Source: Actinotalea sp. JY-7876
GTDB taxonomy: Bacteria > Actinomycetota > Actinomycetes > Actinomycetales > Cellulomonadaceae
Length of the DNA stretch: 64,000 nt
Direction of reading: 5' to 3'
Assembly (NCBI RefSeq): GCF_014042015.1
Contig: NZ_CP059493.1
Location: 2,542,001-2,606,000, forward strand
Below are positions 1-64,000 of this stretch, piece by piece. Made by a program: the position numbers and the translations under genes. Every line of letters begins with the position of its first letter. Position 1 is the first letter of the stretch. The notes beneath the pieces were generated by a model. That model was given only the letters and a program-made list of their open reading frames with translations. It searched no databases and was not told the DNA's origin.

Positions 1-2
1 GG

Positions 3-734
3 ATCGGCGACATCGCCGGCGTCCAGGTCGAGCGCAGCGGCCGCAACCTCGGGCTCGCCGGCGCGCTCAACCTCGGGTCCGGCCTGAGCCGAGACGCCTG
101 GGCGCTGCTGCTGCTCGACCAGGACTCCGCCCTGCCCGCGGGCGCGGTGGCCGCCCTGGCGCGGCACCTCGAGCGCGAGCCCGCCATCGGGGTCGCCACG
201 CCGGTGCCCTGGGACGCCGGCGCGGGCCGGTACCTGGACCCCCGTGCGGCCCGACGCCCCGAGCTGGCGGACCTGGTCGTCGCGATCACGTCCGGCATGC
301 TCGTGCGCCGCACGGTGCTCGACGCGGTCGGACCGTTCCGCGAGGACTTCTTCGTGGACGCGATCGACCAGGACTTCTGCCTGCGCGTGCGGCGCGCGGG
401 CTTCCGCGTGGTGCAGGACCGGACCGTCCCGCTGCCGCACAGCCTGGGCGAGACGCGCTGGCGCGGCTGGGGACCGCTGCGCCTGCGCTCGACGCAGCAC
501 CCGACGTGGCGGCTGTACTGGGCCGCGCGCAACGCCGTGGTGCTCGCGCGGGAGAACTGGCGGCGCGAGCCCGTGTGGGTCGCCACGTCCCTCGCGCTCC
601 TCGGGTACGTCGCCCTGACCGTCCTGCTGTTCGAGCCACCGCGCGCCGCGCGGCTGCGTGCCATGGCGCACGGCCTCGCGGACGGCTGGGCGGGCCGCAC
701 GGACCCGGCGCAGCGGCCCGGGGGCGCGGCGTGA
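3..734 (+). CDS. Family 2 glycosyltransferase, rhamnosyltransferase-like (5' end cut off by the window)
   Basis: The reading frame is open from the first bases of the window, so the N-terminus is missing; about 243 residues remain. The visible part has GRNLGLAGALN, then LLLDQDS (the nucleotide-sugar and metal-binding acidic motif), and DAIDQDFCLRVRRAGFRV, which places it near dTDP-rhamnosyl transferases of the RfbF type. A hydrophobic stretch near the C-terminus (LALLGYVALTVLLF) suggests membrane association. It would add a sugar, possibly rhamnose, to a lipid-linked surface glycan on the cytoplasmic face. Its stop overlaps the start of the flippase gene as GTGA, so the two are coupled. The donor sugar is inferred from family resemblance and from rmlB further along. 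Confidence 0.85.
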   Translation: MGDIAGVQVERSGRNLGLAGALNLGSGLSRDAWALLLLDQDSALPAGAVAALARHLEREPAIGVATPVPWDAGAGRYLDPRAARRPELADLVVAITSGMLVRRTVLDAVGPFREDFFVDAIDQDFCLRVRRAGFRVVQDRTVPLPHSLGETRWRGWGPLRLRSTQHPTWRLYWAARNAVVLARENWRREPVWVATSLALLGYVALTVLLFEPPRAARLRAMAHGLADGWAGRTDPAQRPGGAA

Positions 735-2260
735 GCGCGTCCGGCCCCGGCCCGGATCCCGTGCCGGAGGGTGCTGCGGCGCCCTCGCCCGCGGGAGCCG
801 GCAGCTACCGGCGCGACGCCCTGCTCGCCGGGGTCTCCCGGATGGCGCCGCTGGGGGTCCAGCTGGCCGCGACCCCGCTCGTGCTGGCGTCCCTCGGTGA
901 GGGCTCCTTCGCGGCGTGGGCGCTGATGATGACCACGATCAACCTGCTCCTCACGGCCGACCTGGGCGTCGTCGGCATCATGCAGCGGTACCACGGCGTG
1001 GCCCTCGGCCGCGGCGACAGCGCCCTCGGCGGCCGGATCACGGCATCGGTCCTGCTCATGCTCGGCGCCCTCCTCGTCCTGGTCACGCTCGCCGGGCCCC
1101 TGATCGCGGACGGCGTGCTCGCCGTCGTCGACTTCCCGCCCGACGTGCGGGACCAGGCGCGGCTGCTGTTCCGCCACGCCGGGACCCTGGCCGTGCTGCA
1201 GCTGCTCGCCCTGGCCCTGAGCAGCTACCTCGCAGCGCACAGCCGGTTCCTCGCCGTCGCCGGGCTGAGCATCGGGGCGCGTGCCGTGCTGGCGCTCGGC
1301 ATCGCCGTGGCGCTGCTGGGCGACCACGGCCTGCCCGGGCTGCTGCTCGCCTCCTACGCGGACGCCGTCGTCGCCGTCCTCCTGGGCCTGTGGCTGTGCC
1401 GGCACCACCTGCGTCACGACGTCCGCCGACCCACGGACCGCGCCGAGACGAGCGACCTGTGGGCCTACGCGTGGCGCAACCAGGCGAGCGCCCTGGGCTT
1501 CGTCGCCCAGCGCGAGCTCGACGTGGTCCTGGCCGGGATCCTGCTGCCGACCGCGGCCCTGGCCAGCATGTCGGCCGCGGCGCCGCTCACCGCGGCCGTC
1601 TGCCTCGCGCCGTCCGTCCTGCTCACGCCCCTCTTCACCCGGCTCAGCGTCCAGGCGGGTGCCGACCCCGCCGGGCTTCCGCGCGCGGCGGCCGACGCCG
1701 AGCGCGCGTGGTTCGCCCTCGCGCTGCCCTTCGGCGCCGTGGTGCTCGCGGTGCTCCCGTTCGCCGCGGCCGCCTGGCTCGGGCCCGAGCTCGTCGACGT
1801 CACCGAGGTGACCGCGCTCCTCGCGGCGGGCTTCCTGCTGACGCTGGTCACATCCGTCCGCGCGATCCTCGTGCGGGCCGCCGGGAGGCCCGGCCTCGAG
1901 TCGCGCTCCTACGCCGTGTACGCCGTGGTCAAGATCGCGGCCGGCTGGGCTCTCGCCATGACCTTCGGCCTCCTGGGCCTGGCGGCGGCCGGCGTGCTCG
2001 CCGCCGTCGCGGCCATGGTGGTCCTGCGCCGCGGTGCCGGCGCCCTGATGTCCGGGGGCCCGTCGGCGGCGCCCGCCCGTTCGACGTGGCTGGTCTCCGG
2101 TGCCGTCCTCGTCGTGGCCGGTGCGGCGTCGTGGTGGGTGAGCACCGCCGTCGACGGGCGCTGGGCCGTCCTGGGCCTGCTCGTGGTGATCGGCGCGGCG
2201 GCCGGAGCCACCGCCCTCGCGGCGTCGAGGCGCCGGTCCCCCGGTACGGCCCCACGGTAG
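731..2260 (+). CDS. Polysaccharide flippase, MOP/Wzx-like
   Basis: A 509-residue, strongly hydrophobic protein with about 12-14 predicted membrane segments, starting around YRRDALLAGVSRMAPLGVQ. The pattern is that of the multidrug/oligosaccharidyl-lipid/polysaccharide (MOP) flippases that turn lipid-linked oligosaccharides across the membrane. The frame is open upstream into the glycosyltransferase gene, but I chose the GTG whose GTGA overlaps that gene's stop, because the extension is arginine-rich shadow sequence. It belongs to the same operon as the flanking transferases. Substrate unknown. Confidence 0.82.
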   Translation: MSASGPGPDPVPEGAAAPSPAGAGSYRRDALLAGVSRMAPLGVQLAATPLVLASLGEGSFAAWALMMTTINLLLTADLGVVGIMQRYHGVALGRGDSALGGRITASVLLMLGALLVLVTLAGPLIADGVLAVVDFPPDVRDQARLLFRHAGTLAVLQLLALALSSYLAAHSRFLAVAGLSIGARAVLALGIAVALLGDHGLPGLLLASYADAVVAVLLGLWLCRHHLRHDVRRPTDRAETSDLWAYAWRNQASALGFVAQRELDVVLAGILLPTAALASMSAAAPLTAAVCLAPSVLLTPLFTRLSVQAGADPAGLPRAAADAERAWFALALPFGAVVLAVLPFAAAAWLGPELVDVTEVTALLAAGFLLTLVTSVRAILVRAAGRPGLESRSYAVYAVVKIAAGWALAMTFGLLGLAAAGVLAAVAAMVVLRRGAGALMSGGPSAAPARSTWLVSGAVLVVAGAASWWVSTAVDGRWAVLGLLVVIGAAAGATALAASRRRSPGTAPR

Positions 2261-2263
2261 TCT
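2258..2263 (+). promoter_or_regulatory. Candidate leaderless -10 (TAGTCT) for the GT2 gene
   Basis: TAGTCT lies 7 bases before the GTG at 2271 and no ribosome-binding sequence is present. The hexamer overlaps the stop codon of the flippase gene, so this would be an internal promoter in the operon. The spacing matches a dozen other starts in the window. Confidence 0.35.
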
Positions 2264-2270
2264 GCAGCCC

Positions 2271-3047
2271 GTGCCGCCCGACCCGCTCCACCGCCTGCTC
2301 GTCGTCATCCCGGCCTGGAACGAAGAGGACTCGCTCCCGGGCGTGCTCGCGGAGATCGACGCCGTCCGTGCCGCCGAGCCGGGGCTGGCCGGCCTCGACG
2401 TGCTCGTCGTCAGCGACGGGTCGCGCGACCGCACGGTCGAGGCGGCGCGGGCGCACGGCGCCGCGGTCCTCGACCTGCCCATCAACCTCGGCGTCGGGGG
2501 CGCCATGCGGGCCGGGTTCAAGTACGCCTACCGCAGGGGCTACGACGCCGTCGTGCAGCTCGACGCGGACGGCCAGCACGACCCTGCCGCCATCCCGGAC
2601 CTGCTGCGCACCGCGCGCGCCGAGCACGCCGACGTCGTCATCGGTGCGCGCTTCGCCGGGGCGGGCACGTACACCGCGCGGGGCCCGCGCCGTGCCGCGA
2701 TGCACGTGCTGTCGGTCGTCCTGTCGCGGGTCACCCGGACCCGGCTGACGGACACGACGTCCGGCTTCAAGCTCGCCGGCCCCCGCGCGCTCCCGCTCTT
2801 CGCCGCCGAGTACCCCGCGGAGTACCTCGGCGACACCGTCGAGTCCCTCGTCATCGCGGCGCGCGCCGGCCTGGTGGTCCGCCAGGTGCCGGTCGCGATG
2901 CGGGCCCGCCAGGGCGGCACGCCGTCGCACGGCCCGATCAAGGCCGCGGTCTTCCTGCTCCGGGCGCTGCTCGCCCTGCTGATCGCGCTGACCCGGCCCA
3001 CGAGCCGCCTCACCCACGCCCGCGTCGCCGCGGAGGAGAACCCGTGA
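2271..3047 (+). CDS. Family 2 glycosyltransferase, dolichyl-phosphate mannose synthase-like
   Basis: A 258-residue GT-A enzyme. LLVVIPAWNEEDSLPGVL opens the fold, SDGSRDRT follows, and QLDADGQHDP carries the DxD metal-binding motif. GARFAG and a basic C-terminal section are as in polyprenyl-phosphate mannose or glucose synthases. It probably transfers a hexose from a nucleotide sugar to polyprenyl phosphate, supplying the GT-C-type membrane protein encoded convergently downstream. GTG start; its stop overlaps the DUF2304 start (GTGA). A DUF2304 gene directly after such a transferase is a common actinobacterial and archaeal pairing. Sugar identity is not visible. Confidence 0.85.
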   Translation: MPPDPLHRLLVVIPAWNEEDSLPGVLAEIDAVRAAEPGLAGLDVLVVSDGSRDRTVEAARAHGAAVLDLPINLGVGGAMRAGFKYAYRRGYDAVVQLDADGQHDPAAIPDLLRTARAEHADVVIGARFAGAGTYTARGPRRAAMHVLSVVLSRVTRTRLTDTTSGFKLAGPRALPLFAAEYPAEYLGDTVESLVIAARAGLVVRQVPVAMRARQGGTPSHGPIKAAVFLLRALLALLIALTRPTSRLTHARVAAEENP

Positions 3048-3436
3048 ACGGCTACACCACTGCCCTCGTGGCCTCGCTGGTCACCGTCGGCGCGATCGTC
3101 TTCCTCATGCGCTCGCGCCGGATCCGCGAGAAGTACGCGGCCGCGTGGATCACGCTCGCGTTCGCCGTCGTGGTGCTCGGCGCCTTCCCCGACGTGCTGG
3201 GGCACCTGGCGCGCTTCCTCGGCGTGCAGACTCCCGTGAACCTGCTGTTCCTCGTGAGCGGCCTCATCCTGCTCATCGTCTGCGTGCAGTTCAGCGTCGA
3301 GATCTCCCAGCTCGAGGAGGAGACGCGGACCCTCGCCGAGGAGATCGCACTGCTCCGCCGCGACGTCGAGGAGGGCCTCGCCGCCGTCCGTGCCTCGTCC
3401 GGGGAGCCCGGGCCGGCGGCCCCGCCTCAGCCGTAG
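3044..3436 (+). CDS. DUF2304 membrane protein
   Basis: A 130-residue protein with an N-terminal membrane segment, the RSRRIREKYAAAWITLA signature of DUF2304, a second membrane pair, and a charged helical tail (EISQLEEETRTLAEEIALLR) likely to be a coiled coil. DUF2304 proteins usually sit next to polyprenyl-phosphate glycosyltransferases and may anchor or regulate them; the biochemical role is unknown. The start overlaps the upstream transferase by GTGA. Its 3' end overlaps the end of the convergent DUF2142 gene by 10 bases. Confidence 0.82.
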   Translation: MNGYTTALVASLVTVGAIVFLMRSRRIREKYAAAWITLAFAVVVLGAFPDVLGHLARFLGVQTPVNLLFLVSGLILLIVCVQFSVEISQLEEETRTLAEEIALLRRDVEEGLAAVRASSGEPGPAAPPQP

Positions 3437-5691
3437 AACGCCTCGAGCACCAGGAGCAGGCCCAGCAGGTTGAGCCCCACCATCCCCGCCGCGATCGCGA
3501 TCATGACCGCCGGGGCCGGGAGGCGACCGCGCCCGAAGCGCTCCGCGAGCAGCGCCGGGGCGGCGAGGAACGCGGGGACGGCCAGCAGCGCGTAGCGCCC
3601 CTGCAGGAGGTCGTGCTGCCCGGTGGACGCGTAGTAGACCCACGCCGCCGCGTACAGGGTCGCCACGATCCCGACGATCGTCACCGTGACCATCAGGAGC
3701 CGCACGTCGACGGGCAGCGGGCCGCCCGGGACCGCAGCGGTCCGGGGCCCGTCGCCCGCGCCCGGTCGGGCGCCCGCCGCCCGCGCCCGCCACCCTCGCA
3801 GCAGTGTCACCAGCGCGACCACGGCCCACGCCGCGAGGCCGAGTGCGAGGAGCACCAGCCCCCAGAAGATCACCGACTGCACCGCCGTCGGGAGCGGGAT
3901 CCGGACCCAGCCGAAGTTGCCCCACAGCTGGTTGGCCCACACCGTGCGCAGCGCCTGCTGCCCGCCCCCGAAGTTCGTGAGGAGGAAGTCCCGAACGGTC
4001 TGCCCGGTCGCGCGCTGCTCGGGTACCTCGGAGGTGTTGAGCTCCAGGCGCGCGGCGTTGAGCGTCCAGAGCCCGTAGGTCAGCAGGAAGCCGAGCACGA
4101 CGAGGCCCGCCTCCCCGGCGAGGACCCGCAGCGAGCGCTCGCGGAAGCGGACCTTGCCGACGAGCCAGCCGACCCCGAGCGGGACGGCGCACGCGATCGC
4201 GAACGGCTTGCCGAGCAGGGCAGCGCCGATGACGACCCCGGCGAGCAGCGCGAGCCGCGGTGCTCGCCCGCGGGCGGCCAGCTCCAGCCCCACGAGCAGC
4301 GCGGCGAAGCCGGCTGTCACGACCCACCCGTCGTTGTTCACGATCGCGAACTGGTGGGCCACCATCGGCTGCATGACGCCGGCCACCGCGAAGGCGCCCT
4401 GCGCGGCGCCGCTGGCGGGGAAGAGCCGCCGACCGATGAGCACCAGCAGCACCGCCGCCGCGGCACCGAGCAGCACGCTCCAGAGCCGGACGAGCGCGAT
4501 CTGGCTGAGGATGTCGTCGCCGCCCGCCTCGTACAGCGGCACGCCGGGCAGGTAGTAGAAGGGCGCGTACATGCTCCCGGGGCCGCCGCCACCGCCCGTC
4601 GGCGAGAGGTCCTCGACCTCCTCGAGCGTGCGCTCCTCGCCGCCCGGCGAGTAGTCGGGCCGGTCGCCCGGCGTGGTCGACTCGACGTTGAGCGCCTCGA
4701 TCGTGCCGTGCAGGCGCTCGCTGAAGATCTCCCGGTTCTCGACGTGGCCCGGGAACTCGCCCTCCTCGGCGAGGTGCTGGACGTAGGCGAAGTGCGCCGG
4801 CTCGTCCATGCCCTCGAGCGCCGGCACCGCCGCCGACCAGATCAGGCCCCGCACCACCGCGAGCAGGGCCACCAGGACGACCAGCGTCCGCGTCGAGCGC
4901 AGGGCCAGGGGGCCGAGGGAGACCAGGGCGCCGAGGAGCACGACGAGCCCGGCGAAGACGCCGGCGCTCCCCCACGCCGGCCCGTACGCCGCGAGCCGCT
5001 CGAGGGTCCTGCCGATGTGGTCCCACTGGTGCGGCTGCGGGTCGTACTCGGGCCGCACGGCCGCGCTCAGCGTCTCGTCCTCCACCCCGTCCACGATCAC
5101 GGGCAGCGCCTCGCCGTCCGGCGCGCCGGCCCACACGACCGCGCCCTGACCTGCGCCGTCGTCCACCCGCTCGACGACGAGGTCGAACGTCTCCCCCTGC
5201 GAGTCCTCGAGCGGTGCGAACTCCAGCACCTGCAACCGGCCGCTGTCGGCGAGGTCGGAGCACGCCCAGTCCCGCTCCGCGACCTGCGGCCCCGTCCCGG
5301 GCTCGGCGCCCGGCTCGCGCTCGTGCAGCGAGATCTCCAGGTCGCACTGCGCCGAGCCGAAGTAGGTGCCGAAGGTGACGTAGACCGCCGCGAGCCGGTC
5401 CTCCGTCGCGACGAAGGGCTGGACCAGCGGCTCGCCCGGCTCGAGCTCGGGCAGGACCGTCGTGGTCGTGATGTTCGTCGTGGTGTCGCCGACGACCTTG
5501 CCGCCGGGCAGCGCCAGGAGCGCGACGACCAGCGCGACGAACGCCACGAGGATCGCCACCGCCGCCGTCCGCCGACGGCGCCCCGAGGTCGCCACCGCCT
5601 GCTCCGCGGGGTCACCCGGCGCCGGCACGCGCGGTGTCGTGCGGTCCGGGGCGCCGAGGTCGGTGGCAACGTCAGAGCGCTCGTGCGCCAT
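3427..5691 (-). CDS. DUF2142 multi-spanning membrane protein, probable GT-C-type glycosyltransferase
   Basis: A 754-residue protein. One membrane segment near residue 50 is followed by an extracytoplasmic domain of about 200 residues, then about ten more membrane segments. MDEPAHFAYVQHLAEEG near residue 295 is the DUF2142 hallmark, an acidic motif just outside the membrane as in polyprenyl-phosphate-sugar-dependent GT-C enzymes. It probably transfers a sugar from a lipid carrier to the wall glycan outside the cell, possibly using the lipid made by the GT2 gene at 2271. A TTG one codon earlier is possible; I chose the ATG, which has AGAGGA upstream. The leader holds a five-base tandem repeat. 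Confidence 0.75.
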   Translation of the reverse strand: MAHERSDVATDLGAPDRTTPRVPAPGDPAEQAVATSGRRRRTAAVAILVAFVALVVALLALPGGKVVGDTTTNITTTTVLPELEPGEPLVQPFVATEDRLAAVYVTFGTYFGSAQCDLEISLHEREPGAEPGTGPQVAERDWACSDLADSGRLQVLEFAPLEDSQGETFDLVVERVDDGAGQGAVVWAGAPDGEALPVIVDGVEDETLSAAVRPEYDPQPHQWDHIGRTLERLAAYGPAWGSAGVFAGLVVLLGALVSLGPLALRSTRTLVVLVALLAVVRGLIWSAAVPALEGMDEPAHFAYVQHLAEEGEFPGHVENREIFSERLHGTIEALNVESTTPGDRPDYSPGGEERTLEEVEDLSPTGGGGGPGSMYAPFYYLPGVPLYEAGGDDILSQIALVRLWSVLLGAAAAVLLVLIGRRLFPASGAAQGAFAVAGVMQPMVAHQFAIVNNDGWVVTAGFAALLVGLELAARGRAPRLALLAGVVIGAALLGKPFAIACAVPLGVGWLVGKVRFRERSLRVLAGEAGLVVLGFLLTYGLWTLNAARLELNTSEVPEQRATGQTVRDFLLTNFGGGQQALRTVWANQLWGNFGWVRIPLPTAVQSVIFWGLVLLALGLAAWAVVALVTLLRGWRARAAGARPGAGDGPRTAAVPGGPLPVDVRLLMVTVTIVGIVATLYAAAWVYYASTGQHDLLQGRYALLAVPAFLAAPALLAERFGRGRLPAPAVMIAIAAGMVGLNLLGLLLVLEAFYG

Positions 5692-5738
5692 CAAGGTCCT
5701 CTCACCTGGGGCGGGGGCGGTCGCGCGACCGCGTCCGC

Positions 5739-5763
5739 GGGCAGGGCAGGGCAGGGCAGGGCA
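5739..5763. repeat. Five-fold tandem GGGCA repeat in the leader of the DUF2142 gene
   Basis: Five uninterrupted copies of a 5-bp unit (GGGCA on the plus strand, TGCCC on the transcribed side) lie between the candidate -10 and the start of the DUF2142 gene. The unit is not a multiple of three, but it is outside the coding sequence, so changes in copy number would alter only the leader. Confidence 0.8.
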
Positions 5764-5769
5764 AGCCTA
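5764..5769 (-). promoter_or_regulatory. Candidate -10 (TAGGCT) for the DUF2142 gene
   Basis: Reading leftward, TAGGCT is followed at once by the TGCCC repeats and then, about 70 bases on, by the ATG. Transcription would begin inside the repeats, giving a leader with a normal AGAGGA ribosome-binding site. No convincing -35 seen. Confidence 0.4.
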
Positions 5770-5833
5770 GGCGACGGCGACCCCCCGGCCCGCTATCCGG
5801 GCGGGCGTCCTGGGCGCCCGGAGCCCGGCCGCG

Positions 5834-8512
5834 TCAGTGGAAGTAGCCGACCGCGTCGAGGATCAGGTGCGAGGTGCCCTGGTCGTTGTAGAGGCTCACG
5901 CGCCCCCCCGCACCGACCGGGACGACGACGGCGTTGGCCTGGGTCCTGCCGCTGCCGCTGTTGACGTCCGACGTCGGCGTCAGCGGGAGTCCTGCGGGCC
6001 ACAGCCGCGCGTGCGTGACCGGCGCGCTCTGGTTCACCGCGGTGAGGGTGCCGGCCACGGCCTTGGCGTTCGCGGGGACCTGGCCCCCGGTCACGAGGAC
6101 GGACCGCACCTCGCGGGGGCCGAAGGGCGCGCCCGAGCGCGTGTCCAGCAGCCGCGAGGGCTGGATGGGGGTGAACAGCGTGCCGGTCACCACGCCGGGC
6201 TGCGCGTACCACCCCACGACGTCGACGACGGCGTGCGCCCCCGCCCCCTTGAGCGTCAGCGAGATCTTGCCGTCGACGACCGGCACGACCGCGCGGTTGG
6301 CGACGTCGGCGCCGGGGGCGAGGTTGACCGTCGAGGTCGCGGGCAGCGCGCCCGAGCCGTACGCGACGACGTAGCCGTTGCCCGACGCGCGGGTCGAGGT
6401 CACGTTGACGGTCACGGCGCCCAGCGAGGACGCGGGCACGCCGAGCACCGTCGCCACGTCCACCACGCGGGTGGCGCCGTCGGTCAGCGGTGCGCCCGAC
6501 CGCGAGTCGAAGGCTCGCACCGGGTCGACGGGGGTGAACCGCGCGGAGCCGCCCAGGTCGGTCGTGTAGTAGCCGAGCACGTCGACCAGGTAGTGCGTGG
6601 TCCCGGCGGCGTTGAAGATGCTGATCTTGCCGTCGCCGCCCACGCCGACCGTGACCATGCTGGCCTGCGTCCGGCGGGCGTCCGTGTTGAGCACGGAGGC
6701 CCCGGGCATCGGGAGTCCCGCGGGCCAGATGCGCAGGTGCGTGTCCGTGACGGCCCCGACGGCGGTGACGTTGAGCACGACGGCCGTCACACCCGACGTC
6801 GGGACGCCTGCCCGGCCGAGCACGGTGACGTCGGCGCGCTGGCCGGCACCGAGCGACTGCACCGTCGTCCTCGTGTCCACGAGCCGCGTCGGCGTCACGG
6901 GCACGTAGCCCGCGTTCGCGACGAGCGGCACCGCGGCGACCGGGGGCGGGTCCGCCGGACGGCGCACGGTCACCGTCGTGCGGAACGGCGCCGTGGTGGC
7001 GCCGGCCGCGTCCGTCCCGGTGAGGGTGAGGTCGTAGGTCCCCGGTCCGACGTAGGCCGGCTCACCCGCGGGGCGCGGGGCGTAGGTGCCGAACCAGGTC
7101 GCGTTGAAGCGCTGTCCCGCGGCGGCGGTGCCCGTGGTCGTCAGGACGGTGCGGCGGCTGCTGCGGTCCACGACCGAGAGCGTCCACGTGAGGGCGGTGC
7201 TCGCGGTCGCCCCGATGCTCATCTGGGATCCGTGGTCGATCGTCGTCGCGGAGACGCCGACGCCCTCCAGCGTGGGCGTCGTGGACCGCGGCCGCCACCA
7301 GCTGGACAGGAGGCCGAACGACGGGCTGTTGATCGTGGCGTTGCCCGTGCTGCACTCGACCCGCGCCCTCGTCACCCGGCCGCCCAGCTCCCCCGAGCCG
7401 GTGCGGCTCACGACGACGAGGTTGCGCAGGGTGCCGCCGGACGGGCAGGACTGCGCGACGCGCGAGACGCTCAGCGTGCCGGACCACCGGGTCTTGTCGT
7501 CCCCGGGCGCGGTGCCCGACCAGGGATCGGCCTTGGAGACCTGGTACGGCAGCGTGCTCGCCGTCGTCCATCCGCCGTTGGACGAGGAGAACTCCGTGAA
7601 CGCGACCTTGCCGCCGTAGGTCTGGATGCGCCCGGCCGTGGCGGCGATGGCCGCGTTCGTCGACGCGGCCTCGTAGGACGTGGTCAGCGACCCCGCGGCG
7701 TTGGCCGCACCGCGTCCCGAGTACACCTGGCACGCGGTCGTGTCGCACAGCGCGCTGCCGTTCATGACCTTGTACCAGGCGTACGAGCGCGCCGCGACGG
7801 ACTGCGCCTGCAGCGCCGCCGGTGCCCAGCTCGAGGGCGACTCGCGCGGGACGACGCTCTTGAGGTAGTCGTCCATGGGCAGCGAGTTCGTGAGGTTGAA
7901 GCCGACGCCGCTCGTCGGCACCACCCGCAGGTCACCGCGGTACCACGTGCCGCTCGTCGCCGTCGGGGAGGCCGCGACGACCATGCCGTACTCCTGCTGC
8001 GACTCGAACCGCAGCGTGCCGGTGTAGGTGCGCGTCTCGGTCACCGCGCCACCCGGGACCGAGCGCCGCTGCGCCGTGACGCTCTGCCCCGAGACGGTGA
8101 CGGTCCAGCGGCCGGGCGGGAGGACCTGCTCCTTGTTGATCTCCCCCATCCGGATCGGGCGGTTCTCCGGGCTCCACACCGTGACCGACGTGGTCGGGGT
8201 GTACGCGGTGAGGGCCACCGTGACGTACTGGCCGGCGATCGTCCCCGGCGTCGTGCCGGGGTAGTAGAAGGCCAGGATCTCGTCAGCCGATCGCCCCTGG
8301 AGCCCAGCACCCTGGGCGCCCCACTGCGACATGCCGCGGCCGTGGCCCCAGGCGCGGCCGTCGACCGTCCACTGGCCGGAGGCGGGTGCGGGGTAGACCT
8401 CCTCGGCGGCCGTGGCCGTGGGGGCGCCGGCGAGGCCGACGAGCCCGGCGGCCAGCAGGGCTGTCGCGGTCACGGAGGCGAGGACTCGACGCAGAGGGTG
8501 CACGGAGGTCAT
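5834..8512 (-). CDS. Exported SpoIID/LytB-domain protein with three C-terminal LDTR-type repeats
   Basis: An 892-residue protein. Residues 1-35 are a signal peptide (ALLAAGLVGLAGAPTATA then AEEVYP). WGHGRGMSQWGAQGAG at about 55-70 and LPMDDYLKSVVPRESPSSW followed by LQAQSVAARSYA near 210-247 identify a SpoIID/LytB domain, a fold whose known members cleave glycan strands or enhance wall amidases. An Ig-like linker resembling FlgD (about 430-530) follows, then three repeats at about 535-650, 657-770 and 777-892, each with L/F-D-T/S-R near its start and VDVLGYY or VDVVGWY near its end. The same repeats end the amidase at 17528 and the CAP protein at 25483. The first ATG of the frame gives 36 extra residues that block the signal peptide, so I chose the later one. 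Confidence 0.88.
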   Translation of the reverse strand: MTSVHPLRRVLASVTATALLAAGLVGLAGAPTATAAEEVYPAPASGQWTVDGRAWGHGRGMSQWGAQGAGLQGRSADEILAFYYPGTTPGTIAGQYVTVALTAYTPTTSVTVWSPENRPIRMGEINKEQVLPPGRWTVTVSGQSVTAQRRSVPGGAVTETRTYTGTLRFESQQEYGMVVAASPTATSGTWYRGDLRVVPTSGVGFNLTNSLPMDDYLKSVVPRESPSSWAPAALQAQSVAARSYAWYKVMNGSALCDTTACQVYSGRGAANAAGSLTTSYEAASTNAAIAATAGRIQTYGGKVAFTEFSSSNGGWTTASTLPYQVSKADPWSGTAPGDDKTRWSGTLSVSRVAQSCPSGGTLRNLVVVSRTGSGELGGRVTRARVECSTGNATINSPSFGLLSSWWRPRSTTPTLEGVGVSATTIDHGSQMSIGATASTALTWTLSVVDRSSRRTVLTTTGTAAAGQRFNATWFGTYAPRPAGEPAYVGPGTYDLTLTGTDAAGATTAPFRTTVTVRRPADPPPVAAVPLVANAGYVPVTPTRLVDTRTTVQSLGAGQRADVTVLGRAGVPTSGVTAVVLNVTAVGAVTDTHLRIWPAGLPMPGASVLNTDARRTQASMVTVGVGGDGKISIFNAAGTTHYLVDVLGYYTTDLGGSARFTPVDPVRAFDSRSGAPLTDGATRVVDVATVLGVPASSLGAVTVNVTSTRASGNGYVVAYGSGALPATSTVNLAPGADVANRAVVPVVDGKISLTLKGAGAHAVVDVVGWYAQPGVVTGTLFTPIQPSRLLDTRSGAPFGPREVRSVLVTGGQVPANAKAVAGTLTAVNQSAPVTHARLWPAGLPLTPTSDVNSGSGRTQANAVVVPVGAGGRVSLYNDQGTSHLILDAVGYFH

Positions 8513-8564
8513 TTCGTCAGGCGCTGGGCGCAGATGAGGACTCGGGCGGTCCGGACGCCTCGGT

Positions 8565-11147
8565 TCAGGCGCCCCGCCGGGCCACCTGCACCACCTTACG
8601 GACGAGCGCGGTCGGGCCACCGGCGCGCAGCACGCGGCGCGCCGCCACGAGCCGCTGACCCACGGGGGTGCCGAGCAGGGAGGCGCGCAGCCCGCCCTCG
8701 CCCGCGCGCGGCAGGCCCGGGTGCGGCTCGAGCCAGCCCTCGACCGCGTCGAGCGGCTCGTCGTCGAGGACGGGCTCCCACGCGCCGGCCTCCCGCGGGC
8801 CGGCCGCGCGACGGATCCGGGCCGCCTCCCGCAGCACCTCGAGGTAGCGCGCGCCCTGGGTGTGCGGGCCCCAGCGCAGCAGCGCCTCGCGGCGCGCCGC
8901 GGCCCCGATCCGCCGCCGCAGCAGGGCGTCGTCGAGGAGGCGGGTCAGGCCGTCGACCCACTCCTCGTGCGTCGAGGCGAGGATCCCGGTGCGCCCGTCC
9001 TCGATGGCCTCCGCGAACGGCTGGGTGGGTGACGCGACCGTCGGCGTCTCCGTCAGGGCGGCCTCGAGCCACTTGATCGCGGACTTGGCCTCGTTGAACC
9101 GGCTGCCGAGCACGAGCGGCGCCAGGTTGACGTCGACCTGGCGCAGCCGCCCCGGCAGCTCGGTCCACGGGAGCATCGGCAGCCGGCGGACGCGCGCGGC
9201 GAACGGCTCCAGGGCCGGACCGGTCGTGAGGAAGCCTCCGAGCCAGAGCTCGACGCCCGGGTGCGCGGCGAGCACCTCGACGACGGCGGGCTCGATGACC
9301 GCCCAGTCGGCGTCGTGCGTGTTGGTCCCGCTGAAGTAGCCGATGCGCAGGGGGCCCGGCGTCCGGTCGCGCGCGATCTCCCGCTCGCTGAGGCGTGCGA
9401 GGTCCGCGCCGACCCCGTTCGCGAAGCGGAACGCGGTCAGGCCGGTCGTGCGCGTCGCGTGCGCGCAGAGCTCCTCGGTGCTGCCGACGTAGGCGTCGCA
9501 CAGCTCCATGGTGGTGCGGTAGCGCGCGACCCCGCGCCACCACAGCTCCTGCTCGTCCTGCGAGAGCACGTCCAGGCCGTGCACCTGGCCCCGCAGGTCG
9601 GGGTCGAAGATCAGGTCGTCGATGTCGAAGAGCACCGGCACGGGACGGGGGCGGGCACGCACGCCCGCCACCAGGTCCACGACCTGCGACGTGGCGGGGA
9701 CGCGGTAGAGCACGACGGCGTCGGCCTCGGCCGCGAGGTCGACGATCGAGGGGTCGCGGTAGTGACGCACGTCGGCGTGCACGCCGTGCAGCCGCAGCGC
9801 CTCGGCGGGCAGGTGGCCGCGGTAGCGCAGTGCTGCCCCCCGGATGCCGACGACGACGAGCACGCGGCCGAGCAGCGACTCCTCGGCCTCGAGCACGTCC
9901 GGGGACGTCAGCAGCGCCTCGGCCGGCAGCGGGCCGGGGTCCCTCGTCAGCTCGCCGTAGAGCTCCTCGAGGCCGTCCACCTGGTCCTCGAACCGGCGCA
10001 CGGGCGCCGTCGCGCCCGCCGCCCGCAGGCGTGCCACGGTCGCGGGGTCGGCCGCGAGCCGGCGCAGCGCCGCGGCGAGGGATTCGGCGTCGGCCGCCGG
10101 CACGACCAGGCCGTTGACGCCGTCCTCGACGGCCTCCTCGGGCCCGAGGGTGTCGGTGCACACGACGGCGAGGCCCGCACCGAGCGCCTCGCGCGTGAGG
10201 ATCGAGTGCGACTCGCGCATCACCGACGGCAGGACCAGCACGTCGTGCGCCGCCATGACGTCGGCCATCTCCGCGCGCGAGTACGCGGGCCGGGCGCGCA
10301 CCGACGGGGGCAGCGCACGGTCCGGCCCGACGCCGTAGAGGTCGAGCGTCCACGTGCCGTCCGCCGGCAGCCGCCGCGCGGCCGCCAGCAGCACGTCGAG
10401 CCCTTTCATCGGGTCCGGGCCGCCGGCGAACATGAAGCGCACGGGTCCGTCCGCGCGCCCCTCCTCCCCGGCCGGGGCCCCGGGCGCACGCGCGACCTCG
10501 ATCTCCGCGTCGGGCAGCCCGTTCTCGTCGACCCGCAGCCGACGCTCGTCGACGCCGTTGGCGACCAGCACGCGCGCCGCGCTGCGCGACGGCGCCAGGA
10601 TGACGTCGGCATCCGCGAGCATGGGCTGGAGCACGGCGTTGCGGCGCTCGAGCCAGCGGTGGCCCCCCGCGCACGGGCACGCGCCGCAGTCGACCACGAG
10701 GCTGCACGGCTGCATGTCCGGGGCGACGAGGAACTGCCGCGCGCAGGTCCACCAGAAGTCGTGCATCGTCACGACGACGGCCGCCCCCGATCGCTTCGCC
10801 GCGCGCACCAGCCCACCGCCCAGGGTCTGGAGCGAGTGCAGGTGCACCACGTCGGGCCGCACGTCCTCGAGCCACTCGGCGAAGTCGCTCGTCACCGCGG
10901 CGTTGACCGTGTTCTTCGGGTCCGCCCACGCGGTCCAGGGCGTGGTGACGACCCAGCGGACCTGGACGCCGGCCTCGTCGGTCTCGACCCAGGTGTCCAG
11001 CGGTTCGCGGTCGGCGTCGAGGTGCCCCGCGTACACGTGGACCTCGTGGCCGCGGGCGACCAGGCTGCGCGCGATGCGCTGCGGGACGAGCGTGCCTCCG
11101 CTGACGAGATTCGGGGGGTAGTGAGCGGAGACCTGGACGACGCGCAC
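8565..11147 (-). CDS. Large bifunctional glycosyltransferase (two GT-B units fused)
   Basis: An 860-residue cytoplasmic protein. Residues 1 to about 400 form a GT4 enzyme: VVQVSAHYPPNLVSGGT with its glycine loop at the N-terminus, then SHSILTREALGAGLAVVC and GPEEAVEDGVNGLVV, the E-x7-E donor-binding region. After a linker, a second GT-B-like unit (about 420-780) has LFDIDDLIFDP, IGYFSGTNTHDADW and FNEAKSAIKWLEAALTETPTVAS. Two active sites in one chain suggest stepwise addition of two sugars to a surface glycan. The frame extends to a TTG at 11174, but TACAGT six bases before the GTG at 11147 argues for a leaderless start there. SpoIID lies 52 bases downstream on the same strand. Confidence 0.85.
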   Translation of the reverse strand: MRVVQVSAHYPPNLVSGGTLVPQRIARSLVARGHEVHVYAGHLDADREPLDTWVETDEAGVQVRWVVTTPWTAWADPKNTVNAAVTSDFAEWLEDVRPDVVHLHSLQTLGGGLVRAAKRSGAAVVVTMHDFWWTCARQFLVAPDMQPCSLVVDCGACPCAGGHRWLERRNAVLQPMLADADVILAPSRSAARVLVANGVDERRLRVDENGLPDAEIEVARAPGAPAGEEGRADGPVRFMFAGGPDPMKGLDVLLAAARRLPADGTWTLDLYGVGPDRALPPSVRARPAYSRAEMADVMAAHDVLVLPSVMRESHSILTREALGAGLAVVCTDTLGPEEAVEDGVNGLVVPAADAESLAAALRRLAADPATVARLRAAGATAPVRRFEDQVDGLEELYGELTRDPGPLPAEALLTSPDVLEAEESLLGRVLVVVGIRGAALRYRGHLPAEALRLHGVHADVRHYRDPSIVDLAAEADAVVLYRVPATSQVVDLVAGVRARPRPVPVLFDIDDLIFDPDLRGQVHGLDVLSQDEQELWWRGVARYRTTMELCDAYVGSTEELCAHATRTTGLTAFRFANGVGADLARLSEREIARDRTPGPLRIGYFSGTNTHDADWAVIEPAVVEVLAAHPGVELWLGGFLTTGPALEPFAARVRRLPMLPWTELPGRLRQVDVNLAPLVLGSRFNEAKSAIKWLEAALTETPTVASPTQPFAEAIEDGRTGILASTHEEWVDGLTRLLDDALLRRRIGAAARREALLRWGPHTQGARYLEVLREAARIRRAAGPREAGAWEPVLDDEPLDAVEGWLEPHPGLPRAGEGGLRASLLGTPVGQRLVAARRVLRAGGPTALVRKVVQVARRGA

Positions 11148-11153
11148 CAGGCC

Positions 11154-11159
11154 ACTGTA
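11154..11159 (-). promoter_or_regulatory. Candidate leaderless -10 (TACAGT) for the bifunctional glycosyltransferase
   Basis: TACAGT on the minus strand with exactly six bases to the GTG at 11147. No purine-rich ribosome-binding site fits. This decides the start. Confidence 0.5.
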
Positions 11160-11206
11160 GAGGCTGGACCGCAAGGGCCTCGCTCACCGGCGGCCCGTGG
11201 ATGCTC

Positions 11207-11212
11207 TACCCT
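11207..11212 (+). promoter_or_regulatory. Candidate leaderless -10 (TACCCT) for the coiled-coil gene
   Basis: TACCCT is 7 bases before the ATG at 11220 with no ribosome-binding site. It sits back to back with the promoter of the minus-strand glycosyltransferase. Confidence 0.5.
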
Positions 11213-11219
11213 CGCCTTC

Positions 11220-11570
11220 ATGCCGTCCGATCCCCCGTCGACGCGTGCAGAGTGGCACGCCGGACTCTCCCAGAAGGACCGCGAGGCCCACGCTCGCATG
11301 GCGCAGGTCGCCGCCGACGAAGAGCCGGCAACCATGCGCCGACGCCTCGACGCCCTCAATGCCGAGCTGAGCGTGCTGCGCGCTGCGGTCGACCTCCGCT
11401 CCCGCCTCCTGCACGAGCAGTCGGTCGCGCTCACCGAGCGCGACGCCCGCATCGCCGAGATGTCCTCCGAGCTCGACCGCCGCCAGACGGGCGACCTGCC
11501 GCGACAGGCCGTGCGCCGCGTCAGGCGCGTCATCGGTCGCGTGGTGCGCACCGGCCTGCGACAGACATGA
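11220..11570 (+). CDS. Small coiled-coil protein coupled to a glycosyltransferase
   Basis: A 116-residue protein, too short for named domains. The middle (MRRRLDALNAELSVLR through LTERDARIAEMSSELDRR) reads as a continuous amphipathic helix with heptad-like leucines and alanines, and the tail is very basic (AVRRVRRVIGRVVRTGLR). There is no signal peptide or membrane segment. The stop overlaps the next start as ATGA, so it is translated with the GT2 enzyme at 11567. A role as scaffold or membrane-tethering partner of the glycan assembly enzymes is inference. I do not recognise a family. Confidence 0.65.
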   Translation: MPSDPPSTRAEWHAGLSQKDREAHARMAQVAADEEPATMRRRLDALNAELSVLRAAVDLRSRLLHEQSVALTERDARIAEMSSELDRRQTGDLPRQAVRRVRRVIGRVVRTGLRQT

Positions 11571-13123
11571 CGCTCATCTCGTTGCTCCTGCTGCCGGGCC
11601 AGGACGGGCCGGACGCCGGGTCGGCACTGCGGCGGACCGCCGCCTCGGTGCAGCGCAACGGCCGCGGGCCGTGGCAGCTCGTCGCGCCGTCCCCCGATCG
11701 CGGGGACGCGGCGCGCGAGGGCGCGACGGCGAGCCGGCGGGAGATCGACCGCATGCTGCGCAAGGCGGTCACCTGGACGCGCCCGGACGGCGACGGGCCG
11801 GCGGCAGTCCTGCGGGCCGGGCTCGCCGCGGCGACCGGGCAGTACGTCGCCGTGCTGGCCCCCGGCGACGAGATCGAGCCGGGCGTGCTCGCCGCGATGG
11901 CCGAGTACGTCGCGGCGCGCCCGGCGACGGACGTCCTCTACACCGACGAGCAGTGGCCCGCACCCGGCCACGAGGGCATCCAGACCAAGCCGCACTGGGT
12001 CCCCCGGTATCTCGAGGGCTGGGACTACCTCGGACGCCTGTGCCTGGTGCGGCGCAGCCTCGTGGCCGAGGTCGGCGGGTTCCGGCCTGAGGCCGAGCTC
12101 GCCCTCGAGTGGGACCTGCACCTCCGCGTCGCCGAGCGGACGCAGGCCATCGAGCACGTGCCCGTCATCGGCCTGACCCGCCCGGCCGCGCCGCCGCGCG
12201 GGCCGGAGGTCGCGGAGGCAGGTCGGCGCGCCGTCGCGGACCGCTACGCGCGCCTCGGCATCGGCGCGACGGTCGAGGTGGCTCACCCGGACGGCTACGT
12301 CCGGGTGTGGCGCGACGTGCCGGACCCGCCGCCCCTCGTCTCGATCGTCATCCCGACCGGCGGCGGGCGCAGGGACGTGCGGGGCACGTCGACGCTCGTG
12401 CTCGAGACGTGCCTGCGCTCGTTGCTCGAGCGCACCACCTACCCGGCGTGGGAGGTCGTCCTGGTCCCGTCGGAGGGCACCCCCCACGACGTGCTCGAGC
12501 TCGCCGCGGAGCTGGTGGGCGACCGGCTCGTCGTGGCTCCGGTGACCGGCGAGTTCTCGTTCTCGCACTCCGTCAACGAGGGGGTGCGCCGCTCGCGCGG
12601 TGAGCTCGTGGTGCTGCTCAACGACGACACCGAGGTGATCGAGCCCCGCTGGCTGGACCGGATGGTCGCCGTCGCGCAGGACCCGGACGTCGGCGTCGTC
12701 GGCGCCAAGCTCCTGTTCGAGGACGACACCATCCAGCACGTCGGCATCGTGCACGACGACACCTGGCTGCCCGTGCACGCGCACCGCCTCGCGACGGACG
12801 ACGCGAGCCACTTCGGCTCCAAGCTGGTCGACCTCGACTACCTCGCCGTCACCGGCGCGTGCCTGCTGACGCCGCGGGACCTCTACGTCGAGCTCGGCGG
12901 GTTCTCCGAGGAGCTGCCCATGGCGTTCAACGACGTCGACTACTGCCACAAGGTCGTCGCCGCCGGCCGCGACGTGGTGTGCACGCCGTTCGCACGGCTG
13001 TACCACTACGAGAGCTCGTCACGGGTGGCCGACGTCCGGCCCTTCGAGCGGCAGTACCTCATGGACCACACGCTCGAGCTCGCCAAGCACGACCCGCACA
13101 TCAACCACCGCGCGGTGCGCTGA
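11567..13123 (+). CDS. Large family 2 glycosyltransferase with two GT-A-like halves
   Basis: A 518-residue protein. The N-terminal half (about 1-240) resembles a GT-A fold: VLAPGDEIEPGVLAAMAEY, then TDVLYTDEQWP and KPHWVPRYLEGWDYLG, with DEIE and TDE as acidic motifs. The C-terminal half begins PLVSIVIPTGGG and has VVLLNDDTEVIEPRWLDRM, VGVVGAKLLF, IQHVGIVHDD and MAFNDVDYCHKVVAAG, the complete GT2 core of rhamnan and O-antigen transferases. It is translationally coupled to the coiled-coil gene before it and convergent with the GT4 gene at 13169. Probably a polymerising or chain-extending enzyme; donor unknown. Confidence 0.85.
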   Translation: MTLISLLLLPGQDGPDAGSALRRTAASVQRNGRGPWQLVAPSPDRGDAAREGATASRREIDRMLRKAVTWTRPDGDGPAAVLRAGLAAATGQYVAVLAPGDEIEPGVLAAMAEYVAARPATDVLYTDEQWPAPGHEGIQTKPHWVPRYLEGWDYLGRLCLVRRSLVAEVGGFRPEAELALEWDLHLRVAERTQAIEHVPVIGLTRPAAPPRGPEVAEAGRRAVADRYARLGIGATVEVAHPDGYVRVWRDVPDPPPLVSIVIPTGGGRRDVRGTSTLVLETCLRSLLERTTYPAWEVVLVPSEGTPHDVLELAAELVGDRLVVAPVTGEFSFSHSVNEGVRRSRGELVVLLNDDTEVIEPRWLDRMVAVAQDPDVGVVGAKLLFEDDTIQHVGIVHDDTWLPVHAHRLATDDASHFGSKLVDLDYLAVTGACLLTPRDLYVELGGFSEELPMAFNDVDYCHKVVAAGRDVVCTPFARLYHYESSSRVADVRPFERQYLMDHTLELAKHDPHINHRAVR

Positions 13124-13171
13124 GGCGCAGCGGCCGGGCGCGGCCGGCCTCGGGCCCGCCGCGCCGCCTCA
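13121..13171. terminator. Possible bidirectional terminator between convergent transferase genes
   Basis: TGAGGCG at 13121-13127 pairs with CGCCTCA at 13165-13171, and an inner CGGCCG-ggcg-CGGCCG hairpin lies at 13131-13146. The outer arms include both stop codons. There is no T tract, so it is a weaker candidate than the others in the window. Confidence 0.4.
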
Positions 13172-14533
13172 GCTGCGGCGCGCGAGCCGCCAGCGGATCT
13201 TGGCGACCACCTGCCGCACGCCCCCGTCGCGCAGGTGGCGGACGGCGGCGCGTGCGTCCTGGCGGACCTGCTGCAGGCGCGGCGGACGCGGCACCGGGGC
13301 GGCGTGCGCCGCGGCCGTGAGGCGGTGCGCGTCGGCGGCCCGACGCGGCTCCCGGCAGAACTGCACCAGGGGCTCCAGCACGACCGGCCACGTGAAGCCC
13401 GCCGCGACCTCGCGGACGGCCGCGCGCGCGGCCCCGCGCGCGCGCTCGTCGGTCAGCATCGCCTCCAGGGCCTCGACGAGCGCGTCCACGTCCTCCGCCG
13501 GGACCGTGCGCCCGAGGCCGCGGGCCTCGATCAGCTCGGCGAACGAGTCGCCCTGCGTCGCGACGATCGGCAGGCCGGCCCACAGGTAGTCCAGGATGCG
13601 CGTCCGGAACGAGAACTCGGTCTCCACGTGCGGGAAGTGGCAGCTCACGCCGACGTCGGCGTCGAGCAGGTGGTCCGCGCGCGACTCGTAGGGGACCCAG
13701 TCCTCGTTGAAGAACACGTGCCGACCGGTGAGGCCGAGCTCGTCGGAGAGCTCCCGGCACCGCGTCGCCACGGCCATCTCCGGGACGTCCGGGTTGGGGT
13801 GCTTCATGCCGAGGAAGAACAGCCGGACCTCGGGCACCGTCTCCTTGAGGCGGTCCACGGCCCGCACCAGGCTCAGCGGGTCGAACCAGTTGTAGACGCC
13901 GCCGCCCCACAGGACGACCTTGTCGTCGACGCCGATGCCCCGGACGGTGCCCTTGATCGCGCGCCGGGCCTGCACCGGCGGCTCCGGCGCGGTGCCGAAC
14001 GGCACGATCGTGATGAGCGAGCGCAGCGACGGGTCCGCGTCGTAGGTGTCGGGGTTGATGCGTCCGGCGGCGGCCAGCTGGCCGATCCACAGGTCGCGCT
14101 GCCGGCGGGACGCGCACAGGAACAGGTCACCGCGGCGCACCTGGTCCGACAGCTCGCCGAGCGCGAAGGCGAGCGCCTGGTTCCGCGCGGCCTCGGGCTT
14201 GTACCTGTCGACCTCGAGCGTCTCGAGCTGGAAGGGGTCGTAGAGGTCGACCACGAGCACCTGCTCGCAGGTCTGCAGCCACGGGAAGGCGTTGAAGACG
14301 AAGCCCTGGATCACGACGACGTCGCTCGCCTCGACCTCCGCGCGGAAGTCGCCGACGCCGATCTGGCGGACGTCGAAGCCCTCCCCCGACCGCGTGCACC
14401 GGCCGAAGGTCACCAGGCGCACGTCGTGCTCCGTGGCGAGCGCGCGCGAGATCTCCCACGCGCGGATGGCCGGACCGGCCATCCGGTCGGTGATCGTGTC
14501 GAGGGTCACGACCAGGACCCGGCGGGCGGTCAC
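13169..14533 (-). CDS. Family 4 glycosyltransferase
   Basis: A 454-residue GT-B enzyme. VLVVTLDTITDRMAGPAIRA is the N-terminal acceptor-side loop (the DRMAGPAIRAWE form is typical of actinobacterial GT4). VVLWGGGVYNWFDPLSLVRA opens the donor domain. Further on come DVGVSCHFPHVETEFSFRTR, DYLWAGLPIVATQGDSFAELI and GLGRTVPAEDVDALVEAL. The C-terminus is basic and may touch the membrane. Its GTG overlaps the Wzt-like gene's stop (GTGA), making it the last gene of the methyltransferase-Wzm-Wzt-GT operon. It probably builds part of the glycan that this exporter moves. Confidence 0.85.
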   Translation of the reverse strand: MTARRVLVVTLDTITDRMAGPAIRAWEISRALATEHDVRLVTFGRCTRSGEGFDVRQIGVGDFRAEVEASDVVVIQGFVFNAFPWLQTCEQVLVVDLYDPFQLETLEVDRYKPEAARNQALAFALGELSDQVRRGDLFLCASRRQRDLWIGQLAAAGRINPDTYDADPSLRSLITIVPFGTAPEPPVQARRAIKGTVRGIGVDDKVVLWGGGVYNWFDPLSLVRAVDRLKETVPEVRLFFLGMKHPNPDVPEMAVATRCRELSDELGLTGRHVFFNEDWVPYESRADHLLDADVGVSCHFPHVETEFSFRTRILDYLWAGLPIVATQGDSFAELIEARGLGRTVPAEDVDALVEALEAMLTDERARGAARAAVREVAAGFTWPVVLEPLVQFCREPRRAADAHRLTAAAHAAPVPRPPRLQQVRQDARAAVRHLRDGGVRQVVAKIRWRLARRS

Positions 14534-15720
14534 GACCAGCGCCCGTCGAGCGCCAGGTAGCCGCCGGACTCGACCGGCGTGCCGTAGTCGACGTTGAGCG
14601 TCGCGGCCTCACGCAGGTAGTCGTAGGTGTGCGTGGTGGAGGAGTCGACGATGGACGCCATGAGCTGGAAGCTGCCGGGCTGCAGCGCGACCGCCGGGAT
14701 CCGGCACTCGACGACGCCCTCGCCCTCGATCGCCGCGATCGGGTGGTTCGTGTCGCGGGTGTTGTTGGCCCAGAGGTACACGCCGTCGTGGGACTCGAGC
14801 GCGAGGCCGAAGACCGGGTCGGCGATCCGCTCCTTGGCGGTGTAGCGGATCCGGATCACCACCGGGTCCCCCGTGCGCACCGTCTCGGCGGGCGCGCCGT
14901 CCTGGAGCAGCTCCACGGCGTCGATGACCGCCTCGCCGCTGCCCCAGCGGACGCGACCCTGCGCGTCGACGCGCGCGTCGTGCCGGGTCGAGTCCAGGTA
15001 GCGCTCGAGGATGGGCTTCGCGTCGCCCGTCTCGACGAGGTTCCCGTGCTCGAGCCACGCGACCGTGTCGCACATGTTGCGCAGCGAGGGCATCGAGTGG
15101 CTCACCACGACGACCGTGCGCCCCTCGCGGCTGAACTGCGTGAACTTCTGCGTGCACTTGTCCTGGAAGGCGGCGTCACCGACGGCGAGCACCTCGTCCA
15201 CGAGGAGGATCTCGGGGTCGACGTTGATCGCGACCGAGAACCCGAGGCGGACGTACATGCCGGACGAGTAGTTCTTCACCGGCTGGTCGATGAACTGCTC
15301 GACCCCGGAGAAGTCCACGATCTCGTCGAACTTGCCGTCGATCTCCTTGCGCGTCATGCCGAGGATCGAGCCGTTGAGGTAGACGTTGTCGCGCCCCGAC
15401 AGCTCCGGGTGGAAGCCCGAGCCGACCTCGAGCAGCGCCGCCATCCGGCCCCGCGACGTGATCGTCCCCGCGTCCGGCGCGAGGATGCCGGCGATGCACT
15501 TGAGCAGCGTCGACTTGCCCGAGCCGTTGTCACCGACCAGGCCGAACGTGCTCGCGGCCGGGATCTCGAACCCGACGTCGCGCAGCGCCCAGAAGTCCTC
15601 GTACACCGACCGCCGGCCGCGCATGATCGCGGCCTTCAGGCTCTGGTTGCGCTCGTGGTAGACCCGGAACCGCTTGGAGACACCGTCGACGGTCACCGCC
15701 GCCGCACCACCCGCCGTCAC
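14530..15720 (-). CDS. Polysaccharide ABC exporter ATPase with C-terminal substrate domain (Wzt-like)
   Basis: A 396-residue protein. Residues 1 to about 250 are an ABC ATPase: GDNGSGKST (Walker A), NYSSGMYVRLGF (variant signature, usual in the Wzt/TagH family), ILLVDEVLAVGD (Walker B) and VVVSHSM (switch histidine). Residues about 260-396 form a beta-rich domain with RVRWGSGEAVIDAVELL and VVIRIRYTAKE, matching the Wzt carbohydrate-binding C-domain, which in characterised O-antigen exporters recognises a modified chain end. The start is the GTG overlapping the permease stop; the frame is open far upstream but that is shadow. It works with the permease at 15717. Confidence 0.92.
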   Translation of the reverse strand: MTAGGAAAVTVDGVSKRFRVYHERNQSLKAAIMRGRRSVYEDFWALRDVGFEIPAASTFGLVGDNGSGKSTLLKCIAGILAPDAGTITSRGRMAALLEVGSGFHPELSGRDNVYLNGSILGMTRKEIDGKFDEIVDFSGVEQFIDQPVKNYSSGMYVRLGFSVAINVDPEILLVDEVLAVGDAAFQDKCTQKFTQFSREGRTVVVVSHSMPSLRNMCDTVAWLEHGNLVETGDAKPILERYLDSTRHDARVDAQGRVRWGSGEAVIDAVELLQDGAPAETVRTGDPVVIRIRYTAKERIADPVFGLALESHDGVYLWANNTRDTNHPIAAIEGEGVVECRIPAVALQPGSFQLMASIVDSSTTHTYDYLREAATLNVDYGTPVESGGYLALDGRWS

Positions 15721-16553
15721 AGCACCTCCGCCAGCTTCGCCTGGTTGCGTGAGAACACCCGTCCGCCCACGGCGAGCGCGACGACGGTCCAGCCGACGCA
15801 CCACGCGAGCGAGTCGAGCTCGGGGAGCCGGTTGTCGTAGAGCAGGTTGCGGAACACCTCGACGAAGCGCTCCATCGGGTTGAGGCGGTACAGGTCCAGG
15901 ATCGTGACCGACCCGAGCAGCGGCCCCGTCCGCTCGGAGATCCCCGCGACGTACGACACCGGGTAGAGGATCGGCGTCAGGTAGAACCACGCCTGGAACA
16001 CGATCGTGACGAAGTGCTGGGTGTCGCGGAAGTACACGTTCGCCATCGCCAGCATCATGGCGACGCCCGTCGCGAAGAGCGCGAGCAGCACCATCATGAG
16101 CACGACCCCGGGGATCCACAGCCACACGTCGGCGCCGAGGAACACGAGCACGACGGCGAGCACCAGCATCTCGATCGCCCAGGTGAACATCGCCGCGAGG
16201 GAGCTCGAGGCGACGAGCGTCACCCGCGGGAAGGCGACCTTCTTGATGAGGTTCTCGTTGCCGACGAGCGAGCCCATCCCCGACGTCACGGTGTTCGTGA
16301 AGAAGCTCCACGGCAGCAGGCCGCACATCAGCCACACCGCGAAGACGTTGAGCCCGCTGGGGTCGCCGACATCGGCGGGGATGTTGATGATCACCGAGAA
16401 GACCGCGGTGTAGATGAGCATCAGGGCGATCGGGTTCGCGAGCGACCAGAGCTGCCCGAGCGCCGTGCGCTTGTACTTGCCCTTGATCTCGCGCCGCGTG
16501 AGGTTGACCAGCAGCTCGCGGGAGCCGCCGAGCTCTCGGAGGAGGGTGATCAC
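15717..16553 (-). CDS. Polysaccharide ABC exporter permease (Wzm-like, ABC-2 type)
   Basis: A 278-residue integral membrane protein with six predicted membrane segments. LVNLTRREIKGKYKRTALG is the amphipathic N-terminal helix typical of Wzm, TagG and RfbA permeases. FFTNTVTSGMGSLVGNENLI, FPRVTLVASS and YFRDTQHFVTIVFQAWFYLT are conserved family regions. It forms the channel that carries the finished glycan across the membrane. Start and stop both overlap the neighbouring genes by GTGA, so stoichiometric translation with the methyltransferase and ATPase is likely. The in-frame upstream extension lies inside the methyltransferase gene and was discarded. Confidence 0.92.
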   Translation of the reverse strand: MITLLRELGGSRELLVNLTRREIKGKYKRTALGQLWSLANPIALMLIYTAVFSVIINIPADVGDPSGLNVFAVWLMCGLLPWSFFTNTVTSGMGSLVGNENLIKKVAFPRVTLVASSSLAAMFTWAIEMLVLAVVLVFLGADVWLWIPGVVLMMVLLALFATGVAMMLAMANVYFRDTQHFVTIVFQAWFYLTPILYPVSYVAGISERTGPLLGSVTILDLYRLNPMERFVEVFRNLLYDNRLPELDSLAWCVGWTVVALAVGGRVFSRNQAKLAEVL

Positions 16554-17437
16554 CGAGCCCGACCACCCAGCACGCGGCGCAGGCGCCCGTACACCGCGCG
16601 CGGCACCGCGAGGGCGCGGACCGTCCGCGTCGCGAGGACCGCGTCGACGTCGCCGCGCGCGCGCTCGAGCGCGCGCTCGAGGTGGGCCACGCGTCCCTGC
16701 GCCTCCGCGAGCCGCACGCGCAGCTCCTCGCGCTCGAGCCGTGACGCCTCGACGGCGCCGGCCGCGTCGTCCACGACCGCACGGACGAGGAACTGGTAGG
16801 TCAGCGCGTCCGGCTGCTCGCGCACCCACTCCACGACGCCCGCGGGGAGCCGCTCGACGTCCACCACGACCTCGGAGGCCAGCGGGTCCTTCACCGTCGT
16901 GCGCACGTCGACGGCCGACAGCCCGGCGCCGCGCAGCATCGCCAGGAGCGTGCACCGCGTGAAGAAGCGGATGTGCGTCCGGTCCATCAGGCCGAGCTCC
17001 TGGTACTCCCAGGAGCCCTGCAGGAGCGCCAGCCGGATCGAGCCGTGCGAGACGTTGGGGATCGAGATCACCACCGACCCGCCGGGCGCGAGGAGCCCGA
17101 CGAGCCGCCCCAGCACGGGTGCCGGGTCGGCGAGGTGCTCCAGCACGTCCCCGAGGACGATGACCTCGAACCGGCGCTCGCCGAAGGCCTCGGCGAGGTC
17201 GAGCGTGTTCAGGTCGCCGACCACGAGCCGGTCCAGGTGGGGCCGGGCGAGCTCGGCGGCCTCGGCGTCGTACTCGATGCCGCTGACCGTGCAGCCGCGC
17301 TGCGTCAGCGCCTCCGCGAGGTAACCGGTCGAGCAGCCGACGTCGAGCACGTCCTTGCCGCCGCCCACGAGGTCCAGGAGCTGCACGTGGCTGTTGTTCG
17401 ACACCGAGGGATCCAGGGTGGTGTCGTACTGGGACAT
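16550..17437 (-). CDS. SAM-dependent methyltransferase with C-terminal coiled coil, possible chain terminator
   Basis: A 295-residue class I methyltransferase. DVLDVGCSTGYLAEAL is the SAM-binding motif I, IEYDAEAAELA the acidic loop, and VIVLGDVLEHLADP plus LLAPGGSVVISIPN the later motifs. Residues about 220-265 (LEREELRVRLAEAQGRVAHL and on) form a coiled coil, followed by a basic tail. It is the first gene of a GTGA-coupled operon with Wzm, Wzt and a GT4. In O9a-type systems a methyltransferase caps the chain and the Wzt C-domain binds that cap; here this is an inference from order and domains. A GGAGGAG ribosome-binding site precedes the ATG. Confidence 0.85.
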   Translation of the reverse strand: MSQYDTTLDPSVSNNSHVQLLDLVGGGKDVLDVGCSTGYLAEALTQRGCTVSGIEYDAEAAELARPHLDRLVVGDLNTLDLAEAFGERRFEVIVLGDVLEHLADPAPVLGRLVGLLAPGGSVVISIPNVSHGSIRLALLQGSWEYQELGLMDRTHIRFFTRCTLLAMLRGAGLSAVDVRTTVKDPLASEVVVDVERLPAGVVEWVREQPDALTYQFLVRAVVDDAAGAVEASRLEREELRVRLAEAQGRVAHLERALERARGDVDAVLATRTVRALAVPRAVYGRLRRVLGGRAR

Positions 17438-17527
17438 CGCAGCTCGCTCTCCTCCTGGGCACTGCCGGGAAACGCCGCGTCAGCATACCGGCCGCACCGT
17501 GGCGGCCGGTCGCGCGGGCTCACCGCG

Positions 17528-20293
17528 TCAGCGGTAGAACCCGTAGACGTCGGCGAGGACGTGCGTCTGGCCCAGGTTGTTGTAGACCTGCACCCCGGCC
17601 GGGGAGAGTCCGACGACGGCGTTGTTCGCCTGGTCGCGGCCGCGGCCGGTGTTGAGGTCCGACGTCGGCGGTCGCCCGGCGCCGGCCGGCCAGACCGTGA
17701 GGTAGGTCACCGGGGACGTCTGCTGGGTGGTCGTCAGGGTGATCGCGGCGGCCCGCGCCGTCGCGGGCAAGCCCGCGACCGACGACATCGGGAACGTCCG
17801 GGACTGCCCCGCACCGATGGGACCGCCGCCCGCGCGGGTGTCGAACGCCCGCACCGGCGCGATCGGCGTGAACCGACCCGTCGCGCCCGGACCGAACCAG
17901 CCGACGACGTCCAGGACCACGTTCGCCGGGGCACCCGCCAGCAGCACGTCGACCTTGCCGCCGTTCAGCGGCACGGTCGTCCGGTTCGCGACGTCGGTGC
18001 CGGGCAGGTGGTTGACGCTGGACGTCTGGCCCGCGGCCGCACCGGCCGGGACGACGCTGACGTAGCCGTTGCCGCCCGACACCACCGACGTCACGTTCAT
18101 CACCACGGCCGTCGCGTCGGCCGGGATGCCGCCCTGCCCCGCGACGGTGACGCTGCGGCGCTGCCCGTCGCTCATCCGCCCACCGGTGGTGCGCGTGTCC
18201 AGCACCCGCGCCGCCGTCCCGAGCTGGGCGTAGCCGCTGCCACCGCTCGTCGTGTAGTAGCCGGTCACGTCGACGAGCACGTGGGTGGACCCGGCGCTGT
18301 TGTAGAGGCTGATCTTGCCCTCCCCCCCGACGCCGAGCGTCACACCCGACGCGGACGCCGAGCGGGCGGCGTCGGCGTTGAGGACCGAGGCACCGGGGCG
18401 GCTCTGCCCCGCCGGCCAGGCGCGCAGGTGGGTGATGGTCGACGAGTTCACCGCCGTGATGTTCACGGCGACCGCCTTCGCGTCGGCGGGGACCCCGCCC
18501 ACGCCGGCCACGACGACGTCGCGTCGCGAGTCCGGGCCGAGCGACTCGGCGAGCGGTCGGGTGTCCAGGACGCGGGTCGGGGTCACGGGGACGAAGCGCA
18601 GGTCGCCCGTCAGGGGCACCGGCGCGACGGTGGCGGGGTTCTGGCTGCCCGTGACGGTCACGGTCGCCGAGTAGGGGTGGATCGCCGCACCACCGGCGCC
18701 CGTGCCGCTGAGCGTGAGGCGGTAGGGCCCGGGCCCGACCGGACGCCCGGCGCTGTTGTTGCCGTCCCACGTGGCGACGACGCCGCCGAACGCCTGCTGC
18801 CCGTAGCCGATGGAGGCGTGGACCAGCACGCCGGTCCGGGCGTCCCTGGCCTCCAGCCGCCAGTTGATGTCGCCGAGGGTGCGTGCGGCGAGGGTGACGG
18901 CCGAACCCTGCCGGACCGACGCGGGCACCGACGGGTTGACCAGCGACGGGGCGGCGAGCTGCGCCGCACGGGTCCGGATGTTCGGCAGCGTCGCGTAGCC
19001 CGCGTTGCCGGGGCACGCCGTGTTGCCGACGTCCCGGTGCGCGAAGACGACCGGGAGGGTGACCGTCGCCCCGGCGGGGTACTTCGAGTTCTCCCCGCCG
19101 AGCGTGCGGAAGCTCATCGTGCCGTTGGGGTCGCGGTGGTACTGGCGCAGGCGCCACGCGGCGAGCTGCGCGATGCTCTCCTGGACCGCCGCGCCCGGGT
19201 TGACCTGGCTGTAGTCGCCGAGCATCGAGATGCCCACGGTGCCGGTGTTGAACCCGCCGGCGTGCACGCCGATGACCGGCTGGGTCAGGCTGTTCGCCCG
19301 TCCCTCGTAGATGTTTCCCCACTTGTCGACGATGAAGTTGTAGCCGATGTCGCACCAGCCGCGGGACTCGATGTGGTAGCGCTGGTCGTTGCGGATCTGC
19401 TGCTTGGCCTGGTCGACCGAGGAGTACGCGTTCGAGCCCGCCGTGTGGTGGACGACGACGCCGACGAGCTGTGACGCGGTGTCCGGGCTGCAGACCTGGG
19501 CGCGCGCGCCCCACTCGGCACGGCTGATCACGCGCGGCTGGGTGGCGGTGAGCACCGGGCCCGCGGCGGGGACGTCCGCGGCGGCCTCGACCGGCGTCCA
19601 GGCCGCGGTCTCGACGGTCATGGCACCCTCGTCGTCGGACGCCGCCTCGGGCGAGCCGATCAGCGCGAGCGCCATGTCCTGCGGACCGCCCTCGGGCGTC
19701 GCCCGGAACGACAGCTGCACGGCGTCCGCGTCGCCGACCCAGAGCGGGTCGGTGCCGTTGCGGAGCGCGTTCGCGGCGTCGGGCGAGCCGGGGTCGGGGC
19801 CGTCGTCGGCCGGCTCGAGGGGCACCCACTCGCTCCAGCTGCCGGCGGCGCGGGTCCGCACCTCGAGACCGAGGTCGGCGACCTCCTCCTCCGCCGGCCA
19901 CGTGACGCCGAGCGTCTGGAACGTCTCCGTCTCGAGCACCTCGCCCTCGACGCGGTCGGCCACGACCTCGTCCGCCACCACGACGGACGGGTCGGCCTGA
20001 CCCGCGGCGACCTCGGGCGTCAGGGCCACCTCGCCGTCCTCGTCCACGGGGGGCACCACGACCTCGACCTCGGTGAAGGTGCCGTCCTCGCCGGCGGCGG
20101 CGGGGTCCTCGGTCGTGGGCACGCCGCGCGCGGCCGGGGTCGCCGTGGTCGTCGCGGTGGTGGTGGTCGTCGCGGCGGTGGTCGTCGCGGTGGTGGTCGT
20201 GACGGCACCCGCGGGCGCCGGGGACACCGTCGAGGCGAGGACCGTCACGGCTGCGGTCACGAGGGCGACGGCGGCTGGGCGGAGGAGAGTCAT
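17528..20293 (-). CDS. Exported PGRP-type N-acetylmuramoyl-L-alanine amidase with three LDTR-type repeats
   Basis: A 921-residue protein with a signal peptide ending near APAGA, then a threonine/alanine tract and an acidic region. Residues about 250-445 are a peptidoglycan-recognition amidase: VISRAEWGARA, VVHHTAG with a zinc histidine, GYNFIVDKWGNIYEGR, and AHRDVGNTACPG with the second histidine and the cysteine ligand. It should cut the bond between muramic acid and the stem peptide. A FlgD-like Ig domain (about 453-560) precedes three repeats at about 566, 689 and 805 to the end, the same module as in the SpoIID and CAP proteins. I start at the ATG of the signal peptide, not 20 residues upstream. 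Confidence 0.92.
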   Translation of the reverse strand: MTLLRPAAVALVTAAVTVLASTVSPAPAGAVTTTTATTTAATTTTTATTTATPAARGVPTTEDPAAAGEDGTFTEVEVVVPPVDEDGEVALTPEVAAGQADPSVVVADEVVADRVEGEVLETETFQTLGVTWPAEEEVADLGLEVRTRAAGSWSEWVPLEPADDGPDPGSPDAANALRNGTDPLWVGDADAVQLSFRATPEGGPQDMALALIGSPEAASDDEGAMTVETAAWTPVEAAADVPAAGPVLTATQPRVISRAEWGARAQVCSPDTASQLVGVVVHHTAGSNAYSSVDQAKQQIRNDQRYHIESRGWCDIGYNFIVDKWGNIYEGRANSLTQPVIGVHAGGFNTGTVGISMLGDYSQVNPGAAVQESIAQLAAWRLRQYHRDPNGTMSFRTLGGENSKYPAGATVTLPVVFAHRDVGNTACPGNAGYATLPNIRTRAAQLAAPSLVNPSVPASVRQGSAVTLAARTLGDINWRLEARDARTGVLVHASIGYGQQAFGGVVATWDGNNSAGRPVGPGPYRLTLSGTGAGGAAIHPYSATVTVTGSQNPATVAPVPLTGDLRFVPVTPTRVLDTRPLAESLGPDSRRDVVVAGVGGVPADAKAVAVNITAVNSSTITHLRAWPAGQSRPGASVLNADAARSASASGVTLGVGGEGKISLYNSAGSTHVLVDVTGYYTTSGGSGYAQLGTAARVLDTRTTGGRMSDGQRRSVTVAGQGGIPADATAVVMNVTSVVSGGNGYVSVVPAGAAAGQTSSVNHLPGTDVANRTTVPLNGGKVDVLLAGAPANVVLDVVGWFGPGATGRFTPIAPVRAFDTRAGGGPIGAGQSRTFPMSSVAGLPATARAAAITLTTTQQTSPVTYLTVWPAGAGRPPTSDLNTGRGRDQANNAVVGLSPAGVQVYNNLGQTHVLADVYGFYR

Positions 20294-20309
20294 GGGAGTC
20301 CTGTCTCGA

Positions 20310-20315
20310 AGGCTA
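20310..20315 (-). promoter_or_regulatory. Candidate -10 (TAGCCT) of the amidase gene
   Basis: TAGCCT on the minus strand lies 16 bases before the ATG at 20293, leaving a very short leader containing AGGAC. It faces the rmlB promoter in a 191-base divergent region. Confidence 0.4.
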
Positions 20316-20316
20316 G

Positions 20317-21480
<1,164 letters not shown>

Positions 21481-21519
21481 CCCACCTGTCACCGTGCGCA
21501 CGCCGGTGACGCTCATGCG

Positions 21520-22482
21520 TCACCGGCGGCGGGCCGCCACCGCGCTCGCGAGCATGTCGTGCAGCGTCGCCTCGGGCCGCCAGCCCAGCACGCGCTCGAT
21601 GCGTCCGGTCGCCGCCACGACGCGGGCAGGGTCGCCGGGTCGACGACCCGCGCGCACGGGCTCGACGTCCGACCCCGTCAGCGCGCACAGCCCCGAGACG
21701 ACCTCCCGCACGGACGTGCCACGCCCCGTGCCGACGTTGAGGACCTCGTGGCGGTCGGGCGACCCCGCGAGGTGGTCGAGGGCCGCGAGGTGCGCCCTCG
21801 CGAGGTCGAGGACGTGGACGAAGTCCCGCACGCCCGTCCCGTCCTCGGTCGCGAAGTCGTCGCCGAAGATCACGGGCGCCTCGCCCCGCTCCAGGCGCGC
21901 GAGGACGATCCCGACGAGGTTGGCGTCCTCGTGGTCACCGAGGTCCGGCCAGCCGGCACCCGCCACGTTGAAGTACCGGAGGCTGATCGCGCGCAGCACC
22001 CCCGCGTCGGCGGCCGCCCGCACGAGCCACTCCCCCGCCAGCTTGGTCTCGCCGTACGGGTTCACCGGACGGGTCGTCGCGTCCTCGTCGACGTCGACCA
22101 GGCCGGTCTCGCCGTAGACCGCCGCGGACGAGGAGAAGACCAGACGCCCGACCCCGGCGTCCTCCATGGCGGAGACGACCTGCGCCAGACCGGTGACGTT
22201 CTGCTGGTAGTACCACGCCGGCCGCCGCACCGACTCCTCGACCCGCTTGCGCGCCGCGAGGTGGACGACGTCGGTCACGCCCCGCTCCGCCATCAGGCGG
22301 GAGAGCCGCTCGACCGCGGACGACGCCGCGAGGTCCATCACCTCGAGCGCGACGCCCGGGAGGCGGTCGGCGTCGCCGGTCGACAGGTCGTCGACCACGA
22401 CCACGGGCAGGCCGCTCGCCACCAGGAGGCGGACGACGTGCGCGCCGATGTACCCCGCGCCCCCTGTCACCAGAACTGTCAC
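21520..22482 (-). CDS. galE: UDP-glucose 4-epimerase
   Basis: A 320-residue extended SDR enzyme interconverting UDP-glucose and UDP-galactose. VLVTGGAGYIGAHVVRLL is the NAD-binding Rossmann motif, VVHLAARKRVEESVRRP the substrate loop, FSSSAAVYGE holds the catalytic serine, and NPYGETKLAGE the Tyr-x3-Lys pair. ALRYFNVAGA-like sequence (SLRYFNVAGAGWPD) and GTGRGTSVREVV are also typical of GalE. Convergent with rmlB and divergent from the LCP gene. TAGGGT six bases before the GTG suggests a leaderless mRNA. It supplies galactose, or another 4-epimer, to the glycan. Confidence 0.92.
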   Translation of the reverse strand: MTVLVTGGAGYIGAHVVRLLVASGLPVVVVDDLSTGDADRLPGVALEVMDLAASSAVERLSRLMAERGVTDVVHLAARKRVEESVRRPAWYYQQNVTGLAQVVSAMEDAGVGRLVFSSSAAVYGETGLVDVDEDATTRPVNPYGETKLAGEWLVRAAADAGVLRAISLRYFNVAGAGWPDLGDHEDANLVGIVLARLERGEAPVIFGDDFATEDGTGVRDFVHVLDLARAHLAALDHLAGSPDRHEVLNVGTGRGTSVREVVSGLCALTGSDVEPVRAGRRPGDPARVVAATGRIERVLGWRPEATLHDMLASAVAARRR

Positions 22483-22488
22483 GCGGTG

Positions 22489-22494
22489 ACCCTA
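22489..22494 (-). promoter_or_regulatory. Candidate leaderless -10 (TAGGGT) of galE
   Basis: TAGGGT on the minus strand, six bases before the GTG at 22482, no ribosome-binding site. Confidence 0.5.
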
Positions 22495-22600
22495 TCGAGA
22501 GCCTCGGCGCCCCCCGCTCACGGGCGACGCGCACCCCCTTCTCCACGACTCCTCCACGGACCCGACCCGATGCCGCCGTCGGGACGGCGCCGCCCGCTCG

Positions 22601-22606
22601 TAAGAT
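22601..22606 (+). promoter_or_regulatory. Candidate leaderless -10 (TAAGAT) of the first LCP gene
   Basis: TAAGAT, eight bases before the GTG at 22615. It is the best -10 match in this divergent region; no ribosome-binding site. Confidence 0.5.
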
Positions 22607-22614
22607 CAACCTCC

Positions 22615-23859
22615 GTGACACCCCGCCACTCCGCCCCGGCGCGCCCGCGCGTCGCGCGCCACGCCCGCACGGTGCGCAGCCACCGGCTCCGTCACGTCGC
22701 CGCACTGACCACCGTCGCCGTCCTGTCGTTCGGCGCGACCAGTGCCGCGACGGCGTACGTCCGGCTCGAGAACAACATCGAGACCCATGACGTGACGGCG
22801 CAGCTCGGCGAGGACCGCCCGGTGCAGGCGGAGCCGGTCGACCCGACGGACCCGAACTCCGGCCGCCCGCTGAACATCCTCCTGATGGGCTCGGACGTGC
22901 GCGACGGCGCCAACGCGGAGATCGGCGGCGCCGTCGACGGCATGCGCTCCGACACGACCATCGTCATGCACATCTCGGCCGACCGGACGCGCGTCGAGCT
23001 GGTCTCGATCCCGCGCGACTCGCACGTGGAGATCCCCGACTGCCCCCGCTCGGACGGCACGGTGGGCGGCTCGCGGTCCACGCGCTTCAACGAGGCCTTC
23101 TCGATCGGCTCGCAGTCCGGCAACGTCGCCGACGCCGCCGCGTGCACCATCAAGACGGTCGAGTCGCTCACCAACGTGTTCATCGACGGCTGGGTCGTCG
23201 TGGACTTCGCGGGGTTCGTCAACATGGTGGACGCCCTCGGCGGCATCCCGATGTGCATCCCGAACGACATGACCTCGCCCAAGGCAGGCCTGCAGATCAC
23301 CGCCGGTCAGCACACGCTCGACGGGACGACGGCGCTGGCCTACGCCCGGGCGCGCACCGGCCAGGGCGTGGGCGACGGCTCGGACACGAACCGCCTGGGC
23401 CGGCAGCAGCAGCTGCTCGCCGCCACGGCCACGGAGGTGCTGTCCAAGAACCTCCTCACCGACTCCACGAAGCTCTACCTGTTCCTCAACGCGGCCACGC
23501 AGTCGCTCACCGCCGACCCGGACACCGGGAACGTCTCGAACCTCGCCGGGCTCGCCTTCAGCCTGCGGGACGTGCCGAGTGGGAACATCACGTTCATGAC
23601 GATCCCGTTCGGCGCGTGGTCGCAGGACCCGAACCAGGTGGTGTGGACCTCCGAGGCCGACACCATCTGGGCCAACATGGCCGCGGACGTGCCGATCGTC
23701 CCCCCGGCGGCGCCCACGCCGCCCACGGAGCCGGTCGCGCCGGGCACCGACCCGGCCGTACCGGAGCAGGAGACGCCGCCGGAGCAGGTCGTCACCGAAG
23801 CACCGAAGCCGGGTGTGGACCCGTTCACCCCGGACGACGTCCAGACCGTCTGCGGCTGA
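22615..23859 (+). CDS. LytR-CpsA-Psr (LCP) family glycopolymer ligase, first copy
   Basis: A 414-residue membrane-anchored protein. A basic cytoplasmic N-terminus is followed by one membrane segment (LTTVAVLSFGATSAATAYV). The extracytoplasmic LCP domain has LNILLMGSDVRDG, MRSDTTIVMHI, LVSIPRDSHVEIP and GFVNMVDALGGIPMCIP, with the conserved Asp and Arg residues that bind polyprenyl pyrophosphate. NRLGRQQQLLAATATEVLS is another family motif. A proline-rich C-terminus follows. LCP enzymes move glycopolymers from lipid carrier to peptidoglycan, so this is a likely ligase for the product of this locus. A second LCP gene follows four bases later. The GTG start is set by the -10 eight bases upstream; the open frame further up is shadow. 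Confidence 0.9.
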   Translation: MTPRHSAPARPRVARHARTVRSHRLRHVAALTTVAVLSFGATSAATAYVRLENNIETHDVTAQLGEDRPVQAEPVDPTDPNSGRPLNILLMGSDVRDGANAEIGGAVDGMRSDTTIVMHISADRTRVELVSIPRDSHVEIPDCPRSDGTVGGSRSTRFNEAFSIGSQSGNVADAAACTIKTVESLTNVFIDGWVVVDFAGFVNMVDALGGIPMCIPNDMTSPKAGLQITAGQHTLDGTTALAYARARTGQGVGDGSDTNRLGRQQQLLAATATEVLSKNLLTDSTKLYLFLNAATQSLTADPDTGNVSNLAGLAFSLRDVPSGNITFMTIPFGAWSQDPNQVVWTSEADTIWANMAADVPIVPPAAPTPPTEPVAPGTDPAVPEQETPPEQVVTEAPKPGVDPFTPDDVQTVCG

Positions 23860-23863
23860 GCCG

Positions 23864-25380
23864 GTGACTGACGAGGAGAAGCGCCGACCGCCGGACGGTC
23901 CACCACCACCCCCGGTCCGCCGCACGACGTCACGCGCGCGTCCGCAGGGCGCCGCGCAGCCGCAGCCTCGCCCGGCGGACCGCGGCGCGCCGCGGACACC
24001 ACCCCCGGCGCTACCCCAGTCGCCGTCGGCGCGCTCGGCACAGCCCAGGACGCCACCGCGCGCCACCCCGCCCCGCGCGAACCCCGGCCGCGCGAACCCC
24101 GGCCGCGCCACCCCGGCCGGCGCGACCCCGCCGCCGCGGTTCGATCCCGGCCGCACGGCGCCGCGCCCGACGGCCGACGGCGCGCGCCGCGTCGGCTCCG
24201 GCGGCGGCGCTGCACCGGTCGCGCCGGCCGCCGGCGCGGGAGCGGCCGGCGGCGCGCGAGCGTCCCGTGGCACGGGAGCCGGCGCGGCGTCGGCGCCCCC
24301 GCCGACCATCCGCCCGTCCGGCCGCGCCGGTGGCGAGCCGCCGGCGCGCCGCCAGGGGCCGCGGCCGCCACGCGTCCCGAGCGGGCGGGTGGCGCGGCAC
24401 CGGCGGTCGACCGGCCGCCCGTCGCCCCCGCGCGGCCGCGACGGCGAGGGCGCCGGTTCGGTGTGGCGGCGACCGTCGTCGTCGCGCTCCTGCTGGCCTG
24501 GCCGATCGGTCTGGTGCTCTGGGCGGACGGGCGCCTCGAGCACGTCCCGGCGCTGAGCGAGGCCGCGGACACGCCCGGTACCACGTACCTGCTCGCGGGC
24601 TCGGACGCGCGGGGTGACGGCGCCGTGCCCGAGGACGGCACGATCGGCGCCCGGACCGACACGATCATGCTGCTGCACGCTCCCGAGTCGGGGCCGGCCG
24701 CCCTCATCAGCCTCCCGCGCGACACGTACGCCGAGATCCCCGGCCACGGCGCGAACAAGCTCAACGCCGCCTTCTCCTGGGGTGGCGCGCCCCTGCTCAC
24801 GGCGACCGTGGAGCAGCTCACGGGCCTGACCGTCGACCACTACGTCGAGATCGGCTTCGGCGGCATCACGGGCGTCGTCGACGCGGTGGGTGGCGTCGAG
24901 CTGTGTCTCGACCGCGACGTGAACGAGCCGCTGAGCGGCCTCGTCTGGACGGCGGGCTGCCACGTCGCCGACGGCCCGACGGCGCTCGCCTTCGCGCGCA
25001 TGCGCTACGACGACCCCGAGGGCGACGTCGGCCGCGCCAAGCGCCAGCAGCAGCTCATCGCCGCGCTCAGCTCGGCACTGGCGGACCCTGCGGTGCTGCG
25101 CAACCCGGGCCGCCAGGTGTCGCTGGTCCGCGCGGGCACCGACGCGCTCGCGGTCAGCGAGGGGACGGGCGTCGTGGACCTCGGCCGCCTCGCGCTCGCG
25201 TTCCGCCGTGCCACCGGCCCCGAGGGCATCACCGGGACGCCGCCGATCGCCGACCCGGACCACCGCCCGGGCGGCGTCGGCTCGACCGTCCTCCTCGACC
25301 CGGACGCCACGCCGGGCTTCTGGGCGGGGATCCGCGACGGCTCCCTGCCCCCCGGACCCGTCGGCGGCCTGCCGGGCTGA
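23864..25380 (+). CDS. Second LCP family ligase, split by an apparent frameshift in its N-terminal region
   Basis: The GTG at 23864, four bases after the first LCP gene, opens a frame encoding a Pro/Arg/Ala-rich cytoplasmic tail (TDEEKRRPPDGPPPPP and on, with NPGRANPGRATPAGA). The membrane segment and LCP domain (YLLAGSDARGDG, ARTDTIMLLHA, ALISLPRDTYAEIP, AKRQQQLIAALSS) lie one frame back and have no upstream start before 24463. If the GGGG run at 24355-24358 had one more G, the frames would join and run through TRPERAGGAAPAVDRPPVAP and RPRRRGRRFGVAATVV into the membrane helix, as LCP proteins usually do. So either the genome has a one-base deletion or the sequence an error. A short form starting at GTG 24463 (305 residues) is possible. 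Outside the shift the ligase domain looks intact. Confidence 0.75.
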
Positions 25381-25482
25381 GCCGGGTCGGGACCCGCCTC
25401 CGACACGCCGGACCTCACACGGGCGACGGCCGTCCGGGTGAACGCGGCTCATCCCGCTCGGAGGGCTGCCGATAGGACCGAC

Positions 25483-28113
25483 ATGATCCGCAGACTCTGC
25501 GCGTGCGTCGCTGCGGCCGTCCTCGCGGTCGCCATCGGCGTCGTCACGCCGGCGGGGCCGGTGGCCCCCGCCCGGGCCGCGTCCGCGAACGCCGTCGACA
25601 CGGCGAGCCGTGCGGCCGTGGACGCCGGCTACCTCGCGCGGTGGGCGCCTGCGGCCGCCACGACCGCGGCGGTGTCCTCGACCGCGGTCCCGGCGAGCTG
25701 CACGCGCGGCTCCGTCTCGCCGTCGACGAGGACCCAGGTCCTCGCGGCCTGGAACTACGCGCGCGGGCTCGCCGGCCTGGACGCCGTGACCGAGGACCCG
25801 GCGCTGGCCGCGAGCACGCAGGAGGCGGCTGTCGTCTTCTCGCGCAACGACACGATCGCGCACTACCCGAACCCGAGCTCCGAGTGCCTCACGGAGGCCG
25901 CGAGGAAGGCGGCTGCCGGCTCGAACATCGGGATCGCGTGGGGCACGGTCCCCACCGCGGCGGCGCTCGTCAACGGCTACCTGACCGAGGAGCACGACGC
26001 CGGCCGGGACCTCGGGCACCGACGGTGGCTGCTCTACCCGCAGCTGTCGACGACCGCCGTCGGCATCGCCACCACCACGGGCAGCGGCGTCACGTACGGC
26101 CGGAACTCGGCCAACGCCCTGCGGGTCGTCGACTCGGGCCGCAACCGCGGCGCGACCGCGCCCGCCTGGGTGCCCTGGCCGACGGCCGGCTACTTCCCCG
26201 TCCCGCTCGAGCCCCTCGGTCGGTGGTCGCTCACCTCGTCCGCCCCCGACGCGGACTTCTCCGCCGCGACGGTCAGCGTCCGGGGCCCCGGGGGCGCGGC
26301 GCTGCCCGTGACCGTCTCGCGGCCGGCCCGCGGCTACGGCAACCCCACGCTCGCCTTCACGGTCGGGAACATCACGAAGCCGTCGGGGGCCGCCGAGACC
26401 GTCTACTCCGTGACCGTGAGCGGCATCAAGAACGCCGCGGCCGCGAGCCACTCCTACGAGGTCAGGCTCTTCAACCCCGGGGCACCCACCGTCTCGGCGC
26501 CCGTCGCGACGACCGTCGACCTCGGCGCGGCGGCGACGTTCCGCGTCACCGCGACGGGGTCGCCCGCGCCGACGGTGGCCTGGGAGCGCAGCACCGGCGG
26601 GAGCACCTGGACGAGGATCGCGGGCGCCACGGGCACGACGTACACGTTCACGCCCGACGCCGCCCACGACGGCCTGCGCGTCCGGGCGGTCGCGACCAGC
26701 CCGCTCGGCACCGCCACCTCGCCCGCCGCGGTGCTGACGGTCCTCAGCGACCCGGGCGTCACGAGCGGGCCGCAGGACACGGTCTTCGCCACGGGCGGCT
26801 CGGTCCTCCTGAGCGCGACGGTGTCCCGCGCGGCCGGCGCCACGTACCGCTGGGAGCGCCGGACCGGTGGCACGTGGTCGGCGGTCCCGTCGGCAGACGC
26901 GCGGACCCTGACGCTCACCGGGCTCACCGCCGCCGACGACGGCGCCCAGCTCCGCCTCGTCGTGACCACCCCGCACGGCTCCGCGACGTCCCGGACCGCG
27001 ACCATCCGCCTCGACGACCGGGCGTACGTCGCCGTCCCGCCCGTCCGCGTCCACGACTCGCGGACGACGTCGACGACGCACGGCGCGGTCACGTGCCTCA
27101 GCGTGACCGGCGCCGGCACCGGCGTGCCGGCCGGCGCCGCGAGCGTCTCGCTCAACGTGACGACCGTCCGCCCGACCGGGCCCGGCCACGTCGTCGTCTA
27201 CCCGGACACCGCGGGGACGGGCTCGACGCCCGCGCCGGCCGCGAGCACCGTGAACTTCGTCCCGGGTGCCGACGTGCCCAACGCGGCCGTCGTCGCGGTG
27301 CCCGCGAGCGGGAAGGTCTGCTACCAGGTGCGCGGGTCGCGTGCGGGCGTGGTGGTCGACCTCGTCGGCTACCTGCTCCCCGGGTCGGCGGTCACGGTCC
27401 AGATGCCGCAGCGCCTCGACGACCGCTCGGGCGTGGTGCCCGGGCAGGCGGTCCGCCTGGATGTGGCCGGCCGCGCCGGCGTGCCCGAGGACGCCACCGC
27501 CGTGCTGCTCAACGTGACCGCCGCCGGGTCGCGGGCACCCGGAAACCTGCGGCTGTTCCCCGCGGGCGCGACACCGCCCCCGACGTCCAACCTCAACTAC
27601 GCGGCCGACGGCGACCGCGCGAACGCCGCGCTCGTGCAGCTCTCCGACGACGGCGCCCTGAGCTACGTCTCCCAGACCAGCGCGGGCAACCGGCTGCGCG
27701 TCGTGCTCGACGTCGTGGGCTACACGGTCCCCGGCTCGGGGCTCGTGCCGATCGACGCGGACCGCGTGCTCGACACGCGGTCCGGCGGCGGGGCCCTGGT
27801 GGGCGGGACGAGCCGGGCGCTCTCCGTGCGCGGGACGGTCCCCGACCACGCCACCGCCGTGGTGCTCAACGTCATCGCCGTCGCGCCGACGACGATCGGC
27901 AACCTCCGGGTGTTCCCGCGCACCGCCGGCTCGACCGCGCCGCCACCGACGTCGTCCCTGAACTACATCCCGCGGGTCGACACCGCGAACCTCGTCGTCG
28001 CGACCATCGGCGCCGATGGCGAGGTCGTGGTGCACACCGACCAGCCCGCGGGCGGGCGCACCCACGTGGTCGTGGACGTCCTCGGTTACCTCACCGACCA
28101 GCCGCCGTCCTGA
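25483..28113 (+). CDS. Exported CAP (SCP-like) domain protein with two Ig-like domains and three LDTR-type repeats
   Basis: An 876-residue protein. The signal peptide (ACVAAAVLAVAIGVVTPAG) ends near ARAAS. The CAP domain, about 84-205, has QVLAAWNYARGLAGLDAV, NDTIAHYPNP and RDLGHRRWLLYPQLSTTAVG, with conserved histidines. Bacterial CAP proteins have few proven roles; wall association is common. Two Ig-like domains (about 332-512) follow, then three repeats from about 515, 636 and 753 with VHDSR, LDDRSG and VLDTRSG near their starts and VDLVGYL, LDVVGYT and VDVLGYL near their ends. The repeat matches the SpoIID and amidase tails. I chose the ATG at 25483 over a GTG 15 codons earlier because it begins the signal peptide. 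Its end overlaps the acyltransferase gene by 23 bases. Confidence 0.85.
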   Translation: MIRRLCACVAAAVLAVAIGVVTPAGPVAPARAASANAVDTASRAAVDAGYLARWAPAAATTAAVSSTAVPASCTRGSVSPSTRTQVLAAWNYARGLAGLDAVTEDPALAASTQEAAVVFSRNDTIAHYPNPSSECLTEAARKAAAGSNIGIAWGTVPTAAALVNGYLTEEHDAGRDLGHRRWLLYPQLSTTAVGIATTTGSGVTYGRNSANALRVVDSGRNRGATAPAWVPWPTAGYFPVPLEPLGRWSLTSSAPDADFSAATVSVRGPGGAALPVTVSRPARGYGNPTLAFTVGNITKPSGAAETVYSVTVSGIKNAAAASHSYEVRLFNPGAPTVSAPVATTVDLGAAATFRVTATGSPAPTVAWERSTGGSTWTRIAGATGTTYTFTPDAAHDGLRVRAVATSPLGTATSPAAVLTVLSDPGVTSGPQDTVFATGGSVLLSATVSRAAGATYRWERRTGGTWSAVPSADARTLTLTGLTAADDGAQLRLVVTTPHGSATSRTATIRLDDRAYVAVPPVRVHDSRTTSTTHGAVTCLSVTGAGTGVPAGAASVSLNVTTVRPTGPGHVVVYPDTAGTGSTPAPAASTVNFVPGADVPNAAVVAVPASGKVCYQVRGSRAGVVVDLVGYLLPGSAVTVQMPQRLDDRSGVVPGQAVRLDVAGRAGVPEDATAVLLNVTAAGSRAPGNLRLFPAGATPPPTSNLNYAADGDRANAALVQLSDDGALSYVSQTSAGNRLRVVLDVVGYTVPGSGLVPIDADRVLDTRSGGGALVGGTSRALSVRGTVPDHATAVVLNVIAVAPTTIGNLRVFPRTAGSTAPPPTSSLNYIPRVDTANLVVATIGADGEVVVHTDQPAGGRTHVVVDVLGYLTDQPPS

Positions 28114-29302
28114 GCGCGCGGTCCTCCGCGCGGGGTCTGGTCACCGCGCCGCCGCGGGGGCGGTACGTCGCGACGAGGCGGGACAGCCCCGCCTCCACCG
28201 CGGCGCGCAGGGGCCCTTGCGCGCGCTTCTCGACCACGCGGTGCACGGCCCACGCGAGCCCGAGGGACACGGCCACCGCCGCGAGCAGCGCCACCGGCGT
28301 CGGCACCGCGTCGTGCAGCAGGTGGATGGTCCACCAGCCCCAGTACTCGTGCACGAGGTACAGCGGGTAGGTGAGGACCCCGAGCGTCGTCAGCACGGGC
28401 AGGTCCACGCGCGCCAGCCGCGTGAGCGTCAGCGCCGCGACCGCCGCGAAGCAGCCGACGACGAGCAGCCCGAGGACCACGGGCGACGGCACGAACGCGG
28501 TGTTCCGGCTGAGCGAGGCGAGCTGCGCGGGCACGACGTTGACCAGCGCGACCACCACGTTCAGCCCGACGAGCGCCCACGGCAGGCGGGCGTGCCCGTC
28601 GCGGTGGATGAGGAAGAGCAGCATCCCGCCCGCGAAGAGGGGCGCGTACCGGCTCACCAGCAGGGTCTGCGCCCACGACGCCCCGGCGTGCTCGGCGACG
28701 AGCCCGGCCAGGGGCCACAGCGCGCAGAACGCGAGCACGCGGCGCCGGGTGAGGCCCACCGCGACCAGGACGACGACGATCGCGTAGAACCGCAGCTCGG
28801 CCCACAGCGTCCAGTACACGCCGTCGACGTGGGCGACGGCGAAGACCTCCTGGAGGAGGGTCGCGTTGACCGCCACCTGGCCCAGGGTGATGTCCTTGCC
28901 GTCCGGCCACAGGACCAGCAGCAGGACGCTCGTCAGGACGAGGGCGGTCCAGTACGCCGGGAACAGGCGGCCGACGCGCGAGCCCACGACGGCGGGCACG
29001 CTCCGGCCCCAGGCGCTCCAGAGGATGACGAAGCCGCTGATGACGAAGAAGAGCTCAGGGCCGAGGGCGAAGTAGCTCGTGACGCGGCCGAGCTCGCCGA
29101 AGCGCGCCGCCGGCTCCTCGCCCCACGCCGTGCTCCACCGGGCGGTGAAGTGGTAGAGCAGCACGCCGGCGGCGGCGCCGAACCGCAGCCCGTCCAGGGT
29201 GCGCAGCCGGGAGCCCGCCGCGGTACCGGCGCGGCCGCCCTCCGGGGTGCGGGGAGAGGGCACGGCGTGCGGCACCTGTGGTGCGCGAAGGGCCGTGACC
29301 AT
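28091..29302 (-). CDS. Acyltransferase family 3 membrane protein
   Basis: A 403-residue protein with about ten membrane segments. LRTLDGLRFGAAAGVLLYHF carries the conserved Arg and His of acyltransferase-3 enzymes (the usual R...H motif), and LGPELFFVISGFVIL, FPAYWTALVLTSVL and LTYPLYLVHEYWGWW are also typical. Such enzymes add acetyl or other acyl groups to sugars of exported glycans, so O-acetylation of the locus product is likely. ATG at 29302 is six bases after TAAGGT (leaderless). It is convergent with the CAP gene. Confidence 0.88.
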   Translation of the reverse strand: MVTALRAPQVPHAVPSPRTPEGGRAGTAAGSRLRTLDGLRFGAAAGVLLYHFTARWSTAWGEEPAARFGELGRVTSYFALGPELFFVISGFVILWSAWGRSVPAVVGSRVGRLFPAYWTALVLTSVLLLVLWPDGKDITLGQVAVNATLLQEVFAVAHVDGVYWTLWAELRFYAIVVVLVAVGLTRRRVLAFCALWPLAGLVAEHAGASWAQTLLVSRYAPLFAGGMLLFLIHRDGHARLPWALVGLNVVVALVNVVPAQLASLSRNTAFVPSPVVLGLLVVGCFAAVAALTLTRLARVDLPVLTTLGVLTYPLYLVHEYWGWWTIHLLHDAVPTPVALLAAVAVSLGLAWAVHRVVEKRAQGPLRAAVEAGLSRLVATYRPRGGAVTRPRAEDRALRTAAGR

Positions 29303-29308
29303 CCCGTG

Positions 29309-29314
29309 ACCTTA
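29309..29314 (-). promoter_or_regulatory. Candidate leaderless -10 (TAAGGT) of the acyltransferase gene
   Basis: TAAGGT on the minus strand, six bases from the ATG at 29302. Confidence 0.5.
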
Positions 29315-29340
29315 GGTGAGGTCCCCTGACCTCGCCCGCC

Positions 29341-29380
29341 GAGCACGGACCCCGAGGGCGCCGTGCGGCGCCCTGTGCTC
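29341..29380 (-). terminator. Hairpin terminator after purE
   Basis: AGGGCGCC at 29355-29362 pairs perfectly with GGCGCCCT at 29367-29374 around a GTGC loop; outer GAGCAC (29341-29346) can pair with GTGCTC (29375-29380). It overlaps the end of purE. Confidence 0.7.
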
Positions 29381-29933
29381 AGGCCCCGAAGCCGGTCACC
29401 GCACCGCCCGGGCGGTGCCGCGCACGCAGGCGCTCGCCCTTGGCGTGGGCCTGGTCACGCAGGTCGCCCTGGAACGCCGTCATGCGCTCGCGCAGGGCCG
29501 CGGCCCGGTCGTCGCCGCCCGCGGCCAGGACGCGCACCGCTAGCAGGCCCGCGTTGCGCGCTCCCCCGACGGAGACGGTCGCCACCGGCACGCCGGCGGG
29601 CATCTGGACGATCGACAGCAGCGAGTCCAGGCCGTCCAGGTGGGCGAGCGGCACGGGCACCCCGATGACCGGCAGCGGCGTGACCGCCGCGAGCATGCCC
29701 GGCAGGTGCGCGGCGCCCCCGGCGCCGGCGATCACCACGCGCAGGCCGCGCTCGGCCGCCGTGCGCCCGTAGTCGACCATCTCCTGCGGCATCCGGTGCG
29801 CGGAGACGACGTCGACCTCGTGCGGCACGCCGAACTCCGCGAGCGCCTGCGCGGCTGCCTCCATGACGGGCCAGTCCGAGTCGGAGCCCATGACGACGCC
29901 GACGAGCGGTGCGGGGGAAGTGCGGTCAGCCAT
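29379..29933 (-). CDS. purE: N5-carboxyaminoimidazole ribonucleotide mutase
   Basis: A 184-residue class I PurE that turns N5-CAIR into CAIR in purine synthesis. [18 protein letters not shown] is the phosphate-binding signature, [18 protein letters not shown] holds the catalytic histidine, and [15 protein letters not shown] and [20 protein letters not shown] are conserved. The C-terminus is slightly longer than in E. coli. It follows purK by 28 bases on the minus strand, with its own GAGGAGC ribosome-binding site. Confidence 0.96.
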
Positions 29934-29961
29934 GTCGTGCTCCTCGGTCCGGGTGGGTCGG

Positions 29962-31116
29962 TCAGGCGGGGTCGCCGCGCAGGATCGCGGCGGCCCGCGC
30001 GGCGCGCGCGCGGACGTCGGCGAGGTCCTCGCCCGTCACGGTGACGTGGCCGAGCTTGCGCCCGGGCCGCACCTCCTTGCCGTACAGGTGCACCTTCGCG
30101 GCCGGGTCCGCGGCCAGCACGGCGGGCAGCGCGTCCGTGAGGCGCTCGAGCGAGCTACCGAGCACGTTCGCCATCACGGCCCAGCGCGCACGGGCCGCCG
30201 TCTCCCCCAGCGGCAGGTCGAGCACCGCGCGCAGGTGCTGCTCGAACTGGCTCGTCACGGCGGCGTCGATGGTCCAGTGGCCGGAGTTGTGCGGTCGCAT
30301 CGCGAGCTCGTTGACCAGCACGCGCCCGCGGTCACCGCCGGCGACCTCGAACATCTCGACCGCGAGCACGCCCGTGACGTCGAGCCCCTCGGCGACGGCG
30401 CGTGCGGCCTGCACCGCGGCGCGCTCCACCTCGGGGTCGAGGTCGGGCGCGGGCGCGAGCACCTCGGCGCACACGCCGTCGCGCTGGACGGTCTCGACCA
30501 CGGGCCACACCCGCACCTCGCCGGACGGGCGGCGCGCGAGCAGCACGGCCAGCTCACGCACGAAGGGCACCTTCTCCTCGGCGAGCAGCGCGGGGCCGCC
30601 GATCCGCGCCGCGGCGAACCACTCCGCGACGTCGTGGGCGGAGCGCACCACCCGCACGCCCTTGCCGTCGTACCCGCCGCGCGCGGTCTTGACCACCGCC
30701 TCGCCGCCGACGTCCTCCAGGAAGGTCGCCAGGGCCGCGGCGTCCGCGACCGGGGACCACCGCGGGCACGGTACGCCGAGCTCCGTGAGGCGCCGGCGCA
30801 TGACCGTCTTGTCCTGCGCGTGGACCAGCGCCTCGGCGCTCGGCCGCGCGGGCACGCCCGCCGCGGCGGCGGCCTCGAAGGCCGCGGCCGGGATGTGCTC
30901 GTGCTCGAAGGTGAGCACCGCGGGCAACGGCTCCCCGAGGAGCCTGGCGACGGCGGACGGGTCCTGCGGCGAGCCGACGGGAGCGTCGGCGACGACCTGC
31001 GCGGCCGACGTGGTCGGGGACTCGACGAGAACCCGGAGCCCCACTCCCAGCGCGGTCGCCGCGGGCGCCGTCATCCGGGCCAGCTGGCCGCCGCCCACCA
31101 CCGCCACGAGAGTCAC
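29962..31116 (-). CDS. purK: N5-carboxyaminoimidazole ribonucleotide synthase
   Basis: A 384-residue ATP-grasp enzyme that carboxylates AIR with bicarbonate and ATP, making the substrate of Pur[18 protein letters not shown] is the N-terminal signature, [13 protein letters not shown] and [18 protein letters not shown] (ATP-binding) follow, then [20 protein letters not shown] and [18 protein letters not shown] with the metal ligands. The GTG at 31116 is preceded by TAGGCT at a spacing of eight; the frame stays open far upstream through the kinase gene, which is shadow. In M. tuberculosis purE and purK also lie near an LCP gene and rhamnose genes, so this neighbourhood may be old. Confidence 0.95.
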
Positions 31117-31124
31117 GAGCGGGG

Positions 31125-31130
31125 AGCCTA
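31125..31130 (-). promoter_or_regulatory. Candidate leaderless -10 (TAGGCT) of purK
   Basis: TAGGCT on the minus strand, eight bases before the GTG at 31116, directly after the kinase gene ends at 31140 (minus-strand order). Confidence 0.45.
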
Positions 31131-31139
31131 ACAACCGGC

Positions 31140-32465
31140 TCAGCGACGTGGGCGGCGGCCCTTGCGGGTCGAGACGAGCGAGCCGCGCGGCAGCACGACG
31201 TCGGGGTCCAGCGTCTTGGGCACCCCGGCCAGGAAGATCGCGAAGGTGGCCGGTCGCCGCTGCGCGAGCTCGAGCCGGCCGCCGTCGGCCGCGACGAGGT
31301 CGCGCGCCAGGCCCAGGCCCAGGCCGGTGCCCTTGCCCGAGGTGACCTCCCGCTCGAAGATCCGCGGCGCGAGGTCGTCGCTCACGCCGGGACCCTCGTC
31401 GCTCACCTCGACGACCATCGCCCCGCTGGCGCCGGACGGGCGGGCGCGCACGGTGGTGGTGCCGGCGCCGTGGACGAGCGAGTTCTCGATCAGCGTCGCG
31501 AGCGCCTGCGCGAGCGCGCCGGGCGTCGCGAGCACGGCAGTGCCCGGCGGCACCTCGACCTCGAGCCGCCGGCCCGCGGAGGCGAAGGACGGCGTCCACT
31601 CCTCGCGCTGCTGGTCGACGACGTCGCGCAGGTGGACGGCCTCGGTCGTGCCGCCCTGGGCGCGGCGCGAGCGGGCCAGGAGGTCGTCCACGACCGTGAC
31701 CAGGCGCTCCACCTGCTCCAGCGAGATCCGGGCCTCCTCGCGGACCTCCTCCTTCTCGGTCGCCGCCGCGATCTCCTCGAGCCGCATCGTCAGCGCGGTC
31801 AGGGGTGTGCGCAGCTGGTGCGAGGCGTCGGCGGCGAACTGCCGCTCCGCGGCGAGACGGCCCGCGAGGCGGTCCGCGCTGCGGGCCAGCTCCGCCGCGA
31901 CGAGGTCGATCTCCTCGATGCCGGACGGCTCCAGGCGGGGCCGCACCTGCCCGGACCCCAGCTGCTCCGCGCTCGCCGCGAGGTACACGAGCGGCGCGGC
32001 CAGGCGGCGGGCCTGCCACAGGGCCATCGCGATCCCGGCCGCGAACGCCACGACCGCGGCCGCGGCGACGAGCGCGACGGCGCCCGCCGACCGCCAGAAC
32101 ACGTCCCACCACGACGCCGTGAGCAGCACGACCGCACCCGAGTCCGTGCGGACGACCTCCGGGTACGCGCGACCCTCGACCGGCTCACCCGCCTGGAAGC
32201 GCTCACCGGACGCCGTGACCACCGACACCGACGCCGGGAGCTCGCCGTCGCCGCCGACGTAGACCTCGAGGAGCTCGTCGTCGAGCGGACGGTCCGTCGC
32301 CAGGCGGCTCTCCACCTGGCGCGCGAGGGCCTCGGCGCGCTGGTGGAGGTCGCGCTCCTCCGCCTCCTGGATCAGCCGGGCGCCGTAGAACGCCAGGGGG
32401 AAGCCGAGCAGGACGACCGCGACCGTGACGGCCGAGATCGTCGCCAGCAGGACGCGGCGGCGCAC
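31140..32465 (-). CDS. Membrane sensor histidine kinase
   Basis: A 441-residue kinase. An N-terminal membrane segment (ISAVTVAVVLLGFPLAF), a short extracytoplasmic sensor of about 90 residues, a second membrane segment (VALVAAAAVVAFAAGI) and a HAMP region come first. FAADASHQLRTPLTAL is the HisKA phospho-acceptor histidine, and LIENSLVHGAG (N box), VSDEGPGVSDD (G1) and GKGTGLGLGLARDLV (G2) form the ATPase. The GTG start is six bases after the response regulator's stop, so the pair is cotranscribed. The signal is unknown. Confidence 0.9.
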   Translation of the reverse strand: MRRRVLLATISAVTVAVVLLGFPLAFYGARLIQEAEERDLHQRAEALARQVESRLATDRPLDDELLEVYVGGDGELPASVSVVTASGERFQAGEPVEGRAYPEVVRTDSGAVVLLTASWWDVFWRSAGAVALVAAAAVVAFAAGIAMALWQARRLAAPLVYLAASAEQLGSGQVRPRLEPSGIEEIDLVAAELARSADRLAGRLAAERQFAADASHQLRTPLTALTMRLEEIAAATEKEEVREEARISLEQVERLVTVVDDLLARSRRAQGGTTEAVHLRDVVDQQREEWTPSFASAGRRLEVEVPPGTAVLATPGALAQALATLIENSLVHGAGTTTVRARPSGASGAMVVEVSDEGPGVSDDLAPRIFEREVTSGKGTGLGLGLARDLVAADGGRLELAQRRPATFAIFLAGVPKTLDPDVVLPRGSLVSTRKGRRPRR

Positions 32466-32471
32466 GTCGGG

Positions 32472-33155
32472 TCAGCCGGCGCCGGTCTCGAAGCGGAAGC
32501 CCATGCCTCGCACCGTCGAGATGTACCGCGGGGCGTTGGCGTCGTCGCCCAGCTTGCGGCGCAGCCACGACACGTGCATGTCCAGCGTCTTGGTCGAGCC
32601 GCTCGGGTCGGTGTCCCACACCTCGCGCATGAGCGTCTCGCGCGGCACCACGGTGCCGGCGTCGCGCACCAGGACGCGCAGCAGCTCGAACTCCTTGGCC
32701 GTGAGGTGGAGCTCGCGCTCGCCCTGGAACGCGCGGTGGGCGCCGAGGTCGAGGCGGACGTCCTGGGCGGCGACGTCGCCCTCGTCGCCGCCGTCGGCGT
32801 GCGAGCGGCGCAGCAGAGCGCGGACGCGGGCGAGCAGCTCGGCCAGGCGGAAGGGCTTGGTCACGTAGTCGTCGGCCCCGGCGTCCAGCCCGACGACGAG
32901 GTCCACCTCGTCCGCGCGGGCCGTCAGGACCAGCACGGGCGTGGTCAGCCCCTGCTGCCGGATCCAGCGCGCGACGTCCAGGCCGTCCATGTCCGGCAGG
33001 CCGAGGTCGAGGATGACCATGTCCGCGCCAGGCGCGGCGTCGATCGCACCTTGACCGGTGCCTTGCACGACCACCTCATAGCCCTCACGCCCGAGGGCCC
33101 GGGCCAAGGGCTCGGCAATGGCCGGGTCGTCTTCCGCCAACAGAACCTGCGTCAT
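32472..33155 (-). CDS. OmpR/PhoB-family response regulator
   Basis: A 227-residue regulator. VLLAEDDPAIAEPLARAL has the acidic pocket, VILDLGLPDMDGLDVAR the phospho-acceptor Asp near residue 51, and LTARADEV and DYVTKPFRLAEL the switch Thr/Ser and Lys. The C-terminal winged helix has LHLTAKEFELLRVLVRDAG, RETLMREVWDTD and KTLDMHVSWLRRKLGDD. It pairs with the kinase six bases downstream. TAGCAT six bases before the ATG indicates a leaderless mRNA. Its promoter region is shared with the divergent kinase gene at 33302. Confidence 0.93.
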   Translation of the reverse strand: MTQVLLAEDDPAIAEPLARALGREGYEVVVQGTGQGAIDAAPGADMVILDLGLPDMDGLDVARWIRQQGLTTPVLVLTARADEVDLVVGLDAGADDYVTKPFRLAELLARVRALLRRSHADGGDEGDVAAQDVRLDLGAHRAFQGERELHLTAKEFELLRVLVRDAGTVVPRETLMREVWDTDPSGSTKTLDMHVSWLRRKLGDDANAPRYISTVRGMGFRFETGAG

Positions 33156-33161
33156 GTGGTC

Positions 33162-33167
33162 ATGCTA
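33162..33167 (-). promoter_or_regulatory. Candidate leaderless -10 (TAGCAT) of the response regulator gene
   Basis: TAGCAT on the minus strand, exactly six bases to the ATG at 33155. No ribosome-binding site. Confidence 0.55.
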
Positions 33168-33289
33168 AGTCACGTCCCGGCCCGCGTGGCCAGACCCACG
33201 TCCCCCGCGGCGCGGCGGTCCCCCCGCGGGCGGACGGTGGCGGCGCGCGCCTGGGCCCGGGGTCCGACGCCGCCTGTAGCCGCCACCCC

Positions 33290-33295
33290 TACGCT
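33290..33295 (+). promoter_or_regulatory. Candidate leaderless -10 (TACGCT) of the NarL-type kinase gene
   Basis: TACGCT, six bases before the GTG at 33302. The same hexamer and spacing occur in front of pdtaS at 45605. Confidence 0.55.
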
Positions 33296-33301
33296 TGCCG
33301 C

Positions 33302-34570
33302 GTGCACTGGTGGGAGCGGGTCGGCGCCTGGGACGAGTCCCACCGGCTCAGCGTCGACGCCGCCGGCGCCGCGCTGGTCGGGCTCGTGCTGTTCCCCGCC
33401 ACGGCCGGCTTCTCCCCCGGCACCGATGCGACCGCGGCGCTGGTCTTCGCCACCCTCATGCTCGTCGCGCTGGCCTGGCGCCGCACGCTGCCGACCGCGT
33501 CGGCCGCGACGATCTACGGCCTGGGCCTCACGCACATCGTGCTGGGCCACCCCCTCCTGCTGCCCGCCGACGTCCTCGTCCTGGTGGCCCTGTACTCGGT
33601 CACCGTGCACGGGCCGGTGTGGGCCTACCGCACGGCGATCGGCGGGGCGCTCGTGGGGGCCGTCGTGCTCGGGACGGCGGTGCTCGCGGCGCAGCAGGGC
33701 CCGGACGCCGCCGTGTCGGTCGCGTTCGTCGTCGGCCTCCTGGCCGTCAGCGTCTTCGCGTTCGCGCTGGTCCGCCGGTCGCGGCGGGAGCGCATCGACT
33801 CGCTCGTCGACCGCGCCCTGCGGCTCGAGGTGGAGCGCGACCAGCAGGCGCAGCTGGCGACGTCGGCCGAGCGGACCCGCATCGCGCGCGAGATGCACGA
33901 CATCGTCGCCCACTCCCTGTCCGTGATCATCGCCCAGGCCGACGGCGGCCGGTACGCCGCGGCCGGCGACCCCGCCGCCGCGGCCCGGTCCCTGACGACG
34001 ATCTCCGAGACGGGCCGCGCCGCGCTCGCCGACATGCGCCGCCTGCTGGGCGTGCTGCGGCCGGAGCTCTCGGGCGCGGGAGCCACCGGCACCACCGCCG
34101 GCCCCACGGGCGGCGGGCGCGCGTCAGAGCCCGCCGCGATCCCGGACCTGACCCCCCAGCCCGCCGTCGGTGACATCGCCCAGCTCGTCGAGCAGGTCCG
34201 CGCGAGCGGCATGCGGGTCTCGCTGGTCCGCATGGGCACGGACCGCCCGCTCCCCCCGGGGACCGGGCTGACCGTCTACCGGATCTGCCAGGAGTCCCTG
34301 ACGAACGTGCTCAAGCACGCCGGGCCGACGCCGACCGTCACCGTCCTGCTCCAGTGGACCGCGACCTCGCTCGTCCTCGAGGTGTCGGACGACGGCCGCG
34401 GCGCCGCCGCGACGGGCGCCGACGGCGCCGGGCAGGGCGTGCTGGGCATGCGCGAACGTGCCGCCATGCTGGGCGGCACGCTGTCGTTGGGCCCGCGCCC
34501 CGGCGGCGGCTTCCGTGTCCGCGCCGAGATCCCCGTCCCACCCCGCACCGAGGAGCTGCAGCAGCCGTGA
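33302..34570 (+). CDS. NarL/DesK-type sensor histidine kinase
   Basis: A 422-residue kinase. The first 165 residues hold about five membrane segments with no large external domain, so the signal may be sensed in the membrane. TRIAREMHDIVAHSLSVII is the HisKA_3 dimerisation motif with the phospho-acceptor histidine, ALADMRRLLGVLR follows, and VYRICQESLTNVLKHAG and VSDDGRG with GVLGMRERAAMLGGTL form the ATPase. It overlaps its response regulator by GTGA. An ABC exporter pair lies downstream, an arrangement typical of modules that respond to peptide antibiotics or envelope stress. Confidence 0.92.
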   Translation: MHWWERVGAWDESHRLSVDAAGAALVGLVLFPATAGFSPGTDATAALVFATLMLVALAWRRTLPTASAATIYGLGLTHIVLGHPLLLPADVLVLVALYSVTVHGPVWAYRTAIGGALVGAVVLGTAVLAAQQGPDAAVSVAFVVGLLAVSVFAFALVRRSRRERIDSLVDRALRLEVERDQQAQLATSAERTRIAREMHDIVAHSLSVIIAQADGGRYAAAGDPAAAARSLTTISETGRAALADMRRLLGVLRPELSGAGATGTTAGPTGGGRASEPAAIPDLTPQPAVGDIAQLVEQVRASGMRVSLVRMGTDRPLPPGTGLTVYRICQESLTNVLKHAGPTPTVTVLLQWTATSLVLEVSDDGRGAAATGADGAGQGVLGMRERAAMLGGTLSLGPRPGGGFRVRAEIPVPPRTEELQQP

Positions 34571-35262
34571 GCCCGAGCGACCCCACCGGACCCGCACCCA
34601 TCCGCGTCGGTCTCGTCGACGACCAGCAGCTCGTCCGCGCGGGCTTCCGCATGGTCATCGACTCCCAGCCGGACCTCGAGGTGGTCGTCGAGGCCGGGGA
34701 CGGCGCCGAGGCGCTGCGCCGGCTGGCCGCGGTGCCGTGCGACGTCGTGCTCATGGACGTGCGCATGCCGACGCTCGACGGGCTCGCGGCGACCGCGCGG
34801 CTGACCGCCACCGGGGAGCCGACGCCGCGCGTCGTCGTGCTGACGACGTTCGACCTCGACGAGTACGTGCTCTCCGCGATCCGGGCCGGCGCGAGCGGGT
34901 TCCTCCTCAAGGACGCGCCGCCGGAGGAGATGCTCGCCGCCATCCGCACGGTCCACGCGGGCGACGCCGTCATCGCGCCGTCGAGCACGCGCCGCCTGCT
35001 CGAGCACCTCGTCACGGCCCTGCCCGACACGACCGAGCCGACGCCGCACCCCGGCCTCGCCGACCTGACGGACCGCGAGCGCGAGGTGCTCGTGCTCATG
35101 GCGCGCGGACGGTCGAACACGGAGATCGGGCGCGACCTCTACGTCGCCGAGGCGACCGTCAAGACGCACGTGGGACGCATCCTGGCCAAGCTCGCCGCGC
35201 GCGACCGGGTGCAGGCGGTCGTCACGGCGTACGAGTCGGGGCTGGTGCGGCCGGGCGCCTGA
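34567..35262 (+). CDS. NarL/LuxR-family response regulator
   Basis: A 231-residue regulator. VGLVDDQQLVRAGFRMVI begins the receiver domain, VVLMDVRMPTLDGLAAT has the phospho-acceptor Asp, VLTTFDLDEYV the switch Thr, and SGFLLKDAPPEEML the Lys. The LuxR-type helix-turn-helix is LTDREREVLVLMARGRSN with EIGRDLYVAEATVKTHVGRI. The GTG overlaps the kinase stop. The ABC transporter gene begins 115 bases further on and is its most likely target. Confidence 0.93.
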   Translation: MSPSDPTGPAPIRVGLVDDQQLVRAGFRMVIDSQPDLEVVVEAGDGAEALRRLAAVPCDVVLMDVRMPTLDGLAATARLTATGEPTPRVVVLTTFDLDEYVLSAIRAGASGFLLKDAPPEEMLAAIRTVHAGDAVIAPSSTRRLLEHLVTALPDTTEPTPHPGLADLTDREREVLVLMARGRSNTEIGRDLYVAEATVKTHVGRILAKLAARDRVQAVVTAYESGLVRPGA

Positions 35263-35377
35263 CTCCGCCCGCGGGATGACGGCCGGGCGGGCGAGGCCAT
35301 GCCAGGGCGCGACGCCGCCCCGCTCGCCCCGCCCGTAGCGTCGGGACCACGCTCGACCTACCCCCGGAGAAGAACCT

Positions 35378-36199
35378 GTGGATCTCACCGCCCTGGACCC
35401 TGCCGCGATGCCCGGCTCCGCACGACCCGGCACGGAGACGGAGGCCGAGGCGCGGCGTGTCGCGGTGCGGGCGCGCGGCCTCGGCAAGGTCTACGGCTCC
35501 GGGGATGCCGCCGTGCACGCCCTGGTCGACGTCGACGTCGACTTCGCGGCCGGCGCGTTCACGGCGATCATGGGCCCCTCGGGCTCGGGCAAGTCGACGC
35601 TGATGCACCTGCTCGCGGGCCTGGACACGGCGACCTCCGGCACCGCGTACCTCGGCGACACCGCCCTGTCGGAGCTCGGCGACAAGGAGCTCACGGTCCT
35701 GCGCCGCACGCGCATCGGGTTCGTCTTCCAGTCCTTCAACCTCCTGCCGATGTTCACGGCGGAGCAGAACGTGGTGCTGCCCCTGGAGCTCGCGAACACA
35801 CCGGTCGACCGGGAGTGGATGAGCACGCTCGTCGACACGCTCGGCCTGGAGCAGCGTCTCTCCCATCGGCCGAGCGAGCTGTCCGGCGGGCAGCAGCAGC
35901 GCGTCGCGATCGCGCGCGCGCTGATCGCCAAGCCCGAGGTCGTCTTCGCCGACGAGCCCACCGGCAACCTCGACTCCCGCTCGGGCGCCCAGGTCCTCAG
36001 CTTCCTGCGGCAGTCGGTCCGCGAGCTCGGCCGCACCGTGATCATGGTCACCCACGACCCGTCGGCGGCCGCCTACGCGGACCGCGTGGTGCTGCTGGCC
36101 GACGGCCGCATCGCCGGGGAGATCACCGAGCCCACGCCCGAGTCCGTGCTCGCCGGACTGGACGCGCTGCGCACGCTCGACGAGCCCGGGGCCCGGTGA
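35378..36199 (+). CDS. ABC exporter ATPase, LolD/MacB type
   Basis: A 273-residue ATPase. After about 25 residues of variable N-terminus come VYGSGDAAVHALVDVDVDF, GPSGSGKSTLMHLLAGLD (Walker A), FQSFNLLPMFTAEQN (Q loop), [15 protein letters not shown] (signature), VVFADEPTGNLDSRSG (Walker B) and MVTHD (switch). These are features of ATPases that drive FtsX/MacB-type permeases. GGAGAAGAACC precedes the GTG. Its TGA overlaps the permease ATG by one base, and it follows a two-component pair that may control it. Confidence 0.93.
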   Translation: MDLTALDPAAMPGSARPGTETEAEARRVAVRARGLGKVYGSGDAAVHALVDVDVDFAAGAFTAIMGPSGSGKSTLMHLLAGLDTATSGTAYLGDTALSELGDKELTVLRRTRIGFVFQSFNLLPMFTAEQNVVLPLELANTPVDREWMSTLVDTLGLEQRLSHRPSELSGGQQQRVAIARALIAKPEVVFADEPTGNLDSRSGAQVLSFLRQSVRELGRTVIMVTHDPSAAAYADRVVLLADGRIAGEITEPTPESVLAGLDALRTLDEPGAR

Positions 36200-38874
36200 T
36201 GCTGCGCCTGACCTTCGCCCAGATGCGGCGCAGCCTGGGCCGGCTCGTCGCGGCGGGCGTCGCGATCGGGATCAGCACGGCGTTCGTCACCGCGACGCTC
36301 CTCGCGTCCGACGCGATGGAGTCGACGGTCTACGACGCCGTCACCGCCGGCTACGGCGACGCCGACCTCGTCGTGAGCGACGGCGAGGTCGACGACGCGA
36401 CGCTCGCCACGCTCGAGGCGGTGCCGGGCGTGCGTGCCGTGCACGGGTACTCGCAGGTCGGCACCGAGCTCACCGGCCCGCGGGGCCAGACCTACGCGGG
36501 GATCAGCACGGTGGCCACCGACCCCGCGCTGCGGTCCGGGGCGCTCGTCGAGGGGACGCTCCCGCGGACCGCCGGCGAGATCGCGCTCACCGAGGAGAGC
36601 GCGCAGGTCGTCGGCGCCGGCCCCGGGACGACCGTGCAGGTCTCGATCGAGTTCTGGACCATCGGGGACGACGGCACCGAGACGACCAGGGTCAGGGTCG
36701 ACGACCTCACGGTCGTCGGCATCCTGGACCTGCCCAGCGCGACGTTCGCCACCGCCGAGTCGGGCGTCGTGGTCGAGAGCCTCGGACGCCAGTGGAACGC
36801 GTTCACGCTGGGCCAGGGGCAACCGCAGCGGTACTGGCACGCCACGGCGGCGCTGGCCGACGGCGCGTCGCCCGCCGACGCGCAGGCCACGGCGACGGCG
36901 GCCCTGGGCGGCGACGTCGTCGTGCGGACCATGGAGGAGATGGGCCGCGCGATCACGGCGCAGGTGACCGGGCAGGCGGACCAGTTCACCGCCGTCGTCC
37001 TCGGCTTCGCCGGCGTCTCCCTGCTCGTCGCCGCGCTCGTCATCTCCAACACCTTCCAGGTGCTCGTCGCCCAGCGCACCCGCACGCTGGCCCTGCTGCG
37101 CTGCGTGGGCGCCGACCGGTCCCAGCTGCGCCGCTCGGTCGTCGTCGAGGCGCTCGTGGTGGGCTCCGCGTCCTCGCTCGTCGGCCTCGCGGTCGGGATC
37201 CTCGTGGTGCAGGTCGCGCTCGCGCTCCTGGGCGGCAGCGTCGGCGACGTCCCGCTGCCCGCGCGCATCACGCTCACGCCGGCCACCGTGCTCCTGCCCC
37301 TCGGCATCGGCACGCTCGTCACCGTCGCCGCGGCCCTGGCGCCGGCGGTCGCGGCGACGCGCGTCGCTCCCCTGGCCGCCCTGCGACCCGCCGGGACGCC
37401 GACGCTCGCCGAGCGGTCGAGCCGCCTGCGGCTCTGGGCCGCCGGGCTCCTCACCGTGGGCGGGGCCGGGGCGCTCGTGCTGGGCCCGGTGGTCGCCGTC
37501 CTGGCCGACCTCGTCGTCGGGCTCGCCCTGGGCCTGGTCGGCGGCACGCTGTCCTTCGTCGGCGTCGTCCTTGGAGCCGTGTTCTGGGTCCCCCGCCTGG
37601 TCGGGTCAGCGGGGCGCGTGCTGGCCCGCTCCGGTGGCCCGGCGGCACGCCTCGCCGCGGCCAACAGCGTCCGCAACCCCCGTCGCACCGCGGCGACGAG
37701 CAGCGCGCTGCTCATCGGCGTGACGCTGGTCGGGATGATGGCGACCGGAGCCGCCACGTCGCGCACCAGCCTCACGAGCACGCTCGAGGGGAAGTACCCC
37801 GTCGACGTCGCGGTGGGCACCCTGGCCAACGCGGAGCCGTTGCCCACGGGACTGGCGGACCAGCTGCGCGCGGTCGACGGCGTCGCCGACGTCACGGAGC
37901 TGACCGGGGCCCTGGTGGACGTCGTCGACGGCCTCGACCGCCTGCCCGAGTCGGAGCGCGCCATGGCCGGCTCGTTCACCGAGGTGCGCGCGGTCGACCC
38001 CGCCGCGGCGGCGCGGGTGCTGCTGGCGCCCGACGCCCTCGAGGGCCTGGACGACTCCCACGTCGTGGTTCCCACGCACCTGACGATGTGGACGCAGATC
38101 GAGACCGGGGACGAGGTGACGCTGTCCGCCGCCCGCCCGACCGAGCAGGTGACCTCGCCGACGCAGGGCCCGGCGGCGCCACCCGTCACCGTCGCGGTGC
38201 CGTCCGACGAGGCACCGCAGGACGGCGGCGCCCGGGTCACCCTCACGGCCGTGGTCACCGACCTGGCCGGGTCGGCGATGATCGTCACGCCCGCCGCGCT
38301 CGAGCAGATCAGCCCCGACGCGCCCGTGACGCGGACCTGGCTGCGGCTCGGCGCGGGCGAGGACGCGGCCGACGTCGTCTCCCGGGTCACGGCGGTCGCG
38401 AGCGAGACCGGGGCGGCTCTGGACACCACCGGCGCCGCCGTCGAGCGGGCCTTCTACCAGCAGGTCGTGGACACCCTGCTCGCGGTGGTGGTCGCGCTGC
38501 TCGGCGTCGCGGTCGTCATCGCGGTCGTCGGGGTGGCCAACACCCTCTCGCTGTCGGTCCTGGAGCGACGCCGCGAGTCGGCGACCCTGCGGGCCATCGG
38601 CCTGTCCCGGGCCCAGCTGCGCCTGACCCTGGCGGTGGAGGGGATGCTCATCGCGGGGGTCGGCGCCGCGGTCGGCGTGCTCCTCGGCACGCTGTACGGA
38701 TGGGCCGGCGCGGCGACCCTGCTCAGCACGGTCGGCCCCGTCGACTTCGTCGTGCCGTGGCGCGACCTCGGCCTCGTGCTGCTCGTCGCGGTGCTCGCGG
38801 GTCTCCTGGCCTCGGTGCTGCCCGGGCGCAGCGCCGCCAGGACGTCCCCGGTCGCCGCGCTCACCGTGGAGTAG
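36199..38874 (+). CDS. ABC exporter permease, FtsX/MacB type with two FtsX domains
   Basis: An 891-residue membrane protein. One membrane segment near residues 15-35 is followed by an external domain to about 255. A three-helix FtsX core (VLGFAGVSLLVAALVISNTF onward) has LALLRCVGADRSQLRRSV. A central pair of helices, a second external domain and a final FtsX core (VVVALLGVAVVIAVVGVANT, then SATLRAIGLSRAQLRLTLAV) follow. MacB-type machines work by mechanical coupling and often expel peptides or lipoproteins rather than import solutes. Its ATG overlaps the ATPase stop. A very strong terminator follows at 38881. Confidence 0.9.
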   Translation: MLRLTFAQMRRSLGRLVAAGVAIGISTAFVTATLLASDAMESTVYDAVTAGYGDADLVVSDGEVDDATLATLEAVPGVRAVHGYSQVGTELTGPRGQTYAGISTVATDPALRSGALVEGTLPRTAGEIALTEESAQVVGAGPGTTVQVSIEFWTIGDDGTETTRVRVDDLTVVGILDLPSATFATAESGVVVESLGRQWNAFTLGQGQPQRYWHATAALADGASPADAQATATAALGGDVVVRTMEEMGRAITAQVTGQADQFTAVVLGFAGVSLLVAALVISNTFQVLVAQRTRTLALLRCVGADRSQLRRSVVVEALVVGSASSLVGLAVGILVVQVALALLGGSVGDVPLPARITLTPATVLLPLGIGTLVTVAAALAPAVAATRVAPLAALRPAGTPTLAERSSRLRLWAAGLLTVGGAGALVLGPVVAVLADLVVGLALGLVGGTLSFVGVVLGAVFWVPRLVGSAGRVLARSGGPAARLAAANSVRNPRRTAATSSALLIGVTLVGMMATGAATSRTSLTSTLEGKYPVDVAVGTLANAEPLPTGLADQLRAVDGVADVTELTGALVDVVDGLDRLPESERAMAGSFTEVRAVDPAAAARVLLAPDALEGLDDSHVVVPTHLTMWTQIETGDEVTLSAARPTEQVTSPTQGPAAPPVTVAVPSDEAPQDGGARVTLTAVVTDLAGSAMIVTPAALEQISPDAPVTRTWLRLGAGEDAADVVSRVTAVASETGAALDTTGAAVERAFYQQVVDTLLAVVVALLGVAVVIAVVGVANTLSLSVLERRRESATLRAIGLSRAQLRLTLAVEGMLIAGVGAAVGVLLGTLYGWAGAATLLSTVGPVDFVVPWRDLGLVLLVAVLAGLLASVLPGRSAARTSPVAALTVE

Positions 38875-38880
38875 GTGCCG

Positions 38881-38919
38881 CGCGGGCCTGGGGACGACGC
38901 CGTCGTCCCCAGGCCCGCG
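38881..38919 (+). terminator. Perfect 18-bp hairpin terminator after the ABC exporter
   Basis: The arms 38881-38898 and 38902-38919 are exact inverted repeats (18 bp) around a 3-base GCC loop, six bases after the permease stop. There is no T tract, as is common in actinobacterial terminators. Confidence 0.85.
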
Positions 38920-38964
38920 GGTCCCCGCGCCCGCCGGGTGCGCGCGGGAGGCGACGGTGGCGGC

Positions 38965-41900
38965 ATGGAGATCACGCTGGCGCCGTGGGGCGACGTTGAC
39001 CTGCCGAGGGGGGCGTCGTTGGGGCGCTCCCGCGCGGCCCTCGCGGCCCTCACGGGCGCCCCCGAGCTCACCGACGCCGTCCTCGGGGTCGACGGGCAGG
39101 TGCTCGGCGACGACCACGTCGCGGGCGCCCACCCGCTCGTGACCGGCGCCGTGCTGCGCGTCGGTGCCGGCGCACCCGACCTGGCCGCGCTCGCGGCGCG
39201 CCTGCCCTGGCACGTCGCGGTCGTCTCGGGTCCGGCCGCGGGCGCCGTCTGCGTGCCGATGCGGGACGGCACCGTGCGCCTCGGTCGGCCGGAGGGCGGC
39301 ACGCGGGTCGGCGCCCTCGACCTGGACGACCCGGCCGCGTCGCGCCACCACGCCCTCGTCGGTGCCAGGCGCGGGCACCGGCGCGACGGGTGGCGCGTCC
39401 GGGATGTCGGCTCCGCCAACGGGACGACCACGACGCGCCGCCACCGCGAGGTCGCGGTGGGCCGCCGGGGACGCCGGGTCCGGCCCGGGCAGGTCGTGCG
39501 GATCGGGGGCAGCGCGGTGGTCGTCCGGCTCGGGACGGGGGCCCCGGACCCGCCGGTGGCCGGCCGCGCGCCCGCCACCGCCGCGGAGCCGACGGGCGGG
39601 CCCCCGCACCGGGCGCGGCCCGCGGGCGGCGAGCGAGCCGGAGCGGCCACCTGGCTGGCGCCCCTCGTGGTGTCGGTCGGGCTCGCGGCCGTCACGGGCA
39701 GCCCGGTGCTGCTCGCCCTGGGGCTCGCGGGCCCCGCGGCGGCGCTGGTGACGGCGCTCCTGCGCCGCCGCCGCGAGGCGCGCGAGCGTCCCGGCTCTCC
39801 CGGTCGGTCCGGGGCGCGCGCCGGTCGCCGCAGCCGCGCGGACCGTCGGCCGGTGGCACGGGACGCCGCCGCGCTCGCCGTCGGGACAGCCGCGGCGCCC
39901 GGGTTGCCCGCCGAGGACGCGCCCGCGTGGTGGCCGTGGGCGCGCGAGGGCCTCGCGGTCGTCGGACCGGGACGCCACGCCGTGGCGCGGGTCCTGGTCG
40001 CGCACCGGCTCGCCCGGCCGGGCACCGTCACGGGCGTGGGCGGCCGCGCCGCGGACTGGTCGTGGGTGCGCTGGCCGGCGGCCGCGTCCGGGGGCCGGCT
40101 GCGCGCTACCTGGTCCGGCGCCGCGCCCCCGGCCGCGACGTCGCCGCACCTCGTCGTGGCCGACGGCGCCGTGCCGCCGGCCGTGCACCGGTGGTGGGCG
40201 GGCGGCGACCGGGACGACGGCGCCGTCGTGCTCGTCGCGGACGCCGCGGACGTCCCGGCGTGGTGCCGCTGGGTCGTCACGAGCGACGAGGACGGCCGGG
40301 GGTCGCTGCGGGGCCCCGCCCGGTCCGGTCCCGTGCACCTCCCGGTCGCGTCCCGGGCCTGGGCCGACGCGCACGCCCGCCGCCTGGCGGCCCGGTGGGC
40401 GGTCGACGAGGGCGCCGCCGCCGGGGTGCCCGACCTCGTGGCGCTCGCGGACCTGTGCGGGAGCCCGTCACCCGCGGGGGTGGCGGCGACCTGGCGCGGG
40501 GTGGCTGCCGCCTCCCCGCTGCGGTCCCTGACCGCGCCGCTGGGGGTGGACGCGGCGGGGGCGTTCGACGTGGACCTGCTCGCGCACGGCCCGCACGCGC
40601 TCGTCGCCGGCACCACGGGCTCGGGCAAGTCGGAGCTGCTCCAGGCCTGGGTCCTGGGCCTCGCGCTGCGGTACCCGCCGACGCACCTGGCCATGGTGCT
40701 CGTGGACTTCAAGGCGGGTGCGGGCCTCGTGGCGTGCGCGGGCCTGCCGCACGTCGTGGGCATGGTCACCGACCTCGATGCCGGGACCGCTGCGCGGGCC
40801 CTGTCCGGACTGCGCTCGGAGATGCGCCGCCGCAAGGCCGCGTTCGCGAGCGCGGGCGTCGCGGACCTGGAGGACCTGCGCGCCCGTGGCGCCGCGCCGC
40901 CCCGCCTGCTCGTCGTCGTGGACGAGTTCCGCGCGCTCGCCGACGACCTGCCCGACTTTGTGCCCGGCCTGGTGGACCTCGCCGCGCAGGGTCGCTCCCT
41001 GGGGCTGCACCTCGTCCTGGCCACGCAGCGTCCGGCCGGCGCGGTCACGGCGCAGATGCGCGCCAACCTCGCGCTGCGCCTGTGCCTGCGGGTCACGGAC
41101 GCGGCCGACTCCCAGGACGTCGTCGAGGTCCCCGACGCGGCGGCGATCGCCGTCGGGACGCCCGGACGCGCGCTGGTGCGACGCGCCGGCGCGGTCGTGC
41201 CGGTCCAGACGGCCTGGGCGGCCCACCCGGCCGGCGCCTGGCAGGCGCCCGCCCGACCGGGCGACCCGGTCCGCGTGCGGTGGGCGGCCGCGCCGCCCGG
41301 GACGGCGCCCGCCGCAGGGCAGGCGCGCCCGGCGGGCGAGGCGGGATCGCACGCCGACCTCGCCGGCGCGCCGCCCGACGAGACGCCCCGCCTGGTCGCG
41401 GCGTGCGCGGACGCGGCGCTCCGGCTGGGCCTGGGCGCCCCGCTCCCGGTGTGGGCGGCGCCGCTGCCGACCGGCGTCGCGGACGACGACCTGCCCCGCG
41501 CGCCCACGCCCGGCGCGGCGGACCCGCGGGACGACCGGCTCGTCCTGGGCGTCACGGACCTGCCGGAGCTGCCCGGCCACGGCGTGCTCACCTGGGCGGG
41601 CGCCCCGCTCGCCGTGGTCGGGCGCCCCGGCAGCGGCCGGACGACGGCGCTGCGGGTGGTGGTCCGGGCCGCGCTCGCGCGGGGGTGGCCCGTCCACGTC
41701 GTCGGCGCGGAGCCGGCCGCGCCGCACCCCGCGCTCGGGACGGTCGTCGGCGCGGACGACCCGCGCCGCGTCGCCCGCCTGCTCACCCTGCTGCTCGACC
41801 GGGAGCCCCGCCGCGCGGAGGCGCCCCCCGTGGTCGTCGTGGTCGACGACGTCGGCGCGGTGCAGCGCGCGCTCGAGCGGGTGCCACGCGCGGCCGCGGC

Positions 41901-42891
41901 CGACCTCCTCGACCGGCTGCTGGCGGACGGCCCGCGCGCCGGGCTGCGGGTGGCCGTGGCCGGCACCCCCACGGAGCTGCTCCGCCTGCTCCCCCGCTGC
42001 CCCGAGCGGCTCGTGCTGGCCACCGACGACCACGACGACGCCCTCCTGGGCGTGCCGCGAGGGCTCGGACCCGCCACCCGCCGGCCGCCGGGTCGCGCCG
42101 TGCACGTGGGCGGCGTCCGGCCGGTCGTGTGCCAGCTCGCCCGGCCGGGCTCGGCGCCCCCGGCGCCGACGCCGCCCGGCGCTGGACCGCCGCCGAGGCT
42201 GCGTCCGGTGCCGCGGTCGGTCCGCCGACGCGAGCTCGCCGCCCCCGGCGCGACGGCGCCCGCGCCGCACGCCGTCGCCGTCGCCCTCGGCGGGGACGAC
42301 GGCGGGCCGGTGCTCCTCGACGTCTCCCGCGGGGCGCTGGTCGTGGGACCGCCCGGGAGCGGACGCTCCACGGCCCTGGCGACGATCGCGGCCGGGCTCG
42401 TCCGAGCGGGCGTCGCGCTCGTCGTCGTCGCCGCCGACGGGCCGCTCGCCCGGGAGTGCGCGCGGCTCGGCCCCGCCGTGCAGACCGTCCGCCCCGACCA
42501 GCTCCCGGCGCGGGTCACCGGGGTGCCACCCGCGGCCCGCGCCGTCGTGCTGGTCGACGACGCCGACGCCCTGGCGCCCGCGGTCGACGAGGCACTGGCC
42601 GCGCGCCTCGGGCACGGCGACGGTCCGGGGGCCGCGCCGGCGGTCGTCCTCGCCGCCCGCACCGACCGGGCCGCCGCGGCCTACCGCGGGGTCCTGGCCG
42701 AGCTGCGCGGCACGGTCCCGACCCTCGTCCTCGCCCCCCTCACGGCGGGCTCGGCGGAGGTGGCGGGGACCGACCTCACGCTGGTCGTCGACCCGGACCG
42801 GCCCCGGGCACCGGGCCGTGGCGCGCTCGTCGTGCGCGGCCGCGCCGTGCCGGTGCAGGTCGCCCTCGCGGACGACGCACCCGACGGGTGA
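38965..42891 (+). CDS. FHA-domain, triple FtsK/SpoIIIE ATPase resembling the type VII secretion motor EssC/EccC
   Basis: A 1308-residue protein. Residues 1-90 look like a first degenerate FHA domain. About 95-195 form a typical FHA domain (LGRPEGG, ASRHHALV, GSANGTT), which binds phosphothreonine. Two membrane segments (LAPLVVSVGLAAVTGSPVLL onward) lead to ATPase 1, with canonical Walker A GTTGSGKSELL near 550 and Walker B LLVVVDEFRAL. ATPases 2 and 3 have GRPGSGRTT (about 886) and GPPGSGRST (about 1128): Walker A lysine is replaced by arginine in both, so they may bind but not hydrolyse ATP. The order FHA-membrane-three ATPases is that of EssC. No WXG100, EccB, EccD or EccE gene is in the window. 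I start at the ATG after the terminator. Confidence 0.85.
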   Translation: MEITLAPWGDVDLPRGASLGRSRAALAALTGAPELTDAVLGVDGQVLGDDHVAGAHPLVTGAVLRVGAGAPDLAALAARLPWHVAVVSGPAAGAVCVPMRDGTVRLGRPEGGTRVGALDLDDPAASRHHALVGARRGHRRDGWRVRDVGSANGTTTTRRHREVAVGRRGRRVRPGQVVRIGGSAVVVRLGTGAPDPPVAGRAPATAAEPTGGPPHRARPAGGERAGAATWLAPLVVSVGLAAVTGSPVLLALGLAGPAAALVTALLRRRREARERPGSPGRSGARAGRRSRADRRPVARDAAALAVGTAAAPGLPAEDAPAWWPWAREGLAVVGPGRHAVARVLVAHRLARPGTVTGVGGRAADWSWVRWPAAASGGRLRATWSGAAPPAATSPHLVVADGAVPPAVHRWWAGGDRDDGAVVLVADAADVPAWCRWVVTSDEDGRGSLRGPARSGPVHLPVASRAWADAHARRLAARWAVDEGAAAGVPDLVALADLCGSPSPAGVAATWRGVAAASPLRSLTAPLGVDAAGAFDVDLLAHGPHALVAGTTGSGKSELLQAWVLGLALRYPPTHLAMVLVDFKAGAGLVACAGLPHVVGMVTDLDAGTAARALSGLRSEMRRRKAAFASAGVADLEDLRARGAAPPRLLVVVDEFRALADDLPDFVPGLVDLAAQGRSLGLHLVLATQRPAGAVTAQMRANLALRLCLRVTDAADSQDVVEVPDAAAIAVGTPGRALVRRAGAVVPVQTAWAAHPAGAWQAPARPGDPVRVRWAAAPPGTAPAAGQARPAGEAGSHADLAGAPPDETPRLVAACADAALRLGLGAPLPVWAAPLPTGVADDDLPRAPTPGAADPRDDRLVLGVTDLPELPGHGVLTWAGAPLAVVGRPGSGRTTALRVVVRAALARGWPVHVVGAEPAAPHPALGTVVGADDPRRVARLLTLLLDREPRRAEAPPVVVVVDDVGAVQRALERVPRAAAADLLDRLLADGPRAGLRVAVAGTPTELLRLLPRCPERLVLATDDHDDALLGVPRGLGPATRRPPGRAVHVGGVRPVVCQLARPGSAPPAPTPPGAGPPPRLRPVPRSVRRRELAAPGATAPAPHAVAVALGGDDGGPVLLDVSRGALVVGPPGSGRSTALATIAAGLVRAGVALVVVAADGPLARECARLGPAVQTVRPDQLPARVTGVPPAARAVVLVDDADALAPAVDEALAARLGHGDGPGAAPAVVLAARTDRAAAAYRGVLAELRGTVPTLVLAPLTAGSAEVAGTDLTLVVDPDRPRAPGRGALVVRGRAVPVQVALADDAPDG

Positions 42892-42910
42892 GCGCGGACG
42901 CCGCGGGGGG

Positions 42911-43477
42911 TCAGGCCGGGCGCCGCGCCGCGACGACCAGCAGGACCAGGGCCGCGACCGCCACTGCGAGGGCCGCCCACGCGATCGCCGCGACCGCGGG
43001 GGCGACCTGCGCCTGGAGCAGGGTCGCCGCGGTCGCGATCTGGAGGAGCTGCCAGGTGGCGGCGGGTCCGCGCACCCGGCCGCGCGCGGCGGTGAGGTCC
43101 CCCTCGTCGGCGGCGTCCTCGTCGGCGGCGTCCCCGTGATCGGTGCCCGCGGCGCGCTCGGCCGGCCCGGAGGCGGTCCGCGCGTCGTCCCCGGCGACCG
43201 ACCCGCGCCAGATCGAGCGGGCACCCACGGCGAGGGCGGCCGCCACGCCCGCGGCGGACAGCACGAGGAAGGCGGCGACGGCACGGTTCTCGGTGGAGAC
43301 GAGCGCGACCAGCCCCACGACCGCCCCGACGCCGAGCGCCGCGGCCTCCAGCAGCAGGAGCGCCACGAGCAGCGAGACGGACCGGGACCGCCCGCCGGGC
43401 GACGTCCCGCGGGGGCCCGGGACGGACGCGGCGGCGGGCTCGCCGCCCTCGGGCGACAGGGGTTCGGGACCGGGCAC
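42911..43477 (-). CDS. Small four-helix membrane protein of unknown function
   Basis: A 188-residue protein. A Pro/Gly/Ser-rich N-terminus of about 30 residues precedes two membrane segments (LLVALLLLEAAALGVGAVVG and VAAFLVLSAAGVAAALAVGA), then an acidic cytoplasmic loop (TDHGDAADEDAADEGDL) and two more (AATLLQAQVAPAVAAIAWAA onward). I do not recognise a family. It is convergent with the EssC-like gene, 19 bases from its end. The GTG start is fixed by TAGGCT six bases upstream. Confidence 0.6.
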   Translation of the reverse strand: MPGPEPLSPEGGEPAAASVPGPRGTSPGGRSRSVSLLVALLLLEAAALGVGAVVGLVALVSTENRAVAAFLVLSAAGVAAALAVGARSIWRGSVAGDDARTASGPAERAAGTDHGDAADEDAADEGDLTAARGRVRGPAATWQLLQIATAATLLQAQVAPAVAAIAWAALAVAVAALVLLVVAARRPA

Positions 43478-43483
43478 GGCACG

Positions 43484-43489
43484 AGCCTA
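43484..43489 (-). promoter_or_regulatory. Candidate leaderless -10 (TAGGCT) of the small membrane protein gene
   Basis: TAGGCT on the minus strand, six bases before the GTG at 43477. The 286 bases from here to whiB1 hold no other gene that I can support. Confidence 0.5.
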
Positions 43490-43763
43490 GGACCACCGAC
43501 CCGCGCCGCGGACGCCCCGTGGCGGCCGTCCCGGGGCGGGTCCCGGCGCGGCCCTCACGGGAGGTATCGGCGCTGGTCCGGCGGGGTCGAAACGCTGTGA
43601 CCAACACCTCACGGTGATACGGATGAAACCTTCTCGTTACCCCTTGTGCAGCCGGGCGGCGGCATGTGACGCTTGATGCAGTCGTAGGACGTTCCCGCAC
43701 GCCCCCCACCAGAGCCCACACCCTCCCCCGGGTGCCGGCTCGACGCGCGCCCGAGGAGATCGC

Positions 43764-44012
43764 ATGGATTGGCGCCATCGCGCTGCATGTCTGGACGAAG
43801 ACCCTGAGCTCTTCTTCCCCATCGGCAACACCGGACCTGCGCTCCAGCAGATCGACGAGGCCAAGGCCGTGTGCCGCCGCTGCCCCGTCATCGACACGTG
43901 CCTGAAGTGGGCGCTCGAGTCCGGGCAGGACGCCGGCGTCTGGGGCGGGCTCTCCGAGGACGAGCGTCGCGCCCTCAAGCGTCGCACGGCCCGCGCCCGC
44001 CGCGCCGGCTGA
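43764..44012 (+). CDS. whiB1: WhiB1/WblE-type iron-sulfur transcription regulator
   Basis: An 82-residue WhiB protein. Four cysteines (C9, C37, C40, C46) in the usual C-xn-CxxC-x5-C order bind a [4Fe-4S] cluster. DVWGG-type turn GVWGG (58-62) and the basic tail (RRALKRRTARARRA) bind DNA. The start MDWRHRAACLDEDPELFFP matches WhiB1 of mycobacteria and WblE of Streptomyces, an essential regulator that binds the main sigma factor and senses nitric oxide. GAGGAGATCGC precedes the ATG. The neighbouring gene, pdtaS, is next to whiB1 in M. tuberculosis too (Rv3219-Rv3220c). The upstream region of about 280 bases probably holds its promoter, but I see no clear one. Confidence 0.95.
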   Translation: MDWRHRAACLDEDPELFFPIGNTGPALQQIDEAKAVCRRCPVIDTCLKWALESGQDAGVWGGLSEDERRALKRRTARARRAG

Positions 44013-44035
44013 CCAGCCGCCTCCGCACCGCACCC

Positions 44036-44080
44036 ACGACGACCCCGGTCCCGCCCTCAGGGCGGCGCCGGGGTCGTCGT
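44036..44080. terminator. Strong bidirectional terminator between whiB1 and pdtaS
   Basis: ACGACGACCCCGG at 44036-44048 pairs perfectly with CCGGGGTCGTCGT at 44068-44080; a second hairpin, CCGCCCT-c-AGGGCGG, is nested inside at 44051-44065. It serves two converging genes. Confidence 0.85.
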
Positions 44081-44119
44081 CATCTCGGCGGGTGCACCCG
44101 GCGTGGGTCCACCCGGCGC

Positions 44120-45598
44120 TCAGGCGGGCTTGCGCTCGCGCAGGTCGACGTCGAGCACGACCTGCGTCCCGCCGCTCGGCCGGGCGGACCAGTCGATCGT
44201 CCCCTGGAGCTCGTTGCGGACGAGCGTGCCCACGATCTGCGTGCCCAGGCCGGTCATCGGCCCGCGGCCACCCGCCTCGGGCGGCAGGCCGACGCCGTCG
44301 TCCGCGACCGTCGCCCGCAGGTGCGTCCCGGTCCGCTCCGCGGTGATCTCCACGGTGCCCGTGAGGCCGCCCGCGAAGCCGTGCTCGACCGCGTTGGTGA
44401 CCAGCTCGGTCAGCACCAGGGCGAGCGCCGTCGCGTCCTCCGCCGGGACCATCCCGAACGTCCCCGTCCGCACGGTGCGCACGGACGCCCCCGCGGAGGC
44501 GACGTCGGCGGCGAGCCGCAGGCTCCGGTCCACGAGCGTGTCGAAGTCGACCGTCTCGTCGAGCGTCTGCGAGAGGGTCTCGTGGACCTGGGCGATCGTC
44601 GTCACCCGCCGCATCGCCTCGCCGAGCGCGTCGCGGCCCTCCTGCGACGTCATGCGCCGCGACTGGAGCCGAAGCAGCGCGGCGACCGTCTGCAGGTTGT
44701 TCTTCACGCGGTGGTGGATCTCGCGGATCGTCGCGTCCTTGGTGATGAGCTCGCGCTCCCGCCGGCGCAGCTCCGAGACGTCGCGGCACAGCAGGACGGC
44801 GCCGATGCGCTGACCGTGCTCGGTGAGCGGGACCGCACGCAGCGACAGGCACACGCCGCGGGCCTCGACGTCGGTGCGCCACGGCGCGCGGCCCATGACC
44901 ACGAGCGGCAGTGACTCGTCCATGGCCGAGCTCTCCTCCAGCAGCTCGGTCGTCACCTCCGCGAGCGAGCGGCCGACGAGGGAGCCGAGCACGCCGAGGC
45001 GGTGGAAGCAGCTCAGCGCGTTGGGGCTCGCGTAGAGCACCTCGCCCTCGGAGTTGAGCCGGATGAGCCCGTCCCCGACGCGCGGCGCCCCGCGGCGCGG
45101 GCCGGTCGGCGCGTTCGGCGACGGGAACTCGCCGCGGGAGATCATCGCGACGAGGTCGTCCGCGGCCTCGACGTAGTTCAGCTCGAGCCGGCTCGGCGTG
45201 CGCGTGCCGCCGAGGTTGGTCTGCCGCGCGATGACCGCGATCGGCCGGTCGCCGTGCACGACGGGGACCGCCTCCTCGCGGACCGCGTAGGTGCCGAACC
45301 AGCGCGGCTCGCGCGAGCGCTGGATGCGCACCTCCGCGAGGGCCCGCTCCAGCTGAGGTCGCTGGCCCTCCGGGGCGCTGCTCCCGACGATGTCGTCGTA
45401 GTGGACCGTCGCCCCGGTGGAGGGACGCGCCTGGGCGATCGCGACGAAGTCCCCCGCGGTGGTGGGCAGCCACAGGACGAGGTCGCCGAACGCCAGGTCC
45501 GAGATCAGCTGCCAGTCGCCGACGAGCAGGTGCAGCCACTCCACGTCGGCCGGGCTGAGGTCGGCATGCCGGGAGACGAGGTCGCTCAGTGTGGACAC
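44120..45598 (-). CDS. pdtaS: PdtaS-type cytoplasmic sensor histidine kinase
   Basis: A 492-residue soluble kinase with the layout of M. tuberculosis PdtaS: an N-terminal GAF-like domain (WLHLLVGDWQLISDLAFGDL, VAIAQARPSTGATV), a PAS domain (VGDGLIRLNSEGEVLYASPN), then HisKA_2 (IREIHHRVKNNLQTVAALLR with the phospho-acceptor histidine) and an ATPase (ELVTNAVEHGF, VADDGVGLPPEAGG, GLGTQIVGTLV). PdtaS phosphorylates the ANTAR RNA-binding regulator PdtaR, which is not in this window. The GTG at 45598 is preferred over a TTG two codons earlier because TACGCT lies six bases before it. Confidence 0.93.
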   Translation of the reverse strand: MSTLSDLVSRHADLSPADVEWLHLLVGDWQLISDLAFGDLVLWLPTTAGDFVAIAQARPSTGATVHYDDIVGSSAPEGQRPQLERALAEVRIQRSREPRWFGTYAVREEAVPVVHGDRPIAVIARQTNLGGTRTPSRLELNYVEAADDLVAMISRGEFPSPNAPTGPRRGAPRVGDGLIRLNSEGEVLYASPNALSCFHRLGVLGSLVGRSLAEVTTELLEESSAMDESLPLVVMGRAPWRTDVEARGVCLSLRAVPLTEHGQRIGAVLLCRDVSELRRRERELITKDATIREIHHRVKNNLQTVAALLRLQSRRMTSQEGRDALGEAMRRVTTIAQVHETLSQTLDETVDFDTLVDRSLRLAADVASAGASVRTVRTGTFGMVPAEDATALALVLTELVTNAVEHGFAGGLTGTVEITAERTGTHLRATVADDGVGLPPEAGGRGPMTGLGTQIVGTLVRNELQGTIDWSARPSGGTQVVLDVDLRERKPA

Positions 45599-45604
45599 GC
45601 CCAA

Positions 45605-45610
45605 AGCGTA
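45605..45610 (-). promoter_or_regulatory. Candidate leaderless -10 (TACGCT) of pdtaS
   Basis: TACGCT on the minus strand, six bases before the GTG at 45598. Confidence 0.5.
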
Positions 45611-45616
45611 GGCGCA

Positions 45617-45632
45617 CCGGGGCCGGCCCCGG
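45617..45632. promoter_or_regulatory. 16-bp perfect palindrome in the pdtaS promoter
   Basis: CCGGGGCCGGCCCCGG is a perfect palindrome lying between the pdtaS -10 and the place where its -35 would be. It could be an operator, but low-complexity GC palindromes also arise by chance here. Confidence 0.25.
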
Positions 45633-45681
45633 GCGGGCGGCGGAGGCGCCAGGCAGCGCGCGCCGCCCCCGCACGAGGCAC

Positions 45682-45687
45682 TAGCCT
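45682..45687 (+). promoter_or_regulatory. Candidate -10 (TAGCCT) of the DUF2505 gene
   Basis: TAGCCT is followed by about 30 bases containing GGAGG just before the GTG at 45718, a leadered arrangement. Confidence 0.4.
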
Positions 45688-45717
45688 CAGGTCACCGCTG
45701 ATGACCCGGAGGCAAGG

Positions 45718-46209
45718 GTGCACCTGTCCGCACACGCGCGCTACGACGCCGACTTCGACCGCGTGGTCGCCATGCTCGCCGACGAGGAGTTCGTCGCGGC
45801 GAAGGTCCGGGCGTCGGGGGCCGTCTCCCAGCAGGTCGACGTCGTGGGGACCGCCGACGAGGCGTTCACCGTGACCACGCGCCGCCACATGCCCACCGAC
45901 CAGATCCCCGCGCAGTTCCGCTCCCTGGTCGGCGCCACGCTCGAGGTCCGCCAGGTCGAGGCGTGGGTGGCGCCGGGCGGCGACGAGCGGCGCGGCACCG
46001 TCGTGGTCGAGATCGTGGGCGTCCCCGTCCGGCTGACCGGGACCATGCGCCTGACGTCCGACGGCGACGCGACCGTCCAGGAGATCCAGGGCGAGCTGAA
46101 GGCGTCGATCCCGCTCTTCGCCTCGGCCGTCGAGCAGGAGACCGCTCGCGCCCTCCAGGCCGCGATCGCGGCCGAGGAGCGGACGGCCCGGGCGTGGCTC
46201 GCCCGGTGA
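45718..46209 (+). CDS. DUF2505 family protein
   Basis: A 163-residue protein with no signal peptide or membrane segment. HLSAHARYDADFDRVVAMLA, then VDVVGTADEAFTVTTRRHMP and PAQFRSLVGATLEVRQVEAW match DUF2505, predicted to have a START/SRPBCC-like ligand-binding fold. The second half (TGTMRLTSDGDATVQEIQGE, KASIPLFASAVEQETARAL) agrees with this. No ligand is known. It reads away from pdtaS and is followed by the LacI regulator after 226 bases. Confidence 0.8.
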   Translation: MHLSAHARYDADFDRVVAMLADEEFVAAKVRASGAVSQQVDVVGTADEAFTVTTRRHMPTDQIPAQFRSLVGATLEVRQVEAWVAPGGDERRGTVVVEIVGVPVRLTGTMRLTSDGDATVQEIQGELKASIPLFASAVEQETARALQAAIAAEERTARAWLAR

Positions 46210-46260
46210 GCGGCGCCGGTCGCACGTGGTGAGAACGCGGCGCGGCGACGGCGCGTGCTG

Positions 46261-46290
46261 TTGACACGCCTCCCGAGGCGCCGCGAGACT
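46261..46290 (+). promoter_or_regulatory. Promoter of the LacI-family gene
   Basis: A perfect -35 (TTGACA, 46261-46266) with a plausible -10 GAGACT (46285-46290) at 18 bases. The candidate operator lies 11 bases further on, where a bound repressor would block elongation or initiation. Confidence 0.5.
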
Positions 46291-46301
46291 ACCGGACGTA
46301 G

Positions 46302-46315
46302 TGGAACCGCTCTCA
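46302..46315 (+). promoter_or_regulatory. Candidate CebR/CelR-type operator at the LacI gene
   Basis: TGGAACCGCTCTCA matches 11 of 14 positions of the CebR/CelR box (TGGGAGCGCTCCCA) known from Streptomyces and Thermobifida. Position just after the promoter suggests autoregulation. Confidence 0.4.
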
Positions 46316-46435
46316 TCCTGGGCCCGACGCGCGGGACGGCGTGGTGACGCCACGCCCAACGACCCTGCCCGGTGCGACGCCGCACCGCACGGCCGCCCGG
46401 CCACGAGCCCCGGGCGCTCAGGAAGGACTTCGCCG

Positions 46436-47488
46436 ATGACGGCAGACGTGCGTCCGCCCGGGCTGCCGCCCGCCTCGGACCTCCCGCACGCCCCCACGCT
46501 CGAAGAGGTCGCGGAACGAGCCGGCGTGTCCCGCTCGACCGCCTCCCGCGCGATCAACGGGGGCCTCAAGGTGAGCCCCGAGGCCCAGGCCGCCGTCGAC
46601 CAGGCCGTCGCCGAGCTCGGCTACACCCCGAACCGCGCCGCGCGCTCGCTCGTGACCCGGCGCACGGACTCCGTGGCGCTCGTCGTCCCCGAGCCGGACG
46701 AGAAGGTCCTCACCGACCCGTACTTCGCCGGCACGCTCCAGGGCCTGAGCGCGGCCTTCGTCGACACCGACATCCAGCTCATCCTGCTCATCGCGCGCCG
46801 GGGCGAGGAGGCCCACCGCACGGGCCGGTACCTGCGCAACGGCCACGTCGACGGGGCCGTGATCGTCTCCCACCACCGCGACGACGCGCTCGACACGGTG
46901 CTCGCGGAGTCGCGCCTGCCGTGCGTCTTCGTCGGCCGCCCCTGGGCCGCACCGCGCCCCATGCAGTACGTCGACGTCAACAACTACCTGGGCGGACGCC
47001 GGGCGACCGAGCACCTCATCGGGCGTGGCTGCCGGCGCATCGCGACGATCGCCGGGCCGCTCGACATGGCCGCCGGCGTCGACCGCCTCGCCGGCTGGCG
47101 CCAGGCGCTGCAGGACGCGCAGCTCTCGGACGAGGCGATGGTCCGCGGCGACTTCACGTCCGCCGGTGGCGCCGCGGCGATGGACCGGCTGCTCGACGCG
47201 CACCCGGACATCGACGGCGTCTTCGCCGCCTCCGACCTCATGGCCGCGGGCGCCCTCGGCGTGCTCGCCCGCCGCGGGGTCTCCGTGCCCGGGGACATCC
47301 GCGTCATCGGCTTCGACGACCTCGGCGTCGCCGCGTCCACCGCGCCCCCGCTCACCACGATGAGCAACCCCGTCGTCGAGATGAGCCGGGTGGCCGGCGA
47401 GCTGCTCCTGGAGCAGATCGCCGGGCAGACCACGTCCTTCGAGCCCCGCATCTTCGGGGCCGAGGTCGTGGCGCGCGACTCCGCCTGA
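46436..47488 (+). CDS. LacI-family transcription regulator, CebR/CelR-like
   Basis: A 350-residue regulator. The helix-turn-helix TLEEVAERAGVSRSTASRAI is followed by a hinge helix region (ELGYTPNRAARSLVTRR). The periplasmic-binding-like effector domain begins VALVVPEPDEKVLTDPYFAG, and ends with VIGFDDLGVAASTAPPLTTM. VPEPDEKV and the rest resemble regulators of cello-oligosaccharide uptake. A frame extension to 46301 would run into promoter and operator, so I chose the ATG with AGGAAGGA upstream. The better of two candidate operators lies in front of the next operon, not a sugar transporter, which is unusual for this family. Confidence 0.88.
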   Translation: MTADVRPPGLPPASDLPHAPTLEEVAERAGVSRSTASRAINGGLKVSPEAQAAVDQAVAELGYTPNRAARSLVTRRTDSVALVVPEPDEKVLTDPYFAGTLQGLSAAFVDTDIQLILLIARRGEEAHRTGRYLRNGHVDGAVIVSHHRDDALDTVLAESRLPCVFVGRPWAAPRPMQYVDVNNYLGGRRATEHLIGRGCRRIATIAGPLDMAAGVDRLAGWRQALQDAQLSDEAMVRGDFTSAGGAAAMDRLLDAHPDIDGVFAASDLMAAGALGVLARRGVSVPGDIRVIGFDDLGVAASTAPPLTTMSNPVVEMSRVAGELLLEQIAGQTTSFEPRIFGAEVVARDSA

Positions 47489-47572
47489 CCTGCGCGGCCG
47501 TCCCGCGGTCCGACCCGACCGCCGAGGCGCAGCGGTCGCCCGTAACGATCCGGTCACGGCGTCCGCGAAGGG

Positions 47573-47586
47573 TGGGAGCGCGCCCA
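47573..47586 (+). promoter_or_regulatory. Candidate CebR/CelR-type operator before the giant ABC operon
   Basis: TGGGAGCGCGCCCA differs from the CebR/CelR box at one of 14 positions and is symmetric at 6 of 7 pairs. CATGAT at 47596-47601 could be the -10, placing the box over the -35 region. It lies 137 bases before the first permease gene. Confidence 0.5.
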
Positions 47587-47657
47587 GCGATCCGGCATGA
47601 TCGCGTCCGACCCACCCGCGGCTCGACGACGACCCGCGGCTCCCACACGACGAGGTG

Positions 47658-47726
47658 ATGATGCGAGCTCGCGCCGGCGGCGTCAGCGCACCTCCTGCCG
47701 TACCGCGCCCGCACGGCGACGCGTGA
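47658..47726 (+). CDS. Possible 22-codon leader peptide coupled to the first giant permease
   Basis: ATG-ATG after GACGAGGT opens a 22-codon frame (MMRARAGGVSAPPAVPRPHG and two more) whose TGA overlaps the permease GTG as GTGA, as genuine genes in this window do. Against it: third-position GC is lower than in neighbouring genes. It may only serve to deliver ribosomes to the permease start. Confidence 0.3.
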   Translation: MMRARAGGVSAPPAVPRPHGDA

Positions 47727-50700
47727 GCGGCGACCTGCGGCCCTGGCGTCTGCGCACCGCGCTGCGGCGCTCCGCCCGGCAGTGGCGCCTGCTCGCGGTC
47801 GTGGCCACGGTCGCGGTCCTCGTGGGAACGCTCCTCAGCTCGCTCGCGGTCCTGCTGGTCGCCACCGAGAACCAGGGCGTGGAGAACGCCCTGACCCGTG
47901 CGGACCCCGCGCGCGCCGAGGTCCGCGTCACCATCGACACGCTGACGGTGCCCACGGCCGACGCGCGCGCCGCGGCCGACGACGCCGCCACCGCCCTGGT
48001 CTCCCCCGCGACGGTCGCCGGGCTCGGCGCCGAGCAGTCCAGCCTGCAGCGCGTCGAGCGACCCGGCGCGCTCCCCGCCGTCGTCTACCTCGGCCACGTC
48101 GACGGCGTCGCCGACGCGGCGACGCTCGACGCCGGCGCCTGGCCCGCGCCGTCCGGCGCGGGCGGGACCCTCCCGGTGGCCGTCCCGGCCGCCGCGGCCC
48201 GCGACCTCGGGCTCGCCGTCGGCAGCCGGGTGCCCGTGCGGCCGCTCACCTCGTCCACGCCGGCGCTCGAGCTCGAGGTCGTCGGCGTCTTCGCGGTCAC
48301 CGCTCCCGGCTCGCGCTTCTGGTCCACGGACGTGCTCGAGGGGCGCGCGCACGAGCCGGCGTTCGCGATCCCGGGGACCGGCGGGGCGCTCCAGACCGAC
48401 GCGTACGGACCCCTGGTGACCGCCCCCGGCGCGCTCGACGCGGCCGGCGCCGCCGTCGAGCGCCTGACGATCAGCTACGCGCCCGACTTCGCCGGGGCGG
48501 CGGTGGCCGACGTCGTGCCGCTGCTCGAGCGGCTCGGGGCGGCGGCGGACCGCGGACCGGCGGCGGTGGGTGCCGTGGGTGACGACGTCCGGGTCTCCAC
48601 CCCCCTCGCGCCCGTCGTGCAGGAGGTCGGCACGGCGCTGGTGGTCACGCGCGCAAGCGTGCTCGTCGTCGGGCTGCTGCTCGTGCTCCTCGCCGTCGCG
48701 GCGCTCCTGCAGACCGCGCGCCTCCTGGTGGAGGCGCGGTCCGCCGAGCAGGGCCTGATGCGCGCCCGCGGGGCGTCGGGGCGTCAGCTCCTCGGCCTCG
48801 CCCTCACCGAGGCCGTGGGTCTCGCGCTCCTGACGACGGCGCTCAGCCCCGTCCTCGCCCGCCTGGTGCACCTCGGCCTCGCACGGCAGCCGGCGATGGT
48901 GGCCGCCGGCATCACCCAGGACCCCGGCGTCCCGGCGGCGGCGTGGCTCACCGCGGGCGCCGTCTCCGTCGTCTTCGCCGTCGTGCTCGTCAGCCCGCTG
49001 CTGCGGCGCGGCGGCACCTTCGTCGACGGCGAGCAGGCACGCGCCCGCCCGGACCGGCGCGCCGTGCTGGCGCGGTCCGGGCTCGACCTGGCGCTGGTCG
49101 TCGTGGCGGCCGTCGCCTTCGCCCAGCTGCGCAGCTACCAGAGCCCGCTCGCCTCGGACGGCGCGTCGCTCGTCGTCGACCCGGTGCTGGTCGCGGGACC
49201 GGCGGTGGTGCTGCTGGCGGGCGCCCTGGTCGGGGCGCGCCTGCTGCCCGCGGCGTCGCGCGTGGCCGAGCGCCTCGGCGCCCGGGGCCGGGGCGCGGTC
49301 GGCCCGCTCGCGGCGTGGGAGGTCGGCCGCCGCTCGACCCGCGCGACCGCGGCCGTCCTGCTGCTGACGCTCGCGCTCGCGGTCGGCACCTTCTCCCAGA
49401 CCTTCCTCGCGACGTGGCGGCAGTCGCAGCTGGACCAGGCGCAGCTCGCGACCGCGGCGGCCGTCGTCGTGCAGGACGCGGACCCCACGAGCGCCCAGGC
49501 GACCGCGCTGTCGGCGCCGGACGTCACGGACGCCGTGCCGCAGCCCACCGCGCGCCGCGACGCCGAGCTGGCGCCCGCCGACGTCGTCACCTACGACGGC
49601 GTGCCCGACGGTCGCCCCGTGCGGCTGCTCGCGCTCACCGCGGAGAGCCGCGCGATGCTCGACCGCGGGCGCATGGGCCGCGTGTCCGGGACGGACATCG
49701 CCGCGCTGGAGGTCGACCTGCCCTCGGCGACCGGCCTGGCCCTGCCCGACGACGCGCGCGGGCTCTCGGCGGTCGTCCGCGTCGGCGACGCGACGGAGCC
49801 CGTGCCGGTGGTGGCGCTCGTGCGGGCCGTCGTCGAGGACGCGGGCGGGCTCCTGAGCACCGTCTCCCTGGGCTCCGTGCCGTTCGACGGCACCGACCAC
49901 CGGCTCGACGCCCTGCTCCCGGCCGGCCTGCGCACGCCGGCGCAGGTGGTGGGGTGGCAGACGAGCCTGCTGGTCGTCGACCAGGAGGCCGCCGAGGAGA
50001 TGCTGTCCCTCGAGCTGCGCGCGGTGCTCTCGCTCGCGGAGATCTCGGCCCTCCTCCCCGACCCGGCCGCGCCCCCGGCCGACGCGCCGGCCGACGACGC
50101 GGACGCCGCGGCGGCGCAGCCGCCCGGCGGTGCGCCCGACCTCGCGACCCTCGGGCTCCTCCGCGCCCCCCTCGACGTGCCCGCCGAGACCGACTGGACC
50201 GTGCTCGGCGTCAGCATCGATGCGGTGCCGACGGAGCCCCTGCCGGGCACCCAGGTCGCGGTGCGCGTGAACGGCCTGCTCGTGGACCTCCTCCTGGCGG
50301 GCGTCGCGACGGTCACGCAGACCGTGTGGGACCCGGTCGGGAGCCTGCCGGTCGTGCTCTCCTCCGGGCTCGCCGAGAACCTGCGCGCGCAGCCGGGGAC
50401 GGGCTTGCAGCTGGTCCTGGACACCACCGTCGTCCGGGTGGTCGTGGCGGACGTCGTGCCGCGCGTGCCGACCCTCGTGCGCGAGGAGAGCGTGGTCGTG
50501 GACCACACCCAGCTGGCGCGCGCGATCGCGCAGGCGGGCGGCGCCCGCACCCCCGTCGACGAGTGGTGGCTCGACGTCGCGCCAGACGACGTGCCCGCCT
50601 ACCTCGCCGGCCTGCCGGCCCTGCCCGACGGCGAGCCCGGCGCCCGGCGTGCGACAGCGCAGGTCGAGGTCACCGACGCGATGCTCCAGCACCCGCTGCG

Positions 50701-51133
50701 CGTCGCGACGCAGGCGGCGCTCTGGCTCGTCACGGGCGCCGCGGCGGCACTCGCCGCCGTCGGCTTCGCGGTGCACGCCACGGTCTCGCTGCGGTCGCGG
50801 TCGGTCGAGTTCGCGCAGCTGCGGGCGATCGGCCTCACCCGGGGGCGGCTGACCGGCGTCGTGGCGCTCGAGTCGCTCCTCCTCGGGACCCTCGGCGCCG
50901 GGTTCGGCATCGCCCTCGGGACGCTGCTCGGGCACCTGGTCGGTCCCCTCGTCGCGGTGTCCGCGACGGGCACCCGGCCCGTGCCCACCGTGCTCGTCGA
51001 GGTCCCGTGGGGCCAGGTCGCGCTGCTCGCCCTGGAGGTCGTCGCGGTCCTCGCCGTCGTGGTGCTGGTCGTCGCGCGCACCCAGCGGTCCGCCGACCCG
51101 GCCGGTGTCATGCGGCTGGGGGACGAGCGATGA
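47723..51133 (+). CDS. Giant FtsX-type ABC permease (first of two)
   Basis: An 1136-residue protein. The first membrane segment (LLAVVATVAVLVGTLLSSLA) precedes an external domain of about 250 residues. A FtsX core follows (VVGLLLVLLAVAALLQTARL, EQGLMRARGASGRQLLGLAL), then a central helix group, a second very large external domain (about 560-960) and a final FtsX core (AALWLVTGAAAALAAVGFAV, VEFAQLRAIGLTRGRLTGVV). The cargo is unknown; size and domains fit mechanotransmission exporters. GTG chosen at the overlap with the leader frame, since the upstream extension is arginine-rich with poor codon bias. Overlaps the second permease by ATGA. Confidence 0.85.
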   Translation: MSGDLRPWRLRTALRRSARQWRLLAVVATVAVLVGTLLSSLAVLLVATENQGVENALTRADPARAEVRVTIDTLTVPTADARAAADDAATALVSPATVAGLGAEQSSLQRVERPGALPAVVYLGHVDGVADAATLDAGAWPAPSGAGGTLPVAVPAAAARDLGLAVGSRVPVRPLTSSTPALELEVVGVFAVTAPGSRFWSTDVLEGRAHEPAFAIPGTGGALQTDAYGPLVTAPGALDAAGAAVERLTISYAPDFAGAAVADVVPLLERLGAAADRGPAAVGAVGDDVRVSTPLAPVVQEVGTALVVTRASVLVVGLLLVLLAVAALLQTARLLVEARSAEQGLMRARGASGRQLLGLALTEAVGLALLTTALSPVLARLVHLGLARQPAMVAAGITQDPGVPAAAWLTAGAVSVVFAVVLVSPLLRRGGTFVDGEQARARPDRRAVLARSGLDLALVVVAAVAFAQLRSYQSPLASDGASLVVDPVLVAGPAVVLLAGALVGARLLPAASRVAERLGARGRGAVGPLAAWEVGRRSTRATAAVLLLTLALAVGTFSQTFLATWRQSQLDQAQLATAAAVVVQDADPTSAQATALSAPDVTDAVPQPTARRDAELAPADVVTYDGVPDGRPVRLLALTAESRAMLDRGRMGRVSGTDIAALEVDLPSATGLALPDDARGLSAVVRVGDATEPVPVVALVRAVVEDAGGLLSTVSLGSVPFDGTDHRLDALLPAGLRTPAQVVGWQTSLLVVDQEAAEEMLSLELRAVLSLAEISALLPDPAAPPADAPADDADAAAAQPPGGAPDLATLGLLRAPLDVPAETDWTVLGVSIDAVPTEPLPGTQVAVRVNGLLVDLLLAGVATVTQTVWDPVGSLPVVLSSGLAENLRAQPGTGLQLVLDTTVVRVVVADVVPRVPTLVREESVVVDHTQLARAIAQAGGARTPVDEWWLDVAPDDVPAYLAGLPALPDGEPGARRATAQVEVTDAMLQHPLRVATQAALWLVTGAAAALAAVGFAVHATVSLRSRSVEFAQLRAIGLTRGRLTGVVALESLLLGTLGAGFGIALGTLLGHLVGPLVAVSATGTRPVPTVLVEVPWGQVALLALEVVAVLAVVVLVVARTQRSADPAGVMRLGDER

Positions 51134-53991
51134 GCGACCGTCACTCCGCGAGCCCGCGGTCGACGCTCGCGCGCCGCGCGCGCTCCGTCACCGGCTCGGG
51201 CCTGCTCCTCGCCCGGCGACGCGCCCGCGAGGACGTGTGGCTGCTGCTCGCCCTGGTCGGATTCGTCGCCCTCAGCGCCGTGCTGGCGGTCTCGGGCCCC
51301 CGCACGGTCACGTCCACGATCGACGGCGGGGTGCAGGACGCCGTCCGGGGCGCCGGCCCCTCGGCCACGCTCGCCTTCGAGACGGTGGTCGGTCGGCCGA
51401 GCGCGACGACGACGCCCACGGTGACCTCCGCGCAGGGCTTCGCGGAGTTCGCCGAGGCCCTGCCGGCGCTCCTCCCGCCCGCCCTCGGGACGGTGGCCGG
51501 GGACACCACGGCGACCCTGGTCGGACCACCCACGCCGCTGCTCGCGCGCGACGACGTGCTGGACCGCGCGACCGACGCCGACGGCCAGGTGGAGCTCCGC
51601 GTCGCCGCCCTGCCGCGGGACGCGGCGGGGACGGTCGGCCTCGACCTCGTCGCCGGCGCCCTGCCGGGCGACGGGGGCGGCGACGAGCTGGCGCCGGTCG
51701 AGGTGGTCGTCTCGACCGCGGTGGCCGAGCGCCTCGGGCTCGGCGTCGGCACCCGCGTCGCGGTCGCCGCCCCGAAGGGCGCGGTCGTGGTGGACGGCCG
51801 GCCGGCGTCCGAGCTCGTCGTCGTCGGCCTCGTCGCGCCCGCGGACGCGACGGCACCCGCCTGGGAGGCCGTGCCCGAGGTCTGGGAGCCCACGCACCGC
51901 GAGGCCCGCTCCGACCGCGCCGCCTTCAGCCGTGCGACGGTGCTCGCGGCTCCCGCGGGCGTGAGCCGGGTCCTGGACGCCGGCGCCCTCTTCACGGGCA
52001 CCGCGCGCTTCGAGGTCGTCCCGGAGGCGTTCACGGTCCCTCTCGCCGAGGACGTCGTGGAGGCGATCGCGGACGTGCGCGCCGACGGGTCGGGGCTCTC
52101 CGGGTCCGGCGGCGTCTCGGTCACGGTGCGCACCGCGCTCGACGACGTGCTGGCCGCGTACCCGCCCCAGGCCCGCGCGGCGCTCGCGCAGATGTCCGTC
52201 ATGACCTGGGGGGTCGTGGGCGTCGCGGCCGTCGTGCTCGTGCTGCTCGCGCGGCTCCTGGTCGTGCGGCGCGGCGGCGTGCTGCGGCTCGAGCGCGCTC
52301 GGGGCGCGTCGGCGGCCGCCGTGTGCCTGCGGCTCCTGGCCGAGGCGCTGGTCCTCACGGGCCTGGGCGTCGCGCTGGGCCTGGGTGCGGCATGGCTCCT
52401 CACCCCCGGGCGGCCCACCGACCTCGCGCCGCTCGTCGTCGTCGCCGTCGTCTCGCTGCTGGCCGGACCGGTCCAGGCGGCGTGGCTCGTGCGCCGCGCG
52501 TGGACCGGACGCCGCGAGCCGGCGAACCGCCAGGATCGCGCCCAGCTCGCCAAGCGCCGTCGCGTGCGCCGCGTCGTCGCCGAGGGCGCCGTGGTGGTGC
52601 TCGCCGGGGCGGCGGTGGTCTCCCTGCGCGGGCGCGGCCTGCTCCAGGAGGACTCGGCGGGCGCCGACCCGTTCCTGGCCGCGGGCCCCGTGCTCGTCGC
52701 CGTCGCGGTGACGCTGCTGGTGCTGCGGGTCTACCCGTGGCCCGTGCGCGCGGCCGCGACGCTCGGCGGGCGCACGCGCGGCGTCCTGGGCGTCCTCGGC
52801 GCGGTCCGGGCGCAGCGCGCCGTCGCGCCGCTGCCGCTGCTGGCCCTCACCCTCGGCATCGGCATCGCGATCGCCGGCGGCCTCCTGCTCGGCACGGTGC
52901 GCGGCGGCCAGGTCGAGGCGTCGTGGGACCGGGTCGGCGCGGACGTGCGCGTCGACGGGCGCGAGGTCGCCGTCCCGCTCGACCAGGTGACGCGGGTGCG
53001 TGCCGAGGCCGGTACCACCGGCGACGGGCCGACGGTCGCGTCGGCGGAGGTCACGTCCGGCGCCTCCCTGTCGCTGGGGACCAGCTCCGCCGCGGTCACC
53101 GTCCTGGCGGTCGACGAGGGCTACCCGGACCTCCTGCTCGCGCTGCAGGCCGCACGCGGGCAGGACGACCCGGCGGCGCTGGACGTCGCGCGGTCGCAGG
53201 CCGCCGCGCTGCGCGACCTGCGCGGGTCGGCCAGCACGGCGGGTCGCGTGCCGGTGCTCGTCAGCCCGGAGCTGGCCGAGCGCGTCGTCGGCGACGACAC
53301 CGCGCTGTACGTCGGCGCGTCCTACGTCACGGTCGAGGTGGTCGGCACGATCGTCGGCGCCACCGAGGGCTACCTCGCGGGCCCGTACGTGTACGCCGAC
53401 CTCGAGGCCGTCGCGGCGCACGCCGAGCTCGCCCCCACGGCGGACACGGTGTGGTTCGTCGGCGAGGGCTCGGCGCAGGCGGCGACCGCGCTGGACGTGC
53501 CGCCCGAGACCGTCCAGCAGCGGGCCCAGTGGCTCGAGGCCCGGCGCGACGGGGCGCTGCTCGCGGGCGTCGAGCGGCTCATGGCCTACGCGGTCGCGGC
53601 GATCGCCGTGCTCGGCGTGGTCGCCCTCGTCGCGACGGTGCTCGCCGGGGCGCGCGAGCGCGGGCGTGCGCTCGCGATGCTGCGCACGCTGGGCATGCGC
53701 CCCCGCCTGGGCTGGTGGCTCGCGCTCGCCGAGCTCGCCCCCGTCGTGGTGGCGGCCCTCGTCGGCGGGACGCTCTCCGCCGTCACCATCGTGCTGGTGC
53801 TCGCGCCGGCGCTCGGGCTCGACGTCCTGTCCGGTGGCGTGCGCGCCCCCGACCCGGCCGTCGACCCACAGGTCATCATGGGCGTCGCGGCAGCCGCGGC
53901 CGTCCTGCTCCTCGTCGCGGTGCTGGCCGAGGTCCTGGCCCACCGTCGCGATCGGCTCAGCGAGGTCCTCAGAGTGGGAGACACGGCATGA
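51130..53991 (+). CDS. Giant FtsX-type ABC permease (second of two)
   Basis: A 953-residue protein with the same plan as the gene before it: an N-terminal membrane helix (WLLLALVGFVALSAVLAV), an external domain, a FtsX core (VVGVAAVVLVLLARLLVVRR, LERARGASAAAVCLRLLAEA), central helices, a second external domain and a C-terminal FtsX core (VAAIAVLGVVALVATVLAGA, ALAMLRTLGMRPRLGWWLAL). Two different permeases in one operon suggest a heterodimer. Overlaps both neighbours by ATGA. The long in-frame extension upstream is shadow of the first permease. Confidence 0.87.
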   Translation: MSDRHSASPRSTLARRARSVTGSGLLLARRRAREDVWLLLALVGFVALSAVLAVSGPRTVTSTIDGGVQDAVRGAGPSATLAFETVVGRPSATTTPTVTSAQGFAEFAEALPALLPPALGTVAGDTTATLVGPPTPLLARDDVLDRATDADGQVELRVAALPRDAAGTVGLDLVAGALPGDGGGDELAPVEVVVSTAVAERLGLGVGTRVAVAAPKGAVVVDGRPASELVVVGLVAPADATAPAWEAVPEVWEPTHREARSDRAAFSRATVLAAPAGVSRVLDAGALFTGTARFEVVPEAFTVPLAEDVVEAIADVRADGSGLSGSGGVSVTVRTALDDVLAAYPPQARAALAQMSVMTWGVVGVAAVVLVLLARLLVVRRGGVLRLERARGASAAAVCLRLLAEALVLTGLGVALGLGAAWLLTPGRPTDLAPLVVVAVVSLLAGPVQAAWLVRRAWTGRREPANRQDRAQLAKRRRVRRVVAEGAVVVLAGAAVVSLRGRGLLQEDSAGADPFLAAGPVLVAVAVTLLVLRVYPWPVRAAATLGGRTRGVLGVLGAVRAQRAVAPLPLLALTLGIGIAIAGGLLLGTVRGGQVEASWDRVGADVRVDGREVAVPLDQVTRVRAEAGTTGDGPTVASAEVTSGASLSLGTSSAAVTVLAVDEGYPDLLLALQAARGQDDPAALDVARSQAAALRDLRGSASTAGRVPVLVSPELAERVVGDDTALYVGASYVTVEVVGTIVGATEGYLAGPYVYADLEAVAAHAELAPTADTVWFVGEGSAQAATALDVPPETVQQRAQWLEARRDGALLAGVERLMAYAVAAIAVLGVVALVATVLAGARERGRALAMLRTLGMRPRLGWWLALAELAPVVVAALVGGTLSAVTIVLVLAPALGLDVLSGGVRAPDPAVDPQVIMGVAAAAAVLLLVAVLAEVLAHRRDRLSEVLRVGDTA

Positions 53992-55034
53992 CGACACCGA
54001 TCGAGACCCCGCCCGCGACGCGGCGCGGCAGCCGCGCCGGACGCGACCAACGCGGCGACGAGGCGCGCGGTGACGAGGCGCCCGAGCCCGCGGGCCGGTC
54101 CCACCGCGAGTACGGCGCGGACGCGCTCATCGTGTGCGACAACCTCGTGCGCATCTACCAGGTCGAGCAGATCGAGGTGCAGGCCCTGCAGGGGCTCGAC
54201 CTCCTCGTCGACCCGGGCGAGATGATCGCGATCGTCGGCGCGTCCGGCTCGGGCAAGTCGACGCTGCTCAACGTGCTGTCGGGGCTGGACGTCCCGACGG
54301 CGGGCCGGGCGCGCGTGGCGGGCTGGGACCTGCTGCGCATGTCCGCGGCCGACCGCCTCACGTACCGCCGCAGCGTCGTCGGGTTCGTCTGGCAGCAGAC
54401 GTCCCGCAACCTCCTGCCCTACCTCACGGCCGCGGAGAACGTCGCGCTGCCGATGGCGTTCTCGGGGGCTCGTGCGCCCGCCCGGCGCCGGCGCACGAGC
54501 CAGCTGCTCGAGGCCCTCGGGATGGGCGCCAAGGCGGACCGCCGCCCGGGCGAGCTCTCGGGTGGCGAGCAGCAGCGCGTCGCGATCGCCGTCGCGCTGG
54601 CCAACCGGCCGCAGGTGCTCTTCGCGGACGAGCCCACCGGCGAGCTCGACTCCGCGACCGGCGAGGACGTCTTCGCCGCGCTGCGCTCGGCCAACACGGA
54701 CCTGGGGGCGACGGTGGTCATCGTGACGCACGACTCCGGGGTCTCGACGCAGGTGCAGCGCACCGTCGCGATCCGCGACGGCCGGACGGCGTCGGAGGTC
54801 GTGCGGCGCACCGAGGTCGACGAGCACGGCGCGTCCGAGGTCATCGCCGAGGAGTACGCCGTGCTCGACCGGGTCGGCCGCCTGCAGCTCCCGGCGGAGT
54901 ACCGCAGCACCCTGGGGCTGCGGGACCGGGTCCGCCTCGAGCTCGAGCCGGACCACGTCGGGATCTGGCCGGACGCGACGCGCCCGGCACCGCGCCGCGG
55001 CGCGCCCGCACCGACCGAGGAGGACCCGCGATGA
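53988..55034 (+). CDS. ABC ATPase with a C-terminal AbrB-like domain
   Basis: A 348-residue protein. After a charged N-terminus of about 45 residues comes a MacB/LolD-type ATPase: GASGSGKSTLLNVLSGLD (Walker A), WQQTSRNLLPYLTAAEN (Q loop), LSGGEQQRVAIAVAL (signature), VLFADEPTGELDSATG (Walker B) and IVTHD. Residues about 285-335 (EEYAVLDRVGRLQLPAEYR then LGLRDRVRLELEPDHVGIWP) match the swapped-hairpin AbrB/SpoVT fold: D-x-x-GR-x-x-x-P-x-x-x-R, then a strand pair. AbrB domains usually bind DNA; here it may dimerise the ATPase or link transport to regulation. Overlaps both neighbours by ATGA. Confidence 0.9.
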   Translation: MTTPIETPPATRRGSRAGRDQRGDEARGDEAPEPAGRSHREYGADALIVCDNLVRIYQVEQIEVQALQGLDLLVDPGEMIAIVGASGSGKSTLLNVLSGLDVPTAGRARVAGWDLLRMSAADRLTYRRSVVGFVWQQTSRNLLPYLTAAENVALPMAFSGARAPARRRRTSQLLEALGMGAKADRRPGELSGGEQQRVAIAVALANRPQVLFADEPTGELDSATGEDVFAALRSANTDLGATVVIVTHDSGVSTQVQRTVAIRDGRTASEVVRRTEVDEHGASEVIAEEYAVLDRVGRLQLPAEYRSTLGLRDRVRLELEPDHVGIWPDATRPAPRRGAPAPTEEDPR

Positions 55035-55756
55035 GCACCGCGCCGCAGACCCGAGGCACCGCCGCCGCCGCCGACGGGGCACCCATGGTCGTCGTCGAGG
55101 CCCTCAGCCGCACCTACCGCTCCTCGGGCAGCGAGGTGCACGCGCTGCGGGACGTCGGCTTCGAGGTCGACCGCGGCCAGCTCGTGGCGCTCGTCGGACG
55201 CTCCGGCTCGGGCAAGACGACCCTGCTGAACTGCGTGGGCGGGCTGGACCGGCCGACGTCGGGCCGCGTCGTGGTCGACGGCACCGAGGTGAGCGCGATC
55301 GACGAGCGCGCGCGCACCGCCCTGCGCCGGGACCGGCTCGCGTTCGTGTTCCAGACCTTCGGCCTGGTGCCGATGCTCTCCGCGGCCGAGAACGTCGGCC
55401 TGCCCATGCGCCTGAAGAAGGCGCCGACGGCGGAGCGCGAGGCGCGCGTCGCGCACCTGCTCGAGCTCGTGGGCCTGACGCGCCACGCGGCGCAGCGCCC
55501 CTCCGAGCTGTCCGGCGGCCAGCAGCAGCGCGTCGCCATCGCCCGGGCGCTGGCGAACTCGCCGCGCCTGCTCATCGCGGACGAGCCGACGGGTCAGCTC
55601 GACGCCGAGACCGGGGCGACCGTCATGGCCCTGCTGCAGTCCGTGGTCCGCGCCGAGGGCATGACGGCGATCGTCTCGACGCACGACCAGACGCTCCAGG
55701 CGCTGGCGGACCGCACGCTGCGGCTCGCCGACGGGCGCCTGGTGGCGGAGGGCTGA
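55031..55756 (+). CDS. ABC exporter ATPase, LolD/MacB type
   Basis: A 241-residue ATPase. [18 protein letters not shown] (Walker A), [15 protein letters not shown] (Q loop), [15 protein letters not shown] (signature), [16 protein letters not shown] (Walker B) and VSTHD (switch histidine) are all intact. It has no extra domain, unlike the ATPase gene before it. Two ATPases and two permeases in one coupled operon fit a heteromeric exporter, perhaps ATPase 1 and 2 pairing. It ends six bases before the convergent flavodoxin gene. Confidence 0.92.
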
Positions 55757-55762
55757 GGCGGC

Positions 55763-56299
55763 TCAGCCCCGGGCGAGCCGCAGGGGGCCGCGGCGGACCC
55801 GCCGCGCGTCCTCGGTGTGCAGGGCGTCGCTGATGTCGCGGGCCCAGCGCGCGACCTCCGGCCACACGCGGAAGTCGCCGGCCTGCGCGCGCACGAGCGA
55901 GACGACGGCGCGCTCGGCCAGCGTCAGGCAGCCGTGGTCCAGGCGCCCGGCGAAGGTCCGGTGGCCCCGCGCGGCGAGCCGCGTGAGCAGCGAGGGCACC
56001 TCCTCCGGGTCGTCGCTCGGCACGGGCTGGCGCCCGACCGGACCCGAGGAGAAGAGCCACACCGGGCGGTCCGAGTACGTGGCCGCGAGGCGGTCGACCA
56101 GCGCGCGTGCCGACGCGGACCAGCGCCCGACGTACACGGACGAGCCGAGCACGACCGCGTCGTAGCCCGACGGGTCCTCGACCTCGTCCGGGTCGCGCAC
56201 GTCGACGCGGTGCCCGCCGCTCCTCAGCTCGTCGGCGATCGCCTCGGCGATCTCGCGCGTGGAGCCGTGCCGTGAGGCCACGGCGACCAGGACCTGCAT
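55763..56299 (-). CDS. Flavodoxin-domain protein
   Basis: A 178-residue protein of the flavodoxin_5 group. VLVAVASRHGSTREIAEAIA is the phosphate-binding loop for FMN, YDAVVLGSSVYVGRW the second flavin-binding loop, and VWLFSSGPVG the third. Members include HemG-like menaquinone-dependent protoporphyrinogen oxidases and actinobacterial redox proteins of unknown role; I cannot tell which this is. The frame is open far upstream, but GAGGAGG before the ATG at 56299 and the immediate start of the fold fix the start. Confidence 0.83.
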   Translation of the reverse strand: MQVLVAVASRHGSTREIAEAIADELRSGGHRVDVRDPDEVEDPSGYDAVVLGSSVYVGRWSASARALVDRLAATYSDRPVWLFSSGPVGRQPVPSDDPEEVPSLLTRLAARGHRTFAGRLDHGCLTLAERAVVSLVRAQAGDFRVWPEVARWARDISDALHTEDARRVRRGPLRLARG

Positions 56300-56389
56300 C
56301 GGGACCACCTCCTCGGGGGTCGTGTGGCTCTCAGCCTCCCTCCCGCGGCGGGCGTGCGCCTGGGTCGCAGGTCCCGCAGACTTGCCGCC

Positions 56390-57187
56390 ATGACCACGCC
56401 AGACATCCCCACCATCGACCTGCGCACACCCCTCGGCGCGATCCCCGTCCCCCTGCTCGGGCTGGGGACGTGGCAGTCGGAGGGTGATGACGCCTACCGC
56501 GCCGTCCGGCACGCGCTCGACGTCGGCTACCGCCACGTCGACACCGCCACCGCCTACGGCAACGAGGACCAGGTGGGCCGCGCGCTCGCCGACTCCTCGG
56601 TCGACCGCGACCAGGTCTTCGTCACCACCAAGCTGCCGCCCGACGCCGCCGGCCGCGAGCGCGAGACGCTCGAGCAGAGCCTGCGCCTGCTCGGCACGGA
56701 CCACGTGGACCTGTGGCTCGTGCACTGGCCGCCGAACAAGCAGGCCACGCCCAGCACCTGGCAGGCGTTCCGCGAGCTGCGGGACGAGGGCAAGGTCCGG
56801 GCGATCGGCGTGAGCAACTACTCGCTCGCGCAGATCGACGAGCTGATCGACGCGACCGGCGAGGCCCCCTCGATCAACCAGATCCCGTGGAGCCCGTCCG
56901 ACCACGACCCGATGACGGTCTCGGGCCACGCGCAGCGGGGCGTCGCGCTCGAGGGCTACAGCCCGTTCAAGCGGACCGACGCCGAGAACCCGGTGCTGGT
57001 CGAGATCGCCGAGGCGCGCGGCGCCACCGTGCACCAGGTGATCCTCGCCTGGCACCTGCATCACCGCGTCGTCGTGATCCCGAAGTCGGTCACCCCCGAG
57101 CGCATCGAGGCGAACCTCGCCGGCGCCGGCGTCGCGCTGAGCGACGAGGAGGTCGCGCGCATCGACGCGTTGGACGCGACGGACTGA
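56390..57187 (+). CDS. Aldo/keto reductase
   Basis: A 265-residue single-domain NADPH-dependent reductase. The catalytic tetrad is complete: D51 (GYRHVDTATAYGNE), Y56, K81 (VTTKLPP) and H112 (LWLVHWP). VRAIGVSNYSLAQIDEL and VVVIPKSVTPERIEANL (cofactor binding) are also conserved. The length and EGYSPFK in place of the usual AYSPL suit the 2,5-diketo-gluconate reductase group, but substrate cannot be read from sequence. CAGACT seven bases before the ATG may be a leaderless -10 that is one base off the usual pattern. A perfect hairpin follows. Confidence 0.9.
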   Translation: MTTPDIPTIDLRTPLGAIPVPLLGLGTWQSEGDDAYRAVRHALDVGYRHVDTATAYGNEDQVGRALADSSVDRDQVFVTTKLPPDAAGRERETLEQSLRLLGTDHVDLWLVHWPPNKQATPSTWQAFRELRDEGKVRAIGVSNYSLAQIDELIDATGEAPSINQIPWSPSDHDPMTVSGHAQRGVALEGYSPFKRTDAENPVLVEIAEARGATVHQVILAWHLHHRVVVIPKSVTPERIEANLAGAGVALSDEEVARIDALDATD

Positions 57188-57200
57188 CCGGGCGACACCG

Positions 57201-57234
57201 CACCGGGGACGCACGCCGACGTGCGTCCCCGGTG
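57201..57234 (+). terminator. Perfect 15-bp hairpin terminator after the aldo/keto reductase gene
   Basis: Arms 57201-57215 and 57220-57234 are exact inverted repeats around a CCGA loop, 14 bases after the stop. No T tract. Confidence 0.8.
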
Positions 57235-57277
57235 GACCGTCGCGCTGACCGGTTCGACACCGCGCGCACCCGCCGGT

Positions 57278-57283
57278 GAGACT
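57278..57283 (+). promoter_or_regulatory. Candidate leaderless -10 (GAGACT) of the carboxypeptidase gene
   Basis: GAGACT, six bases before the GTG at 57290. It keeps A2 and T6 but lacks T1. It decides the start between this GTG and one at 57221. Confidence 0.35.
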
Positions 57284-57289
57284 GCAGGC

Positions 57290-58456
57290 GTGCTCGCCCG
57301 ACTCGCCGCCCTGCCCCGACGGACCCAGCTCGCGGCGGTCGCGGCCCTGGCGTGCGTGCTGGCCCTGGTCGTCACGCTCGTCGTCGTGCAGGTCCGCGCG
57401 GGCCACGCGCGCGACGACCGTGCCGCTGCGGCGGCGGCGCTCGCGGCGGAGGAGCGCGCCGCCGAGGAGGCGGCACGCGAGGCGGCGGAACGGGAGGCGG
57501 CCGAGGCGGCGCGCGTCGCCGCCGAGGCGTGGGCGGTCGCCGCGGCCCAGGCCGAGACCGAGCTGGCGGCGGCCGACGGCGTCCTGGCGGCGTCGGCCGG
57601 CCAGGTGGCCGACGACGCCGTCCGGGCCGGGCTCGCGGCGGCGATGGACGCGGTGCGGGCGCTGCTCGCCGCGGCCGAGCCGGCGCAGCAGGACGCGGGC
57701 GCCGACGACGTCGGCTCGCTCGCCCTCCCGGTCGCGGCCGACCTCGACGCCGCGGTGGCCGCGATGGTGGCGGCGTCGGGCGCCGTCGTGCAGGCGCAGC
57801 AGGAGTGGGTCGCGGCCGAGGAGGCACGCCTCGCCGCCGAGGCCGCGGCCGCGGCGCAGGCGGAGGCCGAGCGCCGGGCGGCCGCGGACGCCGCCCGCGC
57901 GCCGTCGTCCGCGCCCTCGGCACCGCGCCTCGGCGGACCGCCCAGCACCGGCGCCGGCCCCGACTGCGGCAGCCCCGCGTCGGCGGAGCCGCCCCGCAAC
58001 GACGGGCCGACCTTCTACACCTCGACGCCGAGCGAGTCAGGGGACGGCAGCAACGGCCGCGTGCCGCGCTCGCAGCTGTCCCCGCTCGGCTGGTGCCAGG
58101 ACTCGCAGGGGAACCAGCAGTGGCTGCGCCACGACGCCGCTGCGGCCCTGACCAGGCTGAACGAGGCCTTCCGGGCGCAGTTCGGCGAGAACATCGCCGT
58201 CGACATGACCTACCGGTCCTACGAGGACCAGGTCCAGATGCGCGAGGCGTACGGCTCCGCCGCGGCGCGTCCGGGCACGTCGAACCACGGCACCGGGCTG
58301 GCGTTCGACACCTGGGAGTGGCAGGCGTACGCCTTCGGCTCGGCGCGGTACGAGTGGCTCGTGGCCCACGGCCCCGCGTACGGCTGGGTCGCCCCGGGTT
58401 GGGCCCGCCAGGGCGGCTCCAACCCGGAGTACTGGCACTTCGAGTTCACCGGCTGA
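57290..58456 (+). CDS. Membrane-anchored VanY-type D-alanyl-D-alanine carboxypeptidase
   Basis: A 388-residue protein. A membrane anchor (LAAVAALACVLALVVTLVVV, about 13-36) is followed by an alanine/glutamate-rich helical region to about 225, probably a long coiled coil spanning the wall. A short Pro/Ser linker leads to the peptidase domain (about 260-388). SNHGTGLAFD holds zinc ligands H333 and D340, and EYWHFEF holds H383 with E385 close by. It trims the terminal D-alanine from peptidoglycan stem peptides. Lone terminators isolate it from its neighbours. The longer start at 57221 would add 23 residues ahead of the anchor and overlap the hairpin. Confidence 0.87.
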   Translation: MLARLAALPRRTQLAAVAALACVLALVVTLVVVQVRAGHARDDRAAAAAALAAEERAAEEAAREAAEREAAEAARVAAEAWAVAAAQAETELAAADGVLAASAGQVADDAVRAGLAAAMDAVRALLAAAEPAQQDAGADDVGSLALPVAADLDAAVAAMVAASGAVVQAQQEWVAAEEARLAAEAAAAAQAEAERRAAADAARAPSSAPSAPRLGGPPSTGAGPDCGSPASAEPPRNDGPTFYTSTPSESGDGSNGRVPRSQLSPLGWCQDSQGNQQWLRHDAAAALTRLNEAFRAQFGENIAVDMTYRSYEDQVQMREAYGSAAARPGTSNHGTGLAFDTWEWQAYAFGSARYEWLVAHGPAYGWVAPGWARQGGSNPEYWHFEFTG

Positions 58457-58505
58457 CCACCCCGCCCCCGACCGACCGCGGACGCCGGCCACCCCTCCGG
58501 TGAGC

Positions 58506-58563
58506 ACGTCCGTTCCCACCCAGCACGTCCTGCGCAGCGGACGTACCCGCTGGGAACGGACGT
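58506..58563. terminator. Nested double hairpin after the carboxypeptidase gene
   Basis: ACGTCCGTTCCCA at 58506-58518 pairs perfectly with TGGGAACGGACGT at 58551-58563, and ACGTCC (58525-58530) with GGACGT (58539-58544) inside. All four arms carry the same ACGTCC/GGACGT core. It could be a terminator or a small repeated palindrome. The rest of 58457-58726 shows no gene. Confidence 0.6.
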
Positions 58564-58726
58564 AGCGGGCGACCCGGGGTGGTGCGGGGCCGGCCGTCGC
58601 GCGGACGTGCCGGGCGGGGTGCGCTCCGGGGTGGCCGGCGGGTGGGAGAGTGGGACGGCCCCGGCCCACGTCCGCCGGCGGCGCAGCGCGGCGACGAGGC
58701 CGCGACCGACCCTGGAGGCGCCACCG

Positions 58727-60079
58727 ATGGCCGACACCGACGTCGACCCGACCACCCACTCCCCCGCCACCGCGTCCGGCGACGGAGCCCTGCGCAGCGG
58801 GGTGCCGGACATCGCGCCCGACTCGGCGCGGCCCACGCACGCCGGCCCGCTGGCGACGGCGCAGACCCAGCTCGCGGGCGCCATCGAGCGGCTGGGCTAC
58901 GACGCCGGCATGCACGCGATGCTCGCGACGCCGCGGCGCGAGATCAACGTGGCGATCCCCCTGCGGCGCGACGACGGCACGACCGAGCTGTTCCACGGCT
59001 TCCGGGTGCAGCACAACGTCTCGCGCGGACCGGGCAAGGGCGGGCTGCGGTTCCACCCGAGCGTCGACGTCGACGAGGTCCGCGCCCTCGCGATGTGGAT
59101 GACGTGGAAGTGCGCCGTCGTGGAGCTGCCGTACGGCGGCGCCAAGGGTGGCGTCGCGATCGACCCGCGGCGGTACTCCCAGGGTGAGCTCGAGCGCGTC
59201 ACGCGCCGCTACACGAGCGAGATCATGCCGATGATCGGTCCGGAGCGGGACATCATGGCCCCCGACATCGGCACGGACGCGCAGACCATGGCCTGGGTGA
59301 TGGACACCTACTCCGTCAACCAGGGCTACACGATCCCCGGCGTCGTGACCGGCAAGCCGCTGGAGGTGGGCGGCTCGCTGGGGCGGGCCACGGCCACGTC
59401 CCAGGGCGTGGTCCACACGGCGACCGCGGCGATCCGCGAGCAGGGCCTGGACCTGCGCGACGTGCGGGTCGCGGTCCAGGGCTTCGGCAAGGTCGGCTCC
59501 CACGCGGCGGCGATCTTCGCCCAGGGCGGCGCGCGCGTCGAGGCGGTCTCCGACCAGTACGGCGGCCTGCACCGCGCCGGCGGCATCGACGTGCCGCGGC
59601 TGCTCGACCACGTGCGCGAGACGGGCTCGGTCGTCGGCTTCGCGGGCGCCGACCCGATGGACAACGCGCACCTGCTCACGCTCGACGTCGACGTCCTGGT
59701 CCCGGCGGCGGTCGAGGGGGTCATCACCGAGGCGAACGCGGACCAGGTCAAGGCCCGCTGGGTCGTCGAGGGCGCCAACGGCCCGACGACCGCCGGGGCC
59801 GACCGCATCCTGACCGAGCGCGGGGTCGTCGTCGTGCCCGACATCCTCGCGAACGCGGGCGGCGTCGTCGTGTCCTACTTCGAGTGGGTGCAGGCGCAGC
59901 AGGCCTACTGGTGGACGGAGGCGGAGATCGAGCACCGCCTCGCCGAGCGGATGCTGCACGCCTACGACGCCGTCGCCGAGGTCGCGCGGCGCGAGCGCGT
60001 GCCGCTGCGCGACGCCGCCCTGCTCATCGGGGTCCAGCGCGTCGCCCAGGCCCACCGCACGCGCGGCCTGTACCCCTGA
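58727..60079 (+). CDS. Glu/Leu/Phe/Val dehydrogenase family enzyme, probably NAD-type glutamate dehydrogenase
   Basis: A 450-residue enzyme, the usual length. VQHNVSRGPGKGGLRFHPSV carries substrate-binding lysine, and VELPYGGAKGGVAIDPR the catalytic lysine. APDIGTDAQTMAWVMDTYS and TATSQGVV follow. The Rossmann domain has VAVQGFGKVGSHAAAIFAQGG, ending near VSDQYG. VVEGANGPTTAGADRILTERG and LANAGGVVVSYFEWVQ are also conserved. It interconverts glutamate and 2-oxoglutarate with ammonia; RocG/GudB-like features favour NAD. The ATG with GGAGG upstream is preferred over a start 40 codons earlier, whose added residues are arginine-rich. Confidence 0.9.
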   Translation: MADTDVDPTTHSPATASGDGALRSGVPDIAPDSARPTHAGPLATAQTQLAGAIERLGYDAGMHAMLATPRREINVAIPLRRDDGTTELFHGFRVQHNVSRGPGKGGLRFHPSVDVDEVRALAMWMTWKCAVVELPYGGAKGGVAIDPRRYSQGELERVTRRYTSEIMPMIGPERDIMAPDIGTDAQTMAWVMDTYSVNQGYTIPGVVTGKPLEVGGSLGRATATSQGVVHTATAAIREQGLDLRDVRVAVQGFGKVGSHAAAIFAQGGARVEAVSDQYGGLHRAGGIDVPRLLDHVRETGSVVGFAGADPMDNAHLLTLDVDVLVPAAVEGVITEANADQVKARWVVEGANGPTTAGADRILTERGVVVVPDILANAGGVVVSYFEWVQAQQAYWWTEAEIEHRLAERMLHAYDAVAEVARRERVPLRDAALLIGVQRVAQAHRTRGLYP

Positions 60080-60095
60080 CCGAGCACGGGCGCAC

Positions 60096-60101
60096 TAGGG
60101 T
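60096..60101 (+). promoter_or_regulatory. Candidate leaderless -10 (TAGGGT) of the NYN-domain gene
   Basis: TAGGGT, seven bases before the GTG at 60109, no ribosome-binding site. Confidence 0.5.
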
Positions 60102-60108
60102 CGGGACC

Positions 60109-60663
60109 GTGACGACCTACCTCCTCGTCGACGGCGAGAACATCGACGCGACGCTCGGCGGCTCGATCCTCGGCGCCCGCCCCGCACCCGAGGAGCGCCC
60201 CCGCTGGGAGCGTGTGCTCGAGTTCGCCCGCACCGTCTGGGGCGGCGAGGACGTCAAGGGGCTGTTCTTCCTCAACGCGTCCAACGGCACGATGCCGATG
60301 TCGTTCGTCCAGGCCCTCGTGGCCATCGGCTTCACGCCGATCCCGCTGGCCGGCGAGGCGCACGAGAAGGTCGTCGACATCGGCATCCAGCGCACGCTCG
60401 ACGCGCTCGCCGACCGCGACGGCGACGTGCTGCTCGCGAGCCACGACGGCGACTTCGCGCCCCAGCTCGGCGCGCTCCTCGGCCCCGGGCGCAACGTCGG
60501 CATGATGGCGTTCAAGGAGTTCACCAGCACGGCGCTGCAGCAGCTCGCCGAGGGCGGGCTTCAGGTGTTCGACCTCGAGACGGACGTCCGCGCGTTCAAC
60601 GTGCGCCTGCCCCGCCTGCGGATCATCTCGCTCGCGGAGTTCGACCCGACGCGCTACCTCTGA
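60109..60663 (+). CDS. NYN-domain protein (PIN-like ribonuclease fold)
   Basis: A 184-residue soluble protein. TTYLLVDGENIDATLGGSIL holds the first conserved acidic residues of the NYN fold, VKGLFFLNASNG the second strand, EKVVDIGIQRTLDAL another acidic site, and LLASHDGDFAPQLGALL the S-x-D-x-D-F motif. These residues form a metal site like that of PIN/FLAP nucleases, so it may cleave RNA. Substrate is unknown. The start is set by the -10 seven bases upstream. Confidence 0.85.
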   Translation: MTTYLLVDGENIDATLGGSILGARPAPEERPRWERVLEFARTVWGGEDVKGLFFLNASNGTMPMSFVQALVAIGFTPIPLAGEAHEKVVDIGIQRTLDALADRDGDVLLASHDGDFAPQLGALLGPGRNVGMMAFKEFTSTALQQLAEGGLQVFDLETDVRAFNVRLPRLRIISLAEFDPTRYL

Positions 60664-60752
60664 GCGGCACCTCGGGGCCGGCACGGTCCCGGGGTCCGGA
60701 CGAGGTTCCTCGTTCGGGGTGCGGACCGGTCACGGGCGTCCTATGGTCTCGT

Positions 60753-60885
60753 CAAACCTCCAGGTCGCCCGCGAGAGCGGAGACCCGGTCCGTACGACGG
60801 GCCGCTGGTGGGTGCCACGCCCTGTGCGGGTGAGACACCTGCCGGACCCGCCCCCGCTCGCCCCGGCGAGCGGGGGCGCACTCGT
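60753..60885 (+). ncRNA. Candidate structured small RNA ending in a 14-bp hairpin
   Basis: A -10-like TATGGT (60742-60747) is followed by four hairpins in about 130 bases: CCGC-GAGA-GCGG (60769-60780, a GNRA-type loop), CGGTCCGT-ACG-ACGGGCCG (60786-60804, one G-U pair), GGTGGGTG with CACCTGCC (60807-60814/60836-60843, two G-U pairs) and a perfect 14-bp stem (60849-60878). AAACCTCCAGG at the start carries a CCTCC that could pair with ribosome-binding sites. There is no codon-biased frame. I see none of the signatures of SRP RNA, tmRNA, 6C RNA or the common riboswitches. It could be a free RNA or a leader attenuator for the DUF6328 gene. Ends are estimates. Confidence 0.45.
60849..60878 (+). 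terminator. Perfect 14-bp hairpin ending the candidate RNA
   Basis: Arms 60849-60862 and 60865-60878 are exact inverted repeats around a 2-base gap, followed by CACTCGTTT. It lies 18 bases before the DUF6328 start, so read-through would decide expression of that gene. Confidence 0.75.
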
Positions 60886-60896
60886 TTCGCCACCAT

Positions 60897-61487
60897 GTGA
60901 CCATGACCCACAGAGCCGACGACGGTTCAGGCGCCACCGCTCCCGAGGCGCACCCCGGCCCCGCGCACGCCCCTGCGCCGGGACCCGGCGAGGACGGGAG
61001 ACGCGAGACCCCGACGGAGAAGCTGGACCGGAACTGGAACGAGATCCTCCAGGAGCTCCGCGTCACGCAGACGGGCATCCAGATCCTCACCGGATTCCTG
61101 CTGACCGTGCCGTTCCAGGAGCGGTTCGCCGAGCTGACCGACACCCAGCGCACCTTCTACCTCGTGCTCGTGGCGCTCGCCGCGCTGACGACGGGGACGG
61201 TGGTCGCCCCCGTGAGCCTGCACCGCTGGCTGTTCCGTCGCCGCGCGAAGTCCGAGCTCGTCACGAGCGCCGACCGGTTCATGCGGGTCGGCCTCGTCCT
61301 GCTCTCGCTCGTGGTCGCGGGCGTCGTCCTGCTCGTGTTCGACGTCGTCACCGGGCGCACCACCGCGGTCGCGGTCGCCGGCTCGGTCCTCGTGTTCCTG
61401 GTGCTCGCGTGGTTCGCGCTGCCGGCGGTCCTGGCGCGCAGCCGGCCGCGCGCGGAGCCGGAGGCCCTGCGGCCTGGCACCGAGTAG
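60897..61487 (+). CDS. DUF6328 family membrane protein
   Basis: A 196-residue protein. About 40 Pro/Gly/Ala-rich residues precede LDRNWNEILQELRVTQTGIQ, the DUF6328 signature. Four membrane segments follow (LTGFLLTVPF, FYLVLVALAALTTGTVV, VGLVLLSLVVAGVVLLV, VAVAGSVLVFLVLAWFAL). The function of the family is unknown. GTG at 60897 or ATG at 60903 could start it; neither has a ribosome-binding site. A 14-bp hairpin ends only 18 bases upstream, so attenuation is possible. Confidence 0.78.
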   Translation: MTMTHRADDGSGATAPEAHPGPAHAPAPGPGEDGRRETPTEKLDRNWNEILQELRVTQTGIQILTGFLLTVPFQERFAELTDTQRTFYLVLVALAALTTGTVVAPVSLHRWLFRRRAKSELVTSADRFMRVGLVLLSLVVAGVVLLVFDVVTGRTTAVAVAGSVLVFLVLAWFALPAVLARSRPRAEPEALRPGTE

Positions 61488-61514
61488 GTCGGCACCGAGC
61501 AGGTCGGCACCGAG
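61476..61514. repeat. 15-bp tandem repeat, 2.6 copies, across the DUF6328 stop
   Basis: GGCACCGAGTAGGTC, GGCACCGAGCAGGTC and a partial GGCACCGAG follow one another. The first copy holds the stop codon of the DUF6328 gene. It may be recent slippage. Confidence 0.75.
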
Positions 61515-61522
61515 CGGGCGCC

Positions 61523-63922
61523 TCAGGGGCTCGCGTGGCGGCCCGCGCGGCGCGTCCGCGCCGGCGCGGGCACCTCGGCGCGGTCGAGCTCGGCGCGGTC
61601 GAGCTCGGCACGGAAGGTCGGCCCCGGCCGGCCCAGCAGGTACCCCTGGACGAGCCCGCAGCCGGCCTCGCGCAGGACGGCGAGCTGCGCCTCCTCCTCC
61701 ACGCCCTCGGCGACCACCTCGAGCCCCAGCTCGGCCGCGAGCGAGAGGACCGCCCGCACGACGGCGAGCGAGGCCCGGTCGGTGTGCAGGCGCGCGACGA
61801 AGCTCCGGTCGATCTTGATCTGGTCGACGGGCAGCGTGTGGAGCCAGGCCAGCGTCGAGTAGCCGGTGCCGAAGTCGTCCAGCGCGATGCGCACCCCGAG
61901 GGCGCGGAGCCGGCTCATCGCGTCGAGCACGCCCGGCAGGTCGCGCAGGGACGCGCTCTCGACGATCTCGAGGTTGAGCCGCGACGCGTCGATGCCGTGC
62001 CGGTCCAGGGAGGCGCGCACCGCCGGCACCAGCCGGTCGTCGATGAGCGTGGTGCACGACAGGTTCACGGCGAGGCGCATCATCGACCCCTCGTCCGCGA
62101 GGGCCGCGCACGCCGCGTCCACGGCCCACAGGTCCAGCTCGGTGATCAGCCCGCTCTCCTCGGCCAGCGGCAGGAACGAGGCGGGCGCGAGCAGCCCGAG
62201 CCGCGGGTGCGCCCAGCGCAGCAGCGCCTCGGCACCGCGCACGTCGCACCCGCTGGCCTGCACGCCGACGAGCGGCTGGAAGAACAGCCGCAGCTGCCCG
62301 GCGTCGACCGCGGCGGCCAGCTCGGCCTCGAGGGAGGGCACGACCAGCCCGCGCTCCGGGTCGTCGGCCACCGCGACCTGGTTGCGGCCCCGCTGCTTGG
62401 CGTCGTACATCGCCTGGTCGGCGGCCGCGAGCATGCGGTCGCCGCGCCCGTCGGGGCCCACGTGCGCGCAGATGCCGACGCTCGTGGTGACGCGGACGTC
62501 GCGGCCGTCGAGGCGGAAGGGCTCCTCGAGCGCGGCGACGATCCGGCCCGCGACGACCTGCGCCTCCTCCCGGGTCCCGACCAGCGCGACGGCGAACTCG
62601 TCACCGCTGAGCCGTGCGACGACGTCGCCGCCACGGACCTGGCCGCGCAGGCGCTGCGCGACCTGGCGCAGCAGCTCGTCCCCCGCGGCGTGCCCCAGCT
62701 CGTCGTTGACGCGCTTGAACGCGTCGAGGTCGCAGAACAGCACGCACGTGCCCACGCCCGCGGCGGCCTGGCGCAGCGTCAGGTCCAGCGACCGCGCGAA
62801 GAGCACGCGGTTGGGCAGGCCGGTGAGGGCGTCGTGCAGCGACTGGTGCCGGACGGTCGCGAGCAGGCGCGTGTTCTGCAGCGCCGTCGCCGCCTGGTCC
62901 GAGGCCCCGAGCACACGGACCTTCGCCTCCTCGAGCTCGACCGATCGCGCCGCGCCCTCCCAGCCCACCAGCACGATGCCCATGAGGGCCTCGCCCGCGA
63001 GCAGGGGTGCGGCCAGCATGCCGGTCAGCCCCATGCGGGTCATGAGGTCGGCCAGGACCGGGCTGGCGGCGTCCGACGTCAGGACGACCGGCTCGCGCCG
63101 CTGCGCGAGCGGTGCGAGCTCGGGGAGGGCCGCGAAGCGCATCCGCACGCCGCGGAGCCAGGCGCGCCGGTCGTCGCCGAGCCCCGCGATCGCGACGGGC
63201 ACGAGCGCCTCGGCGCCGGGCTCCGGCAGGAGCACCGCGGCGGTCGTGCTGCCGACGATGCCCGGCAGCGCGTCGGCCGTCACCTGCGCCACGGCGTTGG
63301 CGTCCGCCGCCACCGCGAGGTCGTGCGCGAGGCGCAGGAGCGCCGTGGCGCGCGTGGCCTCCGTCCGGTTCCGCTCGACGGCGAGCAGCAGGTCCAGCGC
63401 GGCGGCGGCGTGCTGGGCGCACGCCTCCAGCAGGTACCGGCCCTGCGCGGCGGCGGCGGGCTCGGGGTAGAACGCGACCAGGCGGCCGTGCCGGCGCCGG
63501 GCGGAGGCGACGTCGACCACGACGGCGTCGGGACCCAGGGGCTCCCCCCGCCGGACCCGCCCGGCCAGCTGCTCGGCCTCGGTGCGTCCCAGGCCGTGCG
63601 CACGGAACGCCGAGCCGCCGTCGGGCGTCGCCACGAGCAGGAGCGCGGCGGACGTCAGGCCGGCGGACGCCGCCCGCTCGATGACGCGCTCCAGGACCGT
63701 GGGGACGTCGTCGCTGCCCACCAGGTCGGACGCCGCGCGGCGCAGCTCGTCCAGCTGGACGCGCAGCGCCGCGATCTCGACCTCGAGCTCGGCCTCGCGG
63801 TCGCGACGGCCGCGCGGGAGCAGGTTCCGACGCACGCCGTCGACGGCCTCCGTCACGGCGCCACGCCCCCGCAGCGCAAGGGCCACGGTGGTGCCCGCGT
63901 CGCGGGTCAGATCAGATCCCAT
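61523..63922 (-). CDS. GGDEF-EAL cyclic-di-GMP turnover protein with GAF-like sensors
   Basis: A 799-residue soluble protein. A short coiled coil (LEVEIAALRVQLDELRRAAS) is followed by two GAF-like regions (about 70-180 and 190-335), a GGDEF domain (about 345-510) and an EAL domain (about 520-770). The signature loop reads RLSGDEFAVAL: SGDEF instead of GGDEF, a variant found in active and inactive cyclases. The phosphodiesterase side looks competent: GAEALLRWAHP, VNLSC, LNLEIVES, ALDDFGTGYS, IKIDRSFV, AEGVE and VQGYLLGRP keep the catalytic residues. It probably degrades c-di-GMP, perhaps also making it. The C-terminus has a duplicated AELDR unit. Bases 63923-64000 hold nothing I can support. 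Confidence 0.9.
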   Translation of the reverse strand: MGSDLTRDAGTTVALALRGRGAVTEAVDGVRRNLLPRGRRDREAELEVEIAALRVQLDELRRAASDLVGSDDVPTVLERVIERAASAGLTSAALLLVATPDGGSAFRAHGLGRTEAEQLAGRVRRGEPLGPDAVVVDVASARRRHGRLVAFYPEPAAAAQGRYLLEACAQHAAAALDLLLAVERNRTEATRATALLRLAHDLAVAADANAVAQVTADALPGIVGSTTAAVLLPEPGAEALVPVAIAGLGDDRRAWLRGVRMRFAALPELAPLAQRREPVVLTSDAASPVLADLMTRMGLTGMLAAPLLAGEALMGIVLVGWEGAARSVELEEAKVRVLGASDQAATALQNTRLLATVRHQSLHDALTGLPNRVLFARSLDLTLRQAAAGVGTCVLFCDLDAFKRVNDELGHAAGDELLRQVAQRLRGQVRGGDVVARLSGDEFAVALVGTREEAQVVAGRIVAALEEPFRLDGRDVRVTTSVGICAHVGPDGRGDRMLAAADQAMYDAKQRGRNQVAVADDPERGLVVPSLEAELAAAVDAGQLRLFFQPLVGVQASGCDVRGAEALLRWAHPRLGLLAPASFLPLAEESGLITELDLWAVDAACAALADEGSMMRLAVNLSCTTLIDDRLVPAVRASLDRHGIDASRLNLEIVESASLRDLPGVLDAMSRLRALGVRIALDDFGTGYSTLAWLHTLPVDQIKIDRSFVARLHTDRASLAVVRAVLSLAAELGLEVVAEGVEEEAQLAVLREAGCGLVQGYLLGRPGPTFRAELDRAELDRAEVPAPARTRRAGRHASP

Positions 63923-64000
63923 GTCGACCGCACCATCGGCCGGACCCGTGCGCCATCAAGCGTCGGGCGGCCCCGACCTCAGCCGCTGGGCCGTCCGGGG

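Follow-up and report, generated by a model that had tools for sequence, protein, structure and literature searches.

Triplets of a predicted all-beta module at the ends of secreted actinobacterial proteins: a probable single-chain trimer for surface anchoring

We report that three genes in the window, i.e. the whole 64,000-nucleotide stretch of Actinotalea sp. JY-7876 DNA analysed here (from a genome of 3.55 Mb), encode proteins with different catalytic domains that end in the same tandem triplet of a repeated module. The genes and their modules are as follows.

5834..8512, minus strand: SpoIID/LytB protein gene, triplet at its end, SpoIID domain by Pfam
6557..6907, minus strand: module Sp1, copy 1 of the SpoIID protein
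6197..6538, minus strand: module Sp2, copy 2 of the SpoIID protein
5837..6175, minus strand: module Sp3, copy 3 of the SpoIID protein, running up to the stop codon
17528..20293, minus strand: PGRP/Amidase_2 protein gene, triplet at its end
18245..18595, minus strand: module Pg1, copy 1 of the PGRP amidase
17885..18232, minus strand: module Pg2, copy 2 of the PGRP amidase
17531..17872, minus strand: module Pg3, copy 3 of the PGRP amidase, running up to the stop codon
25483..28113, plus strand: CAP protein gene, triplet at its end
27025..27384, plus strand: module Ca1, copy 1 of the CAP protein
27394..27735, plus strand: module Ca2, copy 2 of the CAP protein
27742..28101, plus strand: module Ca3, copy 3 of the CAP protein

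As the original prediction had it, each protein carries exactly three C-terminal copies (113-120 residues as delimited here), and Pfam confirms the different catalytic domains SpoIID, Amidase_2 and CAP. The Ig-like linker proposed to precede the repeats in all three was recovered in the CAP protein (Ig_3, 30.8 bits against a Pfam cut-off of 30) and fell just under the cut-off in the amidase (FlgD_ig, 26.7 against 27 bits), while the SpoIID protein gave only a chance-level Big_13 match (E 0.7). The placement of the tails in a glycan locus was borne out: the surrounding genes encode a Wzt with a Wzt_C domain, two GT2 and one GT1 glycosyltransferases, a methyltransferase, a GDP-mannose dehydratase-like enzyme, an acyltransferase and, beside the tails, the two expected LCP proteins. 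Four of these genes have the following positions.

13169..14533, minus strand: GT1 glycosyltransferase
14530..15837, minus strand: Wzt-like exporter ATPase with Wzt_C domain
21559..23859, plus strand: LCP ligase 1
24463..25380, plus strand: LCP ligase 2

Two long coding-like frames of the same region (8596-11187, minus strand, and 29863-31131, plus strand) had no Pfam match at E up to 0.001; the latter has a 53% identical counterpart in genome G050.

The nine copies share nine invariant alignment columns, and the most conserved residues of the module are R8, R13, N75 and D110 (consensus numbering). When phmmer was run with each of three single copies, it found every other tail with three domains (E 7.9e-12 to 1.7e-65), compared with E 0.33 for the best of 2000 shuffled tails. 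Position by position, the SpoIID and PGRP tails are 62% (Sp1/Pg1), 44% (Sp2/Pg2) and 45% (Sp3/Pg3) identical, and those of the CAP protein and a further protein, L001, 59, 47 and 46% for copies 1, 2 and 3. Only copy 1 shows this positional likeness clearly, copies 2 and 3 doing so to a modest degree, and the tails thus seem to have descended as ordered triplets. The predicted total of nine copies in three proteins is right for the window and incomplete for the genome, where a nine-copy profile detects 18 copies, i.e. six proteins with three each. The remaining three triplet proteins (L001, L002 and L083) are encoded outside the window; the L001 gene ends 2.7 kb before its start, with the repeats roughly 7 kb before it, and the L002 and L083 genes lie elsewhere in the genome.

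The original prediction recognised no named family for the module, and this agrees with scans of the three proteins against Pfam, NCBIfam and PHROG: apart from sub-threshold matches they recovered the catalytic domains and the Ig-like stretches, and no model convincingly spans the repeats. Among the candidates set aside, DM13 in the CAP protein is sub-threshold (E 0.27) and only touches the start of the first copy, while PHROG 3995 (a tail protein) matches CAP residues 422-545, mostly the Ig-like part. Likewise, 88 scanned triplets gave scattered Pfam matches with at most two members per family among the 25 of 31 families listed. Searches of PDB sequences with the repeat gave chance-level matches only, and no published description was found, including by motif strings, in a literature search that mostly covered papers outside subscription journals.

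Among named relatives, the module search placed Cellulomonas nearest. In a set of 80 of the 99 confirmed loci most carry the label Actinomycetota (Cellulomonas, Streptomyces, Micromonospora, Acidimicrobiia and others); a few come from metagenome bins labelled Chloroflexi, Dormibacteraeota, Spirochaetaceae and Saccharibacteria, for which binning errors are possible. In a phylum sample 25 of 396 genomes had a module match. Two 4.8 Mb genomes of one family, G131 and G213, have at least 120 and at least 150 module matches, 150 candidates having been scored in each; if every match belongs to a triplet, each genome would encode about 40-50 triplet proteins or more. At two G131 loci (L086 and L087) the copies within a triplet are 96-100% identical at the protein level.

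Across all loci, 155 complete module-bearing frames were counted (a few being the same protein fetched twice), and 126 of these have three modules, 19 have one, eight have two and two have four. A stricter triplet rule that includes edge frames gave 147 triplets, 142 of them distinct. Searching 101 genomes of the family with a single-module profile gave matches in 13 and triplets in five, the latter encoding 35 proteins with precisely three copies each (18, 21, 42, 21 and 3 copies per genome); the other matches were singles, one of them in a triplet-bearing genome, and one two-copy frame in the 240-contig genome G036. A triplet-query search covering 80 loci and three from our own genome, which favours frames with at least three copies, found three copies in 95 of 104 module-bearing frames, and twenty more loci picked from single-module searches gave three in 29 of 33. 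Of the four two-copy frames in this last set, two are pieces of a single gene with a broken frame (L095) and the other two are L097 proteins. Overall, the eight two-copy frames are the two from L097, one weak match (L114), four broken frames (L095 and L015) and one frame with a weak middle copy (L137); the two four-copy frames can be read as one hit split in two (L034) and one remnant lying upstream (L026). The two copies in each L097 protein (genome G288) are nearly identical by eye, and a third has possibly collapsed in the assembly. At L113, three consecutive weak copies were seen.

The linkers between copies are short (median 5 residues; at most 12 in 293 of 300). Moreover, in 10 of the 142 distinct triplets the copies are on average at least 70% identical, up to 99%, and the number is still three. 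Near-identical tandem copies would be expected to change in number easily, so selection for three is likely. This bears on the idea that the repeats are ordinary spacer-type Ig-like domains with no specific ligand, their number being a historical accident. All-beta domains beside Ig-like linkers are common in secreted proteins, and an old common descent of the triplet would fit the finding that the nearest copy in another protein holds the same position for 327 of 426 copies (238 of 426 when close relatives are left out; chance is one third). Spacer repeats, however, usually vary in number, whereas here even near-identical copies stay at three, single modules go with stalks and the whole unit is predicted to be rigid (see below); we therefore regard spacers as very improbable.

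Single modules tend to go with stalks. A stalk profile was built from four singletons, with the module residues excluded, and used to search 20 genomes; it recovered three known places and six new proteins, all six ending in exactly one module and coming from two genomes only. The stalk profile or a collagen pattern matches 11 frames with one module each, six of which were picked up from the stalk sequence alone, and neither is present in any of the 126 complete triplet frames. At L132 a single module is joined to collagen-like repeats (Pfam Collagen, 8.7e-34), while at L134 (twice), L135, L054, L107 and L108 a twin-arginine signal is followed by a glycine-rich, fibre-like stretch and one module at or near the C-terminus. 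The 19 singles thus comprise the 11 with stalk or collagen, two with a fibre-like stretch recognised by eye (L107 and L108), five weak matches (L109, L110, L111 twice and L112) and one spurious frame (L070). The weak singles and doubles (L109-L112, with L111 twice, L114 and L115) score 18-47 bits and are mostly on beta-helix proteins; in L110, L111, L112 and L115, from genomes of the family that have no triplets, degenerate single modules (18-35 bits) precede beta-helix-like domains. A stalk-like segment plus module, repeated three times in one 819-residue frame, was found at L143, which looks like an intermediate form and resembles the L107 stalk by eye.

From the collagen, the heptads and the fibre-like sequence we infer that the stalks trimerise. 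If the functional unit needs three modules, a chain would carry either all three itself, or a single one on a stalk through which three chains would come together. At the N-termini of six of ten stalked singletons (two L134 proteins, L054 on the minus strand, L146, L147 and L149) the twin-arginine motif follows a leucine-type heptad run of at least 14 residues. This is an odd site for a coiled coil, and it might join chains ahead of folded export.

That the module belongs to secreted proteins, as predicted, agrees with a signal-like N-terminus, called by a simple heuristic rule, in 94 of 113 triplet frames compared with 64 of 262 neighbouring coding-like frames. No membrane or sortase anchor was detected at the C-terminus of 121 triplet frames, while the 64 signal-like control frames had 15 membrane and one sortase anchors; as counter-evidence, a hydrophobic window follows residue 200 in 21 of 113 triplet frames. 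The triplet is terminal in 118 of 124 frames (96 C-terminal, 22 N-terminal) and internal in 6. In 53 hand-picked proteins the partner domains, for the 25 of 39 families listed, include Amidase_2 (5), RCC1 (4), beta-helix (4) and PKD, TIG and fn3 (3 each), with single cases of subtilase, cellulase, SpoIID, trypsin, kumamolisin, CBM_6, VanY, CHAP and 5'-nucleotidase. The suggestion that the module serves to direct hydrolases to the wall polymer is not supported as a general role, since protease, cellulase, RCC1, beta-helix and nucleotidase domains are also among the partners, and this variety argues against a hydrolase-targeting device in particular.

The predicted structures of the CAP and SpoIID tails are nearly all beta with only short helical turns, and each is rigid as a whole unit. 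For both models the top single-module structural match, above unrelated entries, is the tip of the Bdellovibrio fibre protein Bd2133 (8OND/8OK3), which thus matches the fold of the module. As described in PMC10769870, the C-terminal tip of Bd2133 has one module per chain and three chains on a beta-helix fibre, whereas here each chain has three modules. The identity to the Bd2133 tip is 10%, which does not establish common descent, and module and triplet profiles did not find the tip among PDB sequences at E up to 10. Heads of the C1q/TNF type also align (rmsd 4.7-5.5 Å, 6-9% identity), and the Cbln1 C1q trimer 5kca aligned to the triplet within one chain, while the three proteins have no C1q or TNF Pfam match at E up to 1. 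The one-chain C1q/TNF trimers 4zch, 5hkj, 5hzf and 4dou are constructs by their PDB titles, in contrast to the natural chain here. In the models a trimer-like arrangement is clear for the CAP tail only; the SpoIID model gave a poorer alignment, perhaps with its chain turning about the axis in the opposite sense. The case for one trimeric unit per chain is strong by copy number and, as modelled, good by fold for one tail.

Other uses of the triplet were weighed. As Bdellovibrio fibre tips do with prey, it could face outwards as a lectin or adhesin and bind foreign glycans or insoluble substrates. In favour of this are the likeness of the module fold to the Bd2133 tip, the binding of bacterial glycans by the TNF-like tip of a related fibre, Bd2439 (PMC10769870), and the presence of partners with substrates outside the cell (cellulase, CBM_6, proteases). 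However, the partners at our locus are wall-active (SpoIID, PGRP amidase) and lie beside LCP and glycan genes, and with no other C-terminal anchor such an adhesin would be free in the medium unless otherwise retained, which makes this use unlikely. C1q/TNF-type trimers are often protein receptors or ligands, and genomes with at least 120 and at least 150 module matches could build a coat, so the triplet could instead dock on a surface protein or on itself, forming a lattice, and not bind a polymer; the Cellulomonas clusters, however, lie with glycan genes, and we consider this reading less probable still than an adhesin.

The reading we find the most convincing, and hold to be probable, is that the triplet is a natural single-chain trimer tail, a non-covalent surface anchor that holds secreted proteins at a wall polymer. 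Its three modules, each a beta-sandwich some 115 residues long and set about 5 residues apart, would pack round a pseudo-threefold axis as in a C1q/TNF-type head or the Bd2133 fibre tip, which use three separate chains. Once the protein is exported, pockets on or between the modules would bind a polymer of the envelope (probably a wall glycopolymer), and the triplet would in this way keep the protein at the wall. Computed support comes from the copy number of one or three, the predicted rigidity of the fold, the trimer-like packing of the CAP tail, the signal-like N-termini and the absence of any further anchor at the C-terminus, and we infer with good support that the triplet anchors proteins at the wall.

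Two known anchors are built on the same number. SLH modules follow one another in threes and make up a single trimeric unit, by which a variety of surface proteins is attached non-covalently to a wall polymer; both SLH and CWB2 triads have a trimeric arrangement with a three-helix core (PMC6081394). In C. difficile many proteins, wall-modifying enzymes among them, carry at one terminus, N or C, three CWB2 modules in tandem that are not identical; anchoring needs all three copies in their order, the copies not being interchangeable, and the ligand is the anionic polymer PSII (PMC4973711). The triplet here is similar: exported proteins of various kinds have exactly three of the modules in a row at one end, and its partner variety and terminal placement are the pattern of these triads. 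In contrast to the helical SLH module with its three-helix core, the present module is predicted to be all beta; the same difference separates it from CWB2, which has a helical core and for which anchoring was tested, while here it is predicted. No SLH or CWB2 Pfam match was found in the three proteins at E up to 1. We tentatively suggest, at somewhat less than even confidence, that the triplet represents a third class of triad anchor, found in Actinomycetota and unrelated to SLH and CWB2, in which three fused protomers of a stalked homotrimeric fibre head hold dozens of secreted proteins in some genomes.

As to the polymer, a tblastn comparison against 22 loci showed the PGRP catalytic part together with the dehydratase, Wzt and GT1 in the Cellulomonas loci L003, L004, L005, L007, L008 and L009 and in the congener G050 (L104). 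The SpoIID part adjoins GT2 genes at L011 and L105, and at L010 a triplet lies beside the dehydratase, LCP and methyltransferase genes, the PGRP part being absent; most of the remaining loci had none of these genes. Among the 101 family genomes, which are related to one another, GT1 was found in 26 (E below 1e-40) and Wzt in 61 (E below 1e-60), including in both cases all five with triplets, and 21 of the 26 GT1-bearing genomes have no triplet. That triplets in this family never occur without the locus enzyme, and the enzyme often without triplets, would fit a self-standing polymer used as a handle by some lineages. The locus glycan is an unproven candidate for the ligand.

The three-per-unit rule and the single-chain-trimer architecture go beyond what was originally predicted. 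If correct, they would help to explain how actinobacterial secreted proteins that have no sortase or membrane anchor are retained at the surface, set an all-beta anchor beside the two triads with a helical core that PMC6081394 compares, and provide a natural counterpart of the engineered single-chain C1q/TNF trimers. The rule would moreover allow the need for a stalk to be predicted from the copy number, one or three, of a protein.

Finally, a family model for the module would annotate many proteins now called hypothetical. The SpoIID triplet matched 16 of 72,556 plasmid records, ten of them from Streptomyces; a phage origin was set aside, as the triplet had no match in 50,697 phage records. 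Six of the first eight annotated plasmid matches outside RHS proteins have no functional name. On two plasmid records of Paenarthrobacter ureafaciens (H6 and H7) the triplet match lies under genes annotated as RHS repeat proteins.
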